Positions 1-64,000 of a stretch of 64,000 bases of DNA are shown here, piece after piece. The notes under the pieces were generated by a model, which saw nothing but the letters and a program-made list of their open reading frames with translations, made no database searches and was not told the origin of the DNA. The position numbers and the translations under genes are program-made. This stretch comes from Chondrosia reniformis (lineage: Eukaryota > Porifera > Demospongiae > Chondrillida > Chondrillidae). Positions within the stretch are counted from its first letter, which is position 1, and the number at the start of each line of letters is the position of its first letter. Where the stretch lies: positions 6,710,501-6,774,500 of the forward strand of contig OX359189.1 in assembly GCA_947172415.1 (NCBI GenBank). Reading direction: 5' to 3'.

Positions 1-117
1 GTAGCTCAAAATTAAAAGATTTGTGCATTTGTATATTTCACCATCATTAACATATACGTATATATATATAGTGTTTCATTTTTTAAAAGCTTTATATAGA
101 TCTATAATATATAATAG

Positions 118-1612
118 ATTCCTGTAGAGATCAGCTTACCCAATATAACTGCAATCTTTTCAAGAGACGAAATCAATGTGAGCAAGATGTGTATCAGAGA
201 CTGTGTTGTGAAACATGCAAGTGCACCAAGGAGATGCCAACAAAGAAGAGCCCTGTATATAAACCTACTAATATTTTAGTGGAACCTTCTGTAGTAACAA
301 AAGATACAGATGACAATAGTTGCCCAAGTAAGTCAACATGTATGAAGTAATAATTTATGTAGTCTTAATTTCTTTCTATATATATAAGTATACATGACCA
401 ACATGTATTATCAATGTGTATATATATACTGTGAAACTGCATGTTCCAGTTGATTTGATTGCATATATATATTATGAGCTATCTCTATAGCAAAACTGAA
501 GGATTTGGACTTTTTGACCCTTTTTTATAACTCAAGTAATGCCATTCGTTTTCTATATAACTTGCAGTTGTAATCTCTATCCATATTATTACTCTTGAAG
601 ATCTATGGGTGATCAAACTTTCCCATTCCTTGAATTTTGTTGCAGATATAGCTCAAATATATACATCTAGATGGGTAGATAAGCACAATTGCAACAAGTA
701 TTGTTACATAACTGCATTACAAGTTCCTTTACACCTTACTTCAAAAGTCATTATTAATTTAATATTGTTATATATAATTACACAAGTAGAAACTTTCTTT
801 GAGCACTATTTAAAATTGCATTTCTACCAAATGTTTTTCTAGCTGATTGCAAAGACTTGCTGTCTCCTTATAACTGTCAGTTTTTTAAGCGGGAAGGTCG
901 CTGTAAAAAGACTATTTACGAAAGGCTTTGTTGTTCTACCTGTAAATGTAATACTGCCACAACAACTAAGGAAACTACAGTTTCTGAAAAGTCCACATCA
1001 GCTAAGCCAACTACATCTGCACCAACTCAGAATATCTCAGGTATATATATATAATATAATGGATATACAATGTCCTGAATGCATTATATATTTACCCTAT
1101 AGCCATGGCAATGAGCTCATAATGGGGATGCATTACAGCGTGAATTGATGAATATTATTTGCCGATCAAAGGGAGATTGATTTTGCTAGCATTGCTAAGT
1201 TACATTTGAATCGAGCTGAAGTGACTCGGGGTTGTATGTGTGGTGTGTTATTGCTATTGATTGAATCACACTGAACCTGATTAGATATTTCATGAACCAA
1301 ATAAGATATAATCACTCTCCAATAAGATATAATTGCCGTCTGAAGCGAAATTGTCACTTCTTACAACAAATAATTTTATAGTCACTCAATATAAACATAG
1401 CAACCACCTAGCAACGGCAAATAAATGTAAATTATGTCATTTTCTAAAATGATATAGATGTTATATATTATTAATAGTGTGCATGCATTTTCTAATATGT
1501 AGATAATTGTAAAGATATGCTTTCAAGGTATGTGTGTCGTGTTGTCTTCAAAAATCGTTGTGGTCAAAGGATACCAAAGCTTCTCTGCTGTGATACATGC
1601 AAGCCACAATAA
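118..1612 (+). CDS. Tandem PLAC-domain secreted protein, 3' part (5' end outside window)
   Basis: Three coding exons are visible: 118-327, 843-1040 and 1503-1612 (stop TAA 1610-1612). All junctions are phase 1. Each exon encodes one six-cysteine module of the PLAC type (protease and lacunin), with a C-[KR]-D start, a middle C...C pair and a CC-x-[ST]-C end: SCRDQLTQYNC...LCCETC, DCKDLLSPYNC...LCCSTC, NCKDMLSRYVC...LCCDTC. Modules 1 and 2 are followed by Thr/Ser/Pro-rich linkers and the protein ends KPQ just after module 3. PLAC domains usually occur once, at the C-terminus of ADAMTS, papilin and related extracellular matrix proteins. Here at least three stand in tandem. The function is unknown, but a secreted matrix-type protein is the natural inference. 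The signal peptide and any upstream domains lie before position 1. Splice sites are canonical, so the model is fairly firm. Confidence 0.8.
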
Positions 1613-2067
1613 TTATATAAACTAACAACGTACCATAACAAATCTATATGCAGTATTATAAAGTAGAATTATTGAAAGTTGTGTGATATTTGTAATTGAA
1701 TTTCAATGAATAGGAATTAATTATACTGGAATAACGGAACCCATGCAGAGTATTTATCACATTATGGACTATTTAGTTGGTTCAATTAAAAGGTAGAGAG
1801 AAGACAAGAGCTAGAGCCAAGTTTCATTCTTGAGACACTTTTAATCAGTCTTGACTGACAGTCTACTAGCATTTTGGAACTGGTGGAAAAACTAAATTTG
1901 GAGATAGAGGGAAATTAAAGGTTTGTTGGTTGAATAAAAGTTTTGAAACTGTTAATGTTTCCTGGGTGTCTCCAAATTGTTTCATTCTCAAATTTAACAA
2001 AGAACTCAATACATTTGTTACTGCATAATCTCATGAGACACTGTAAACACCGATAGACCAGCTATTA

Positions 2068-2160
2068 TAATAATAATAATAACATTTATTAGAGTGACAC
2101 GTCCAAATCAAAATATAATGTATGCACTAGGCCAGACTGGGCCCATGAGTCACTATAAAA
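2068..2160 (-). repeat. Non-LTR retroelement 3' tail with (TAA)n
   Basis: A run of TAA/ATA repeats is followed by sequence matching the 3' ends of the fragments at 13.6 and 18.1 kb: attag.agtgacac, then gcactaggc...gctggg...gaatcac-like text. Read on the minus strand, this is the last part of a retroelement ending in a TAA tail. Very little of the element remains. Confidence 0.4.
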
Positions 2161-2744
2161 TATAAAATACAAAGGTCATATTCAGTTTTAAAATACCATA
2201 GTACAGATCAGAATCGAAGCTACATCTAAAGAGTTTCAATCAGTATTACTATATCTCTTCCATGATTTCTTGCAATTGGATTTCCTTGTCACCTCTCCCT
2301 AGACTTGGGTCTCTAGTGATGACTGTAATATATACGTATATCTGACATTATATTATATATAACTATTAGAAGACTAGCAAATAACATTTTACACTAACAG
2401 TGATTCAATCCAACTTACACGTACCTGTGTTTGGTCTATGGGCAAGGGAAATTCTACTGGAAATTCTATAGACATTCAATAATTATATGTGCTGGCAGTT
2501 TTGATATTTCTAAAACGCTAAAAGTGATGGCTTAGATAAGTGATGGAAGTAGATAACTGAATACTAGCTATATATTTATGGGAGTACTAGTGCACATAAA
2601 ACTGCAGCATGGACATGCACATTTATATACGTACAAACCATAGGCCAGAATTACATATAGGATGATGTATCAACCTACTGTGGACATTAATATATGTACG
2701 TATGGAAAAGGGAGTTCATTGCAATGCGCCGTGCAAAGGCTAGG

Positions 2745-3150
2745 ATGATAAGCAAAAAATAATCACTGGAAGATATTACGCCAAACCAGCCAAGTGACCG
2801 AAGTCCTATTAAAAATGGCAACCAGTGATCGCCTCCCATTCATCCGAGATGGAAAAAAATTCATCAAAGAACCACAAACAGCTGTTTCGCCCTCATTTGG
2901 GCTCATCAGTGTGGTACACTTCAATGATGGTGAGTTGGATGACTGTCTTCACTTATTAATCAATCACAAATTAGGACGAAACAGCTGTCTGTGGTTCTTT
3001 GATGAATTTTTTCCATCTTGGATGACTGGGAGGCGATCACTGGTTGCCATTTTAATAGGACTTCGGTCCCCCAGCCAAGATTAGACTTCGGTCACTTGCA
3101 ATTGGCTGGTTTGGCACAATATCTTCCAGTGATTATTTTTTGCTTATCAT
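2745..3150. repeat. Foldback element with arms of about 170 bp
   Basis: Left arm (about 2745-2915) and right arm (about 2985-3150) are near-perfect reverse complements: atgataagca at 2745 matches tgcttatcat ending at 3150, and blocks such as ggcgatcactggttgcc recur inverted. The spacer is about 70 bp. It is probably a non-autonomous DNA transposon or recent inverted duplication. ORFs of 96 and 70 codons overlapping it are products of the arms, not genes. Confidence 0.85.
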
Positions 3151-4071
3151 ATGTACGTATGTATGTACGCACATACTACACAGCTAACATGAAAATAGAA
3201 AACTCAACAGCCTGTTGGGTCCTATACTAAGTCTATCTGGAACATTAATATAATAGAGCTTCTAGAATATTCAATAATATTAATATGTGTATTGTATTAT
3301 GTATGCATAAAATACTATTCAAGAGCAATTAAAGTGTTACTTGTGATGTTAGATCATGATTTAGCACCAAAACATTGTCCTCAGCTACGTAATTTAACTT
3401 TAGCATCCTGCACAAATGACATCATCACTTTGCACAGTCATTGATATCTTTAAACATAAATCCTTTATACCTAACAATGACAACACTCCTTATACTACTG
3501 ATGCATATAACTACACTTTCATATAAGTATATAATTAGTACTTTACAGAAGTATACAATAATGACATCATATACGATAATACAGAATTGAATCTATTCTT
3601 AGCTTCCCTTTTTAATAACAAAATATCACTGCAGATTTCACAAACATTATGAAATCTTACAAACATTATGTAATTAACAAAATTCATATGCAACACATAT
3701 TGGTTATATGCTCTACACACAATGTATTAAAATGTTATTGGAAACCATAGTCACCTACACTATTGTGTATAGTAAATTTTTAGCTACTGTTAATAGGAAT
3801 ATTGAAGCATTACATACCAAAGTAGGCACAGATATACATACATATGTACGTAGGTTCTAGCATACAGTCAATATAAACATGAGTTTCATTGAATGCATTC
3901 TTGGCAAGTTTACTGTTGTCTGGTCACTCAAAAGTACTGACTGTGAATGTCATCAACATCAGAGAGTATGGTAGTATATTATACTCATTAAGTGCTTATT
4001 AGGACCTCATCATGGCATACAATGGAAGTCTGATGACACAGCTATCCATGGATCGACCATCTAGGTTAAGG

Positions 4072-4172
4072 GAGACTCTGGTTCCCATTAAGTGAATTTA
4101 GTTCCATCCATTAGCTCATCGAGCTCCTAAGGAGACACGAGTGGGTGGGGTAAATTCAGAGTCCATTGACGA
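4072..4172. repeat. Small dispersed inverted-repeat element (GACTCTG family)
   Basis: It begins gagactctgg and ends ttcagagtcc, so the ends are complementary. Shared inner blocks (cattagctcat, gctcct, gagtgggtggggtaaat) recur at about 36301-36390 inside the GABA-B-like gene. A shorter relative lies at about 22978-23044. Likely a MITE-like element. Confidence 0.45.
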
Positions 4173-4433
4173 GACATCTGAGTTTAAGATCAGATTGTGA
4201 TCTTAAAGTCCCCAATTTTTTCCAATGCTGGCTATATAACTACAGTTATATTATATCCTTAATACGTACATCATTGATGCAAAATATAACCTAAACGATT
4301 GACTGAAAAACCCCATATAAATGCAGTTAAAAATGTCACAGTTTCTTATAGGATATCAATCGTTCAAGTTATTAAGAGAGGATATTTAAGTTGAAACATA
4401 TATTGTTTCACAATCATATTACAGGTCACTGTA

Positions 4434-4483
4434 ACTTCCTGTTTGTGGTTTACACAATACTAAATCAGGTACTATATATATAA
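4434..4483 (+). promoter_or_regulatory. Putative promoter of paralogue A: ETS, RUNX-like and TATA motifs
   Basis: acttcctgt (4434-4442) is the reverse complement of an ETS consensus ACAGGAAGT. tgtggtt (4444-4450) is a RUNX-type site directly beside it, and tatatataaa (4474-4483) is a TATA-like box about 70 bp before the ATG. Motif matches only. The same ETS word recurs before paralogues C, D and E. Confidence 0.4.
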
Positions 4484-4552
4484 ATGCGGAGGTAAAGTAT
4501 ATAGTATATACCAAGTTTACAGGTGAAGTGCTAGAAGTACGTATACCAAAAA

Positions 4553-5247
4553 ATGCAAGGACACCTAAAATTAGTCACAACTGTAGTAACAGTTCTCTGC
4601 TCAATTGGAGCAGTACCTGCAGCTCCTAAAGTTGACTGCCGATCAGCACGGAGCACATTTTGCCATGAATATTGTAAGTCATCAGAATTGTGTGGAATTG
4701 TTTATAAAAAGTAGTTACTGTGGTTCAGCTTGTAAATTGTAAGTATTTGCAACTTCATTCTACAGTAACATGTGTAAAAGTAGAAGATGGAACAAGTGTA
4801 TCTTGTGTCAATGATGAGGTCTATCTACTATTCAGACTTGAGTTTTACCTCAATCAGATAACTGCAAACATGACTGTGGCCAGCCTATGTCCAGAATGTA
4901 TTACAGAGACTGCTATTGAAGGACTAGATAATGGAGTCATGTACATGTTTGACTTTACAAAGGCTGCAAAGAATCTTACAGGAACACACACTTTTATAGC
5001 AGCTTATAAACCAGAGGCAATGAATCAATTTTTCATTATTGAGCAGTGTTGCAACAAAACTGAACAGATTCAATTGGAAACTGAAATCAGTATAACTATG
5101 AAAGGTAATTTGAATACTAACTTTACAGAACACTATATAAATTATATGATATTTATATTTAAACATTTTGTAGACAAAATCAGTGCTAAAGCATCAGTTC
5201 TACCTCTCCTGAAAAAGTGGACTACAATTCTACTCAATGATATTTGA
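4553..5247 (+). CDS. Orphan eight-cysteine secreted protein, paralogue A
   Basis: Exons 4553-4673, 4766-5104 and 5174-5247 give 177 residues, with both introns in phase 1. Exon 1 encodes a signal peptide (about residues 1-24, hydrophobic VTTVVTVLCSIGAV) and the first two cysteines (VDC...TFC). Exon 2 encodes the core: TC...VSC, then NMTVASLCPEC, GLDNGVMYMFDF, NLTGTHTFIAAY and IEQCCNK. Exon 3 encodes a short amphipathic helix-like tail (LLKKWTTILLNDI). There is no membrane segment, so a secreted protein is expected. The two N-glycosylation motifs are NMT and NLT. I do not recognise the domain from any named family. The model is supported by six paralogues with the same exon phases. ORFs on the opposite strand of exon 2 recur in every copy and are shadows. 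Confidence 0.85.
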
Positions 5248-6905
5248 TTTATTTACCTAACTTTCGAACAGAAACAATACATTATGAATTATTATTACAA
5301 TATTATCAAATGTGTATCTTATTGCTGTATCCTATATATTCTACTAAACATTAATATTTTTCCAAAAAAGCAACATTTGGCTAATGTTCTATAGTTACTG
5401 TAGAACTACCGTATATACATAGGTATATAATTATCCTAAATAGGCTGGCTGTTCTATCTTTATAATATAATATACACATTCATTAAGGGTTTGAAGGAAA
5501 CTCTTGACAGGGTCTCAGATAGGACAACCAATGACAATTAATTGCACGACATACTTTTAGGGAGCCATAATATGTATGAACCCAGCGGAGAAGATGAAAG
5601 AAGGGAAAAGAAGGAAGAAAAGACTCCTGTATCCTCATACAAAGCTCTCTTCAGGTTTAGTTCCCCTATAGGCTCTTTTACAGAATAGGCATATACGTAG
5701 CATGTAGGAAAATGGTATCTTAGATTTTTCATGAAGGTCTAAATATAAATTTGACTGGTACTGCATCCACACAAACATTGGGGTATACATACGTACACAA
5801 TTAAGGTATAAAACTTTACTGGACATCACTAACGACTTTGTGAGATACAATAGTGTCTGTACGTATATTTATTTAGATGTTGTCTATATAATTAAATTGG
5901 GTATATAAAATACCTCTGCTGCCTGTCATAGAGCATTCAGTTGTGTAAATACAATCTTGGTCTGACTATATATACTTTAGACAAATAAAATTAAATACGT
6001 AGTTCTAGTGAAGCCATTTTGGAGCAAAGTGGTACTATAGGATTGCCGTGATTACTATAACCTCATTTTGTGTTAATTTTATAGAAACAAATGCATTAAA
6101 GAGATTACATGTTGCATTCTCCAACCAAACTTAATTTAAGGATTTTTTCTAACTAAGTCAAAACTATAATCATCTTTTGTATGGTTTCAACTTTTCAACT
6201 TTTTGAGCACCTAAGAGGATTGACATCTGCTGACCAATTAACATCAGTAGAATGAAGAAGACTCTCTGGGTCAAAGCTTTCAACAAAAGATTTACAAAAA
6301 TGCGGTCTAAATATTAGATGCTGAAAAGAATAATATAAAGCCTTATTGACAATACCTTTTTATAACTTGACTATACTAAGGAAGACAAACATGCAATGTA
6401 AAGAGATAAACCAGACATTCTATATGAATGATTGTATACTCTATTTTGAGTTTCCTAAAATTGTTCTTATACCTTATTAAAACTAGTAAATTTAGTATAT
6501 ATACATACGTATATGTCTGACCATCCATGGGTCCATATACGTATACATTTTGTATGGTATATACATACGTATATAGTACATAGCTATGAATATAAAGTGG
6601 ATCATGGATAGAAAAACTTCATATTGCTGTTAAAATAATTATATAGTGTGAGCTAAAGTGATAATGTGATTCTGAAACATGCACAATGAAAGTATATCAC
6701 ATCTGGATGCACACAATAACCTCAATTTGCCAAGTAATTGTGATAAAATGACCATAACAACTTATATTTATATATAAACAGTTGATATAGGTATTATACT
6801 AAGTATGCATACGTACGTTATCAACCAGGATATATATACCTTTTTTGTTATTTGGGAAATTATAACATAATATTATCATAGTCTCAAAATAGCTCTTACT
6901 TTCTA
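5248..6905. other. Intergenic, no supported gene
   Basis: Apart from a dispersed element copy at 5538-5733, the stretch is AT-rich with many atacgtat runs. I see no coding exon or RNA gene. Two minus-strand ORFs at 5538-5850 lie in or beside the dispersed element. Confidence 0.55.
5538..5733 (-). repeat. Copy of the CATG-flanked dispersed element
   Basis: Read on the minus strand it starts after CATG (5730-5733) with gaaaaatct-like sequence and runs through ttttcctacatgcta, cctataggggaactaaacc and caggagtcttttcttcc. The same string occurs at 47366-47474 and 58385-58622 on the plus strand, and in diverged form at about 10840-10985, 15350-15490 and 19900-20045 on the minus strand. It contains a 64-codon ORF, but the element is not present as a spliced gene anywhere in the window. 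Confidence 0.65.
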
Positions 6906-6911
6906 TCTGCT

Positions 6912-6933
6912 TGTGGTCGATTGACTATAAAAG
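6912..6933 (+). promoter_or_regulatory. Putative promoter of paralogue B: RUNX-like and TATA motifs
   Basis: tgtggtc (6912-6918) lies just before tataaaag (6926-6933), which sits 89 bp before the ATG at 7022, a normal TATA spacing for a short 5' UTR. No ETS word like that of A, C, D and E is seen here. Confidence 0.4.
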
Positions 6934-7021
6934 ACTCTGCATTAAGGAGGGCAGAAATTAAGACGTGAAAGAAGAAATAGACTCATAATTATTTCAACAA
7001 AAGACTACTTCAGTTACGGAA

Positions 7022-8074
7022 ATGTTTGGAGGTTTGAAATTAGTCTTCATTGCTTCAATAGTTTGTACTGCTCTTACCACAGCCATTGACTGTAGTGAAG
7101 AGGTTAAGAAAGCTAATTGCCATAAATATTGTAAGTTTACAAAGAAATACTTATACTATATATGGGAAACGCTTATATTACTACATACGTACGTACGTAC
7201 ACTCTCAGTTGAATAATACTGAATGCAACAATGCCTAATTACTGGATTACATGGACTGGCTGCAGAAAGCATTTTATATAACCACAGAGAGTAGATGGTA
7301 ATTGATATATTGCCTATGATTATCATTTTGTATGTGATACCAAAAAAGTGATCAAAAAGATATTATATATATTAGAAATTTGATTAACTGGTCGATCCCC
7401 AAATAACTGTAATTAACCATCTTCTGACTATTAACCACATATATCAATACCGCATCACACATTGCAGATGAATACATTCATCTTCCTACACATGTGCTTA
7501 TATGTCTACTTTACTTTGCCTTACCATGTAGTAATATGCCAAAGAGATGAGAGCAAATCAACAATTTATTGTGCATATAGCAATATCAGTTATGCAATAT
7601 TTAGGATTCAATGGTATCTCAATCAGACTACTGCAAACATGACAGTGGCCAGCCTATGCCCAGAATGTATTACAGAGACTGATATTGAAGGACTAGATAA
7701 TGGAGTCATGTACACATTTGACTTTACAAAGGCTGCAAAGAATCTTACAGGAACACACACTTTTATAGCAGCTTATAAACCAGAGGCAATGAATCATTTT
7801 ATTGTAATTGAGCAGTGTTGCAACAAGGCACAGCAAATCCAATACCAAACTGAAATTTCGATTAAGGGTAATCTTATAGTAATAAGTAAAATACATAGGC
7901 ATAATAAACATTACTTACTAACAGCTATGTAAATCTAAATCACTATATTATATACACATAGGTGAAACAGGAGTGAAATCTTCAGTTCTCTCTCTTTTGA
8001 AAACTTGGACCGATATTCTCATTGAATATACTGAAAAGGAATCTGAAGATCTAGCACCACAGTGCAGAGACTAA
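7022..8074 (+). CDS. Orphan eight-cysteine secreted protein, paralogue B
   Basis: Exons 7022-7130, 7532-7867 and 7962-8074 give 185 residues with phase 1 introns. Exon 1 has a signal peptide (FIASIVCTALTTA) and cysteines IDC...NC. The start of exon 2 differs strongly from the other members (LICQRDESKSTIYC...FRIQWYL). From NQTTANMTVASLCPEC onward it is almost the same as A-F, including GLDNGVMYTFDFTKAAKN and IEQCCNK. Exon 3 is longer than in the others and ends with an extra cysteine (LAPQCRD). The acceptor of exon 2 (catgtag) is the weakest in the family. Secreted, function unknown. This copy shows best that the first third of exon 2 evolves fast while the rest is held constant. Confidence 0.8.
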
Positions 8075-9195
8075 ATTTCTGACTTTATATACACCATTGA
8101 ATATATAATGATAAGCTTTTAGTTTTCCATTGTAAAAATTTGTGCAGACTATAAAACAAATTCTGACATGCTACAAAAATCTTTACTTTGTAATAATATA
8201 TTATTCAAAATTTACAGTTACAGTATATGTACATTGAACATATGTATATTATACATATTATATTGACACATATATAATAATAATATTAATAATAAATATC
8301 ATATCTGGGCTATATGCCTCTAAAATTAGGCTTATAGTGTTGTTAATAACAATAGAAACCTAATGATTCTGATTGGCAGCTACTAACTAATTTACAGAAA
8401 TAAACATATTTAATAGTCAATTAACCATGAGATAGGAGTATACTTCCTCATGAAAACATGAAACACAAGTAGTATAGATGCATCCCAAGAGCTGCTCTAT
8501 TATTAATATGTACTACATGTATTTTTGTTTACCTGAACGTGTTGTGTGTGTATATACCATAATACTTCGAATAGTACAAATAGTTGCATTTGGTGTATAT
8601 AAAATTAATAATATGTGAAATATATATTATATATTGTACATCAATCAATCAATCAATCAATTACCCATATGCCTGGTGTGGCACGTAGGGCCATACATAA
8701 CAGAAAGCAGACACAGTCAGACAGTTACAAAAGATCAATTCAGTTAGTCATGCATATCTTCCTCCACAAATTGCTGTCTTGTGCAACTTCTTGTATATTG
8801 TACATAATGATGTTTATTATACATGACTAATCAATTCGAAAGTGATAAAGCATACACATATCATCCAATGGTACCAATAAAATGTTCAATCATGCATATA
8901 TATGTACTAACTTCATCTATAAAGGAACAGTCTAAAGTTAATGCATACTGGATTTGGGCTGGTAGTAAGACAACTACAACATACGTACAAGGTCACTTGC
9001 TATATATATGCCTACTCTGTAAATAAACAAACATACCTAGATTTAGCATAGATCCTATATCTTCAACCAAAGCTCTCTCCAGGTTTAGTTCCCTAAAGGC
9101 TTTCTATTTTAGGACCTACTTCGCTATTTATATTTGCTTGACAATCCGTTGTGTGTATGTAGCATACAGGCTATTGTCATCTATAGGCCGGTTTA
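8075..9195. other. Intergenic, no supported gene
   Basis: AT-rich DNA with a short (TCAA)5 microsatellite at 8641-8660 and a worn piece of the CATG-flanked element near 9070-9110. The ORFs at 8615-9026 show no domain and no splice context. Confidence 0.55.
8641..8660. repeat. (TCAA)5 microsatellite
   Basis: Five uninterrupted copies of tcaa. Confidence 0.9.
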
Positions 9196-9463
9196 TATAA
9201 TTAGACCTTTACAATACCTTTAGATACACTTGATTTTAGTTAGTACATAGTCAACAGGAGATAGATGATATAAATTAGTATACTTTGCCTCAGCTCTGTA
9301 GCCTATTTTATGGAATGAATATATTTACAAATACATAAGCCTCAAGGGATATCCCCTTGTCATTAAACAAACATGCATCCTCAACAGTGGTTAATCAACT
9401 ATATGAGACAGGGACATGGAGTGGAAGGAAGAGAAAAGGTGATAGATATAGTACTTACTGTGT

Positions 9464-9835
9464 TGGGATTTTCCTGTATGCTAAATAAGAGACATGTAAA
9501 GAGTCCTGAAACAGCACATATAGCATGACCTTGAATAATTGGAATTTTTGTAGCATGGATAAATGTAAATTCCCTATGTACATCCACCCACATTGTACAT
9601 GATTATTACCAGCCCAACCCTGTATGCATAATCTTTAGACTAGTCTAAAGTTTATGCATACAGGGTTGGGCTGGTAATAAGACATCATGCACAGTGGATG
9701 TACATAGGGAATTTACATATATCCATGTTACAAAAATTCCAATAATACAAGGGTCATGCTATATCTGCTGTTTCAGGACTTTTTGCATGTCTCTTATTCA
9801 GCAATGTGGGTTAACGGGAAAATCCCAACACATAT
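9464..9835. repeat. Long palindrome in tandem unit 1
   Basis: Two arms of about 170-190 bp meet near 9638. tgtaaattccctatgtacat on the left matches atgtacatagggaatttaca on the right, and attaccagcccaaccctgta matches tacagggttgggctggtaat. Units 2 and 3 carry only the right-hand arm, so the palindrome is an inverted duplication private to unit 1, or one arm was lost elsewhere. Confidence 0.85.
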
Positions 9836-12048
9836 TAGAGGAGCTGATGTATAAGAAAGTACATGTATCCAGTATGACCACCAAATATTTAGTGGTTGTA
9901 CTTATGTAATGAGACTGATTAGAAGTTTAAAATACAATTCCATTATCTTTCATTTATGTGACCTATAATTGACAAATGAAATTTCATTGCATATTAAGCT
10001 CATATGAAACCTTTTAAGACTGCATTTGAGAGTACTCTAAGAAGGTACAGTATATCCTTCATGGTAAAAAACACTTCCCTGTTCCCATGTATTAAAGACA
10101 CTATAATATGACCATCTACGTACTAACTGCAGCATTTTATCTCCCGATACTAGAGTACTATTACAAGAACGGAGCAACATGGATGTAAATAGAAGTGATA
10201 GTGCAGGTCACTATGAAACTAAAGCATTTTATATTAGCAATCACTGATATACGTACATATTTACAGCAACAGAAACATTTTGAACTGCTGTGCATATTGC
10301 AATTTCATAACCATATTTATGCTATTATTATTTGTGATGTCAGCTCTTGATTTAGCATCCCAACATTGTCCTCAGCTAAATTTAACTTCAACATCCTGCA
10401 CAAATGACATTACTTTGCACAGTCATTGATATCTACAAGATTTGAAACAAACATATCCTTTTTGGATACTTATTGAGAATGATAATCACTTCATAGACCA
10501 CTGATGCATTTAACTGCACTTTCATAATAGGTACACTAGTACTTAACAGAAGTATATACAATAATGACATCATATACGATAATACAGAAATGAATTCTTA
10601 GTTTCCCTTTTTAATAACAAAACATCACTATAATAATATCCATTTCATTATTCAATTTTAATTATTGACTGGTATGAGTATACATATACAAGCTGACAAG
10701 TGGTAAGGCTGCCCTGATAAATACAAACATTACTATATACTAATTTATCCATATGCGTAAGTATAGAGAATTACGTACATATATTTGATTGTTAGAATAA
10801 ACAGGAAGCACAAATGGAACTTTGCTGTGAATAGCTGTCTCACCCAGTGAAGCAAAGAAGTAAGAGAAGACTGCTGTATCTTCCCCCAAAGTTCTCACTA
10901 GGCTTAGTTCCCAATAGGCTTTTTATAATTAATTTATTACAGAGTAGGCATAGCACATAGGAAAATGGTGTATTAGATTATTTATATGTTGTAACTCAGT
11001 GGCACAGCACTGATGGTTTTCCCTCCTCGTGAAATTGGTAAAAGTGGTTTAATTATCACTGGAATTGGAAAGTGTGATAAACTACTAGCTCTGAGATACT
11101 AATAATTCAGGTAAGTGAGGATTCAGATATGTTTTGGTAACCTGTATATATTTTGTTATTAGAATGTGTTCAAAATGTTAACAACTTCTTTTATACTGTC
11201 TTGTACGCTAGCTGCAATACAACACTTACGTATGTAGTTGGGCAATAAACATTAATATAGATAAAGGTACTGTACGTATATGTCTTATTCTAAAATAAAT
11301 AGATAAGGTATATATCTTATTCTAAAATTAGCAAAGAATAAAAGCATACAATTTAAATTAGTGATCATGAATACATACCTTTCAAAGTTTATCCACAGAG
11401 AATTCCGAGACTATTGAATTTAGTCACTACTGTTCAGTTGCAGTTACGTCAACAGCTCCTAAAAATTAAATGTCAAGGTTTAATCTTTTCAGATTCTCTC
11501 CGCAGATAGACATAAATGTATTCAAATCCAGACTACATGTAAAGAATGGAGTAATCTTTGACCCCATACAATGTGAAGCTTTGCTGTTTGTGGTATGGTG
11601 TCAGAGGGAGAATCCTTTCTTGGTCCTTCTACAAGCCCTAACTGTAACCATATAGTTACCCAATAGAGAATACAGGGGGCGGAAATATATAAAGGTCAAC
11701 TGTATAGTCTAATTTTTATGCATACTTGGTTGATATAGTTATAGGACATGATCATATATAGTCAGATGTGCATAGAAAGTTTAAATTTATCAATACCACA
11801 AAAATTCCAATTATAAAAGGTCACACTGCTTTAGGATTCCTATACTAGTTGTGGTATACCTCAGTAAAGTAGGGAATTACAGGGAAATATCTCACCCACA
11901 TATGTGGTCAAAAACACTATGCAAATCAATATATGTATATAATATACTCATCAATATATATCATTTGTACAGCTGTTTACATAAGAGGTAGGTCACTATC
12001 TATTTCTAAAGGGAAAATTAATTACATCACTGCTCCAGTTTCAGCTTT

Positions 12049-12074
12049 ACTTCCTGTGTAAGGTGTATTTAAAG
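12049..12074 (+). promoter_or_regulatory. Putative promoter of paralogue C: ETS motif and weak TATA
   Basis: acttcctgt (12049-12057) is an ETS-type word. tatttaaag (12066-12074) occupies the place where D and E have a good tatataaaag box, so the TATA of C is degenerate. The upstream block gctccagtttcagctttac is shared with D and E. Confidence 0.4.
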
Positions 12075-12177
12075 AGGACATTTCACTGGACAAATACAAG
12101 CTGCAAAAAGCAAGCAAAAAGTAGAAGAAGAAGTTTATAAAAGTTGAAGATTTTTAAGGAATTAACTGGTTGAGAAA

Positions 12178-12919
12178 ATGGTTGACCAATTGAAATCACT
12201 GAAAGTGGCCATCTCCGTTCTCTGTTTAGCTGTAGTCTGCTCATCTACAGCCATAACCTGCAAAATAGTCGAGAACCTATATTGTTCAGATTTTTGTAAG
12301 TACTCAGTATTGCAACTTTTTCATTATATTGATAATGAGTGTATATATGGCAAAATCACCCACTAACGGATTTAGGTATAATACTAATTTTAAAATTAAT
12401 ATTAAATTACTACTTTTTTCTACAGTAACTTGTGTAAAAGTAGAAGATGGAACAAGTGCATCTTGCATCTATGACAAGGCAGTGTATCCACTATTCAGAC
12501 TGGAGTTTTACCTCAATCAGATAACTACAAACATGACAGTGGCCAGCCTATGTCCAGAATGTATTACAGAGACTGCTATTGAAGGACTGGATAACGGAGT
12601 CATGTACACATTTGACTTCACAAGAATTGCAAAGAATCTTACAGGAACACACACTTTTATAGCAGCTTATAAACCAGAGGCAATGAATAACTTTTTCCTT
12701 ATTGAGCAGTGTTGCAATAAGACACAGCAAATCCAATACCAAACTGAAATTATAGTGGGAGGTAAGCAGTAAAATTATTATGTGATTGGTGAGGTTGGTA
12801 ATTTACACTCTGTCATTATTATAATCTCTGTAGAGAAAGATAAATCAGTTCTTACTCTTCTGAATAAATGGACTACAATATTAGCTAAATCTGTAGAGGA
12901 AGGATCAGTGGATTGTTAA
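12178..12919 (+). CDS. Orphan eight-cysteine secreted protein, paralogue C
   Basis: Exons 12178-12295, 12426-12761 and 12834-12919 give 179 residues, phase 1 introns. Exon 1: signal peptide with hydrophobic core VAISVLCLAVVCSSTA, then TCKIVENLYCSDF. Exon 2: TCVKVEDGTSASC, then the conserved CPEC, GLDNGVMYTFDF, NLTGTHTFIAAY and IEQCCNK blocks. Exon 3: SVLTLLNKWTTILAKSVEE, ending VDC. Compared with D and E it differs at a few residues (for example KVEDGTSA against NVEDGASV). Secreted, function unknown. The terminal cysteine is shared with D and E but not with A or F. Confidence 0.85.
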
Positions 12920-13609
12920 TTTTACTGCAAAAATCAAAATAATCATTTTAATTCTATGAAAACTGAACTATTCAATATTATGAACTTTACATTTTTATTT
13001 CTTACTGTAAATACACCTACGTAGCAAAGTTTAAAGCTTATACATTTCAAATACTAATCATGAAATTACATAGTATAACACATCTACTATTGCACCAATA
13101 ACACTATTTAAATCTCCCAGGTGGCCATTTTTAGCCATTTACCTACGTATATATTTACTTAACATAATTATCCTTATCTATATACGTATATACGTATACC
13201 TTTGCTTGACAATCAGTTGTGTGTACGTAGCATACAGGCAACTGTCATCTATAGGTCCGAACAATTCAATATTATAATATATATAAATTACAATTATAAT
13301 GACTTTACGTGATTGTACAATAATATGACTATAGATAATAGAATTATAGTTGGATAAGTTTATGTAGATTAAAAACAATGTCAGATTCTAGCCTCAGAAT
13401 TTGTTAGCTCAATGAAGTCTGGTACTCTTAGCTTCTTGGATTGGTGTCTAGATCCTCTTAGGCATGTCACGGCAATCAGATTTGTCCATGTAGCACAGGC
13501 AATAGTTTTTGGTTAGAACCATATCAGTGCCTTCAATTAATCAATTATAGTCTAAACTTGTATTTATAGAGGAAGCTATTCACAATATTCTATGGGTGTT
13601 TGTAGATTA

Positions 13610-13945
13610 TTTTTATTAATAATTTATTAATTTATTAAAGTGACATATGCCGGAAGGCACTAGGCAAAGCTGGGACCTCTGAATCACAAAGATGCAGATC
13701 GCAGTAGTGAGAAATTGAGCATACATCTGATTGTGGTTGCGTATGGTTGCCTCTTCTTTTCTGAAATCATATGTGCTAATCGTTTGTAAAAAATTGAAGC
13801 TGATTTTCCAATTCCTCCTATTGTATTGAAAATCAAAGGAGTAAATGAGGCTAGTTCTACTTCATTGATGTGTTGCTCATATAGTCGTCTCTTGGTCTGC
13901 TCATGATGGGCATAACAGGCGGGGATTCTGAACTTGGATCAACAT
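13610..13945 (-). pseudogene. Retroelement C-terminal fragment in unit 1
   Basis: Read on the minus strand, about 13938 down to 13684 gives an open frame with CYAHHEQTKRRLYEQHINEV, ASFTPLIFNTIGG, ASIFYKRLAHMISEKKRQP and LNFSLLRSASL, then a stop. From memory this pattern (EVE-x-xSFTPL, GGxG, YKRLA, FSLLRSA) is typical of the C-terminal end of reverse-transcriptase-bearing elements of invertebrates. It is followed by a TAA-rich 3' tail at about 13610-13640. The rest of the element is absent, so this is a 5'-truncated dead copy that was later duplicated with the tandem unit. Confidence 0.6.
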
Positions 13946-16536
13946 ATCTATCTATATCTATAGGTCAGTTTATATAATTAGACTTTTACAAAACCTTTAG
14001 ATACACTTGATTTTAGTTAGTACATAGTCAACAGGAGATAGATGATATAAATTAGTATACTTTGCCTCAGCTCTGCAGCCTACTTTATGGAATGAATACA
14101 TAAGCCTCAAGGGATATCCCCTTGTCATTACACAAACATGTAACTCAACAGTGGTTAATCAACTATATGAGACAGTGGACATGGAGCGGAAGGAAGAGAA
14201 AAGGTCATAGGTATAGTCTAAAGTTTATGCATACTGGGTTGGGCTGGAAATAAGACATCATGCACAATGTGGGTGGATGTACATAGGGTACCCTTGCTAC
14301 AAAAATTCTAATAATACAAGGGTCATGCTATATCTGCTGTTTCAGGACTTTTTGCATGTCTCTTATTCAGCAATGTGGGTTAACGGGAAAATCCCAACAC
14401 ATATTAGAGGAGCTGATGTATAAGAAAGCACATGTATCCAGTATGACCACCAAATATTTAGTGGTTGTACTTATGTAATGAGACTGATTAGAAGTTTAAA
14501 ATACAATTCCATTATCTTTCAGTTATGTGACCTATAATTGACAACAGAAATTTCATATGTATATTAAGCTCATATGAAACCCTTTAAGACTGCATTTGAG
14601 AGTACTCTAGGAAGGTATATCCTTCATGGTAAAAAACACTTCTCTGTTTCATGTATTAAAGACACTATACTAGGATCATCTACTAAACTGCAGCATTTTA
14701 TCTCCCGATACCAGAGTACTAATACAAGAACGGAGCAACATGGATGCAAATAGAAGTGATAGTGCAGAACACTATGAAACTAAAGCATTTTATATTACCA
14801 ATCACTGAATATTTACAGAAACAGAAACATTTTGAACTGCTGTGCATATTGCAACTTTTATAACCATATTTATGCTATTACTATTTGTGATGTCAGCTCT
14901 TGATTTAGCATCCTAACATTGTCCTCAGCTAAATTTAACTTCAACATCCTGCACAAACGACATTACTTTGCACAGTCATTGATATCTACAAGATTTGAAA
15001 CAAACATATCCTTTTTGGATACTTAATAAGAATGATAATCACTTCATAGACCACTGATGCATTTAACTGCACTTTCATAATAAATACACTACTACTTAAC
15101 AGAAGTATATACAATAATGACATCATATACAATAATACCGAATTGAATTCTTAGCTTCCCTTTTCAATAACAAAACATCACTATAATAATATCCATTTCA
15201 TTATTCAGTTTTAATTATTGAGTTTTAATTATTATTGAATTATTTTATTATTAATTATGAGTATGCGTAATTATAGAGAATTACATACGTGTATTTGATT
15301 GTTAGAATAAACAGGAATCACAAATGGAACTTTGCTGTGAATAACTGTCTCACCCAGGGGAGCAAAGAAGTAAAAGAAGACTGCTGTATCCTCCCCCAAA
15401 GCTCTCACTAGGCTTAGTTCCCAATAGGCTTTTTATAAAATTAATTTATTACAGAGTAGGCATAGCACATAGGAAAATGGTGTATTAGATTATTCATATG
15501 TTGTAACTCAGTGGCACAGCACTGATGGTTTTCCCTCCTCGTGAAATTGGTAAAAGTGGTTTAATTATCACTGGAATTGGAAAGTGTGATAAACTACTAG
15601 CTCTGAGATACTAATATATTCAGGTAAGGGAGGATTCAGATATGTTTTGGTAACCTGTATATATTTTGTTATTAGAATGTGTTCAAAATGTTAACAACTT
15701 CTTTTATACTGTCTTGTACGCTAGCTGCAATACAACACTTATGTATGTAGTTGGGCAATAAACATTAATATAGATAAAGGTACGGTACGTATATGTCTTA
15801 TTCTAAAATTAGCAAAGAATAAAAGCATACAATTCAATTAGTGATCATGAATACATACCTTTCAAAGTTTATCCACTAAGAATTCCGAGACTATTGAATT
15901 TAGTCACTACTGTTCTGTTGCAGTTACGTCAACAGCTCCTAAAAATTAAATGTCAAGGTTTATTCTTATCAGATTCTCTCCGCAGATAGACATAAATGTA
16001 TTCAAATCCAGACTACATGAAAAGAATGGAGTAATCTTTGACCCCATACAATGTGAAGCTTTGCTGTTTGTGGTATGGTGTCAGAGGGAGAATCCTTTCT
16101 TGGTCCTTCTACAAGCCCCAGCTGTAACCATAGAGTTACCCAATAGAATACAGGGGGCGGAGATATATAAAGGTCAACTGTATAGTCTAATCTTTATGCA
16201 TACTTGGTTGATATAGTTATAGGACATGATCATATATAGTCAGATGTGTATAGAAAGTTTAAATTTACCCATACCACAAAAATTCCAATTATAAAAGGTC
16301 ACACTGCTTTAGGATTCCTATACTAGTTGTTGTATACCTCAGTAAAGTAGGGGATTACAGGGAAATATCTCACCCACGTATGTGGTCAAAAACACTACGC
16401 AAATCAATATAAGTATATAATATACTCATCAACATATATCGTTTGTACAGCTGTTTACATAAGAGGTACGTAGGTCACTATCTATTTCTAAAGGGAAAAT
16501 TAATTACATCACAGTGACTGCTCCAGTTTCAGCTTT

Positions 16537-16560
16537 ACTTCCTGTGTACGTATATAAAAG
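16537..16560 (+). promoter_or_regulatory. Putative promoter of paralogue D: ETS motif and TATA box
   Basis: acttcctgt (16537-16545) is followed by tatataaaag (16551-16560), 114 bp before the ATG at 16674. The arrangement is the same in unit 3. Confidence 0.45.
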
Positions 16561-16673
16561 GGAACACAGGGAGACATTTCACTAAACAAACACAAGCTGA
16601 AAAAAGCAAGCAAAAAGTAGAAGAAGAAGTTTATAAAAGTTGAACATCTTTAAGGAATTAACTGGTTGAGAAG

Positions 16674-17423
16674 ATGGTTGACCTATTGAAATCACTGAAA
16701 GTGGCTATCTCCGTTCTCTGTTTAGCTGTAGTCTGCTCATCTGCAGCCATAAACTGCAAAATAGTTGAGAACCTATATTGTTCAGATTTCTGTAAGTACT
16801 CAGTATTGTAACTTTTTCTTTATATTGATAATTAGTGTGTATATGGCAAAATCACCCATGCACTAACGGATTTAGGTGCGTATACTGCTAATTTTAAAAT
16901 TAATATTAAATTGCTACTTTTTTCTACAGTAACTTGTGTAAATGTAGAAGATGGAGCAAGTGTATCTTGCATCTATGACAAGGCAGTGTATCCACTATTC
17001 AGACTTGAGTTTTACCTCAATCAGGTAACTGCAAACATGACAGTGGCCAGCCTATGTCCAGAATGTATTACAGAGACTGCTATTGAAGGACTAGATAATG
17101 GAGTCATGTACACATTTGACTTCACAAGAATTGCAAAGAATCTTACAGGAACACACACTTTTATAGCAGCTTATAAACCAGAGGCAATGAATAACTTTTT
17201 CCTTATTGAGCAGTGTTGCAACAAGGCACAGCAAATCCAATACCAAACTGAACTTATAGTGGGAGGTAAGCAGTAAAATTATTATGTGATTGGTGAGGTT
17301 GGTAATTTACACTCTGCCATTATTATAATCTCTGTAGAGAAAGATAAATCAGTTCTTACTCTTCTGAATAAATGGACTACAATATTAGCTAAATCTGTAG
17401 AGGAAGGATCAGTGAATTGTTAA
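16674..17423 (+). CDS. Orphan eight-cysteine secreted protein, paralogue D
   Basis: Exons 16674-16791, 16930-17265 and 17338-17423 give 179 residues with phase 1 introns. Signal peptide with core VAISVLCLAVVCSSAA, then NCKIVENLYCSDF. Exon 2 begins TCVNVEDGASVSC and continues with the constant block (CPEC, GLDNGVMYTFDF, IEQCCNK). Exon 3 ends VNC. Its coding sequence appears identical to paralogue E, so the duplication is very recent or is kept uniform by gene conversion. Identical exons, clean splice sites and TATA boxes argue that both copies are live. Confidence 0.87.
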
Positions 17424-18109
17424 TTTTACTGCAAAAATCAAAATAATCATTTTAATTCTATGAAAACTGAACTATTCAATATTATGAACTTTATAATTAC
17501 ATTTTTATATCTTACTGTAAATACACCAAACAAAGTTTAAAGTATATACATTTCAAATACTAATCATGAAATTACATAGTATAACACATCTACTATTGCA
17601 CCAATAACACTATTTAAATCTCCCAGGTGGCCATTTTTAGCCATATACCTATATATTTACTTAACATAATTATCTTTATAAATATACGTATATACGTATA
17701 CCTTTGCTTGACAATCAGTTGTGTGTACGTAGCATACAGGCAACTGTCATCTATAGGTCCGAACAATTCAATATTATAATAATATATAAATTACAATTAT
17801 AATGACTTACAATAATAATTGTACAATAATATGACTATAGATAATAGAATTATAGTTGGATAAGTTTATGTAGATTAAAAACAATGTCAGATTCTAGCCT
17901 CAGTATTTGCTAGCTTGATGAAGTCTGGTACTCTTAGCTTCTTGGATTGGTGTCTAGATCCTATTAGGCATGTCACGGTAATCAGATTTTTCCATGTAGC
18001 ACAGGTAATCGTTTTTGGTTAGAACCATATCAGTGCCTTCAATTAATCAATTATAGTCTACACTTGTATTTATAGAGGAAGCTATTCATAATATTCTATT
18101 GGTGTTTGT

Positions 18110-18465
18110 AGATTATTTTAATTAATAATTTATTAATTTATTATTAATTTATTAAAGTGACATATGCCGGAAGGCACTAGGCAAAGCTGGGACCTCTGAA
18201 TCACAAAGATGCAGATCGCAATAGTGAGAAATTGAGCATACATCTGATTGTGGTTGCGTATGGTTGCCTCTTCTTTTCTGAAATCATATGTGCTAATCGT
18301 TTGTAAAAATTGAAGCTGATTTTCCAATTCCTCCTATTGTATTGAAAATCAAAGGAGTAAATGAGGCTAGTTCTACTTCATTGATGTGTTGCTCATATAG
18401 TCGTCTCTTGGTCTGCTCATGATGGGCATAACAGGCGGGGATACTGAACTTGGATCATCATATCT
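18110..18465 (-). pseudogene. Retroelement C-terminal fragment in unit 2
   Basis: The same fragment as at 13610-13945, carried along in the tandem duplication, with a longer TAA/TTA tail at about 18110-18155. A one-base change in the A-run near 18308 relative to unit 1 alters the frame, so this copy is also dead. Confidence 0.6.
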
Positions 18466-21085
18466 ATCTATATCTAAAGGTTGATTTATATAATTAGACC
18501 TTTACAAAACCTTTAGATACACTTGATTTTAGTTAGTACATAGTCAACAGGAGATATATGATATAAATTAGTATACTTTGCCTCAGCTCTGCAGCCTACT
18601 TTATGGAATGAATACATAAGCCTCAAGGGATATCCCCTTGTCATTAAACAAACATGTAACTCAACAGTGGTAATCAACTATATGAGACAGTGGACATGGA
18701 GCGGAAGGAAGAGAAAAGGTCATAGGTATAGTCTAAAGTTTATGCATACTGGGTTGGGCTGGAAATAAGACATCATGCACAATGTGGGTGGATGTACATA
18801 GGGAATTTACATATACCCATGCTACAAAAATTCCAATAATTCAAGGTCATGCTATATCTGCTGTTTCAGGACTTTTTGCATGTCTCTTATTCAGCAAATG
18901 TGGGTTTACGGGAAAACCCCAACACATATTAGAGGAGCTGATGTATAAGAAAGTACATGTATCCTGTATGACCACCAAATATTTAGTGGTTGTACTTATG
19001 TAATGAGACTAATTAGAAGTTTAAAATACAATTCCATTATCTTTCAGTTATGTGATCTATAATTGACAACAGAAATTTCATATGTATATTAGGCTCATAT
19101 GAAACCCTTTAAGACTGCATTTTGAGAGTACTCTAGGAAGGTATATCCTTCATGGTAAAAAACACTTCTCTGTTTCATGTATTAAAGACACTATACTAGG
19201 ACCATCTACTAAACTGCAGCATTTTATCTCTCTCTACAAGAATGGAGCAACATGGATGCAAATAGAAGTGATAGTGCAGAACACTTTGAAACTAAAGCAT
19301 TTTATATTACCAATCACTGATATATTTACAGAAACAGAAACATTTTGAACTGCTGTGCATATTGCAATTTCATAACCATATTTATGCTATTATTATTTGT
19401 GATGTCAGCTCTTGATTTAGCATCCCAACATTGTCCTCAGCTAAATTTAACTTCAACATCCTGCACAAACGACATTACTTTGCACAGTCATTGATATCTA
19501 CAAGATTTGAAACAAACATATCCTTTTTGGATACTTAATAAGAATGATAATCACTTCATAGACCACTGATGCATTTAACTGCACTTTCATAATAGGTACA
19601 CTAGTACTTAAATACAATAATGACATCATATACGATAATACCGAATTGAATCTATTCTTAGCTTCCCTTTTTAATAACAAAACATCACTATAATAATATC
19701 CATTTCATTATTCAGTTTTAATTAATGACTGGTATGAGTATACATATACAAGCTGACAATACATGGCTTGTCTGGTCAGGCTGTCCTGATAAATACAAAA
19801 CATTACTACTAATTAATCCATATAAATATAGAGAATTATGTACGTCTATTTGATTGTTAGAATAAACAGAAAGCACAAATGGAACTTTGCTGTGCATAGC
19901 TGTCTCACCTAGTGGAGCAAAGAAGTAAGAGAAGACTGCTGTATCTTCCCCCGAAGCTCTCACTAGGCTTAGTTCCCAATAGGCTTTTTATATAATTAAT
20001 TTATTACAGAGTTGGCATAGCACATAGGAAAATGGTGTATTAGATTATTCATATGTTGTAACTCAGTGGCACAGCACTGATGGTTTTCCCTCCTCATGAA
20101 ATTGGTAAAAGTGGTTTAATTATCACTGGAATTGGAAAGTGTGATAAACTACTAGCTCTGAGATACTAATATATTCAGGTAAGGGAGGATTCAGATATGT
20201 TTTGGTAACCTGTATATATTTTGTTATTAGAATGTGTTCAAAATGTTAACAACTTCTTTTATATTGTCTTGTACGCTAGCTGCAATACAACACTTACGTA
20301 TGTAGTTGGGCAATAAACATTAATATAGATAAAGGTACGGTACGTATATGTCTTATTCTAAAATTAGCAAAGAATAAAAGCATACAATTTAATTAGTGAT
20401 CATGAATACGTACCTATCAAAGTTTATCCACTAAGAATTCCGAGACTATTGAATTTAGTCACTACTGTTCTGTTGTAGTTACGTCAACAGCTCCTAAAAA
20501 TTAAATGTCAAGGTTTAATCTTTTCAGATTCTCTCCGCAGATAGACATAAATGTATTCAAATCCAGACTACATGAAAAGAATGGAGTAATCTTTGATCCC
20601 ATACAATGTGAAGCTTTGCTGTTTGTGGTATGGTGTCAGAGGGAGAATCCTTTCTTGGTCCTTCTACAAGCCCCAGCTGTAACCATAGAGTTACCCAATA
20701 GAATACAGGGGGCGGAGATATATAAAGGTCAACTGTATAGTCTAATCTTTATGCATACTTGGTTGATATAGTTATAGGACATGATCATATATAGTCAGAT
20801 GTGTATAGAAAGTTTAAATTTACCCATACCACAAAAATTCCAATTATAAAAGGTCACACTGCTTTAGGATTCCTATACTAGTTGTTGTATACCTCAGTAT
20901 AGTAGGGGATTACAGGGAAATATCTCACCCACGTATGTGGTCAAAAACACTACGCAAATCAATATAAGTATATAATATACTCATCAACATATATCGTTTG
21001 TACAGCTGTTTACATAAGAGGTACGTAGGTCACTATCTATTTCTAAAGGGAAAATTAATTACATCACTGCTCCAGTTTCAGCTTT

Positions 21086-21109
21086 ACTTCCTGTGTACGT
21101 ATATAAAAG
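21086..21109 (+). promoter_or_regulatory. Putative promoter of paralogue E: ETS motif and TATA box
   Basis: acttcctgt (21086-21094) and tatataaaag (21100-21109), as in paralogue D. Confidence 0.45.
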
Positions 21110-21222
21110 GGAACACAGGGAGACATTTCACTAAACAAACACAAGCTGAAAAAAGCAAGCAAAAAGTAGAAGAAGAAGTTTATAAAAGTTGAACATCTTT
21201 AAGGAATTAACTGGTTTAGAAG

Positions 21223-21972
21223 ATGGTTGACCTATTGAAATCACTGAAAGTGGCTATCTCCGTTCTCTGTTTAGCTGTAGTCTGCTCATCTGCAGCCATA
21301 AACTGCAAAATAGTTGAGAACCTATATTGTTCAGATTTCTGTAAGTACTCAGTATTGTAACTTTTTCTTTATATTGATAATTAGTGTGTATATGGCAAAA
21401 TCACCCATGCACTAACGGATTTAGGTGCGTATACTGCTAATTTTAAAATTAATATTAAATTGCTACTTTTTTCTACAGTAACTTGTGTAAATGTAGAAGA
21501 TGGAGCAAGTGTATCTTGCATCTATGACAAGGCAGTGTATCCACTATTCAGACTTGAGTTTTACCTCAATCAGGTAACTGCAAACATGACAGTGGCCAGC
21601 CTATGTCCAGAATGTATTACAGAGACTGCTATTGAAGGACTAGATAATGGAGTCATGTACACATTTGACTTCACAAGAATTGCAAAGAATCTTACAGGAA
21701 CACACACTTTTATAGCAGCTTATAAACCAGAGGCAATGAATAACTTTTTCCTTATTGAGCAGTGTTGCAACAAGGCACAGCAAATCCAATACCAAACTGA
21801 ACTTATAGTGGGAGGTAAGCAGTAAAATTATTATGTGATTGGTGAGGTTGGTAATTTACACTCTGCCATTATTATAATCTCTGTAGAGAAAGATAAATCA
21901 GTTCTTACTCTTCTGAATAAATGGACTACAATATTAGCTAAATCTGTAGAGGAAGGATCAGTGAATTGTTAA
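21223..21972 (+). CDS. Orphan eight-cysteine secreted protein, paralogue E
   Basis: Exons 21223-21340, 21479-21814 and 21887-21972 give 179 residues that match paralogue D at every position I compared. Introns are also nearly identical. A tggttta in place of tggttga just before the ATG is one of the few differences. See D for the domain description. If both copies are expressed, they raise dosage rather than diversity. Confidence 0.87.
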
Positions 21973-22332
21973 TTTTACTGCAAAAATCAAAATAATCATT
22001 TTAATTCTATGAAAACTGAACTATTCAATATTATGAACTTTATAATTACATTTTTATATCTTACTGTAAATACACCTAACAAAGTTTAAAGTATATACAT
22101 TTCAAATACTAATCATGAAATTACATAGTATAACACATCTACTATTGCACCAATAACACTATTTAAATCTCCCAGGTGGCCATTTTTAGCCATATACCTA
22201 TATATTTACTTAACATAATTATCTTTATAAATATACGTATATACGTATATTTATAAAGAAAAAGTGGTCCTCAGACAATAAGAATTCAGTGGAAGCTATC
22301 CGCTGGTTTGTGAAAATAACTTTCACTGACTA

Positions 22333-22736
22333 CAGTAAAACCTCTATTAACGGACACTCCCAATAGCGGACAACCTCCTAATTCCGGATAACGGATACTC
22401 TGCCCGATCCCAAGGCCTTTTTGTAATACAAAAAACTATATTAACGGACAAAGAGGGCCTAATCTAGCTACGGTTGCAGTCAGATAAAACTGAACGATTT
22501 CCATACGTAACGAGGGACGCCTCTCACCGAGTATTGATGGAGCTGTTAACGAAGTAAAGCGTCCTATCGACTAATCTTGACAATTAAAGTAACGTACGTA
22601 CGGCTGAACCCGTTTCAGATAGTATTTTATACAGATATATAAACCTTTCATTATGAAAACCTCCCAGTTAAGGACAACCTCCGAAAAGTGGACAAGTCCC
22701 TTTTGCACCATTGTCCGTTATTGAGAGGTTTCACTG
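22333..22736. mobile_element. Pogo/Tigger-type MITE with TA target duplication
   Basis: Terminal inverted repeats cagtaaaacctct and agaggtttcactg are flanked on both sides by TA. Internal repeats of the type attaacggaca and ggacaacctcc occur near each end. This TIR style and the TA target are known for pogo-like members of the Tc1/mariner group. At about 404 bp with no transposase frame, it is non-autonomous. It is more GC-rich than its surroundings. Confidence 0.8.
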
Positions 22737-23167
22737 TATTCACATTTCAATATTTATTGCGAAACTAACTCCCTCAATTAATGTCTGATGATGCTTATTT
22801 AGAACAGTAGCCACTGGCTAAAGGCTTTCCCTGTTTAAGTAAGCTTACCAAATCAAACCAAACCAAACAATATGTACTTTAATAGTCTCATAATTTTCTC
22901 CGAACTAGTGTCTGCCATCCTACATGTAATAAATATGAAACAGCAGTCTATTGTGTGTCCATCTTTTTAGTTGCCAAATGGAGACTTTGGTTCCCATTAA
23001 GTGGCTATTTAGCTCCTCAAAAGAACACGACTGAGTGAGGCTAAATCAATTGAGTCAAATGTGATGATGTAGAAAGCAATTACTTTCAAAACTGTTAAAG
23101 AATTAGCCTATCAAATTGTATATTGGTCAACAATTTCAAGGTTTCACTTATGTACTTGCAACTTTTA

Positions 23168-23305
23168 CCATGACTAGTCAATGTACATATATTATATAGT
23201 TAATTTCCTAAATACTTACCATTAACTAGTCAACTATATCTATATGGGCTTTCAAAGAGTGTTTCAAAATGATAAACTGATTCCCCCTTATACCAAAAGG
23301 GTTTT
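23168..23305. repeat. Dispersed repeat, copy 1
   Basis: About 130 bp including ccatgactagtcaatgtaca, gggctttca.agagtgtttc and taccaaaagggttt recur at about 29346-29476 in the same orientation. Neither copy codes for a recognisable protein. Confidence 0.6.
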
Positions 23306-23513
23306 CAAATATTGTGAGGACGGAGTTAAGAGAAAGGTCAATACTGTAAACTAGTAGGGCTGTTATGTATCCATACCAGATAAATTATATCTATATAATT
23401 ATGCTGTGTCTGCTATTTCAGGACTTGTCCACTGCCTATATCTGTATCCCTTAATCAGTAAATATACTCCGTTGCCAGGGCAACTGCCTGTGTTTAAATT
23501 TCGTAACCGTGAT

Positions 23514-23565
23514 ATAACAGGATTTGAGAAGCTATATACTACATTGGCTTCTTAAATCCTGTCAT
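23514..23565. repeat. Short hairpin inside a foldback-like stretch
   Basis: ataacaggatttgagaagc (23514-23532) pairs with gcttcttaaatcctgtcat (23547-23565). Beyond it, agggctgttatg near 23356 is complementary to cataaccctg after 23562, so a larger element of about 220 bp is possible. Confidence 0.6.
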
Positions 23566-23598
23566 AACCCTGCCCAAATATGGTAAACTAAGACATTT

Positions 23599-23823
23599 CT
23601 ACTTGCAGGGTGGACAATTCTCCTTACATTTAGGACAGTTGGAGTAGTCAGGGCAAGAGCATTCTATGAAGTTGTCAGTGTCTAAGTAAAACCAATCAGA
23701 CGCTAGATGGGCCATCCTGAAAGTCCCGCCAAAATAACGATAACAGGTGACGGAGTATATATCACTCATACCACGGCACTTCGGTGTGGTATAACTAATA
23801 ATTATAGGCAAACCACTATATAT
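23599..23823 (-). CDS. Possible cysteine-rich terminal exon (low confidence)
   Basis: An open minus-strand frame ends at 23599 with CSCPDYSNCPKCKENCPPCK and contains CRGMSDIYSVTCYRYF and WFYLDTDNF upstream. A plausible acceptor (attattag) lies just before TTATACCACACC at about 23800. The clustered cysteines and non-repetitive composition look like real coding sequence, but no matching upstream exon was found. The longer 147-codon ORF runs into the MITE at 24003, so its N-terminal part is not credible. It could be a gene remnant. Confidence 0.25.
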   Translation of the reverse strand: MYSGLPIIISYTTPKCRGMSDIYSVTCYRYFGGTFRMAHLASDWFYLDTDNFIECSCPDYSNCPKCKENCPPCK

Positions 23824-24002
23824 ACAGGAAATGGTGTAACACAGAAGAGGAACCCAAGATAATAACACTTCACATTTATGTAATGATTTTTTTAGGATTA
23901 GAAAACTAAATTTCATCATTACCTTATGCACGTTAGATGAGTTCATACAAATGGCGGCATAATGTAATTTATATACTGTAGTACAAGTATGCAAAAGATA
24001 TA

Positions 24003-24241
24003 CAGTGGACCCTGGTTTAACTGACCTTGAGTTAATCGACAACCTTACTTAACTGAACGAATCAACTGAAACCGATCTAAATCGTAATATGCCACGAGAA
24101 GTTGAAATAAGCGTTTTTGACTATTCGTGCTTAAGGTTGTGCTATCGTATTCATTATTTTGCAACCCTTTTTTATCTGACACCTGATTTATCCAACATTT
24201 TTGGTTGAAACAAACAGTGTCGGTTAAACCAGGGCCCACTG
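24003..24241. mobile_element. Second pogo/Tigger-type MITE with TA target duplication
   Basis: Left end cagtggaccctggtttaac and right end gttaaaccagggcccactg are near-perfect inverted repeats flanked by TA on both sides. It is about 239 bp with no transposase. Its TIR differs from that of the element at 22333, so it belongs to another family. Minus-strand ORFs across it are not genes. Confidence 0.85.
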
Positions 24242-24437
24242 TACTATGTACGTATATACACATGTACATAAAGCATATAAAATCAGCTATTATAAACATA
24301 AGTATATAACATATTGGCAAGCTTAAAGTTACAGATGGTTGGTTATCAAATACTTCTACACAGCTGTGAGATAATGAGTTTTCGAATCCTAAAATAGTCC
24401 TCGCTTTCATATTCTTACAGGACGCCACTTGTTTTAG

Positions 24438-24517
24438 AGGGGAAATTATAAACTTCAATAATTACGTACATCACAGCCCAAGCTTCAGATTCATTTCCCG
24501 TATGTAGCTTTATAAAA
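24438..24517 (+). promoter_or_regulatory. Putative promoter of paralogue F: kappaB half-site and TATA
   Basis: aggggaaattata near 24438-24450 resembles half of an NF-kappaB site. atttcccgt near 24492 has an ETS GGAA core, and tataaaa (24511-24517) is a TATA box 105 bp before the ATG. The block agcttcag.ttcatttcc aligns with agtttcagctttacttcc in C-E. Confidence 0.35.
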
Positions 24518-24621
24518 CACCACATTAAACGGCACAAATGCAAGTTGCTAACTAGAAGAAATTAGAAGGAGAAAAGATATAACTTTGAATATTCTAAAGA
24601 AGACATTATTTAATAGAGAAA

Positions 24622-25371
24622 ATGGCTGGACTACTTAAATCACTGAATGTAGCTGTCACAATTCTCTTTATGGCTGCTGATACCTCAGCTGTAGCAATCA
24701 ACTGCTCGTCAATACAGAGCTCCTACTGTTCAGACTTTCGTAAGTTTACATCGTGACTTTTTCATTAAATCTAATGAAATATAGTGCATATCAATATTAC
24801 ACTAAGAGATTTAGGTACATACATATCACTTTAAATATTAAGTGCTAATAGTAATTAAAACTCTCTTTATTCTACAGTAACATGTGTACAAGTAGAAGAT
24901 GGAACAAGCGTATCTTGTGTCTATGACAGGTTGAGCTATACAACATTCAGACTTGAGTTTTATCTCAATCAGATAACTGCAAACATGAGAGTGGCCAGCC
25001 TATGTCCAGAATGTATTACAGAGACTGCTATTGAAGGACTAGATAATGGAGTCATGTACACATTTGACTTCACAAGGATTGCAAAGAATCTTACAGGAAC
25101 ACACACTTTTATAGCAGCTTATAAACCAGAGGCAATGAATAACTTTTTCCTTATTGAGCAGTGTTGCAACAAGACACAGCAAATCCAATATCAAACTGAA
25201 ATTATAGTGGGAGGTAAGTATTACATGTGATTGGTGTGATTGGTATGTACAGTGAGTAGCTTATATATTATTTAAATCCCTGTAGACCAAATTAAATCAG
25301 TTCTCACTCTTCTGAATAAATGGACAACAATATTGGCAGAATACGTTAAGAAGGAACAAGAGGATTTTTAG
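24622..25371 (+). CDS. Orphan eight-cysteine secreted protein, paralogue F
   Basis: Exons 24622-24739, 24878-25213 and 25286-25371 give 179 residues, phase 1 introns. Exon 1: MAGLLKSLNVAVTILFMAAD-type signal peptide, then NCSSIQSSYCSDF. Exon 2: TCVQVEDGTSVSCVYDRLSY, then the constant block, with NMRVASLCPEC in place of NMTVASLCPEC, so the first N-glycosylation motif is lost. Exon 3 ends KKEQEDF with no terminal cysteine. Splice sites are canonical. It is more diverged from C-E than they are from each other. It lies outside the tandem units, but it shares the N-terminal LLKSL motif with them, so it is an older duplicate of the same lineage. Confidence 0.85.
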
Positions 25372-26877
25372 TTTTACGGCAAAGAAATGACTTCCATTGT
25401 TACTTTTAAATCTCATTTCATTTCACACATTATATAAGCTCTATCCCATCAGCACTGAACATAACATCATTTACGTACATCCACACATAGTATTCATTTC
25501 TACTAATGATGCACCTTTATAACAATGTTTTAATCGTACATTAATAATGTTACAGCAAATCTCTGCAGGTTGTACGTACGTACATCCAGTACACAAGTTA
25601 AACAATAGACATAATTAAGCTCAAAAGATATTTAGTGATTTACATTACATATAATTTAAGGTTTCAGCACTTTGGAGCAAGTTATAAAATTGTCTATAAC
25701 CCAGCAGCCATAGGAATGTGTATTAATGCAGTCAAATAGTAGCTTTTAATCTCTCCTGGTATATCAAATCTGTTGTGGTTGTTAACTGAGACATCATGAG
25801 GCCTACAGTCTACTAGGTACGAAAATTACTTTATGCACCATTTGATATACGTACGTAGCTAGTTTACATCTACACACACTATCTCGATGCATAGGAAAGT
25901 GTGATGAATTCAATGTCTCCTTTTCAAGTTTGTTGGTAGCTAAATATATTTAATGTACTAATATGGTACACTGACTAAAACTCACACTATTTATTAATAT
26001 TTACATTTGATTGTATAGTTGGCTATAGTTATCCTGGGAGCCAGAGTATTTAATAACTATCACAGGGTAGTGTTGCTTTTAATCATTAATGTGCAGTTAA
26101 TATGTTATGTATAATGTATTCAAGAGCAAGTTTTACTTGTGATGTCAGCTCTTGATTAGCATCCTACACTGTAAATTTAACTCATGGGAGTCAGAATATT
26201 GTTAACTTGATACGTACATAGAGTACGCCCTCAGATACATTTATACTTCTACTTTCCTCAGTCTGCTAAATGCTGGAACTTGTAGCTAGGTTATACCACC
26301 GCAAGCTTAAGGCAGGCAAAACAGTGACTAGTGATATTGATGACATAATAGGAACTGAACGTAAAAATATTTAAAAACATTAATTACAGGAAGTTTTGTT
26401 TGTGTGTTTTTGTGATGGTAGATCATGATTTAGCACCAAAACATTGTCCTCAGCTAAATTTAACTTCAACATTCTGCACAAATGACATCACTTTGCACAG
26501 TCATTGTTATCTACAAGATTCGAAACATACATCCTTTTATGGTTACTTAATAATATAAGAATGATAATCACTTCAGATACTACTGATGCATTTAACTGCA
26601 CTTTCATATAGGTACACTACTACTTTACGATAATACAGAAATGAATCTATTCTAAGCTTCCTTTTTCAATAACAAAACATCACTGCAGTTTATTGCAAGC
26701 TTTATGAAATCTTACTAATGAAGATCGCATGCCATACATACATATTAGTTACATACTCTACACACAATAAGTGCATAAAATGCTAGCTATTGGAAACCAT
26801 ACGTAGCTATCTACACTATTGTGTAGACTAATAATGTTTAGCTACTGTTAATGAAAATCAGGAATATTGAGGCATTA

Positions 26878-27007
26878 ATAGAATAAGGATTTCTTCTAAC
26901 TGCATCTAACTTATCTTTGGAAAGGGTCATCTTTTGACTTTGGGAGCGTATTCTTTCTGCCAAACGTTTCGACCCTGGGGGTCTTCTTCAGTCAACCCTT
27001 TCCAAAG
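26878..27007 (-). ncRNA. Hammerhead-ribozyme-like mobile element, copy 1 (with 12-bp target duplication)
   Basis: On the minus strand: stem arm atctttggaaagggt, core CTGAAGA, helix GACCC/GGGTC, GAAA, ACGT, then the complementary arm accctttccaaagat (plus positions 26913-26927 and 26995-27009). CUGANGA...GAAA with a short helix between them is the conserved hammerhead core, and the long arms would form stem I. The element is flanked by attgaggcatta (26866-26877) and attgaagcatta (27008-27019). The related repeat at about 3797-3815 has one attgaagcatta and no insert. This is the mark of insertion by retrotransposition. Ribozyme activity is not shown. Confidence 0.6.
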
Positions 27008-27656
27008 ATTGAAGCATTACATACCAAAGTAGGCACAGATGGAGGTTCTAGCATACAGTCAATATAAACATGAGTTTTACTGAATTTTGCTGTTGTCTGG
27101 TCACTGAAAAGTGCTGACTGTGAATGTCATTAACATCAGAGAGTACAGTATATCATAATTCTCTAAGTAAAGATGATTAGAAAAAATGGCCGCCTTATTC
27201 AACAAATTATTAAATATCACCTCTTAAATCGACAACAGGTTTTCGTTATATTTGCAGTTAATGGTTAATGTCATCAATATATATTATTAAGTGAGATAAA
27301 GGTCAAGGTTATGTCAGAATATACGTATATATAATTATACACAGCTTTGATGACATAAGAAGGGAATTATAGAGGGAAGTTTCCTTTAAATTGAGACATT
27401 CCTAAAATTCTCAAACATGTTTACCTATTTGGAACAGCATGTACATATCCAATATTTGACAAAGTAAGCACTTGTGTAATGTAAACAATAAACAAGAAGG
27501 CGCATAGCATGCATCCTTGCGTACTTTGAATGTAGGTGGGTGGCTCTTCCTCATGTTGTCATTAGTGAAGAAGGTATTACTACAAAGTCCTTTACAGCTA
27601 CACTGAGTCAGGAACCAATCTAATAATAACTAGAGAACAATAAAATAGTAGAAGAT

Positions 27657-27792
27657 GTAGGGATGGCACAAAAAGCACAGAAACAAGAAAGGAATGTTAC
27701 ACAGTGAAGCATTATTTATGCATGAATCATACAACACCCTTGTATGTAGGATACATGCATAGGGAAAACGAAACAGCCGGTACCATCCCTAC
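27657..27792. mobile_element. MITE with GTAGGGATGG ends, copy 1
   Basis: Left end gtagggatggcac (27657-27669) and right end gtaccatccctac (27780-27792) are inverted repeats with one mismatch. The inner block cagaaacaagaaaggaatgt, followed by tacacagtgaagca, recurs in the element at 54833-54953. Non-coding. Confidence 0.7.
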
Positions 27793-28375
27793 ATAGAGAG
27801 TACGGTAGATACATAACAAGGAATTAAGACAATAGAACATGTATCATTTAATGAAATGTTTAGATGCTGGGAGTACCAATTTATAAACAAAAGTCTTAGA
27901 TTTGTATACAACAAACAACTGCCTTGAAAAGCAAGCAAGTTCAATATAGTGTTTAGAAACTGTAGTACATATATGTAAATATGCTTTAATTCTGTAAATC
28001 CCCATGTTTACGCTTGTTCTGTGTGTCCAGAGTACAAGAATGTCTGGAATGCTAAACTTGTTTATTTTACCTGTTTACTAAAACATGTTAATGCGGCTAG
28101 GTGATCCTGGCTGTAAACTACCCTCATTTAGGTCTGTTAGGTTAGCAGTGTATTTGAGAAATGGGAAATATTGTACACATGAGAAATGCTTGTGTACTCA
28201 GCTTATATCACTTCAGTGTCACTAGTATAGTTAGTGTAGGAGTGTTAACCTCAAAACCACTATACCTTAATATACATATATATATATACCACGTTAACAT
28301 GAAGATTTTTAACAATTGTAAATATACATCATCTAATTCATACAACTACAGAAGCAAATGAATTGAAGGAGGTGG

Positions 28376-28444
28376 GCGCTACAACTTTGAAACCTATGGC
28401 GCTGCAACTTTCTAGTCTATGGTGCTGCAATTTCTAATCTATAT
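28376..28444. repeat. Three-copy tandem repeat of about 23 bp
   Basis: Three imperfect copies of the type g[cg]gctgcaacttt.ta.tctatg lie head to tail. Confidence 0.7.
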
Positions 28445-29099
28445 GTACTATAGAGTTTAAGCATTTCATGTACAAAATACAGCAAGCAGGTGAGTCTAAT
28501 GCTGTACATGTAATATCATTATTATGTAGAGGGAATTTACCTTTGTAATTCTCCAGTCCATGGAAGCAAAACTAATTATGGGTCATCTTGTATTAATGTG
28601 CACCACTATGCAGTGGGTAATTTATCTTTACAATTCCCCTACCCACAGAAATGAAAAGGAAAATTACAAATAAACATTAAACTATACAGCCAGTGACCTT
28701 TTTATTATGGGGATTTATATGGTTTGTGTGGTTTTAACTTTCCACATATCTACCCATATATGGCAAGGTAGGTGCATCAAAGTGCAAGCAATCCACTATA
28801 TCAGGTTTAACAAAGTATTCACATGCATGTACGTACAACCTAGACACATCTTTGATGTTATCTACAAAACATCTCCTATATTTCCCTCCTGGATGATAAT
28901 GTAATGAAAATATTTCAGTAGTGTCAAGGGAAACTCCCTTAAGAAATTACAACCAGTAAAACTAGTTGTTAGGCGTATAAGAGGAATCTATTTCTGAGCA
29001 CTGACAAGCTTACTCAGGAAGCTTATTAAGGAATCCTTATTCTATTAAGCTTACTCAGTATATTACATATACACAAAATAAGAGGATTCTGGTGTGAGA

Positions 29100-29160
29100 T
29101 TATAATAATAAAAGTAATAATAATAATAATGATTGTTTATTATTGTGACATGCCATACAA
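29100..29160 (-). repeat. Retroelement 3' tail with (TAA)n
   Basis: A TAA/TAATAA run is followed by tttattattgtgacatgcc, the same junction as at 2068 and 13610 (TAA tail next to ttattaaagtgacatatgcc). Only the 3' end remains. Confidence 0.4.
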
Positions 29161-29345
29161 AGAGTAAAATTAATAAGGATGACCCAACCAGTTCAGGTTT
29201 ATAAGTCACATTACAAAGGAAAATCATGATAAATAGTCTTTGTATTGTATATGTAAGCGGGTAATCAGGTGAAACCAACTTGTTTCAAAAATTGTTTCAA
29301 TAAGTACCTTCTGTGACTGTGGTATTGTATACTGGTCTACGTTTA

Positions 29346-29476
29346 CCATGACTAGTCAATGTACATAGTTAATTTCCTAAATACTTACTATTAACTAGTC
29401 AACTATATCTATATGGGCTTTCAGAGAGTGTTTCAAACTGTTAAACTGATTCCCATTCATACCAAAAGGGTTTTAC
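29346..29476. repeat. Dispersed repeat, copy 2
   Basis: Same sequence as at 23168-23305, with small internal deletions. Confidence 0.6.
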
Positions 29477-30562
29477 TATACAGTATTAATATTGAGAAGT
29501 ATAATTATAAAAGTATCGACCCAAACCAATATATCATATAACATATATCTTAACAATATATTATTAGAGAACATAATGAAGAGTATATACTACTAGCCCC
29601 ACTCCTATGCATTCATTGTGATACAGTGAGGAAATCTTTTACTGTAGATTATGAATGATTCAATAGTTACATCCATCATGTAATATCTGTGATTCTACAG
29701 GTTTCAGTATATTTGTATCTGTTATTTTACTGATAATTTAAACCAGTCAAATAGAACACCCTCAATAATAGTAATTTAATGTATTTTTTACAATTTTGTA
29801 ATTCATAAGGATTTACCAATATATTCATTGGCTGTACTTTGAATGTCTTCTCACTATACAGTAAGTGGTGTCATGAGACTTTAATGGTCAGTGATATCCA
29901 GTATTACACATTCCGTATATATTTAACATACCAAGGGCATAATGTATGTCTCTTTATATCAACTAACTCAAACTGTGTTGCTGTAGGTAATATATAACCA
30001 ATGCATCGACAGGCGCATTAGAGATACCATCATTTGGTCAGTTTTATTGGAATCTTGGGAGGCTAAAACCTATCTGTCGCGAAAGTACAAGATCGGCGGT
30101 TATGGTAACTAGAATAGACTTATCATCAAACTCATACACTAATTTGATCTATCCACAATTTCTATGGTGACTTTTTTAAATGTTCGGATCATGCCGCTCG
30201 AAATAATAAACAAAGGAATAACAAGCGGTGCAGGGTAACCCCTTTCGAACCCACCTTATATATGTAGTCTACAAAGATCTCTCTTAAAGAGCGCATTGTT
30301 GATAAACCGGCTTCTCTCGCTCCTATAGCAATAAACTTCATTTTCAATTTCCGTGAGATAACTACTACCACAAGTGCTTATTTATTATTATTAGAATTTC
30401 TGTAAGAGTTTAGACCACGAAACCAGCCACTGATTTGGGATTCTATACCTGCAGACTATAAGATGCAAATTATACTCAATGATCACATAGTGTTTGACTA
30501 TAATTTTGCAAACTGTATAGTTAATACAATAAAATCAATGAAAGTAAAGTAAGAAAGTTTGT

Positions 30563-31305
30563 TTAATGGCGATCTACTTCTTGTAAAAGCTTAGTCCATT
30601 TGATGATCAACTGGATAATATCTCTTTTGCGATCTGTAGAAAAACAATGAGAAATGATAATACTTTTCCACTTTACGGAGAATGATCACATATAAGATTC
30701 TACAGCTTCTGTAGATTGATATACTCATTTACTGATTACCTTGAATTTGAATATGTGTATTGTATTGGATTTGGTCGGTTCTACTGCAACACTGCTGAAG
30801 AATAGGACCCATACGCTTCTGAGCGGCTGGGGAATAAGCTGCTATAAAAGTGTGTATTCCTGTAAGATTCTTTGCAGCCTTTGAGAAGTCAAAAGTGTAC
30901 ATGACTCCATTATCCAGTCCTTCAACCTCATAGCTTTTAACGCATTCTGGACAGATATTATCAACTTCATTTCCATCCAGAACAGCATCAATATAGTAAT
31001 GTATATTTGTAAGGCTGTAACTGGGCCTATCTTGAAGACAGGATATTTGGGGTCCGTCAAACTTCTGACAAGATACTAAGAAAAAGAAATTAATGGTTAA
31101 GATAGCAGCAAGTTATAAGCAATTATACTGTATGTATGTAGCTACGTACATATATATGAATATATGTGACTTTCTAAAACTTACAGAACTTATAACATAT
31201 ATCTTTGGTGTAAGTCTGGCAGCTGATAGGATTGGCAGAAGATAAGATTGAAGAAGTTGATGCAACTATAATGATAGCTGCTAGTAAGAGATATTGTCTT
31301 CTCAT
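30563..31305 (-). CDS. Orphan eight-cysteine secreted protein, paralogue G
   Basis: On the minus strand, exons 31305-31185, 31075-30740 and 30633-30563 give 175 residues, with both introns in phase 1 as in A-F. Exon 1: MRRQYLLLAAIIIVASTSS signal peptide and SCQTYTKDICYKF. Exon 2 starts SCQKFDGPQISC and its first third is unlike the others (IHYYIDAVLDGNEVDNICPEC). It then returns to EGLDNGVMYTFDFSKAAKN, HTFIAAY and LQQCCSRTDQIQY. Exon 3: DIIQLIIKWTKLLQEVDRH. It is the most diverged member and the only one on the minus strand, which marks the edge of the cluster. The nucleotide identity of the GLDNGVMYTF...HTFIAAY stretch with the plus-strand copies is far higher than that of its flanks. Confidence 0.85.
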
Positions 31306-31386
31306 GATTCTGTAGCAAAATATCAAGCTTGAGTATTCTCTTACAGCTCCACTGAAGGTATGAGTAATGAGGACCAATTGCAACCC

Positions 31387-31427
31387 ATTTATAGGGTAAG
31401 AGGGTTAAAGTTGAGAGGGGAATTCCC
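31387..31427 (-). promoter_or_regulatory. Putative promoter of paralogue G: NF-kappaB palindrome and TATA
   Basis: gggaattccc (31418-31427) is a perfect NF-kappaB-type palindrome. It sits about 24 bp upstream, in the minus-strand sense, of tataaat (31387-31393), which is about 82 bp before the ATG at 31305. The match and its placement are exact, but binding is not shown. Confidence 0.5.
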
Positions 31428-32166
31428 AAAAAATGTACCTAAAATATCTGTAAGGGACTTATATGTGTCATGACATCATACTTTTAAGAACCTTATCGAG
31501 GTTTATGTTGCAAAATTATACAAGTATACTTAGCTAACTTCATATTCTAAATGAATTGACTGTTAAATTATTAAACTTCTCAATCCTTTTCTATATATCC
31601 TTCTAATGTAGCGAATGAACTCTCCCTATATTACCAGCTAATTATATATTCTATATTGATGATAAAACACCATTTTCCTAAAGATATAGTTTATATTGTA
31701 ACATATTGTGTCACCGTGAGTTCCATACACACATATAATTAACCTTCTAAGCGAATCTTGTCAGCCATATTATATCGACAGTGCAAGCCTACAAATATTT
31801 AATTGTCAGCCAATTTCCTTACTTTAACTTTTAAGTTGAGACTACAAATTATACTATAACTCTGCATAATGGATATATTAATGTTGCAATGGTCCAAGTA
31901 CATGTATAACAAAATTAACTATAATGACATCCTGCTCTAAATGATCATGATCTCGACCTAGCTGTCTTGTTTTTTATATTTCATGGATAATCCATACCCA
32001 TATCCATATCCATGCCTATTATATCAACAATTGCATGATGTATGTAAATAATGTTGGTGTTTTTCACAATATCTTAGAAATTATATTGGCTGCAACTGCA
32101 TGTGTTAAGTAATGCTTTATGTAATCATTAATGAGTGCTAGCTAGTTGTTAGTTTCTTACAGGAAG
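31428..32166. other. Intergenic, nothing recognised
   Basis: AT-rich DNA between paralogue G and the GABA-B-like gene, with no coding exon, RNA gene or repeat that I can identify. Confidence 0.5.
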
Positions 32167-35100
32167 TTATAGTACAGGAAGAGTCACTTCAGTATCCATT
32201 TGGGTCTGTAAAAATGAAGTAATAAAAATTGCCAATTAAATAGGTAGAAGTACACTTAATGTATATATTCTTAATTACCATTCCACCCCCTCAAATATAC
32301 GGATGGAATATGGTCTATATATTTAGCTATGTATAATATATATTAGATTACTATATATATATATATATGCTATATATTGTAACTTGCACTGTATATATTA
32401 TAGTACTGATATTAGAAATAGAGAAGTTAGAAGCTATATTTCTAAGATAAGAGGAGGCACAGCTAGACTGAGAGTAGAAGAGGGTAGATGGTCTAGAATA
32501 GAGAGGAGCGAGCGTCTTTGTCAGCACTGTGAATCACAGGAAGTAGAAGACAGTAGCCACTTCATTCTTAGGTGTGAAAAGATCAGTGATGAAAGAAGTA
32601 GTTTGTTTGAGGAGTTAAGAGAGAGGGTTGCTGAATTTGATAGTAAACTAGATAGTGAAAAACTGATAGTGGCATTGACTGAGGCTTGCAGGAGTACTAA
32701 AATTGGGTTTTTAATACTAAAAATGTGGAAAAGACGAAACTACGTTGGATAATAACCCCATGGCTCCCTCCCTTGTATATATATTTCATATTTCATATAT
32801 CTCGTGGATACCTTATTTGCTTTCTTTTATTACCTTTATTGTATACATACATCTATATTATCTACATTACCCATATCATCCCACTCTGTAAATCATCCTT
32901 CATCCTTTATTTCACTTGAACTATAATATAATGCACCACCTCCGAACTCGGTGCTTGTGTATGTGACTGTCTGGGAAGTGCGGCCTGGTAGCCTTAAGTG
33001 GCGATGGCTTAATGCGCCCAGGCAGTCGGGCTATGTACCTGGGCGGACGGCCTGGTAGCCTTAAGTGGCGATGGTTTATACGTGTCCAGGTATAGCCCTG
33101 TGCCCCTTAACCACCTTTGGTTTGCATTTTATACATTTGTTGTATGCATGGGCACTCTAATAATAATAATAATAATAAATAATATATCTAGGTATTAGTA
33201 TCATGCTAAAGTATCATGTACGTATATAATACCTCATAAATTTCAAGTTTGCTTTTCAGCTTTTCATTTTCTTGCTGCAAAGCTATTTGCTTTAGAGCTG
33301 TTTCATTGGTAGGTGGGACTTCTTTGGCCGTTATAAACCCTAGCGCTCCATCAACTGTATCATCACCTTTCATTTTGTACAAACCAGTGATCTGATTCAA
33401 AGAATAAATTACTCTGTAACATATTAAGATCTAGAGTTTAATAAAATTAAATTGAATGCACTTTTAACCACTTCACTAACAACAAGTATCAGACCTTAAT
33501 TGGATCTAATTTTGTCAAATTTTGAGATGCAGAGGCTCAAGATGTAAATTGTAGATCATCAAACACAACAAACCAAAGATTTATTCCTATGATATACGTA
33601 CATATATTATATCTAGGACACAGCTTACCCTTGGTATAAATATAAGTCCAAGTATCAGACTCGTAGCCAAAAGTATGCCTCCACTCAAAGTACCGTAATG
33701 AGCCTCCACCATTGAAGTCAACAGTACACCCACTGTTACAAGTGGTATACAGATTACTACAGTGCAGTAAACAGCTGCAGCAATGAATTTGGAGTCATTC
33801 AGAGCCTCTATCTTCACTTTTCTGATTTCAAAGGCAAGGAAGAGACCAATCCAGAGATAGATTGATTTGTATATCAATAAAACTACCAGAATTGGCAGCT
33901 GTGCATTAGATTTGCAAACAAGGTCCAGTTGATTTGATGACTATTATATAGATAGATACGTAGATATATAAATTGCAGCACATATTATATATACAATGAC
34001 ACTATTATACTTAAAATTCCCAATTGCAAGCAGAATATGCATATAGAGCTTAGTGTATGTATGTTTTAAATGTAAAATCATATATACTTGGAGTACAACA
34101 CAATTGGATATATATCCCTTTTAATCTCCTTTTTGACACAAAAACTCTCATTCAGTATTTAATATATTGAATCTATATAGCATGTATACATCATGTACAT
34201 TATATGTATATGATATGAGAGAGTGCGGCAGTACTCTCTATATGACTAGGGATGGCTTTAAAACAAGGCCGCCCTACTTAATGTGTGTATATGTGCATTT
34301 TTTGCTTTCCTTCATTAACATACTATACGGGGCTGCAGCATTGCCTTAAACCTGCTATTCTCTATTGCTGTAGTGACAATCAGGAAAAGCAGATCCACAA
34401 ACAGTAGTATTAAGAGTACAATCAGCAGTATCCAATCCTTTGGAGGCTATATAGATACAAAATTATACATATACACAAATAATATATGTCTATAATGGGA
34501 TAATCATGGAGTATAATATACGTATAATATTATATATATGTATAGCAGTATTAAGTACATACGTATATGCCCTTTACTTGAGAAAATTATAACATATGAA
34601 TATATAATTATTATTTTATAATCATTATGAATTATTAAAGTATTTATATATATGCCAATAAAAAAACCTGAATTCTTCCTTTCATTTTTCCTGAATTGAT
34701 GTTCTGAAATATAATGTAAATTCTCCACGTCTTGATAATCAATGATCCAAAAAAGAGTGTAAAACCAATTGATATTATCCAGAGTGTAGCCTACATACAT
34801 ATATTATACACATATATGTGTATGCGTTATAGTATTAATCATCATGTTAAATCCCACATTGCAAAGTCCAGTTTTCACTGTTATATCAGAAGTTGGGATT
34901 CCCAATATAATTACATCCAAATACAGTAAGCCAGCACCAGCACACATCGCCATATTTATAACAGGACTTGTTAGCTTGATGTACCTATACGTATGTATAC
35001 GTATATACACATAATATATACGGGGTAATTTTAGTTGCGTTCATTATGAAAGATAAGTTTATTGGAGCTATCAGCAACAAAATTGAGCTAGATTGAACGT

Positions 35101-38100
35101 TTCGACCCGTAGGTCTTCATCAGCAGTAAGTTACTACTCCAATAAACTTATCTTTCACATAATATATACGTACGTATATATGTACGTGTATATTAAACAA
35201 AAAGTGAGACAAGTTTAACTTTAATATAAGAGATCAGACTTACTTCCTTTTCATAAATAGGAGATTGAAGAAAAAACAGAAAACTGCAAATATCATCCCA
35301 ATTACAGCAAGTACTGACATTACACCAAAGAGAATTGGATTAATAGTAGATGTTATATCTCTTGGAATACCATCTATATATATGCATATAACACAAACCA
35401 TAATAATGTGCTATGGATTATATTCATAGAAGAATTAAGTAAATATAATAACAAGCATCTTTACTTGGAAATATAGTGTTCTCTGAAACATATAGTCTGA
35501 CATTTAATTGACTATCAATTTTCCCAATTTCTACCAGTGCACCAGTGTGTCTATATTGCATTATAGTTAACTCTGATTGTCCAATATCACCAGAAGAATT
35601 TATTTGAAAGCTTACATTGTTCTATAATAATGAAATTTAAACATTTCTTTGGTCACAGTTACGAAATTACACTTTAAATAATTTACCAGTACTCCTTGAA
35701 AACTCAGCTCTCTGATATTTTTCTTTATGATGGCAGCAAATATGGCAGATTTAGTATAGTTAGCAAACTCAAAGTCTTCTAGAGAAAGGTTCATTAGTCT
35801 CAGGTTATCCAGTGAATTGTTTAGAGCCAAAGCAGCAGTGAATACAGCATCAAATGCTCTCAAGGCATAAGGCGTATAGGTCAAGTTATTATATTCTTCT
35901 TCCATTAATAGATTACTGTAACTTTCATTTAATTCGGAAAATGTCTATATATATATATATATATATAGATACTTATCATATACACATAATAAAGAAGTTT
36001 CATTAATGCGGAAGAACCTACAAGACCAGACGTTCCTGTGACATTCCAGTTTTCTCTGGCTGGAAATAATCTTTCATTAATTGTAATAACATTGTTCAAA
36101 GCAATTTGTATATCACTAATTGAGCAACTACATAAAGGGGAGAAGTAATGGTGGTATACGTATATAATTGATGGTTCCATTGAAAGTAAAGTATATACAT
36201 ATACTAACCAACAATATTTCATTGCAAATTATTATTACAATATTACAGCTGTGCATGGTAAAGAAGCTTAGAAATTAAACATTAATTATAAGTCAACAAC
36301 AAGAGACTCTAGCGAACTTTGGTTCCACCCATTAGCTCATTGTGCTCCTCAGGATCGGAGACATGAGTGGGTGGGGTAAATCTAGAGTATAATGATGATG
36401 AAAACGACAACATTTATATACCAAACTGCAAATACAAGCAAGGTGTATGAAATCTTTAAGAACCATATATATAGGCATTATAGCACCGTGCTCGTTTCTA
36501 GAATATATACTTAAGTTTATTGTGTCGTGAGTTTGGATAACAAACAGCATTCAACTTGTTTTACAAGTAAAAGTATATAGCACTATTTAAGTAAAACTAA
36601 GGTTAGACTGAAATAAGTATGTAAAACAATCATATAAGACTAATTGAGGGCTACAATTACAATTGTAAACATAAACATACTCAGAGTTGTATTCCTGTGA
36701 GCCCTTCAGTAAGGCTTCATCAGTTCCTAGCCCCAGAATTATAAATTGATATGCTGGATAATAAACATTATTCTTGTATGCCTGGAAGGGGCATATGTTT
36801 ATACGTATACGTATAAGGATGCATATAAGTTTAATAAATAATACATAATTATATTATACATTGAAACTTTAATTAATGCAGTTTAGTTAATGCAGTTTAG
36901 TATCCCATGTACGTAGCTTTACAAAACCTCAACAATTAACATTTTACTGATATTCATAAATTGAAAGGAGGTCTTTATATTTATACTGAAGAAAAACCTC
37001 AAGAGTTCAAAGGATACAACAATATTGTTGCTGGGGTTCAAAGCTACAGGATATATACTTATACGTATATATATCATGAATGCAACAAACATCCTGTATA
37101 TACGTATTATTTGATCATGACAGGAGCAGAAAATGGAAGGGTGGTTACTGTATATATATATGTAGAGACCAGCTACCAAATTCCTAAAAAATATTTTATT
37201 TTTACATTACATACATATATACATATACTACCAGGATATGCGTACCTGACAGAGTAGCTCTCTTGTGTATGGTAGATAAGCATTCACCACAATCACCCTA
37301 GGGGTATTTTTCTGAGTATATTCACATGTATATACATATAAGAATTGAACTTGAATTACATTGGATGTATATATATATACATTATTTTAGCTATGTAATT
37401 ACGTATACTACATTATAGGTTCAAGCGAATATCTTTAAGCATGTATGCACTTACCCACAACTGATTCAAACCTTCAATTGGGAACTGAGAAACAAACTGG
37501 TACCTATCAACTCTATCTATCTTCAGTTTCATTTTTAGAAAATCATCAACCAAGGGTATGTCCTTTGTGAAAATGAATAAAACATTCAATATGCAATATA
37601 ATACATATAACACACAAACGTAAACAAGTTAAAAACATGAGCTCTCACTTCTACAAAGAGACTCTCATATTGGTTTACTAAGGCCACTCTCTCCCATCCA
37701 AAATATAACACCAGAGAGACCTGTCCTTTGTGAATGTGGGTCTCCGATGGAATAACACGAAAGTAGTTAAAGTATATGCTTCCATTACTTAACCTCGGTG
37801 AGGAAGAAGCATATGATATCTGCATGACATGAGATTGCATGACATGAGATGACAGAAATATGCATTTGGTCTTATATATCACAGTATAGGAGACTTTATT
37901 CTAACTTGTAGTGTGTTCCAAAATCGAGACAGCGCTGCTACTGGTTCACTAGCCACAGAACATCCACCACCAATAATAATAGGAGCTACATTACTGACTG
38001 TTGTCCAGAATCTGAAATATTCATTAGTGGCTTCAAGACTGTGACACTATACATTGTACAAAATAAGTAATTTTTAATTGTCCATTTAATAGGCAATGTA

Positions 38101-38690
38101 TTGGTATTAATGCTTGCATCGTTAAAAGTGTTAGAAGACGCGTACAGTGGCATCGTTCGGAATTTGCTGAGATGTGAAATGTTGGCGAAATAAATGTTTG
38201 CAAATGTGATGGCATTTGCGAAATTTTCATCTATAAGTAATCGATTAATTTACAATTGAAACACATGTGCATCCATCCAGTCTGCCTTTTCATTTACCTG
38301 TGAATTGATATCATGAACCAAATCTATGTCATAGTTGTTCAGAATATCAGATCTATTATTAATGATATCAACTGCAATTTGAGCAACTGGTATTACTCCT
38401 GCAAAAATAATATATAGGAAAGGAAAATTATCAAATTACAGTCTCAGACTGACTATTTACAGTATAAGGGATGTTCCAAAAATATTATTGGACTTTCAGA
38501 AAGTTAAGTTAAATTAAATGTAGGTAGCTGGATTTGATTACTAAGTATAAACTTAATATGTGCACCTACCACTGCTGTTAAAGCTCCCACCATGAGAACT
38601 CATAAGACCGATCCGCAAAACAGTCTTTTCCCCATCAACTGAAAATGCTGCTACCAGTACTAGTGCTGCCAGGATGATAATATTGACCAT
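32167..38690 (-). CDS. GABA-B-like metabotropic receptor (class C GPCR)
   Basis: Seventeen minus-strand exons, all phases compatible: 38690-38570, 38398-38298, 38046-37906, 37819-37649, 37562-37455, 37311-37246, 36781-36681, 36127-35986, 35944-35687, 35621-35465, 35373-35244, 34984-34858, 34790-34668, 34446-34324, 33940-33629, 33391-33233 and 32205-32167, about 792 residues. A signal peptide (LAALVLVAAF) is followed by a Venus-flytrap ligand domain (about residues 25-440; SSHGGSFNSS, VIPVAQIAVDIIN, SYASSSPRLSNG, AFDAVFTAALALNN). No cysteine-rich domain follows, as in GABA-B rather than mGluR receptors. Seven membrane segments come next, with KTWRIY after TM3 and the GABA-B signature ALNDSK between TM5 and TM6. 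The C-terminus has a coiled-coil stretch (LQQENEKLKSKLE). The ligand in this organism is unknown. The last exon (ending VTLPVL) is tentative. Without it the frame stops at 33206. Confidence 0.85.
32384..33181 (+). pseudogene. Non-LTR retrotransposon 3' fragment with (TAA)n tail
   Basis: A frame at 32384-32752 reads VRSYISKIRGGTARLRVEEG and later LCQHCESQEVEDSSHFILRC. The pattern R-Y-I-x-K-x-R-G...E-x-GR...C-x-x-C...E-D-x-x-H-F-x-x-x-C is known from the C-terminal end of LINE ORF2 proteins. It is followed by a 3' UTR with a directly repeated block (gcctggtagccttaagtggc at two places) and a TAA repeat at 33159-33180. The endonuclease and reverse transcriptase are missing (5' truncation). If exon 17 of the GABA-B-like gene is right, this element lies in its last intron, in antisense. 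Confidence 0.7.
35048..35156 (-). ncRNA. Hammerhead-ribozyme-like element, copy 2, in a GABA-B-like gene intron
   Basis: Perfect 20-bp arms gaaagataagtttattggag (35048-35067) and ctccaataaacttatctttc (35137-35156). On the minus strand the core at 35123-35097 reads CTGATGA, A, GACC-TACG-GGTC, GAAA, CGTT. This fits the hammerhead consensus CUGANGA / GAAA with a 4-bp stem II and a minimal ACGU stem III; GUU would be the cleavage triplet. The element lies in the intron between exons 11 and 12, on the coding strand of the receptor, so it would be transcribed in sense. Stem I next to the core is imperfect, so self-cleavage may be weak. Confidence 0.6.
36301..36390. repeat. GACTCTG-family small element in a GABA-B-like gene intron
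   Basis: A copy of the element at 4072-4172: gagactct at the left, agagt at the right, with cattagctcat and gagtgggtggggtaaat inside. Confidence 0.45.
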
Positions 38691-38744
38691 GTTGAAGTTA
38701 TTGCTGCATGTGATGATACGTGCGGTCAAACATTGCAAAAAGTA

Positions 38745-39476
38745 TATATATATATGGGGGCATGAGGGCATGGATGAGCAGGAGCAGGTTTACTACAGGT
38801 GGAGAGCTGAATAGTGGGACCTTTAGGAGAATAATGGAAAGCTTGGTGGAATCAGTGTTATATGGAACAGAGGTGTGGGGTTGCAGTAGGCACATACAGA
38901 CAGTTGAGCAGGTGAAGCTTAGGGGGGCAAGGGTGTGAATAAACAACATCCTAAGACGTTGCTCTATATAGAAATGGACTGGATACCTAAAGAGTGGGCA
39001 GCCAAGAAGAGATGCCTAAAATTCTGGATGGCAGTACTAGGGATAGACTCAGAGAGGCTGTTAAAACAGGTAGTATTGGAAGCAATGGAGCTTGGAACAA
39101 CGGTGGAATGGATGAGGAACTTACAATCAAGCCTAGAAGAATGTCAATGGAAGAAAACTAAGGGGTTTGTTGAAAATGGAGATGGAGCGGTTGCTGTATA
39201 TGGAGGGCAGTCGAACAAGGTTGGAAAAGTGATCTGAATATATAGGAAGCCCATAAGCTAGCTGTCTTACAAGAAACAGTGCAAAGAGGAAGATGTGCTG
39301 AGGTACAGGACAAACAGTTAAGGAGCATGATAGCCAAATTACGAGGTGCAGCCCATGTAGAAACTTTGGAGGAGGCCAAATATGCCAGCTTAAGTTCATC
39401 TTACTACTTCACCCCTGTGCGCTTGTATGGGGGCCCCAAGCATGAGACTTCTTTAGGGATCTTGGTAGTAAGATGA
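38745..39476 (+). pseudogene. Broken LINE-type reverse transcriptase fragment
   Basis: Plus-strand frames read RRIMESLVESVLYGTEVWGC, then after a frameshift EMDWIPKEWAAKKRCLKFW, and later LRSMIAKLRGAAHVETLEEA. The motif S-x-L-Y-G-x-E-x-W-G-C is typical of the region after the reverse transcriptase domain in LINE ORF2 proteins. Several frameshifts and stops break it. It begins about 55 bp from the start codon of the GABA-B-like gene, on the opposite strand. Confidence 0.65.
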
Positions 39477-39481
39477 GGTTG

Positions 39482-39595
39482 ATTGCTTGAGAATCGCGTG
39501 AACACGAGTACCTAGTCCAAAGGATCTCCGTCTCTATTCAGAAAGGCAATGCAGTTTCAGTACTGGGCTCTCTATCTTCATCCATGAGGATGACT
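39482..39595 (+). pseudogene. Second retroelement C-terminal fragment
   Basis: Reading from 39482: EHEYLVQRISVSIQKGNAV, then SVLGSLSSSMRMTR and a stop. The QRIS-x-x-IQ-x-GN pattern matches the end of the neighbouring fragment at 39640-40212 (QRISVTIQVGN), so it is a second copy of the same type of element, truncated. Confidence 0.5.
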
Positions 39596-39639
39596 AGATG
39601 ACATCATCTTGCAATTGTATATGTATATGTATGTATGTA

Positions 39640-40212
39640 CAGCCCCACATGTGTGCATATTGTGGCATTGAGGCTGATCAATTTTCCAGGCATGCACTAA
39701 GTTGTAGGTTCAGCTAAGGAAGATTTCCACGCCATAACGCAGTGAACAACATTGTCCAACATGCCCTCCCAGCTGCGAAAATCCCGTCTCGACTATGAAC
39801 CTTCTGGGCTTCACCGGTCAGAAGGAAATCGCCCTGATGGAATGACCATGGTCCCCTGGGAACAAGTAAAGTATTTAGTATGGGATGCCACATGTATTGA
39901 CATTTTTGTCAATCACACTCCTGGAGAGCTGCCATTGAGCCAGGTGGGGCTGCCGCTCATGCTGAAGAGGAAAAGGCCAAGAAGTATGCTCACCTCGACA
40001 GCATCTATCGATTCCAGCCAGTAGCTATGGAGACATGTGGCTCTATAGGTCCCAAATCCAGGACTTTCCTGAGGGAGCTTAGCAAGTGTCTCAAGATGGT
40101 GGAGGGAGAACCAAAGTTGCATGCCCTCCTAATGCAGAGGATCTCCGTTACCATCCAGGTTGGGAATGTCGGTAATTGCATCCCTCCCCATCAGTGCAGC
40201 AGTCAACATTGA
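39640..40212 (+). pseudogene. Retroelement C-terminal region with nuclease-like motif, frameshifted
   Basis: Pieced together over three frames: CAYCGIEADQFSRHALSC, a stop, RHNAVNNIVQHALPAAKIPS, then EPSGLHRSEGNRPDGMTMVP...LVWDATCIDIF, then AEEEKAKKYAHLDSIYRFQP and FLRELSKCLKMVEGEPK...QRISVTIQVGN. The order zinc-binding C-x-x-C...H...C, RPDG, LVWDATC-x-D and a K-x-x-KY helix resembles the C-terminal part of invertebrate mobile-element proteins with a restriction-nuclease-like fold. Dead because of two frameshifts and one stop. Confidence 0.6.
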
Positions 40213-42434
40213 TTTTATGGTTTAATGTGACTATATATGTATGTGTATATAACAATAAAATTTAAAATAATAAACAATTAATAACCATGAGCTAGTTTTA
40301 TTATTATTTTCATTTATCATAATAATGTATATATAATACACATTCTTTCAGTTTCCTAATTGCCATTTGTATACATATATAGAGAGAGTATAGTGCTGTA
40401 ACAGCACTAAAAATTAGACACCATACAATTGGATTACCAGATTACCTTGCGTAGTCCCCCCCCCAAATATATACATAATAATTTTAGCAGAAAGAAGCTG
40501 AGTGAAGCGAAATAGACTATGATGAAAACAATGTCGTATATATTGGAATTGTGTAATTTACCATGTCAAAAAAGACAACAATGAGAAAAATGAAAGTTAA
40601 TAATTTTAATTAAACTCTATCCTAATCCAAAGGTATATAGGCTTACCCTAAATATGAGAAAGTTTGTTATAGCCTCAAAAGATGAACCTATCATATACAT
40701 CTCTCTTCAAAAAAGGTTATACTTTCTCGTTTCTTACAAGCACTCAGGTACGTATATATTTTTACTGTAATCTAGCGAATTGATGGAAGACAACAGCGAC
40801 CGATTTTCCGATTTATGTAAGTACGTACAATGCATAAAATGACTAATCTTTATACAACACATGTAGACTACATTTTAAAAACTATTCTATATAGACTAGA
40901 CATATGCATGTTCTATAAATTATACGTTAAAGTTGAAATTACACTCAAATTCTAATTTAACCTTCAAAATCATTGTATTTTTCTAATATACGTATAACTA
41001 GCCTTGTACTATATAGCTTAGATACAAAATGGTTGAGACTAACTGAATAGTGGATTAGTATTCTGTAGTTGAGCTCCGAAACGTTACTTGCCAAGGTCCG
41101 ACTATATTAGACAAATAGCCTTTCAATTGACCTTCTGACCCACCTACACGTAATGCTTGCATACCAAAAAGGTAACTCCTTTTGGGACTTGCCCTTCTAT
41201 ATAGCATATACTACATCATTAATGTGTATATATAGCATATACTACATCGCTAATGTGTATATATAGCATATACTACAAATCATTAATGTCTATACAGACT
41301 GAGCCACAGCTCATACAGTCGATTTGCAATTATAAGAATACATGAAAGTTAAACACTTCTGTATTCTATTTTTGTGACAGTCACATGTCACATGACAGAC
41401 ACATGCCATCCTTGCTGACGCAGGTCAGTGTATTAATGGATAGTAAGTATGCACCAAGTGAACAATCATTCTACATGCACACAGTACACATATTTTACTG
41501 TACTGCACTATTATTAAAAGAGAAAATCAAAGTTAACCCAGTAACCTGAAGTAATTACAATATTGCTGGCCGGCACACACTCGACATATATAGCTATCAT
41601 AAGCTATCTCTTCGGTGGGCGGCATGGTTGAAGATTGCTATGGAGAAGAAGTAACTGCCTCTGAAGTAGTTGATTGTGATTGGTCTCCGCTTGAATCTAC
41701 AGGTGCAGACAGTGCAATCCAAAGAGTACACATAGTTTATATAGCCTCCAAAAGTTCATATAGTCTGCATTTTAACCTAATTCCTTGATATACTTTGCAG
41801 GCTGTATTATTTTCCTTTTATAACAGTGTTATGCATGGATAAGTAAATGCTATATAAGGGAGTGAAAATATGCAACACTTGCATGTATAAAAAAACACTA
41901 AGTGAAAACAGGGTGTTACTAGCGTTGTTTTTGTTTGCTTTGTTTTTTAAGACACATTGACACATTAAAATAATGATATAGGACTCTAATAGTATGGTTA
42001 GAGATATATAATATACATATATAGGACAAATTTTAGTAGTCATCAAAATTTGTAAAATTTATAAACTCCTTGGAAATTTCAGTACATGTCTGTGAATGGT
42101 GACAAGTTTAACCATCATATATATACGTACCTATTTTTAATTTTACCAGCATTATTGTTGAAACATAGACTTTCTAATCTACTTCATTTTTTCCTATAGG
42201 GTAATTCAGCTATGCACCAGGGCTAGTCTAAACACATTATGAAATGATATTCATGAGTATTTAATGATATTCATAGACTAACAGAAGCCACTAAATAGGC
42301 AATACTTACCACAACAATAACCTCCTCTAGCATTCATGATGGCAAGTTGGAATGCTTTACACCTGTGTGTGGTTTCCTTGAGTGGTCAGTGGGAGAGCTA
42401 TAGGAAAGAGAAGAGTATAAGGAGAGAAGGACAA
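40213..42434. other. Intergenic, no supported gene
   Basis: AT-rich. It holds a tandem repeat at 41198-41290 and poly-C and TA runs near 40457. A short frame at 41625-41700 (MVEDCYGEEVTASEVVDCDW) ends at a possible donor but has no partner exon. Confidence 0.5.
41198..41290. repeat. Three-copy tandem repeat of about 32 bp
   Basis: tatatagcatatactacat and c.ttaatgtgta repeat three times with small changes. Confidence 0.8.
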
Positions 42435-45400
42435 ATGTTTACTTCAGGTAGCCTGATTATGTCCTTTCTAGTCCTGGAGAGTGTATTAGGAGAATCTCAA
42501 GGTAAGGCTTCTAGTTATATAGACTTTATTAATTGAATTAGGAACCTTATTAGAATATATAGTATTAAAGAGTAAGGAACTCCAAAAATAAAACATAATC
42601 ATTCTATATAATACCTTGTTACTAAAATATATAGCATGTAATTCAATGAGTAAACCCCTGTCCTATAACTAATTAACAGAGTGTATACTGGATTACTTCC
42701 CATATATACCTCTACTAGACCATAAATATCCTTATTATATAGTTAGAAGAATGACCCAGGAGATATATATATTATATACCTATATGTCATCCAAGCTCTA
42801 CCAGATACATTATGATACTCTAACTGAGCCGGTTTGAAAGGTCCAGTGTATAACTGTACATGTGTGGTATATATCCAAAACTATACTAATGATAACTGAT
42901 CAAATTTCTCCAGCATGTATCAGTACATTCAGCCCAGCTGCAGCTTATATATACGTACAGTACATTTCCTATACTCAAATATGCACATACATAAACATCC
43001 ATAATAAGCTTAAGGTTGTATATTGCTGTCCTACGTACGTAGGTCTCAGTTTACAATTGACTATAAATGGACATTCATCAAATAACACTATTATCTGTTT
43101 AAAAGAACTTCTAAACTGGACAGTAACGTGCACATCCTCTGATGCTGATCAAAATGGGCAACTGGTCCTTCAACATACTCATATAAGCAAAACTGGCTCA
43201 ATCTCAACATACAATGCTACTTTTGGAGGAGGCACAGGTCTAATGAAACTACAACTAGAAAATGGAGAACACAATTTACTGTGTCACTTCAATCAAGGAG
43301 GTGGAAGAAGAGAAAACATCTCTAGAAAGGTGGTAGTGAAAGACAGTGAGTATTATAAATACATGCAACAGTGCATAACTACCATTATATGATCCATACA
43401 GACCAATACACTAGTACTAAAAGTGAGTAACATAAATACAATAATACATAAGGAATCACTAAAGACTGAAAGAAGGGTGGCTGATGAAGGGTGGCTGATG
43501 AAGGGTGGCTGATGATGGGTGGCTGATGAAGGGTGGCTGATGATGGGTGGCTGATGAAGGGTGGCTGATGAAGGGTGGCTGATGAAGGGTGGCTGATGAA
43601 GGGTGGCTGATGAAGGGTGGCTGATGAAGGGTGGCTGATGAAGGGTGGCTGATGAAGGGTGGCTGATGAAGGGTGGCTGATGAAGGGTGGCTGATGAAGG
43701 GTGGCTGATGAAGGGTGGCTGATGAAGGGTGGCTGATGAAGGGTGGCTGATGAAGGGTGGCTGATGATGGGTGGCTGATGAAGGGTGGCTGATGAAGGGT
43801 GGCTGATGAAGGGTGGCTGATGAAGGGTGGCTGATGAAGGGTGGCTGATGAAGGGTGGCTGATGAAGGGTGGCTGATGAAGGGTGGCTGATGAAGGGTGG
43901 CTGATGAAGGGTGGCTGATGATGGGTGGCTGATGAAGGGTGGCTGATGAAGGGTGGCTGATGAAGGGTGGAAGGTCCACAGAGAAGATTTTTGTATCCTC
44001 TCTAAGCTCTGTTAGGTTAAGAAAATTGTGTTTTAGTATTCTCTTTTTTGTGTTTGCTTATAGTTTCATAGGCATGATAAACCACAGATTTTTGGAGTAT
44101 ATGGTGTCTTAGATACATAGTTCACAACTATATATACCAAATTATAATGATACAAAGGACTAACACACTGTCATATATAGCTGCATACTTACAATAGACA
44201 CAATCGTTAATATATAGCTGCGTACAGTATTTTAGGGGCCTATTTACATTTAGGATCAATAAAATGGCTCTAAGTTTTATCGTCAGAAATAACCAATATG
44301 AAATCGTCAGAAATAACCAATAACAGTCAAAATCTATTTTTACTTAGGCAATGAATCAGACTGTAAACAAGCAATGATTAACTCAGAAAGTAAGTAGCAA
44401 AATGTCTATGTACGTACTCTAAATATGTTTTGATATATAAGTCTGATGTACCTTTTGCAGTTGAAATATTATAGGGCTATACGTATACACTTACTGTATA
44501 TGCATGTACAGTATATATAAAATCACATCTAAAACCTTATGACTTACCTATAAAGCATAGTAGGTCCTTCTAACTTCTCCAATGTTATGCACAACTATCT
44601 ATAAGTTTCAAATTATGCACTTTTCAACACTCAATAAATTATATTTTCTCAATTCGATCATTCTGGCTGAAATTTTCAAGCTTTTTTCTTTTATGGAACA
44701 TAGGTATATTAGTAGTAGACTGTATTTCATTCATTGCTTAGCAAGACCCACTTTTAAATGCACTATATAATAAACACACAAACACAAACATTACATTCAT
44801 AAGGTACCAGTGGAGTATGCATATGCAGTCATGTATACATGTAATTTGTACATTTATTTACTACTACTATTTCATATCAATTCTTCAGAAATTCTTATTA
44901 ATCTCTTTTAGATTTGATTCAAATAGTTGTCATTGCCCTTTTAATCGCAATGCTGATAACATTATATCTATTAACACTAGTAATACTAGTATCAGTGCAA
45001 TGTAGAAGGAGCTGCAGGCAGAGAACAGTCTCCTTTGTTCACAACACTACAGGTCAGCTACATCAGCCTCATACTGTGTGTAGATATATAGCATTTGGAA
45101 TAGTATAGGACATCTAAATGAAAATATAAACATTCAACTGAATGAAAATGTGAAAAGAATTGAAACTTCAACATTCCAAATACATACATGGTTGTCCTAT
45201 GAACTGTATACATATACAGCACTTTAAGAGCTACAATAGTCTATTTTTACCACAACATTAAAAATAACTTCCACTGAATAAGGTAGCACGATACTAAGAT
45301 GCTATATAAAATAGGGAACTTTAACATCTGAAGCAATCTTAAAGTTATGATGTTTCATATCCAAATATCCAGAGTCAAATGATGAAACAAGTACATGTTT

Positions 45401-45857
45401 AATATTGACAAATGGTATAAATTATAATCAGCTTGAACTGTAGTAAAATATAACACTTGAACCAATTAACTGGCAATCTATATATAGTGCATGTTCCATA
45501 TGTGAACATAATTGGGACTGACATGACATTTGATACTTATATATAATAGTAGATAATAAGAACTAAATACACTGCCTATATAGCCACAATTTACTTAAAT
45601 AGCTAGCATAAGATCTATATAAGAAAATGCTACATAACTGATTAAGGTTGATTGTATGGTTTCATTATATATTTCATTTTGTAGGTAACAGTTCTACTAA
45701 CTCACCAATATTACAGGATGAATCATACATATGCTGCAGCAATTGTATGCTAAAAGCCTTCACATACAAGAATTACATAAAAAGGGCGAAAATAACAGAA
45801 AATCCATGTTCAATAACTCCTCCTAATAATGCCTTTTATACAGATAGCTTTGTTTAG
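42435..45857 (+). CDS. Single-pass membrane protein with one Ig-like domain
   Basis: Exons 42435-42501, 43043-43345, 44348-44389, 44912-45052 and 45685-45857 give 241 residues. Every intron is phase 1. Exon 1: signal peptide MFTSGSLIMSFLVLESVLG. Exon 2: Ig-like domain (LSLQLTING, LNWTVTC, LVLQHTHIS, LKLQLENGEHNLLC-like strands ending RKVVVKD) with several N-glycosylation sites (NNT, NWT, NAT, NIS). Exon 3: short acidic stalk with one cysteine. Exon 4: membrane helix (LIQIVVIALLIAMLITLYLL) then basic CRRSCRQR. Exon 5: cytoplasmic tail with CCSNC and C-terminus DSFV, which fits a class I PDZ-binding motif. An upstream in-frame ATG exists at 42336, but it would bury the signal peptide, so 42435 is preferred. 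Ligand unknown. The Ig assignment rests on strand and cysteine pattern only. Confidence 0.72.
43475..43970. repeat. 15-bp minisatellite, about 33 copies
   Basis: gggtggctgatgaag is repeated head to tail without gaps. A few units have gatgatg in place of gatgaag. It lies in the second intron of the Ig-like gene. A 208-codon minus-strand ORF across it (HQPPFISHPSSAT repeated) is only the translation of the 15-mer. Confidence 0.95.
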
Positions 45858-45900
45858 AAATGCACTTTTTATACAGATAGCTTTGTTTAGAAATGCACTT
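45833..45900. repeat. 33-bp tandem duplication over the stop codon of the Ig-like gene
   Basis: ttatacagatagctttgttt, followed by agaaatgcact, occurs twice with a period of 33 bp. The first copy contains the last codons and the TAG of the Ig-like gene. Confidence 0.85.
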
Positions 45901-46055
45901 TTTAATTTATATACACTTTTAAAACACTCCAACTATGATGTCATAGGGTTTGGCCGTCCAATCCGTATTGTCCGCTGACAGTCCATAAAGAGAGTGGGAA
46001 AGCATTGCAAGCGTATATATATGTAGGTCTTCTTTTCAGGGTCCGACCCATGCAA

Positions 46056-46600
46056 TAATGTATACAGACATGTATACGTATATTGCAGCAAGTGAAATCT
46101 ATCATATACCAGCAGAACCAGGAGAATTGCATGCTGGTACTAGGAAATATATAACTAACTCTGATACATTCCATGTTGTGATTAAGTTTACACATAACCA
46201 CAAACTAGTAAAGGCAGTAAGATTACGTTACATTTGTGAATGGAAATTTTATTTGTTATAAACAATGGCTATTAAGTTGTCATGGAAACTGTACCTATTT
46301 TAGTTGCACAATACACAAAACAGTTCAAAACTAAACGATTGAAAGAGTTAGGACTTGGTTACAATTGTTACAAAGTATTAGCTTCACAAACCTGCTATAC
46401 ACAGCTATGACACTCTTAATTAGACTTGTTGTCAGGGAAACTGGTTGCTATGGAAATTCTTTATCTGCTTTTGTTGCAGATGAAACCTGGGCCATAGAAC
46501 AGATAACAAAATGTAAATTTGTACAGATATAGAGTTAGTTTTACATTGTAATAAGATTTAGAAAGATAAACATAAAAACAATAATTTAGCTATTTTCTCA
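46056..46600. repeat. Dispersed duplicated unit, copy 1
   Basis: Blocks tattgcagcaagtgaaatct, ggaaatat...cattccatgtt, actggttgctatggaaat and agaacagataacaaaatgt recur in the same order at 47510-48150. Open frames exist in places, but I see no domain and no intact gene. Possibly an old gene or transposon fragment. Confidence 0.6.
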
Positions 46601-47365
46601 AGACAGACATGGATGAATTGACATGGATCTATTTTACAGAAAGGTTTAATGTGTATGCACATCAATTAACATCTTTAAGTACTTCAGTAACGATTTCCCT
46701 AACTCATACTAAAACGGAAAAATCATCTGTTTGCAAAAAAGAGAAGCATGAACAATGTTTACATGTGCAAAGATGGCTAATTGGCAGGAGACAATGCACA
46801 TTCAAAAGGTTAAAGGATTAAATGGCTATTGATTGTCAGAATTGTAGACTTGATTCATAATCCAACTTTAGGTAACTCCTTTCAACATTCTAATGGCTAT
46901 CTCTATATAGTTAAATTGATTTTGGTACCGTTCCTAATTTGCTATATATTAGGTTGTTACCATGGCAATAGTTGAACAACTTGTTTGCAAGTGATCTGTC
47001 AAACAACCAAGTGACAACTATTGAGAAGAATTACACAATAGGCTACATGAACCCATGAACAAGAAAAGGTTAGCAATATATAACAACATCATCACACAAC
47101 TGAAAAGAATATTCTCCTAAAGTCAGTAGCTATGGTTAAAATGTACATTAACAGATTCAGTGACAGAAGCAATATTAACTATTTAATTGAGAAGATATAT
47201 ATACCTGTTGAAGACCATTACATACTGAATTAAACATTTGTCATACACTTCACCATGTTATGTCATATTGTATAGTTGAAATACAGTGCACATTAAGTGG
47301 ATGGGTAGAATATGTAACAGAGATTATATACGTAGTACAGAATACACACTTATGCTGAAACCATG

Positions 47366-47474
47366 AAAAATCTAAGATACCATTTTCCTACATGCTATGC
47401 CTATTCTGTAAAAGAGCCTATAGGAGAACTAAACCTGAAGAGAGCTTTGGATGAAGATACAGTAGTAGTACATG
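47366..47474 (+). repeat. CATG-flanked dispersed element, short copy
   Basis: Begins after CATG (47362-47365) with aaaaatctaagataccattt, runs to gctttggatgaagatacag and ends at CATG (47471-47474). It lacks the second half present at 58385-58622. Confidence 0.65.
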
Positions 47475-47509
47475 TACAGTATTAGCATGTAGTTCTACAA
47501 GTACTAAAT

Positions 47510-48215
47510 ATACAGACATACATTGCAGCAAGTGAAATCTAAATATCTTAGACCAGCAGAACCAAGGGAATTGCATGTTGGTACTAAACAGTACAAGGAA
47601 ATATGTAGCTTACTCAGACACATTCCATGTTGTAATAAAGATTACACATTACAACATACTATAAAGACAGTATTACATTTGTGAATGGATGGAATAAAAG
47701 AGTTAATCATTGTCTTATTTGCTATAATGGATATAGGTTGTCATGGAAACTTTACCTAATTAAACATTTTAGGTGCTTGATACATGTACAAATTTCTATG
47801 ATGAAATTATAGTTACAGTTGCAGAAGGCAAACTTGTAGCATCTACATAACTTCATAGAAACTAAATTACTATTAGTGAAGTGATACAGTATAGAAATCA
47901 CAAATCATGGACGTATATTGAAAGACAGGCAAGTCTTCAAAATCTAAATCTCTTTATACTTACAAGGTGTCCATGAGGTGTGTTACAAAGTATTAGCTTC
48001 ACAAACCTGCTTTATAAGAGTTATTAGCTACACAAATGAGTTATGGTACCATTAAATTAGACTTGTTGCCAGGACACTGGTTGCTATGGAAATGCTTTGT
48101 TACAGATAAAAACTGGGCTGTAGAACAGATAACAAAATGTACATTTTCACTTAACTATTTATTTAAGACAGACTTGAATGATTCCAAAACTATAAATTTC
48201 GAAGTGAACAAGGAA
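47510..48215. repeat. Dispersed duplicated unit, copy 2
   Basis: Second copy of the unit at 46056-46600, with substitutions and small indels spread along its length. Confidence 0.6.
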
Positions 48216-51200
48216 TAGTAAAATTTACTAATGGTATTGAAAGTTAATATTATAAAAAAAGTTTTGCCTTCAAATAACAAACACCTGATTCATAGACAAC
48301 TATAAGAACAATTCTTATCATTCTAGTCAGACTTGAGGGACATTTAAGAACAAAAAGTTCATACAACCAATCAAGTTACAAATTACCAAGGTTACACTTA
48401 AATAACAAGATTACCATAGAAACAGCTGCAATCCATGTAATCAATTTAGGCTGCAACTGAACAATTAGAACATTAACTTAGCTGGTAGTACAATGTCTTG
48501 ATGAAAACTTTATAAAGTACAAATGAAGTTTATTAAGAGCATGAATAATTCCCATGTAACTTTGAAGCTGTCTATAGTACATATTAGCTTTTTTAAGAAC
48601 ATGCATGATTCCTAAGTACCAAAACCTCACAGAGCTGTGCATTTAGCATCTCCCATGTCCATTTATTTGTCACTTTCTTAGTCAAACTTGTCATCTGAGG
48701 TAATGTTCAGTGCATTCTGATAAGTCCTACGCTAAGTACAAACATTTTGAACAGTCTACAAATCACATGACGTAAAGATGCCGTTTAAATGTATGCTAAT
48801 CATAACATTATAACTTAAATAAAAAAGAAACATTATAGACTTAATTTTAAAGTAGCCATATACTTTGTCTGATTCTCTAAGCAAGATGACCTACCAATGA
48901 GTGTAGTTTAGGCATGGACAACGTCTCAAACTAGGGGCAATTTGAGCAACGGCCATTTTGGATTCGCAAATTGATTGAGCAATAGTACGAAAATTAATTG
49001 AGAGACGAAACACAATATAGCATATAATATTAATAAGTGATCTTGTCTTGTGCATGGACCATGCCTATTGATATGTCGATTCATGTGCTTGCAAGAGCTT
49101 GTGAAATATCATAAACGATCACTGCTGAAATAATCAAAGGTTCATTAAGATACTGAAATAATCAGAAGTTCATTTAGAGATACTGATAGCTTGTTTATTA
49201 ATTAAGCATTTGATTTCTATTCATGGGGTCACTGTACATTTTATGATTTGCTTCGCTGGATAGTCATGAATGATTTTTAGTTGAAAATCAATAACAATAA
49301 CAACTTGCTGAATAGGCCGGGTTATGTTCTACATGTTGTCTATTGTTCTCGAACATGACCTCCAAAACAATAAGCAAAATTTTAATTCCACGATTTTCCG
49401 CCAAGTTCACGATATTTCCCGCCGACAATTTCTAATAAATGGGCAAGGAAATTTTCAGTCTTTGGCCTCCGGGCTATCAACTCTGGAGGTCTACTTTGGT
49501 GTGGATCGATGCGCCAACCGTGGTAGGAGCACGACCATGGTACCATGCGACAAAGGGTCATCGGTGTTCGTATAGTGGGGTGGTCTCTCCACCTATGGGT
49601 TAGTGCCTGGAGATGTATCTCACTATTAATCCTGCTTGTGTGTTAAATTGGCACTTGCGGATTCTTGCTATACGACCCGTACCTGGAGGAGCGTGGGTCC
49701 AGTGCCACTACGTAGTCGGTCAGGAACCCCTGTTGTAGGCTGCAGCTTCAGGTTGGTTTGGATGGCATTTGCATTTGAATTTGTATTCAGTTCTCCTATC
49801 CATGCATCAATGCAGTATTTCATTGTATTTTGATGTATTTTCAATTCTTTTCTTATAGTTCATTGAACTGATGGGTCCCTACTCTAAAGCGCCTGGCCGA
49901 TCCCAATGAGCTAAAGTCTGTGTACAGTGTTCCCAAGCTACGTTGTGTGCACATGATGATTCTCATTGGTGGGAGTTTGTGGTCCGCCAGGGTCGGGCTT
50001 GTTCTGTTCGTAGCATGGCAGGGCAAGTCTAGTAACTGGTCATAGGTCGGTCAGGTACGCCGGATCGCTCCCGTGCAACTTCTCTTACGACGCAAGTAGT
50101 GGAAGTGTCAAACAGAGTTGAGAAACCGGAGGCCATTTGGGGCACGAAGTACTTCTACCTCCTCGTGGTGTGCCCTGGGGTCACCTTTACTCTCAGTAAA
50201 GTGATGCGAAATGAAGTACAGTAACTGCAACACCGTTCCAGTAACACTCAAAAGGAGAAGAAACAGCATGGTCTCTGTACAACCATGAAGAACTTGTTTA
50301 AGAACTACAGTTTTTGAACATTTTTTTAATTTAAAACCATGTACATGTATATATCAGAATTGTCAAGCAAAATGATCATTGTGCAATGGTTAAATACAAT
50401 CCCAATTGTCGATAATGATGAATTCATAATGAGATTAGTATAATAAGATAACAGAGCTCATAGCAAATGTGTTTAATACATCTATCAGCATTCAGTATAC
50501 TCTTGTAAATTATTGCATAACAAGTATTAAAAAACTCTAAAGAGCGCCCCATGTTCCTTATATCGCAGCAAACGTTGCAGGATATAATAATCGTATTGTA
50601 AAAAAGAAAGTATATGTAACGAAAAAGAAAAAAATGGAACAAGGAAAAAAGGAAAAAATTATTGCATATTTGCAAATATTACGGCACGGACACAGACATG
50701 TTTTAAGTATATAAAGAGGAAAAAAGGAGGAAAGTAAACGAAAAAGAAAAAAGAAAGATGTGCATTCTGCATGATATGTACTCCAGAGAATAAGAAAAGA
50801 GGGGTAGTGTACTAAGTCCCTTGCAAGGACTGTGAGATGAAGAGGACTCTTAGGGTGAGACTTGAGGAGCAAAAACAGACAGGTGATCCTAACAATGGCA
50901 TTGCCACGAAACTCTCAGCATGGATTGATGGGTGCTAGAGTTAAGAGTAGCACACCTAAGTACTGGCAGAAAAGAATCAGTAGAGTGCATGTGTGCAATG
51001 CAGTTGGTGAGTTGGCTTTTAATCCCAATATATATATATTGAACAATCATGCAGGTTTAACAAAATTGTATAGTATTATAGAACATGGACAAGGGATTTG
51101 TCTCAGTCTTCATGATAACGGTTATATATATGTATGCATTGTATTATATAGAAATATTTGGTATATATACGTTTACAGCATGATTAAGTTCATATACATA

Positions 51201-53414
51201 GTTATTGAAGACAATATCATCTATTTCAGTAAGTAATTATAAAGTAAAATTTTATAATGCTTTATATACACAAAACATCCAACTTGACACTTTTTATATA
51301 TGCTTATTAAGTTCTCCATGCAGGTGTTTGCTCCAGTCCAGCCAAACGTTAACGTTGATGACTTTAATAATTATGACAGTATGTGAGGGTGTTTACGTGT
51401 AATATGATAGCACTAATTGGAACCCTGTAAATTGTACACACATTCCAACTGGCAGACCTAAAGCCAGTTGGAATGTTATATAGTCAGTTAGTCATAGTTT
51501 AAAACATTCCCTTAGTAAGTAATAAATTTCTTTTAATAATTCCAACACAATTGTCAGGTCTACGTATATTGGTATCAATGTAAAGATAGACCATTAGAAA
51601 GAATTTAGATGATAAGGGTTTCTTCTAAATAGAAAGAACTTGTTTACTTAAAAACAGAGAAATTTTGTTTGTTGAGTTCATAATAATAATATTGTAATAA
51701 TGTAATTGCTGAAGAAGACCTCCGGGTTGAAACGTTTATTTCTGTGAAAAAATTGTGTTGCTGAGTCTCATTATTCCAATATTATTATATATCAGAGTAC
51801 AGTAGTACAGTATATAGGAATGGCCAAAAATTTAAAATACATGGCCACCCTATGTATTATCAATAAATAAACTATACTTGTAAATGCATTCGAAGTGATC
51901 CTACCTAAGTAATGAAATTTTGTATTATGCATCCATGTAACCTGGCAGTTATAAAAGTTTTAAACAACTTTCCTGCTGTCTATATTGAAACTTGCACATA
52001 TATAATGGTGATCATAATAAGGCCTTGGCCTTTTATGTCCTTAAAATGTGCAAGTTACCAAATGGTCTCTAATCCAGTCAATTATGTACCAATGTTAAAA
52101 CTGTCAATATTCCTTGCTCTGATCACTCTCAAGGCAAATCAAGTCTTCTGTATCGTTATTTACTGAGACCCCTATAAGACTGGAATTTTTCTTTGTTATA
52201 TACCATCAAGATGCATCATCCTCAGTCTATATACTATGATGTAAAAAGATAATTGGTAGGCCATACATGGGTTCTAGCGCTTATATAATCATATTTATAA
52301 TAAATTTCATTGCAAGGATATCGATATACTATTTTCCTACAGCATGCATATAGTTTTAACAACTTGCAATGCAAACTCCAGACGTCAGGCCTACAGCCTG
52401 TTATCTGATCCTTCACAATTTAGAGTTACATATAATTGGAGAGTGTGAATTCTTAACTTGTCCCAAATATTCCTGTGTAATATTATATGCATGCCTTCTG
52501 TTGCCATGTAAGTCTTAAGCTTTACACACATAACTTATACATACGTAGCTATAGTTTACAAAAATGAAGACTGTTTTAAGAATTAAGCCTTATGTCATAT
52601 TTTTATACCTAAGATACAGAATATATGGTGTTAGAGAAGTTGGTGTGAGATGCTGTGATAATAAAAATTGACACTGAAGTTAAAATGTGTATATAAATCC
52701 TTTTTCTTCATTTAGATTCCTATATTATGCTATATAATATATATACATATACATATCTAATATATACTTTGAATTATATATATACATATATATATGTATA
52801 TGATAGAAATTCTGGCCCTCTGACTTTGACTAGATATACATATATATATACAGTAATATTAACCTTAAAGATATGAGTGCATGTTTGCTATATATCTTTT
52901 TATTCTTTATCACTGCTTATATATAAGAAAATTATAAATTATATAGGTGGATATATTTTTCCATGGGCTCTTGCATAAATTTCAATCCTCTAGTCAGAAG
53001 GCCAGGAGTTCTATTAATTTTTAACTTTTACCTAATAGCAATATATATAGCTAATTCAATTGTCTTGCACATAGCTAAGGTATATATAGTCTATTACGCA
53101 GTGGAACATAAATATTATACCCTCGGCTATCTGCTTAATTACATAACCTCTTATTGAGCAGGTAGTCTACTACATTTGCAGTACCCGACAAAATATATGA
53201 ATATACACTTTTGGAATACGGAGCGTTTTGCATTGCAATCGCAATACTTGTATAATCACAAATGAAATGCAATTCGCCATTTCTGCAAAAATGTCTAGCC
53301 TTGCAAAGCATGCATGTCCATAGAGGGCGGCACAGCACGTGAACTTATTTAAATAGCTCAAGCCTGCTAAAAGCCAATTGCAACAGCTAGCGATAAAGCT
53401 CAATATGCATACCT
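48216..53414. other. Gene-poor region with a compositionally distinct island
   Basis: No convincing gene. About 49300-50260 is clearly richer in G and C than its surroundings, with no long ORF or domain, and may be a mobile-element remnant. About 50570-50760 is very A-rich. A frame at 51324-51380 (VFAPVQPNVNVDDFNNYD) lies between a plausible acceptor (ctccatgcag) and donor (gtatgtg), but no partner exon was found. A hammerhead-like element lies at 51685-51786. From about 52230 onward the sequence is the 5' flank shared by the two sushi genes. Confidence 0.5.
51685..51786 (+). ncRNA. Hammerhead-ribozyme-like element, copy 3
   Basis: Arms aataatattgtaataatg (51685-51702) and cattattccaatattatt (51769-51786) are complementary at all but one position. 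Between them, core 51709-51737 reads CTGAAGA, A, GACC-TCCG-GGTT, GAAA, CGTTT. The G-U pair in stem II keeps the helix. A related stretch (aaattttgtttgttgagttca just before the left arm, aaattgtgttgctgagtctca just before the right arm) is a direct repeat, so the unit may once have been a tandem dimer. Confidence 0.55.
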
Positions 53415-55160
53415 ATGCAAAGGCAAAAAGATTTTATTTATTTCTGGATCTACTTCCTTTGTCTTGCCCAGCAAGGTGACGTGTGCAATGGTTAAGGTTT
53501 GTTAAAAAAGCAAACCTGTACATGTGCTTATATGACATTTCGACCCGATTTTTGCTAAATGATCATGATTATCGGCGTGAAGAATATTTATAATTATTTT
53601 AACATATATATCGCAATAATGTTCCTTTCCGTATAGCTTGTCCATCAGATACGATTGACCATGGAGTTAGCTCATTTACTGGTACCAATGATGGTGATTA
53701 TATAGTTTGGAGATGTGAATATGGATACCACTTGGTCGGAGATGCTATAGGAATCTGCAATGATGTGTCCGTGACCTTTATATGGATATACCTCAATTCA
53801 GCTCCTACTTGTATACGTAGGTATCATGTTTTCCACAATGTATTAATAATATGACATGCGGTTTAATTATCCGCCCTAAATATATCCTTTCAAATATAAA
53901 TACAGTATTTGGAAAAATAAATTATGTGCATAATAATAAATAGTGGGGGAATGCGTGTGTATTAATCTTATATACACATACGCGTATATCATACTATTTA
54001 TCTACCTATAGGATATATATATTAACATAATATATATAGCCTAAGGACAGATGGTATAGTCTTCAGCTATTAATTTATCTTATCAGGAATTAATATTTTG
54101 CATATTATATAAATAATTCTGTTAGTAGTAAGTGTAGAATTTTATAACATGTAGTGATTCCATAAAGATTATGGCAATTTGTTAATTAACTATTAGCAAA
54201 TTGCCATACATTTCTTCAAACTTGCCCATTAGCTACAAATGTAAATTTATAAATTCATCCCTTGTGCAGATTTCCCTGTTATTATCATTTAATTATATTC
54301 AATACTTAAAAATAACATTTATGACTTTTGTTCAGAAATTACCTGTGATGATGCGGAAATTACAGACACAACCAATGTTGACGCATGATTCTTGGGACCA
54401 TAGCAACATACTCTTGTGCTGAAGGCTACACAGGAGACACCCAACACAGGATCTGTGTACACAATGGAGATGAAGCTATCACTTATGGCACATGGACAAC
54501 TGAAAATATTCCTACATGTACAAGTGAGATCTGTGATATATTTTAAACAATTAGGAATAATGTCTCTCTCCTTTTCATGTGCATAGCCATAATTAATCAA
54601 ATGTAGGTGTACACAAATGAGCATGCATTATATAATATGAATGACTGGGTCAATTGGCTTAGAAAATAAGATAAATTACCATAAAAGATGGTGACATATA
54701 CATGAGAACTTTAGAGTTTTTTTCCAGATCCTGGTACATATGTTTTCTTTTCATGTGACTAGCTAACTAAAGCCAGGCCAGGCGGTTTTCGTCATATTCA
54801 GTCAACAAAAATCTAGCTTGTGTTCCATAAAAAGTACAGAAACAAGAAAGGTTTGTTACACAGTGAAGTATTAGCTGTATATAGATGGTGCAACATGGTG
54901 CACAGCTAATGCTTCACTGTGTAACATCCCTGTACTTTTTGTGCCATCCCTACATCTTCACTATGTTTGTAGAATTATTTTAATGTTTCTAGTTTCTATG
55001 GGGAAGGTTGCATAACAATAATAGAATGCAGGCCTGGGCATTCACAGCATTATTATTCTGGTATTGCAATGGCATAGCTTAAGGGCAGTGTTGTTGCTAT
55101 AATTATTATATATTATTGAGAACATAGGACAATATTTGCCTTTCGTGCATATATATATAT
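52230..55160. repeat. Segmental duplication, copy 1 (5' half of sushi gene 1)
   Basis: Matches about 58130-61270 in order: 5' flank, signal-peptide exon, two sushi exons and the following intron (ggcatag.ttaagggcagtgttgttgct in both). The copies differ by small indels, a 238-bp element insertion at 58385 in copy 2 and a MITE at 54833 in copy 1. Confidence 0.85.
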
Positions 55161-56876
55161 ACCAGGATAGAGTTGGCAAACTGCTAATATTAGTCCTCCA
55201 CAATTTATATTAGTGTATTGATGGCAAATTTGAAGGATTAAATTATGATAGATAAGTGTTAAGCAAGTATTATATAGCACTTCTTGGCTCGAAAATCATT
55301 CAATTATATGAACAATGCAAGCAAATTCATTAATGAAGGATCCTAAATCTAATCAGACCTATTTAGTAGATCTTCTAACTTCACAAGAGTTCAATCATAT
55401 GAGGATCAGCCAAGAGACTGTTAACTAAGGTTGACAAGAACAAGATCTGATTCTGGAAACTTAAAAAAGTTCCCTCATTTAGACTTAGACAAATTTATAT
55501 CACAGTAGCTCTTTCGCTATATTCTATTCCATCATATTTGCATGTGCATGTAGTTTACTAGGAAAAGCAACAAACAAACCAGACTTATCTATATGTGTTT
55601 GCAAATTAATTGTTATGTGCATGTGATACTAGTACTGTTGTTGCACACTTCAGCTTTCTAAAGTTACAGTATAATACATTTTACACATTCTTGTGTCTAC
55701 TGGGTACAGCTGACTCCTCTCTGTACATTTAGCAAGGCCCGTCCATCAATCATTTCAGGAAGCATGCATGTTACCTTCTCTGTACAGCTTGATCTTCTCT
55801 CTCCCTCCCCCGTCCCCTTGACTAATGTACAAGTGTTACATCACTAACAAGTAATTAAATATTTATTTGCAATGTGTATTTCATTTCCCATATACACTTA
55901 GTTGTTGACTGTGGAAATCCTCCTGGCCTAACTAACGGATTTGCTAATCCAGGAGCGACTACTTATCTAAGTGTAAGGAGCTATACCTGTAATGGAGGCT
56001 ATACAAACGTAGGAGAAACACAAAATAGAACCTGTCTAGTAAATGGACAATGGAGTGAAAGTGATGTAACCTGTGTCCGTAAGTTATTCACTATTTCCTG
56101 TTTACTAAGAATTTAGTTTTGACCTTTCCTCTCCAATGGTAAAATGTTTGAGTAACAGAAAATGTGTTGTATGGCTTCTGAGACTTTGAATTCTGTCCAA
56201 GGGTGTTATATATGTATGAGAACAATTAGGTATACATGTAAGGCTTATAAGCTATACAGCTAGCCTGGAAAGGGAGATAATGTTTGGTATGTATGTAATT
56301 TTTGTGGCATTATGAATTTTTAAATTATCCACATCCATATGTAGTTTTGAAGTTTACACATGTTTCAAACAATCTTTGCTGAAGTTTACAAGAGATAGAA
56401 ACTAAAACTGAGTAAATTACGGGCAGATATTTAGAATTTGGGAAAGATCATAAGATAATTATTTCACTTATGGTTAACTATAGCACCAAATATACGTATA
56501 TAGTATGTGACATATCCTAGTCATATATTATTTCAGAGTACTATGTAAAATAAATAGAATGTTAATGCTAGGTATATACTATATAGCTATCTCTATATTT
56601 ATTATTCAACAACTACGTACAGGTCCTGAATCAGCTTTAACTGAAGTTGCAAAGATAGCAATAGCTGTAACAGTATCAGTAGTATTGTCAGTTATCTCAA
56701 CAGCTGTCATCACAATTACATTGATATATTTCTGTTGCATAAAGAAGAAGAATAACAAAAGTTCATCAAAAGATCTCAATGCTGAAGTAGTTGACAAGTG
56801 TATAATCAATAAACAGTCTGAAGGTGTACAACTGCAACAGTCACCAGCTTATGGTGTACTTACTACTGAAAACTAA
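53415..56876 (+). CDS. Sushi (CCP) domain receptor 1, membrane-anchored, one exon frameshifted
   Basis: Exons 53415-53475 (signal peptide IYFWIYFLCLA), 53637-53816 (sushi 1: CPSDTIDHG...RCEYGYHL...PTC), 54336-54523 (sushi 2, broken), 55902-56078 (sushi 3: DCGNPPGLTNG...YTCNGGYT...GQWSESDVTC) and 56623-56876 (membrane helix about AIAVTVSVVLSVISTAVITI, basic KKKNNK, tail ending TTEN). All introns are phase 1. Sushi 2 lacks 19 bases present in the paralogous exon at 60155-60361, which brings in a TGA. Since each exon is symmetric, skipping it would keep the frame and leave a 223-residue, two-sushi receptor. The tail has an SPAYGVL motif (YxxL type). Sushi domains serve in complement control and adhesion; the role here is unknown. 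Confidence 0.78.
54833..54953. mobile_element. MITE with GTAGGGATGG ends, copy 2
   Basis: Right end gtgccatccctac (54941-54953) equals the inverted left end of the element at 27657. Inner arms aaaaagtacag and ctgtactttt, and ttacacagtgaag and cttcactgtgtaa, are complementary. It is absent at the matching place of the duplicated copy near 61.1 kb, so it was inserted after that duplication or lost from the other copy. The left end is worn. Confidence 0.65.
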
Positions 56877-57114
56877 AGTTATTATTTTAAGTGGCAGATA
56901 CTATTACTAAATGAACACAATTGCATGTGCTCACAGAGTGTGAATATATTATTATTATTATTTCTTTATGTATAGCTAAGTCACAGCAATGTTTATTTTA
57001 CATGGAGATTTGTGTGACATTTTCCGATGTAGCATAATATATATATATATAAACAGCCCAGTTTGAATAGGCATAATTATGTATATAGTCTTATAAGGAG
57101 TGGAACCACTAATA

Positions 57115-57172
57115 TAAATGAAAGATTAAGGTTTAAAGACTTTAAATGAAAGATTAAGGTTTAAAGACTTGT
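57115..57172. repeat. 28-bp tandem duplication
   Basis: aaatgaaagattaaggttta followed by aagact occurs twice in a row. Confidence 0.85.
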
Positions 57173-57778
57173 TTACTTAATATTATATAATTAATTGGGC
57201 CTTTTTTTAATGTAGTCCCTTTATTATACATGTATAAACAAAACTAAAGTACAGCATTATAGTATTATAGATATAATAGATTTGTGAACATCTCCTGGTT
57301 CACAAACATGAACTTGCATATATCTATACCAAACAAATAGACGGACCAGACAATGCTTTGATGCATTTTTATACAGTTACATGTGTCACGATAGAGGCCA
57401 AGGCTACATGTAACCTTTTTCAGGCAGGCCTAGGGCCTCAAGAGAGTCAATAACAAAGGTCATAGGAGTTTGTACACTACAAATGTGCCCTGCAACAATA
57501 TGGATAAGTATCCTTAAAATTATAAGGAATGATAAAAAAAGTTTAGTTAATTATTCCCTACCGGTGCAATCTGCAAATTATGTATAGATGCTCCAGACAC
57601 CCCTCAAAAATTATTTTTTGGTGTCAGAATATTAACAATACGTTATATAGGAAAATGTAGACTAAAGGCTGGAGTCAGTGTATAAAGTGGTACAACTTAT
57701 CAACTGAAGTCCTAAATGCCATATGTTACTGGCCAAAAGGGCGGAACCGAGATAGGAATCCTGCAGAATCTCCCCCCT

Positions 57779-57871
57779 AGCCACTCAAAGAGATGGTTGA
57801 ACCATATAAACAGCGGTTTCATCCTTATTAGGACTCATCAATCTGGCATACAGTGGATGTTTTGAGTGGCT
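57779..57871. repeat. Inverted repeat, possible small element
   Basis: agccactcaaa (57779-57789) and tttgagtggct (57861-57871) are exact complements. The inner sequence shows no further pairing that I can see. Confidence 0.4.
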
Positions 57872-57967
57872 ATGTATATGCTGATAAGTACTCCATGATG
57901 ATCTTACCTTTGTAATGTATATACAGTACAAGTTACATATAAATATACAGTATATACGTATGTATTA

Positions 57968-58037
57968 TATGTATAGTCTGGGGGCAGGTGTTGGTGGTAG
58001 TGGGGTATGTATGTATAGTCTGGGGGCAGGTGTCGAT
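57968..58037. repeat. 42-bp tandem duplication
   Basis: gtatagtctgggggcaggtg occurs at 57971 and 58013, followed by similar t.g.tggta text. Confidence 0.75.
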
Positions 58038-58129
58038 GGTATCACTCTTCTTTCTTTATTGCCCTGGAGATGAGCCCTGGCCATACCATTGTGCCTTTGC
58101 TTGTAAACTTCAAGGCAGATACAGTATAC

Positions 58130-61100
58130 TGATCATATATATATACATATAATAAATTCCATTGCAAGGATATATATATATAGTATTACTACGTATCTTC
58201 CTTATACAGCATGGTTTTAACACTATGCAATGTAAAATCTTTTATGGACACACTCCAGACGTCAGGCCTACAGCATGTTATCTGATCTCATTTATTTATA
58301 GTTACATACAATTGGAGAGTGTGAATTCTTAACTTGTCCCAAATATTCCTGTGTAATACTATATGCATGCCTTCTGTTGCCATGAAAAATCAAGATACCA
58401 CTTTCCTACATGCTATGCCTATTCTGTAAAATAGCCTATTGGGGAACTAAACCTGAAGAGAGCTTTGGATGAAGATACAGGAGTCTTTTCTTCCTTCTTT
58501 CATCTTCTTCTCCACTGGGTCAGACAGCCGTTTCTGGGAATTCCACCCTTCATCAGTGATCCTGGGGGTCTTTGTCTTTTTCTTTATCTTGATCTTCTGT
58601 GAATCCTTGGTCGTACGTCATGTACGTCTTAAGCTTTACACACATAACTCATACATAATATAGCTAGTTTACAAACATGGAGATTACCGTTTACACTTTA
58701 ACGCGACTGATAAAAAGTTAAAGTGCATGTTCGCTATAATATTATATTTTTATTCCTTTTAACACTGCTTATAAGAAATTAGAAATTATATATATATATA
58801 TATATATATAGGCGGATATAATTTTCATGGGCTCTTGCATAAATTTCAATCCTCTAGTCAGAGGGCCAGAATTTCTATTATTTTTTCAATTTTTTACCTA
58901 ATAGCAATATATAGTATCTTGCACATAGCTAAGGTATATATAGAATGAACGCAGTGCAACATCTTTTATAATTATTATACCCTCGGCTACCTGTTTAATT
59001 ACATAACCTCTTATTGAGCGGGTAGTCTGCTACATATTAAATACCTGTATAATTACTAATGAAATGCAATTCCGCCATTTTATTTGCAAAAATGTCTAGC
59101 CTTGCAAAGCATGCATCTCCATAGAAGGCCCATAAGGGCACGTGAACTTTGGTGCCTTATTTAAATAGCTCAAGCCTGCTAAACGCCAATTGCAACAGCT
59201 AGCGATAAAATTCAATATGCAAAGGCGAAAGAATTTTATTTATTTCTGGATCTGCTTCCTTTGTTTTGTCTGGCAAGGCGACATATGCAATGGTCAAGGT
59301 TTGTTTAAAACAGCAAACCTGTATATAGATGTGCTTATATGACAGTTCGACCCGATTAAATGATCATGAATATCTATACTTATTACTTATAAGTGTGAAG
59401 AATATTCATTTGTAATTAAGTTTCGAATATATTATGGCAATTGTGTTTCCAATTTGATTTCTATAACTTCTCCCTTAATTGTTAATTCCTTAATTTTCCA
59501 TATAGCTTGTCCAACAGATCCGATTACCAATGGATTTAGCTCATTTACTGGTACCAATAATGGTGATTATATAGTTTGGAGATGTGAATATGGATACCAC
59601 TTGGTCGGAGATGCTATAGGAATCTGCACTGATATGTCCGGGACCTTTATATGGATATACCTAAATTCAGCTCCTACTTGTATACGTAGGTATCATGTTT
59701 TCCACTATGTATTAATAATATGACATGCAGTTTATTTGTCTCCCCTAAAATATATCCTTCCAAATATAAATACAGTATTTGGAAACATAAATTATGTGCA
59801 TAATATTAAATAGTGGGGGAATGCGTGTGTATTAATCTTATATACACGTACGCATATATCATACTATTAATCTACCTATAGGATATATATATTATATCTT
59901 ATCAGGAATTAATATTTTGCATATTATATAAATAATTCTGTTAGTAGTAAGTGTAGAATTTTATAACATGTAGTGATTCCATAAAGATTATGGCAATTTG
60001 TTAATTAACTATTAGCAAATTGCCATACATTTCTTTAAACTTGCCCATTAGCTACAAATGTAAATTTACAAATTCATCCCTTGTGCAGATTTCCCTGTTA
60101 TTATCCTTTAATTATATTCAATACTTAAAAATAACATTTATGACTTTTGTTCAGAAATTACCTGTGAAGAAGCAGACATTACAGACACAACCAATGTTGA
60201 TGTTACATTCAGTAATTCAGACATGATTCTTGGGACCATAGCAACATACTCTTGTGCTGAAGGTTACACAGGAGACAACCAACACAGGACATGTGTGCAC
60301 AATGGAGATGAAGCTATCACTTATGGCACATGGACAACTGAAACTATTCCTACATGTACAAGTAAGATTGATATCTCTAATATACGTATATTAAATGAAT
60401 ATATATATATATATATAGGAATGTCACTTTCCTTTTCATGTGCATGGCTACAATTAATCAATTGTAGGCTTATATATACAAAACTAAACTCTGATTTAGG
60501 ATAATAATATTTATTAATATAATGAAAATATGATAAATACTATAAAAGATGGTGACATATACGTATATGAGAACTTTAGAGTTTTCCAGATCCTGTTCAT
60601 GTGTTCATGCAAGCTACACAGCACATGCAATATCAATGAGCTTATATTATAGATGTAGATGTAGCAAAAGATTCTAATTTAACCTGTATACATGATAGTA
60701 TTGTGTGTCTTTTTGCACAATGTCTCATAAGAGTAAATAAGGTAGCTTCTTATGATCATCACTTTCAAATTCGCTTCCAATCACTTGTCAGCTTTAAATG
60801 TATTTTAGGTTATATGGAAAGGGTCAAAACTGGGTGTCTGTGTATATAAACACCCCCTTTAGCCCCCCTACTACCTTAAGCCTAGTACTTGAGTAGTGAG
60901 CAAGGTTGCTTGGAATCAATTCTACTTGCATCTAGTTTCTAGGTTATTGTATCTAGATCCCTCCTCTCACGGGCATCTTCAAAGTCAGTCCCAAAATGTA
61001 TATACTGTGCATGAGACAATCCTTGATATGCTCCTTTTATTTTATATATTTTCATGCAACTAGCTAAGCCAGGCCATGAAACTGCATGTTGTCACTATGT

Positions 61101-61270
61101 GCCAAGGGAAGAGTAATGTGAACTTATATCTATTATGGTATATATAGCAAAATAGAATGCAGAGCATTCATGACATTCTTATTCTGGTATTACAATGGCA
61201 TAGTTTAAGGGCAGTGTTGTTGCTGTTAAGAACAATATTTGTATGCCTTTCAGTAGAGTTGCTGATATTA
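58130..61270. repeat. Segmental duplication, copy 2 (5' half of sushi gene 2)
   Basis: Counterpart of 52230-55160, with the same exon order and intron landmarks. Confidence 0.85.
58385..58622 (+). mobile_element. CATG-flanked dispersed element, full-length copy (238 bp)
   Basis: Copy 1 of the segmental duplication reads ttgccatgtaagtcttaagc at about 52501. Copy 2 reads ttgccatg, then 238 extra bases, then tacgtcttaagc. CATG stands at both edges (58381-58384 and 58619-58622), which suggests a 4-bp target duplication. The insert shares its first 105 bp with 47366-47474 and the reverse of 5538-5733. Its 64-codon ORF has no homologue that I recognise. Confidence 0.75.
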
Positions 61271-63993
61271 GTCCCCCACAGGTTTAAGTTTGTATTGTGC
61301 ATTATGGTGTCATTAATTGTGCTGAGGTAGTCTGGTTCACCATATTTAAAAGAGCTCCCTGCTGGTGGCTAGAATATACATGTACACTTTTATATATAAT
61401 GTCTAAACACATTAGGCCATTCAGTGTATATGTGGCTTATGGACCAAGATGTTCCAGAAACATTATCATGCCCTGAAATTACCTATTTTCATACTATGTA
61501 CTAATGTAACTATTTTATTATTAAAATTGTCATTTTTAATGGAAGATGCTGTTTGACTGTGTCTCTAGCCATGAGTAAGGTAGAATGTTGCTCTACTGTC
61601 TCTTTTACAGTTGTGGACTGTGGAACTGCTCCTGGTGTAGTCAATGGAGCGTTAGACAATCCCAGCGATACAAGCTTTGGGGAGACAGCTATGTACTCTT
61701 GTAACAGTGGATATACTGCTCAGGGTGAGCTACAACGTCGAACATGTCTGGCAAATGGACAGTGGAGTGAAAGTGACTTGGTCTGTAAAGGTGAGTCCAA
61801 TGGCTGGGTCCATTAGGATAAGAAGGTAGTCTGCTGAGAATATGTCTTAAAGGAGAGATTCTCTACTCACTCTGCAGCCAACACCTGTACACCGCCTGGT
61901 GTGATTGACCATGGAGGTTTCTCCATTCTGAACAATGAGTTTAATGGCCAGTTATTGTATTTCTGTGAGACTGGGTATAGACTTTCCACTACTGATTCAA
62001 CAAGAACATGTGATAACAGTGGAAGCTGGTTTTCAACTGACCCAGTACCCTCCTGTGACAGTAAGTCAACAAAAATATTCATTAAATAAACTTTCTAGTT
62101 GTATATAGCCGAGTACGTTGACTTGCAAGACAACCTGTATGTGTACATGGATAAATGTGTTAACTCCTTCCATCAGATTGAAAAGATGAGAGCCAGTTTT
62201 CACTCTAAAGGGAACTTAGAAATCAAATTGATGATAATGTTATTTCTACTAATGTGCATTTCACCTGTAAGAGCCTTGCTGTTCTATCTGCAGTAATAAC
62301 TTGTCCTGCAAGAAGTTCCCCTTCTAATGGTAATGTTGAGCTAACAGATGATGCTAACTTTGGATCTGTGGCCGTCTACACTTGTGATGAGGGATATGTG
62401 TTTACGGATACATCTGTGACTGTTCAAGTGTGTGAAGAGGATTCCGGTGCTTCAACCTCTCCCTATGGAGCTTGGAGTGCTCTGGAACCCGCTTGTCAGA
62501 GTGAGTATCAAAGGTTGTGTGTACATAGATTCTTTTCCAAATGTTTATATGAGCCTTATAAGACTGAGTTTCAATGAAGTGTACAATGCTGGAAAGGTCT
62601 ATGTTATAGGGGTCCTAATTAATGGAAGATGCTGTACTGTTTGACTTCTGGTCTCTAGCCATGAGTTAGGTAGAATGTTGCTCTACTATCTCTTTTACAG
62701 TTGTGGACTGTAGAACTCCTCCTAATGTAGTCAATGGAGCATTAAATATTAGGCTTGTCGCTACTACCTTTCAGGAGACAGCTACATACACTTGTAACAG
62801 TGGATATACTGCTCAGGGTGAGCAACGAACTCGAACTTGTCTGGCAAATGGTCAGTGGAGCGAGAGTGACTTGGTCTGTAGAGGTGAGTCCCATAGCTGT
62901 GTTCATTATGATGAGAAGGTAGCCTGGTGAGAATGTGTCTTATTGGCAATCATAGCACACTAATGGAGAGATTCTCTATATATATACTCACCCTACAGCC
63001 AACACCTGTCCATTGCCTGCTGAGATTGACCATGGAGGTTTCTCCATTCTGAACAATGAGCTTAATGGCCAGTTATTGTATTTCTGTGAGACTGGGTATA
63101 GACTTTCCACTACTGATTCAACAAGAACATGTGATGATAGTGGAAGCTGGTTTTCAACTGACCCAGTACCCACCTGTGACAGTAAGTCAACAAAAATAAT
63201 CATTAAATAAAATTTCTAGTCGTAGCCGAGTAAGTTGACTTGCAAGACAGTCTGTATGTGTACATGGATAAATGTGTTAACTCCTTCCATCAGATTGAAA
63301 AGATGAGAGCCAGTTTCCGTTCTAAAGGGAACTTAGAAACCTAAATGATGAGAATGTTTATCCTACCAATGTGCATTTCACCTGTAAGAGCCTTGCTGTT
63401 CTATCTGCAGTAATAACTTGTCCTGCAAGAAGTTCCCCTTCTAATGGTAATGTTGAGCTAACAGATGATGCTAACTTTGGATCTGTGGCCATCTACACTT
63501 GTGATGAGGGATATGAGTTTACGGATACATCTGTGACTGTCCAATTGTGCGAAGAGGATTCTGGTGCTTCAACCACTCCGTTTGGAGACTGGAGTGCTTC
63601 AGAACCCACTTGTCAGAGTAAGTGTCAAGGGTTGCATGCACATAGATTCTTTTCCAAATGCATATGAGCCTTATAAGACTGAGTTTCAATGAAGTGTAGA
63701 ATGTTGGAAAGGGTCTGTGTTATATAAGGGTCTCAATTAATGAAAGATACTGTTTGACTGCTGCCCTCTAGCCATGAGTTAGGTAGAATGTTACTCTACT
63801 GTCTCTTTTACAGTTGTGGACTGTGGAACTGCTCCTGGTGTAGTCAATGGAGCAATAGTTCCTTCTAGGTTGACCACCTTTGGACAGACAACAACGTACA
63901 TTTGTAATAGTGGATACACTGCTCAGGGTGTGGTACGAACTCGAACTTGTCTGGCAAATGGGCAGTGGAGCGAAAGTGACTTGGTCTGTGAAG
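59217..63993 (+). CDS. Sushi (CCP) domain protein 2, multi-domain, 3' end outside window
   Basis: Exons 59217-59277 or -59298 (signal peptide IYFWICFLCFVW), 59506-59685, 60155-60361, 61611-61790, 61878-62060, 62294-62500, 62701-62883, 62999-63181, 63411-63617 and 63814-63993. Every sushi exon is phase 1 at both ends and encodes one domain with four cysteines and the usual W before the last one (for example VDCGTAPGVVNG, YSCNSGYTAQGE, GQWSESDLVC). From 61611 on, three exon types alternate: a (VDC..., GQWSESDLVC), b (ANTC, GGFSILNNE, RLSTTDSTRTC) and c (ITCPARSSPSNGN, YTCDEGY). Two full a-b-c blocks and the start of a third are present. The gene continues past the window with an unknown number of repeats. 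Likely an extracellular adhesion or recognition protein. Confidence 0.85.
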
Positions 63994-64000
63994 GTGAGTC
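61550..64000. repeat. Intragenic tandem repeat of a three-exon sushi block
   Basis: Block 1 (61550-62620), block 2 (62630-63730) and the start of block 3 (63740-64000) share exons and introns, including ctctagccatgagt.aggtag before exon a and gtgcatttcacctgtaagag before exon c. Intron identity is close to exon identity, which points to recent duplication or gene conversion. Confidence 0.9.

Follow-up and report, generated by a model that had tools for sequence, protein, structure and literature searches.

A multigene family of putative secreted, cysteine-rich proteins in the demosponge Chondrosia reniformis

The demosponge Chondrosia reniformis almost certainly carries a multigene family of secreted-type products. 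It has at least 17 genes, well beyond the seven first described from a tandem cluster in the window, the whole 64,000-nucleotide stretch of DNA that was analysed. Exon 1 encodes a leader and two cysteines, exon 2 a core with six cysteines, and exon 3 a short tail that could form a helix. The copies likely stem from tandem segmental duplication, the middle of exon 2 would be homogenised between them by short-tract gene conversion with the ends diverging, and the products would act extracellularly as disulfide-stabilised binding or effector proteins. For this chain as a whole, family, conversion and extracellular role together, we put the probability at roughly 0.48 from sequence data.

A three-exon gene family on three contigs

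Performing splice modelling and translation, we found seven three-exon genes in the window cluster (Table 1). All seven spliced models were open and encoded 175-185 aa, and their 14 introns were uniformly GT-AG and of phase 1. The first-pass annotation had likewise given seven three-exon genes of phases (1,1). The cluster spans exactly 4553..31305, from the ATG of g1 to the ATG of g7. Repeated duplication and one inverted outlier had also been claimed, and both were recovered: tandem units are visible, and g7, on the minus strand, shows 38-40% identity to the other window proteins over the full protein length.

Table 1. Features of the window cluster (positions in the window)
Feature	Position	Strand	Description
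g1	4553..5247	+	exons 4553-4673, 4766-5104, 5174-5247; 177 aa; splice model and translation
g2	7022..8074	+	exons 7022-7130, 7532-7867, 7962-8074; 185 aa; splice model
g3	12178..12919	+	exons 12178-12295, 12426-12761, 12834-12919; 179 aa; splice model
g4	16674..17423	+	exons 16674-16791, 16930-17265, 17338-17423; 179 aa; CDS identical to g5; splice model
g5	21223..21972	+	exons 21223-21340, 21479-21814, 21887-21972; 179 aa; splice model
g6	24622..25371	+	exons 24622-24739, 24878-25213, 25286-25371; 179 aa; splice model
g7, inverted outlier	30563..31305	-	exons 31305-31185, 31075-30740, 30633-30563; 175 aa; splice model
Tandem units of ~4.5 kb with g3, g4, g5 (third ~3.5 kb)	9640..22260	+	borders approximate
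g1 exon 2 middle, CPEC to AAYKP, 42 codons	4888..5013	+	low silent divergence in several pairs; counterparts in g2-g7

Searching the genome with four queries, we obtained the same 17 loci each time: seven on the window contig (C1), eight on C9, and two on C10. The ten genes outside the window have the same three-exon, cysteine plan. Thus, the earlier description stood for the gene plan but not for the size of the family, 17 or more genes against seven stated. Exon 2 is flanked on both sides by a phase-1 splice border in all ten further members, as found by a script that listed phase-1 candidates only, and in all 16 distinct cores this border sits at one position, a residue ahead of the first core cysteine. 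A script requiring the cysteine pattern located exon 1 in nine of these ten genes, and the tenth was found by eye; exon 3 was located by script in four, and in the other six it was read as an open frame with the acceptor unchecked. Protein length is 173-185 aa across all 17 members, ten of them taken from joined models. An HMM match below threshold, located next to the C10 pair (L046:1366-1707, E 0.75), was taken to be chance. Of the sets used here, A2 holds 12 of the 17 members, and g5, being identical to g4, was left out of A3, the 16-core set, and the trees.

We consider it very improbable that the 17 genes are pseudogenes or assembly duplicates. The identical coding sequences of g4 and g5 speak for such an origin, but none of the 17 core exons contains a stop codon, and each of the 20 window pairs with any difference has a lower dN than dS over the whole CDS. 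In eight windows upstream of 16125, divergence between the g4 and g5 units is 1.6-3.4% in seven and 19% in the eighth, and an assembly artefact was ruled out for this pair because of these upstream differences. When 13 chosen pairs were analysed by segment (a dS of -1 is not computable and was treated as saturated), the sole excess of dN was in the N-terminal segment of g3-g4, with dN 0.055 vs dS 0.037 and five amino-acid changes; no positive selection was seen beyond it in these 13 pairs. These values did not bear out the "dosage or recognition pressure" to which the family's features had been likened earlier.

Protein architecture and searches for relatives

All seven window proteins begin with a hydrophobic stretch, read from the sequence, and share the same eight cysteines, which agrees with the signal peptide and eight-cysteine plan assigned previously. 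Extra cysteines occur in the leader of g1-g5 and additionally close to the C-terminus in g2-g5. The exon 2 core, given before as 112 residues, measured 111-112 aa in the window genes. We compared the helical moment of 15 tails (11 distinct), in windows hand-placed around the conserved W, with 1000 shuffles each. For nine of the 11 distinct tails, no more than 27 of 1000 shuffles matched it. Repeats placed one distinct tail, which five minor C9 genes have in common, at the borderline (43-56 of 1000), and the g1 tail was not distinctive (146 of 1000). The amphipathic tail noted before is therefore moderately supported overall, holding for nine distinct tails, borderline in one, and not distinctive in g1. 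In the folded protein, the conserved middle would make up the core of the structure, with both ends as a variable surface, and the tail would pack on the core or mediate oligomer or membrane contact.

Searches of Pfam, NCBIfam, and PDB sequences gave the family proteins chance-level matches only, in line with the earlier failure to assign the core to a named domain. The weak matches judged to be chance were SfsA (0.22), DUF3145 (0.13), and Serglycin (0.15) in Pfam and sfsA (0.0094), LdrP (0.1), and CCXG (0.15) in NCBIfam. SfsA appeared in both collections, with one of 12 members each time. One C10 protein had seven weak PDB matches to viral fusion glycoproteins (E 0.06-0.35) and two at E 1.4; these were judged to be chance because they are poor local alignments around cysteines. 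No relatives were found in viral contigs and prokaryote genomes, and a single structure model (pLDDT 39.5, pTM 0.27) was too poor to read topology. Among the matches listed in open-licence PubMed Central, there was no publication on this family, which is weak evidence of absence.

A known extracellular fold that has diverged past profile detection, such as an immunoglobulin-like or other beta-sandwich, is a plausible alternative, though we would not bet on it. By eye, the motifs SC, IQWYLN, and F.F..A...L.G.H.F.A match the spacing of immunoglobulin strands B, C, and E-F. Using an E-F block from 21 immunoglobulin domains of the same genome, scored on 10 of the 16 cores, we found that the best ungapped placement lands at exactly this by-eye register. 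However, 389 of 1000 column shuffles reached the block score, and the reversed family scored higher. The hhalign profile-profile score was likewise reached by 164 of 200 shuffles in local mode and by 144 of 200 in global mode, and the reversed family surpassed it. Pfam gave no immunoglobulin family at E 10, and, provided the by-eye register holds, all 12 aligned members have Phe or Leu where the F-strand cysteine would be. With neither the profile comparison nor the block score beating shuffled columns, the immunoglobulin-like fold was rejected as an assignment and kept as a rival only.

Silent divergence in the exon 2 middle

In several pairs, silent differences are much rarer in the exon 2 middle (~42 codons) than on either side of it. 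Between g1 and g2, dS is 0.057 in the middle vs 0.865 ahead of it, and a run of 36 agreeing sites was matched in 0 of 2000 permutations. In two genes ~480 kb apart on C9, C9_1339 and C9_858, 32 variable sites in a row agree, at codon columns 47-77 (0 of 2000 permutations). This run test covered seven of the nine major members, with g4 and g5 omitted; uncorrected over its 21 pairs, it was weak for g7, four pairs of which gave 28-62 of 2000. At invariant residues, the C9 pair has identical codons in 21/23 positions in the block vs 4/11 outside (Fisher p 0.0017), the block borders having been picked after the silent-divergence pattern had been seen. The corresponding counts are 22/23 vs 6/11 for g7-g3 (p 0.008) and 19/23 vs 7/11 for g2-g7, with no significant difference (p 0.39). 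In some pairs, silent divergence is not reduced in the middle, as in g3-g4 (dS 0.074 there vs 0.037 ahead) and the C10 pair (0.113 vs 0.117).

Trees of the middle and of the flanks, each with 13 of the 17 members, showed no supported conflict (support 37, 61, 72); therefore, the trees speak for conversion through their branch lengths only. These are 0.17 in the middle vs 1.07 in the flanks for g7, near 0 vs 0.38 for g2, and 0.03-0.05 vs 0.23-0.24 for the C9 pair.

Patchy short-tract gene conversion is probably the cause of the uniform middle and the likeliest one, though unproven. We find it unlikely that the low silent divergence reflects nucleotide-level selection (RNA structure, a binding site, or an antisense frame) or amino-acid constraint combined with little time. 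Such causes would fit the involvement of the same exon 2 segment in several lineages, the open antisense frames that span it, and the lower values there between C1 and C9 major genes as well (g1-C9_858, dS 0.64 in the middle vs 1.19 before it); amino-acid constraint too is strongest in the middle. Yet codon identity peaks within contigs, as conversion predicts. Inside the block, C1 genes share 19-22/23 codons mutually, against 13-17/23 between C1 and C9; outside it, these ranges are 5-10/11 and 3-8/11, respectively, and the C9 pair has the counts given above. C10_4776 and C9_1334 show a small drop only (dS 0.77 vs 1.0). The near-identical GLDNGVMYTFDF core is also identical at silent sites in several pairs, so its uniformity may partly reflect conversion, not function alone.

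Possible role and comparison with known systems

By inference, a binding or effector role of the putative secreted proteins has somewhat less than an even chance. That the family comprises antimicrobial or cytotoxic effectors, with the tail working on membranes, is improbable. Secreted-type, cysteine-rich, multicopy products with a potentially amphipathic helical tail would suit it, as would the 53 bacterial bins that the sequenced sponge specimen is reported to have yielded (PMC12181767). On the other hand, the tails by eye are not strongly cationic, Pfam gave no match to any antimicrobial family, and chondrosin, which has been described from this sponge as cytotoxic, has another length and a different leader.

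An undescribed extracellular module with its own fold, in which variable secreted binders combine a converted uniform core with diversifying ends, is a long shot. If it were true, the family would serve an animal that lacks adaptive immunity as a repertoire for recognition or for facing its microbiome. Should the fold prove ordinary or the proteins structural, the family would join many other orphan families. The 17 secreted-type genes, with no assigned domain and with a uniform core and diverging ends, form a defined set for expression, structure, and binding tests in a sponge that is also a source of many bacterial genomes (PMC12181767).

Among known systems, the immunoglobulin I-set (PF07679) resembles the family by eye in how a cysteine, an aromatic pair, and an E-F-like stretch are spaced, but the sponge proteins scored no better than shuffles in two tests and, in that register, lack the F-strand cysteine. 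Chondrosin is a small secreted protein of Chondrosia reniformis, described as having 199 aa, a leader of 21 aa that is cleaved between AEA and SK, and a best BLAST match of E 5.9 (PMC7459819). Compared by description, its 199 aa exceed the 173-185 aa of all 17 members. The AEA motif is absent from the seven window proteins, and none was noticed by eye in the other ten; chondrosin was ruled out as a member by length and leader. Of the traits that describe a lineage-restricted secreted cysteine-rich multigene family, a leader-like start, conserved cysteines, and tandem copies are present here. A cysteine-rich family of reef-building corals, described as taxonomically restricted (PMC2652719), resembles the sponge family in kind only.

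A multicopy family of eight-cysteine genes

The window (G000:C1:6710501-6774500) belongs to an assembly of 117,379,552 bases in 15 contigs (C1, 10.41 Mb; C9, 7.70 Mb; C10, 7.66 Mb); the odChoReni1.1 assembly of Chondrosia reniformis is published (PMC12181767). All 14 introns of the seven window genes, g1 to g7, are GT..AG and phase 1. The encoded proteins (175-185 aa) have a hydrophobic N-terminus, N-glycosylation sequons and eight common cysteines, two in exon 1 and six in exon 2. The aligned exon 2 products, or cores, span 111-112 aa, with CPEC, EGLDNGVMY, AKNLTG, HTFIAAY and QCC invariant across all seven. An amphipathic helix is possible in the tail, around a conserved tryptophan; the helix signal stood out from shuffles in nine of 11 distinct tails, with one borderline and g1 indistinct.

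Searching the genome, each of four different core queries recovered the identical 17 places. The family thus has at least 17 genes, the search counts being lower bounds. The C1 genes, C9_1339 and C9_858 form a major subfamily, and six C9 genes with the C10 pair a minor one (33-42% identity between the two in core query searches). All ten genes outside the window have a phase-1 splice border at both sides of exon 2, as given by a border script that listed only phase-1 candidates. The first border lies one residue ahead of the first core cysteine in 16/16 distinct cores, and CP[ED]C occurs in 15 of them, C10_4781 carrying CLDC instead. Of the ten outside genes, nine had their leader exon located by script and one by eye; four tail exons were also found with a script, and the other six were read off by eye as open frames. 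A family HMM made from the cores and run unfiltered on 2048 open segments (window and fetched cluster flanks) recovered the 17, the best other match there having E 0.75.

Comparison with sequence libraries gave no convincing relative. At E 10, Pfam had no match for five of the seven window cores; 12 cores yielded a single match (E 0.22), and five spliced proteins only matches at E 0.13 and 0.15. The best NCBIfam value for 12 cores was E 0.0094, for one core. PDB sequences matched neither the 7-member profile, the 12-member profile nor g2, and matched one C10 protein at chance level. Pattern-seeded searches of viral contigs and a prokaryote genome collection confirmed no relative, and the family is undescribed among the open-licence PubMed Central matches listed. 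The first-pass annotation had proposed a real family without domain assignment, and this holds, since the seven three-exon models fit and domain library matches were no better than chance; its size of seven has to be raised to at least 17 genome places.

Features of the window and related loci
Feature	Position	Strand	Basis or description
g1	4553-5247	+	three-exon splice model
g2	7022-8074	+	three-exon splice model
g3	12178-12919	+	three-exon splice model
g4	16674-17423	+	three-exon splice model
g5	21223-21972	+	three-exon splice model
g6	24622-25371	+	three-exon splice model
g7	30563-31305	-	three-exon splice model
Window members (g1-g7)	C1		seven places, core queries
C9 cluster	C9:1322799-1339114		seven places, core queries
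C9_858	C9:858834-859171		one place, core queries
C10 pair	C10:4776473 and C10:4781439		two places, core queries
Three cysteine-rich repeats	108-350, 803-1054, about 1500-1611	+	first two resemble PLAC domain (Pfam E 3.5e-5, 6.8e-4; both under curated cut-off); third by eye
Inverted-repeat elements	2730-3150, 9540-9780		MITE-like by eye
Open stretch	32327-32752	+	by eye, resembles non-LTR retrotransposon end with cysteine-histidine knuckle; no Pfam match
Class C G-protein-coupled receptor fragments	33587-33940, 35612-35944	-	7tm_3 E 4e-16; ANF_receptor weak, E 0.0056, under cut-off
Minisatellite	43472-43970		35.6 copies of 14-base unit, 98% matches
Sushi-domain exons	55859-63667	+	two tested and confirmed in Pfam, others by eye
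Ig domain	C10:4772071-4773707 (L046:71-1707)	-	I-set, E 4.4e-12; directly downstream of C10 family pair
Clustered Ig and fibronectin III exons	e.g. C6:8119000-8205000		many in the genome

The Sushi-domain exons represent a receptor gene or tandem genes, and on the minus strand the minisatellite can be read as long open frames of repeat sequence. Exons next to the Ig domain on C10 look Ig-like and fibronectin-like by eye. The genome surveys of Ig and fibronectin III exons scored 150 of 821 and 150 of 2147 candidates, respectively.

Uneven divergence within exon 2

The genes g3, g4 and g5 each lie within a tandem unit of about 4.5 kb, the third unit being shorter. Units 1 and 2 are 93-98% identical in 17/18 windows and 86.5% in one. 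Between about 16125 and 17624, identity of units 2 and 3 is 99.6-100%; upstream of that stretch it is about 97-98%, apart from one window at 81%.

In several pairs, divergence falls in the middle of exon 2, a block of about 42 codons (CPEC to AAYKP in g1). At codons 51-75, C9_1339 and C9_858, which lie about 480 kb from each other, have 100% nucleotide identity, as against 64-71% in the first windows and 47-71% from codon 76 onward. Agreement at variable sites runs unbroken for up to 32 sites in this pair (0/2000 permutations). With block borders chosen after viewing these window identities, the pair shares identical codons at 21/23 invariant residues inside the block versus 4/11 outside (p 0.0017). 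The g1-g2 pair has a longest run of 36 (0/2000 permutations), with a dS of 0.057 in the middle and 0.865 in the part preceding it; for the part that follows, dS could not be computed.

Most sites of the inverted gene g7 differ from those of its neighbours, yet it resembles them in the middle, where dS is about 0.2 for g1-g7 and g3-g7 (not computable before the middle). g7 shares 19-22 of 23 identical codons inside the block and 5-8 of 11 outside; this difference reaches significance with g3 (p 0.008) and g1 (p 0.03), and not with g2 (p 0.39). The run test for g7 is weak (28-62 of 2000 permutations, 21 pairs, no correction). Branch lengths in the middle and flank trees are 0.17 and 1.07 for g7, and 0.03-0.05 and 0.23-0.24 for the C9 pair.

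Short-tract gene conversion within contigs is the likeliest account of this pattern, and copying from gene to gene may explain in part the stretch that is best conserved. The main rival is constraint on the nucleotides of the middle. We hold gene conversion, and the whole explanation, slightly less firmly because the middle and flank trees show no supported conflict in topology and two pairs lack the drop, namely g3-g4 (middle dS 0.074 versus 0.037 before) and the C10 pair (no appreciable drop, 0.113 versus 0.117).

Selection, fold and possible role

In each of the 20 non-identical window pairs, dN over the whole CDS was smaller than dS. When 13 pairs were split into segments, the middle had a smaller dN than the first 40 codons in 11 pairs and a smaller dN than the C-terminal part in 12; the remaining comparisons were ties or near-ties. 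Only g3-g4 had a segment with dN above dS, from five amino-acid changes. The ends of the proteins are under purifying or relaxed evolution, and diversifying selection is not demonstrated. No recognition role is shown, nor the recognition pressure suggested in the first-pass annotation; whole-CDS dN stays below dS.

A structure model from the seven window cores was unusable (pLDDT 39.5, pTM 0.27). Having noticed an Ig-like residue spacing in the cores, we compared the family with Ig domains from its own genome, 21 in all (20 taken from the 150 scored, plus the one beside the C10 pair). Profile-profile comparison gave no significant match, column shuffles equalling or exceeding the real score in 164/200 local and 144/200 global runs. 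The ungapped Ig E-F block found its best placement at the expected register, with a score no better than shuffles (389/1000 reached it). The reversed family outscored the real one in both tests, and neither supports an Ig-like fold.

The family has a leader-like start, a cysteine plan and multicopy genes. Its products may serve as extracellular binding or effector proteins. We give the whole explanation, a secreted-type family with gene conversion in the core and a binding or effector role, a probability of about 0.48. C. reniformis also has chondrosin, a described cytotoxic protein; as it is characterised in PMC7459819, its length and leader rule it out as a member and set it apart as a protein separate from the 17-gene family.
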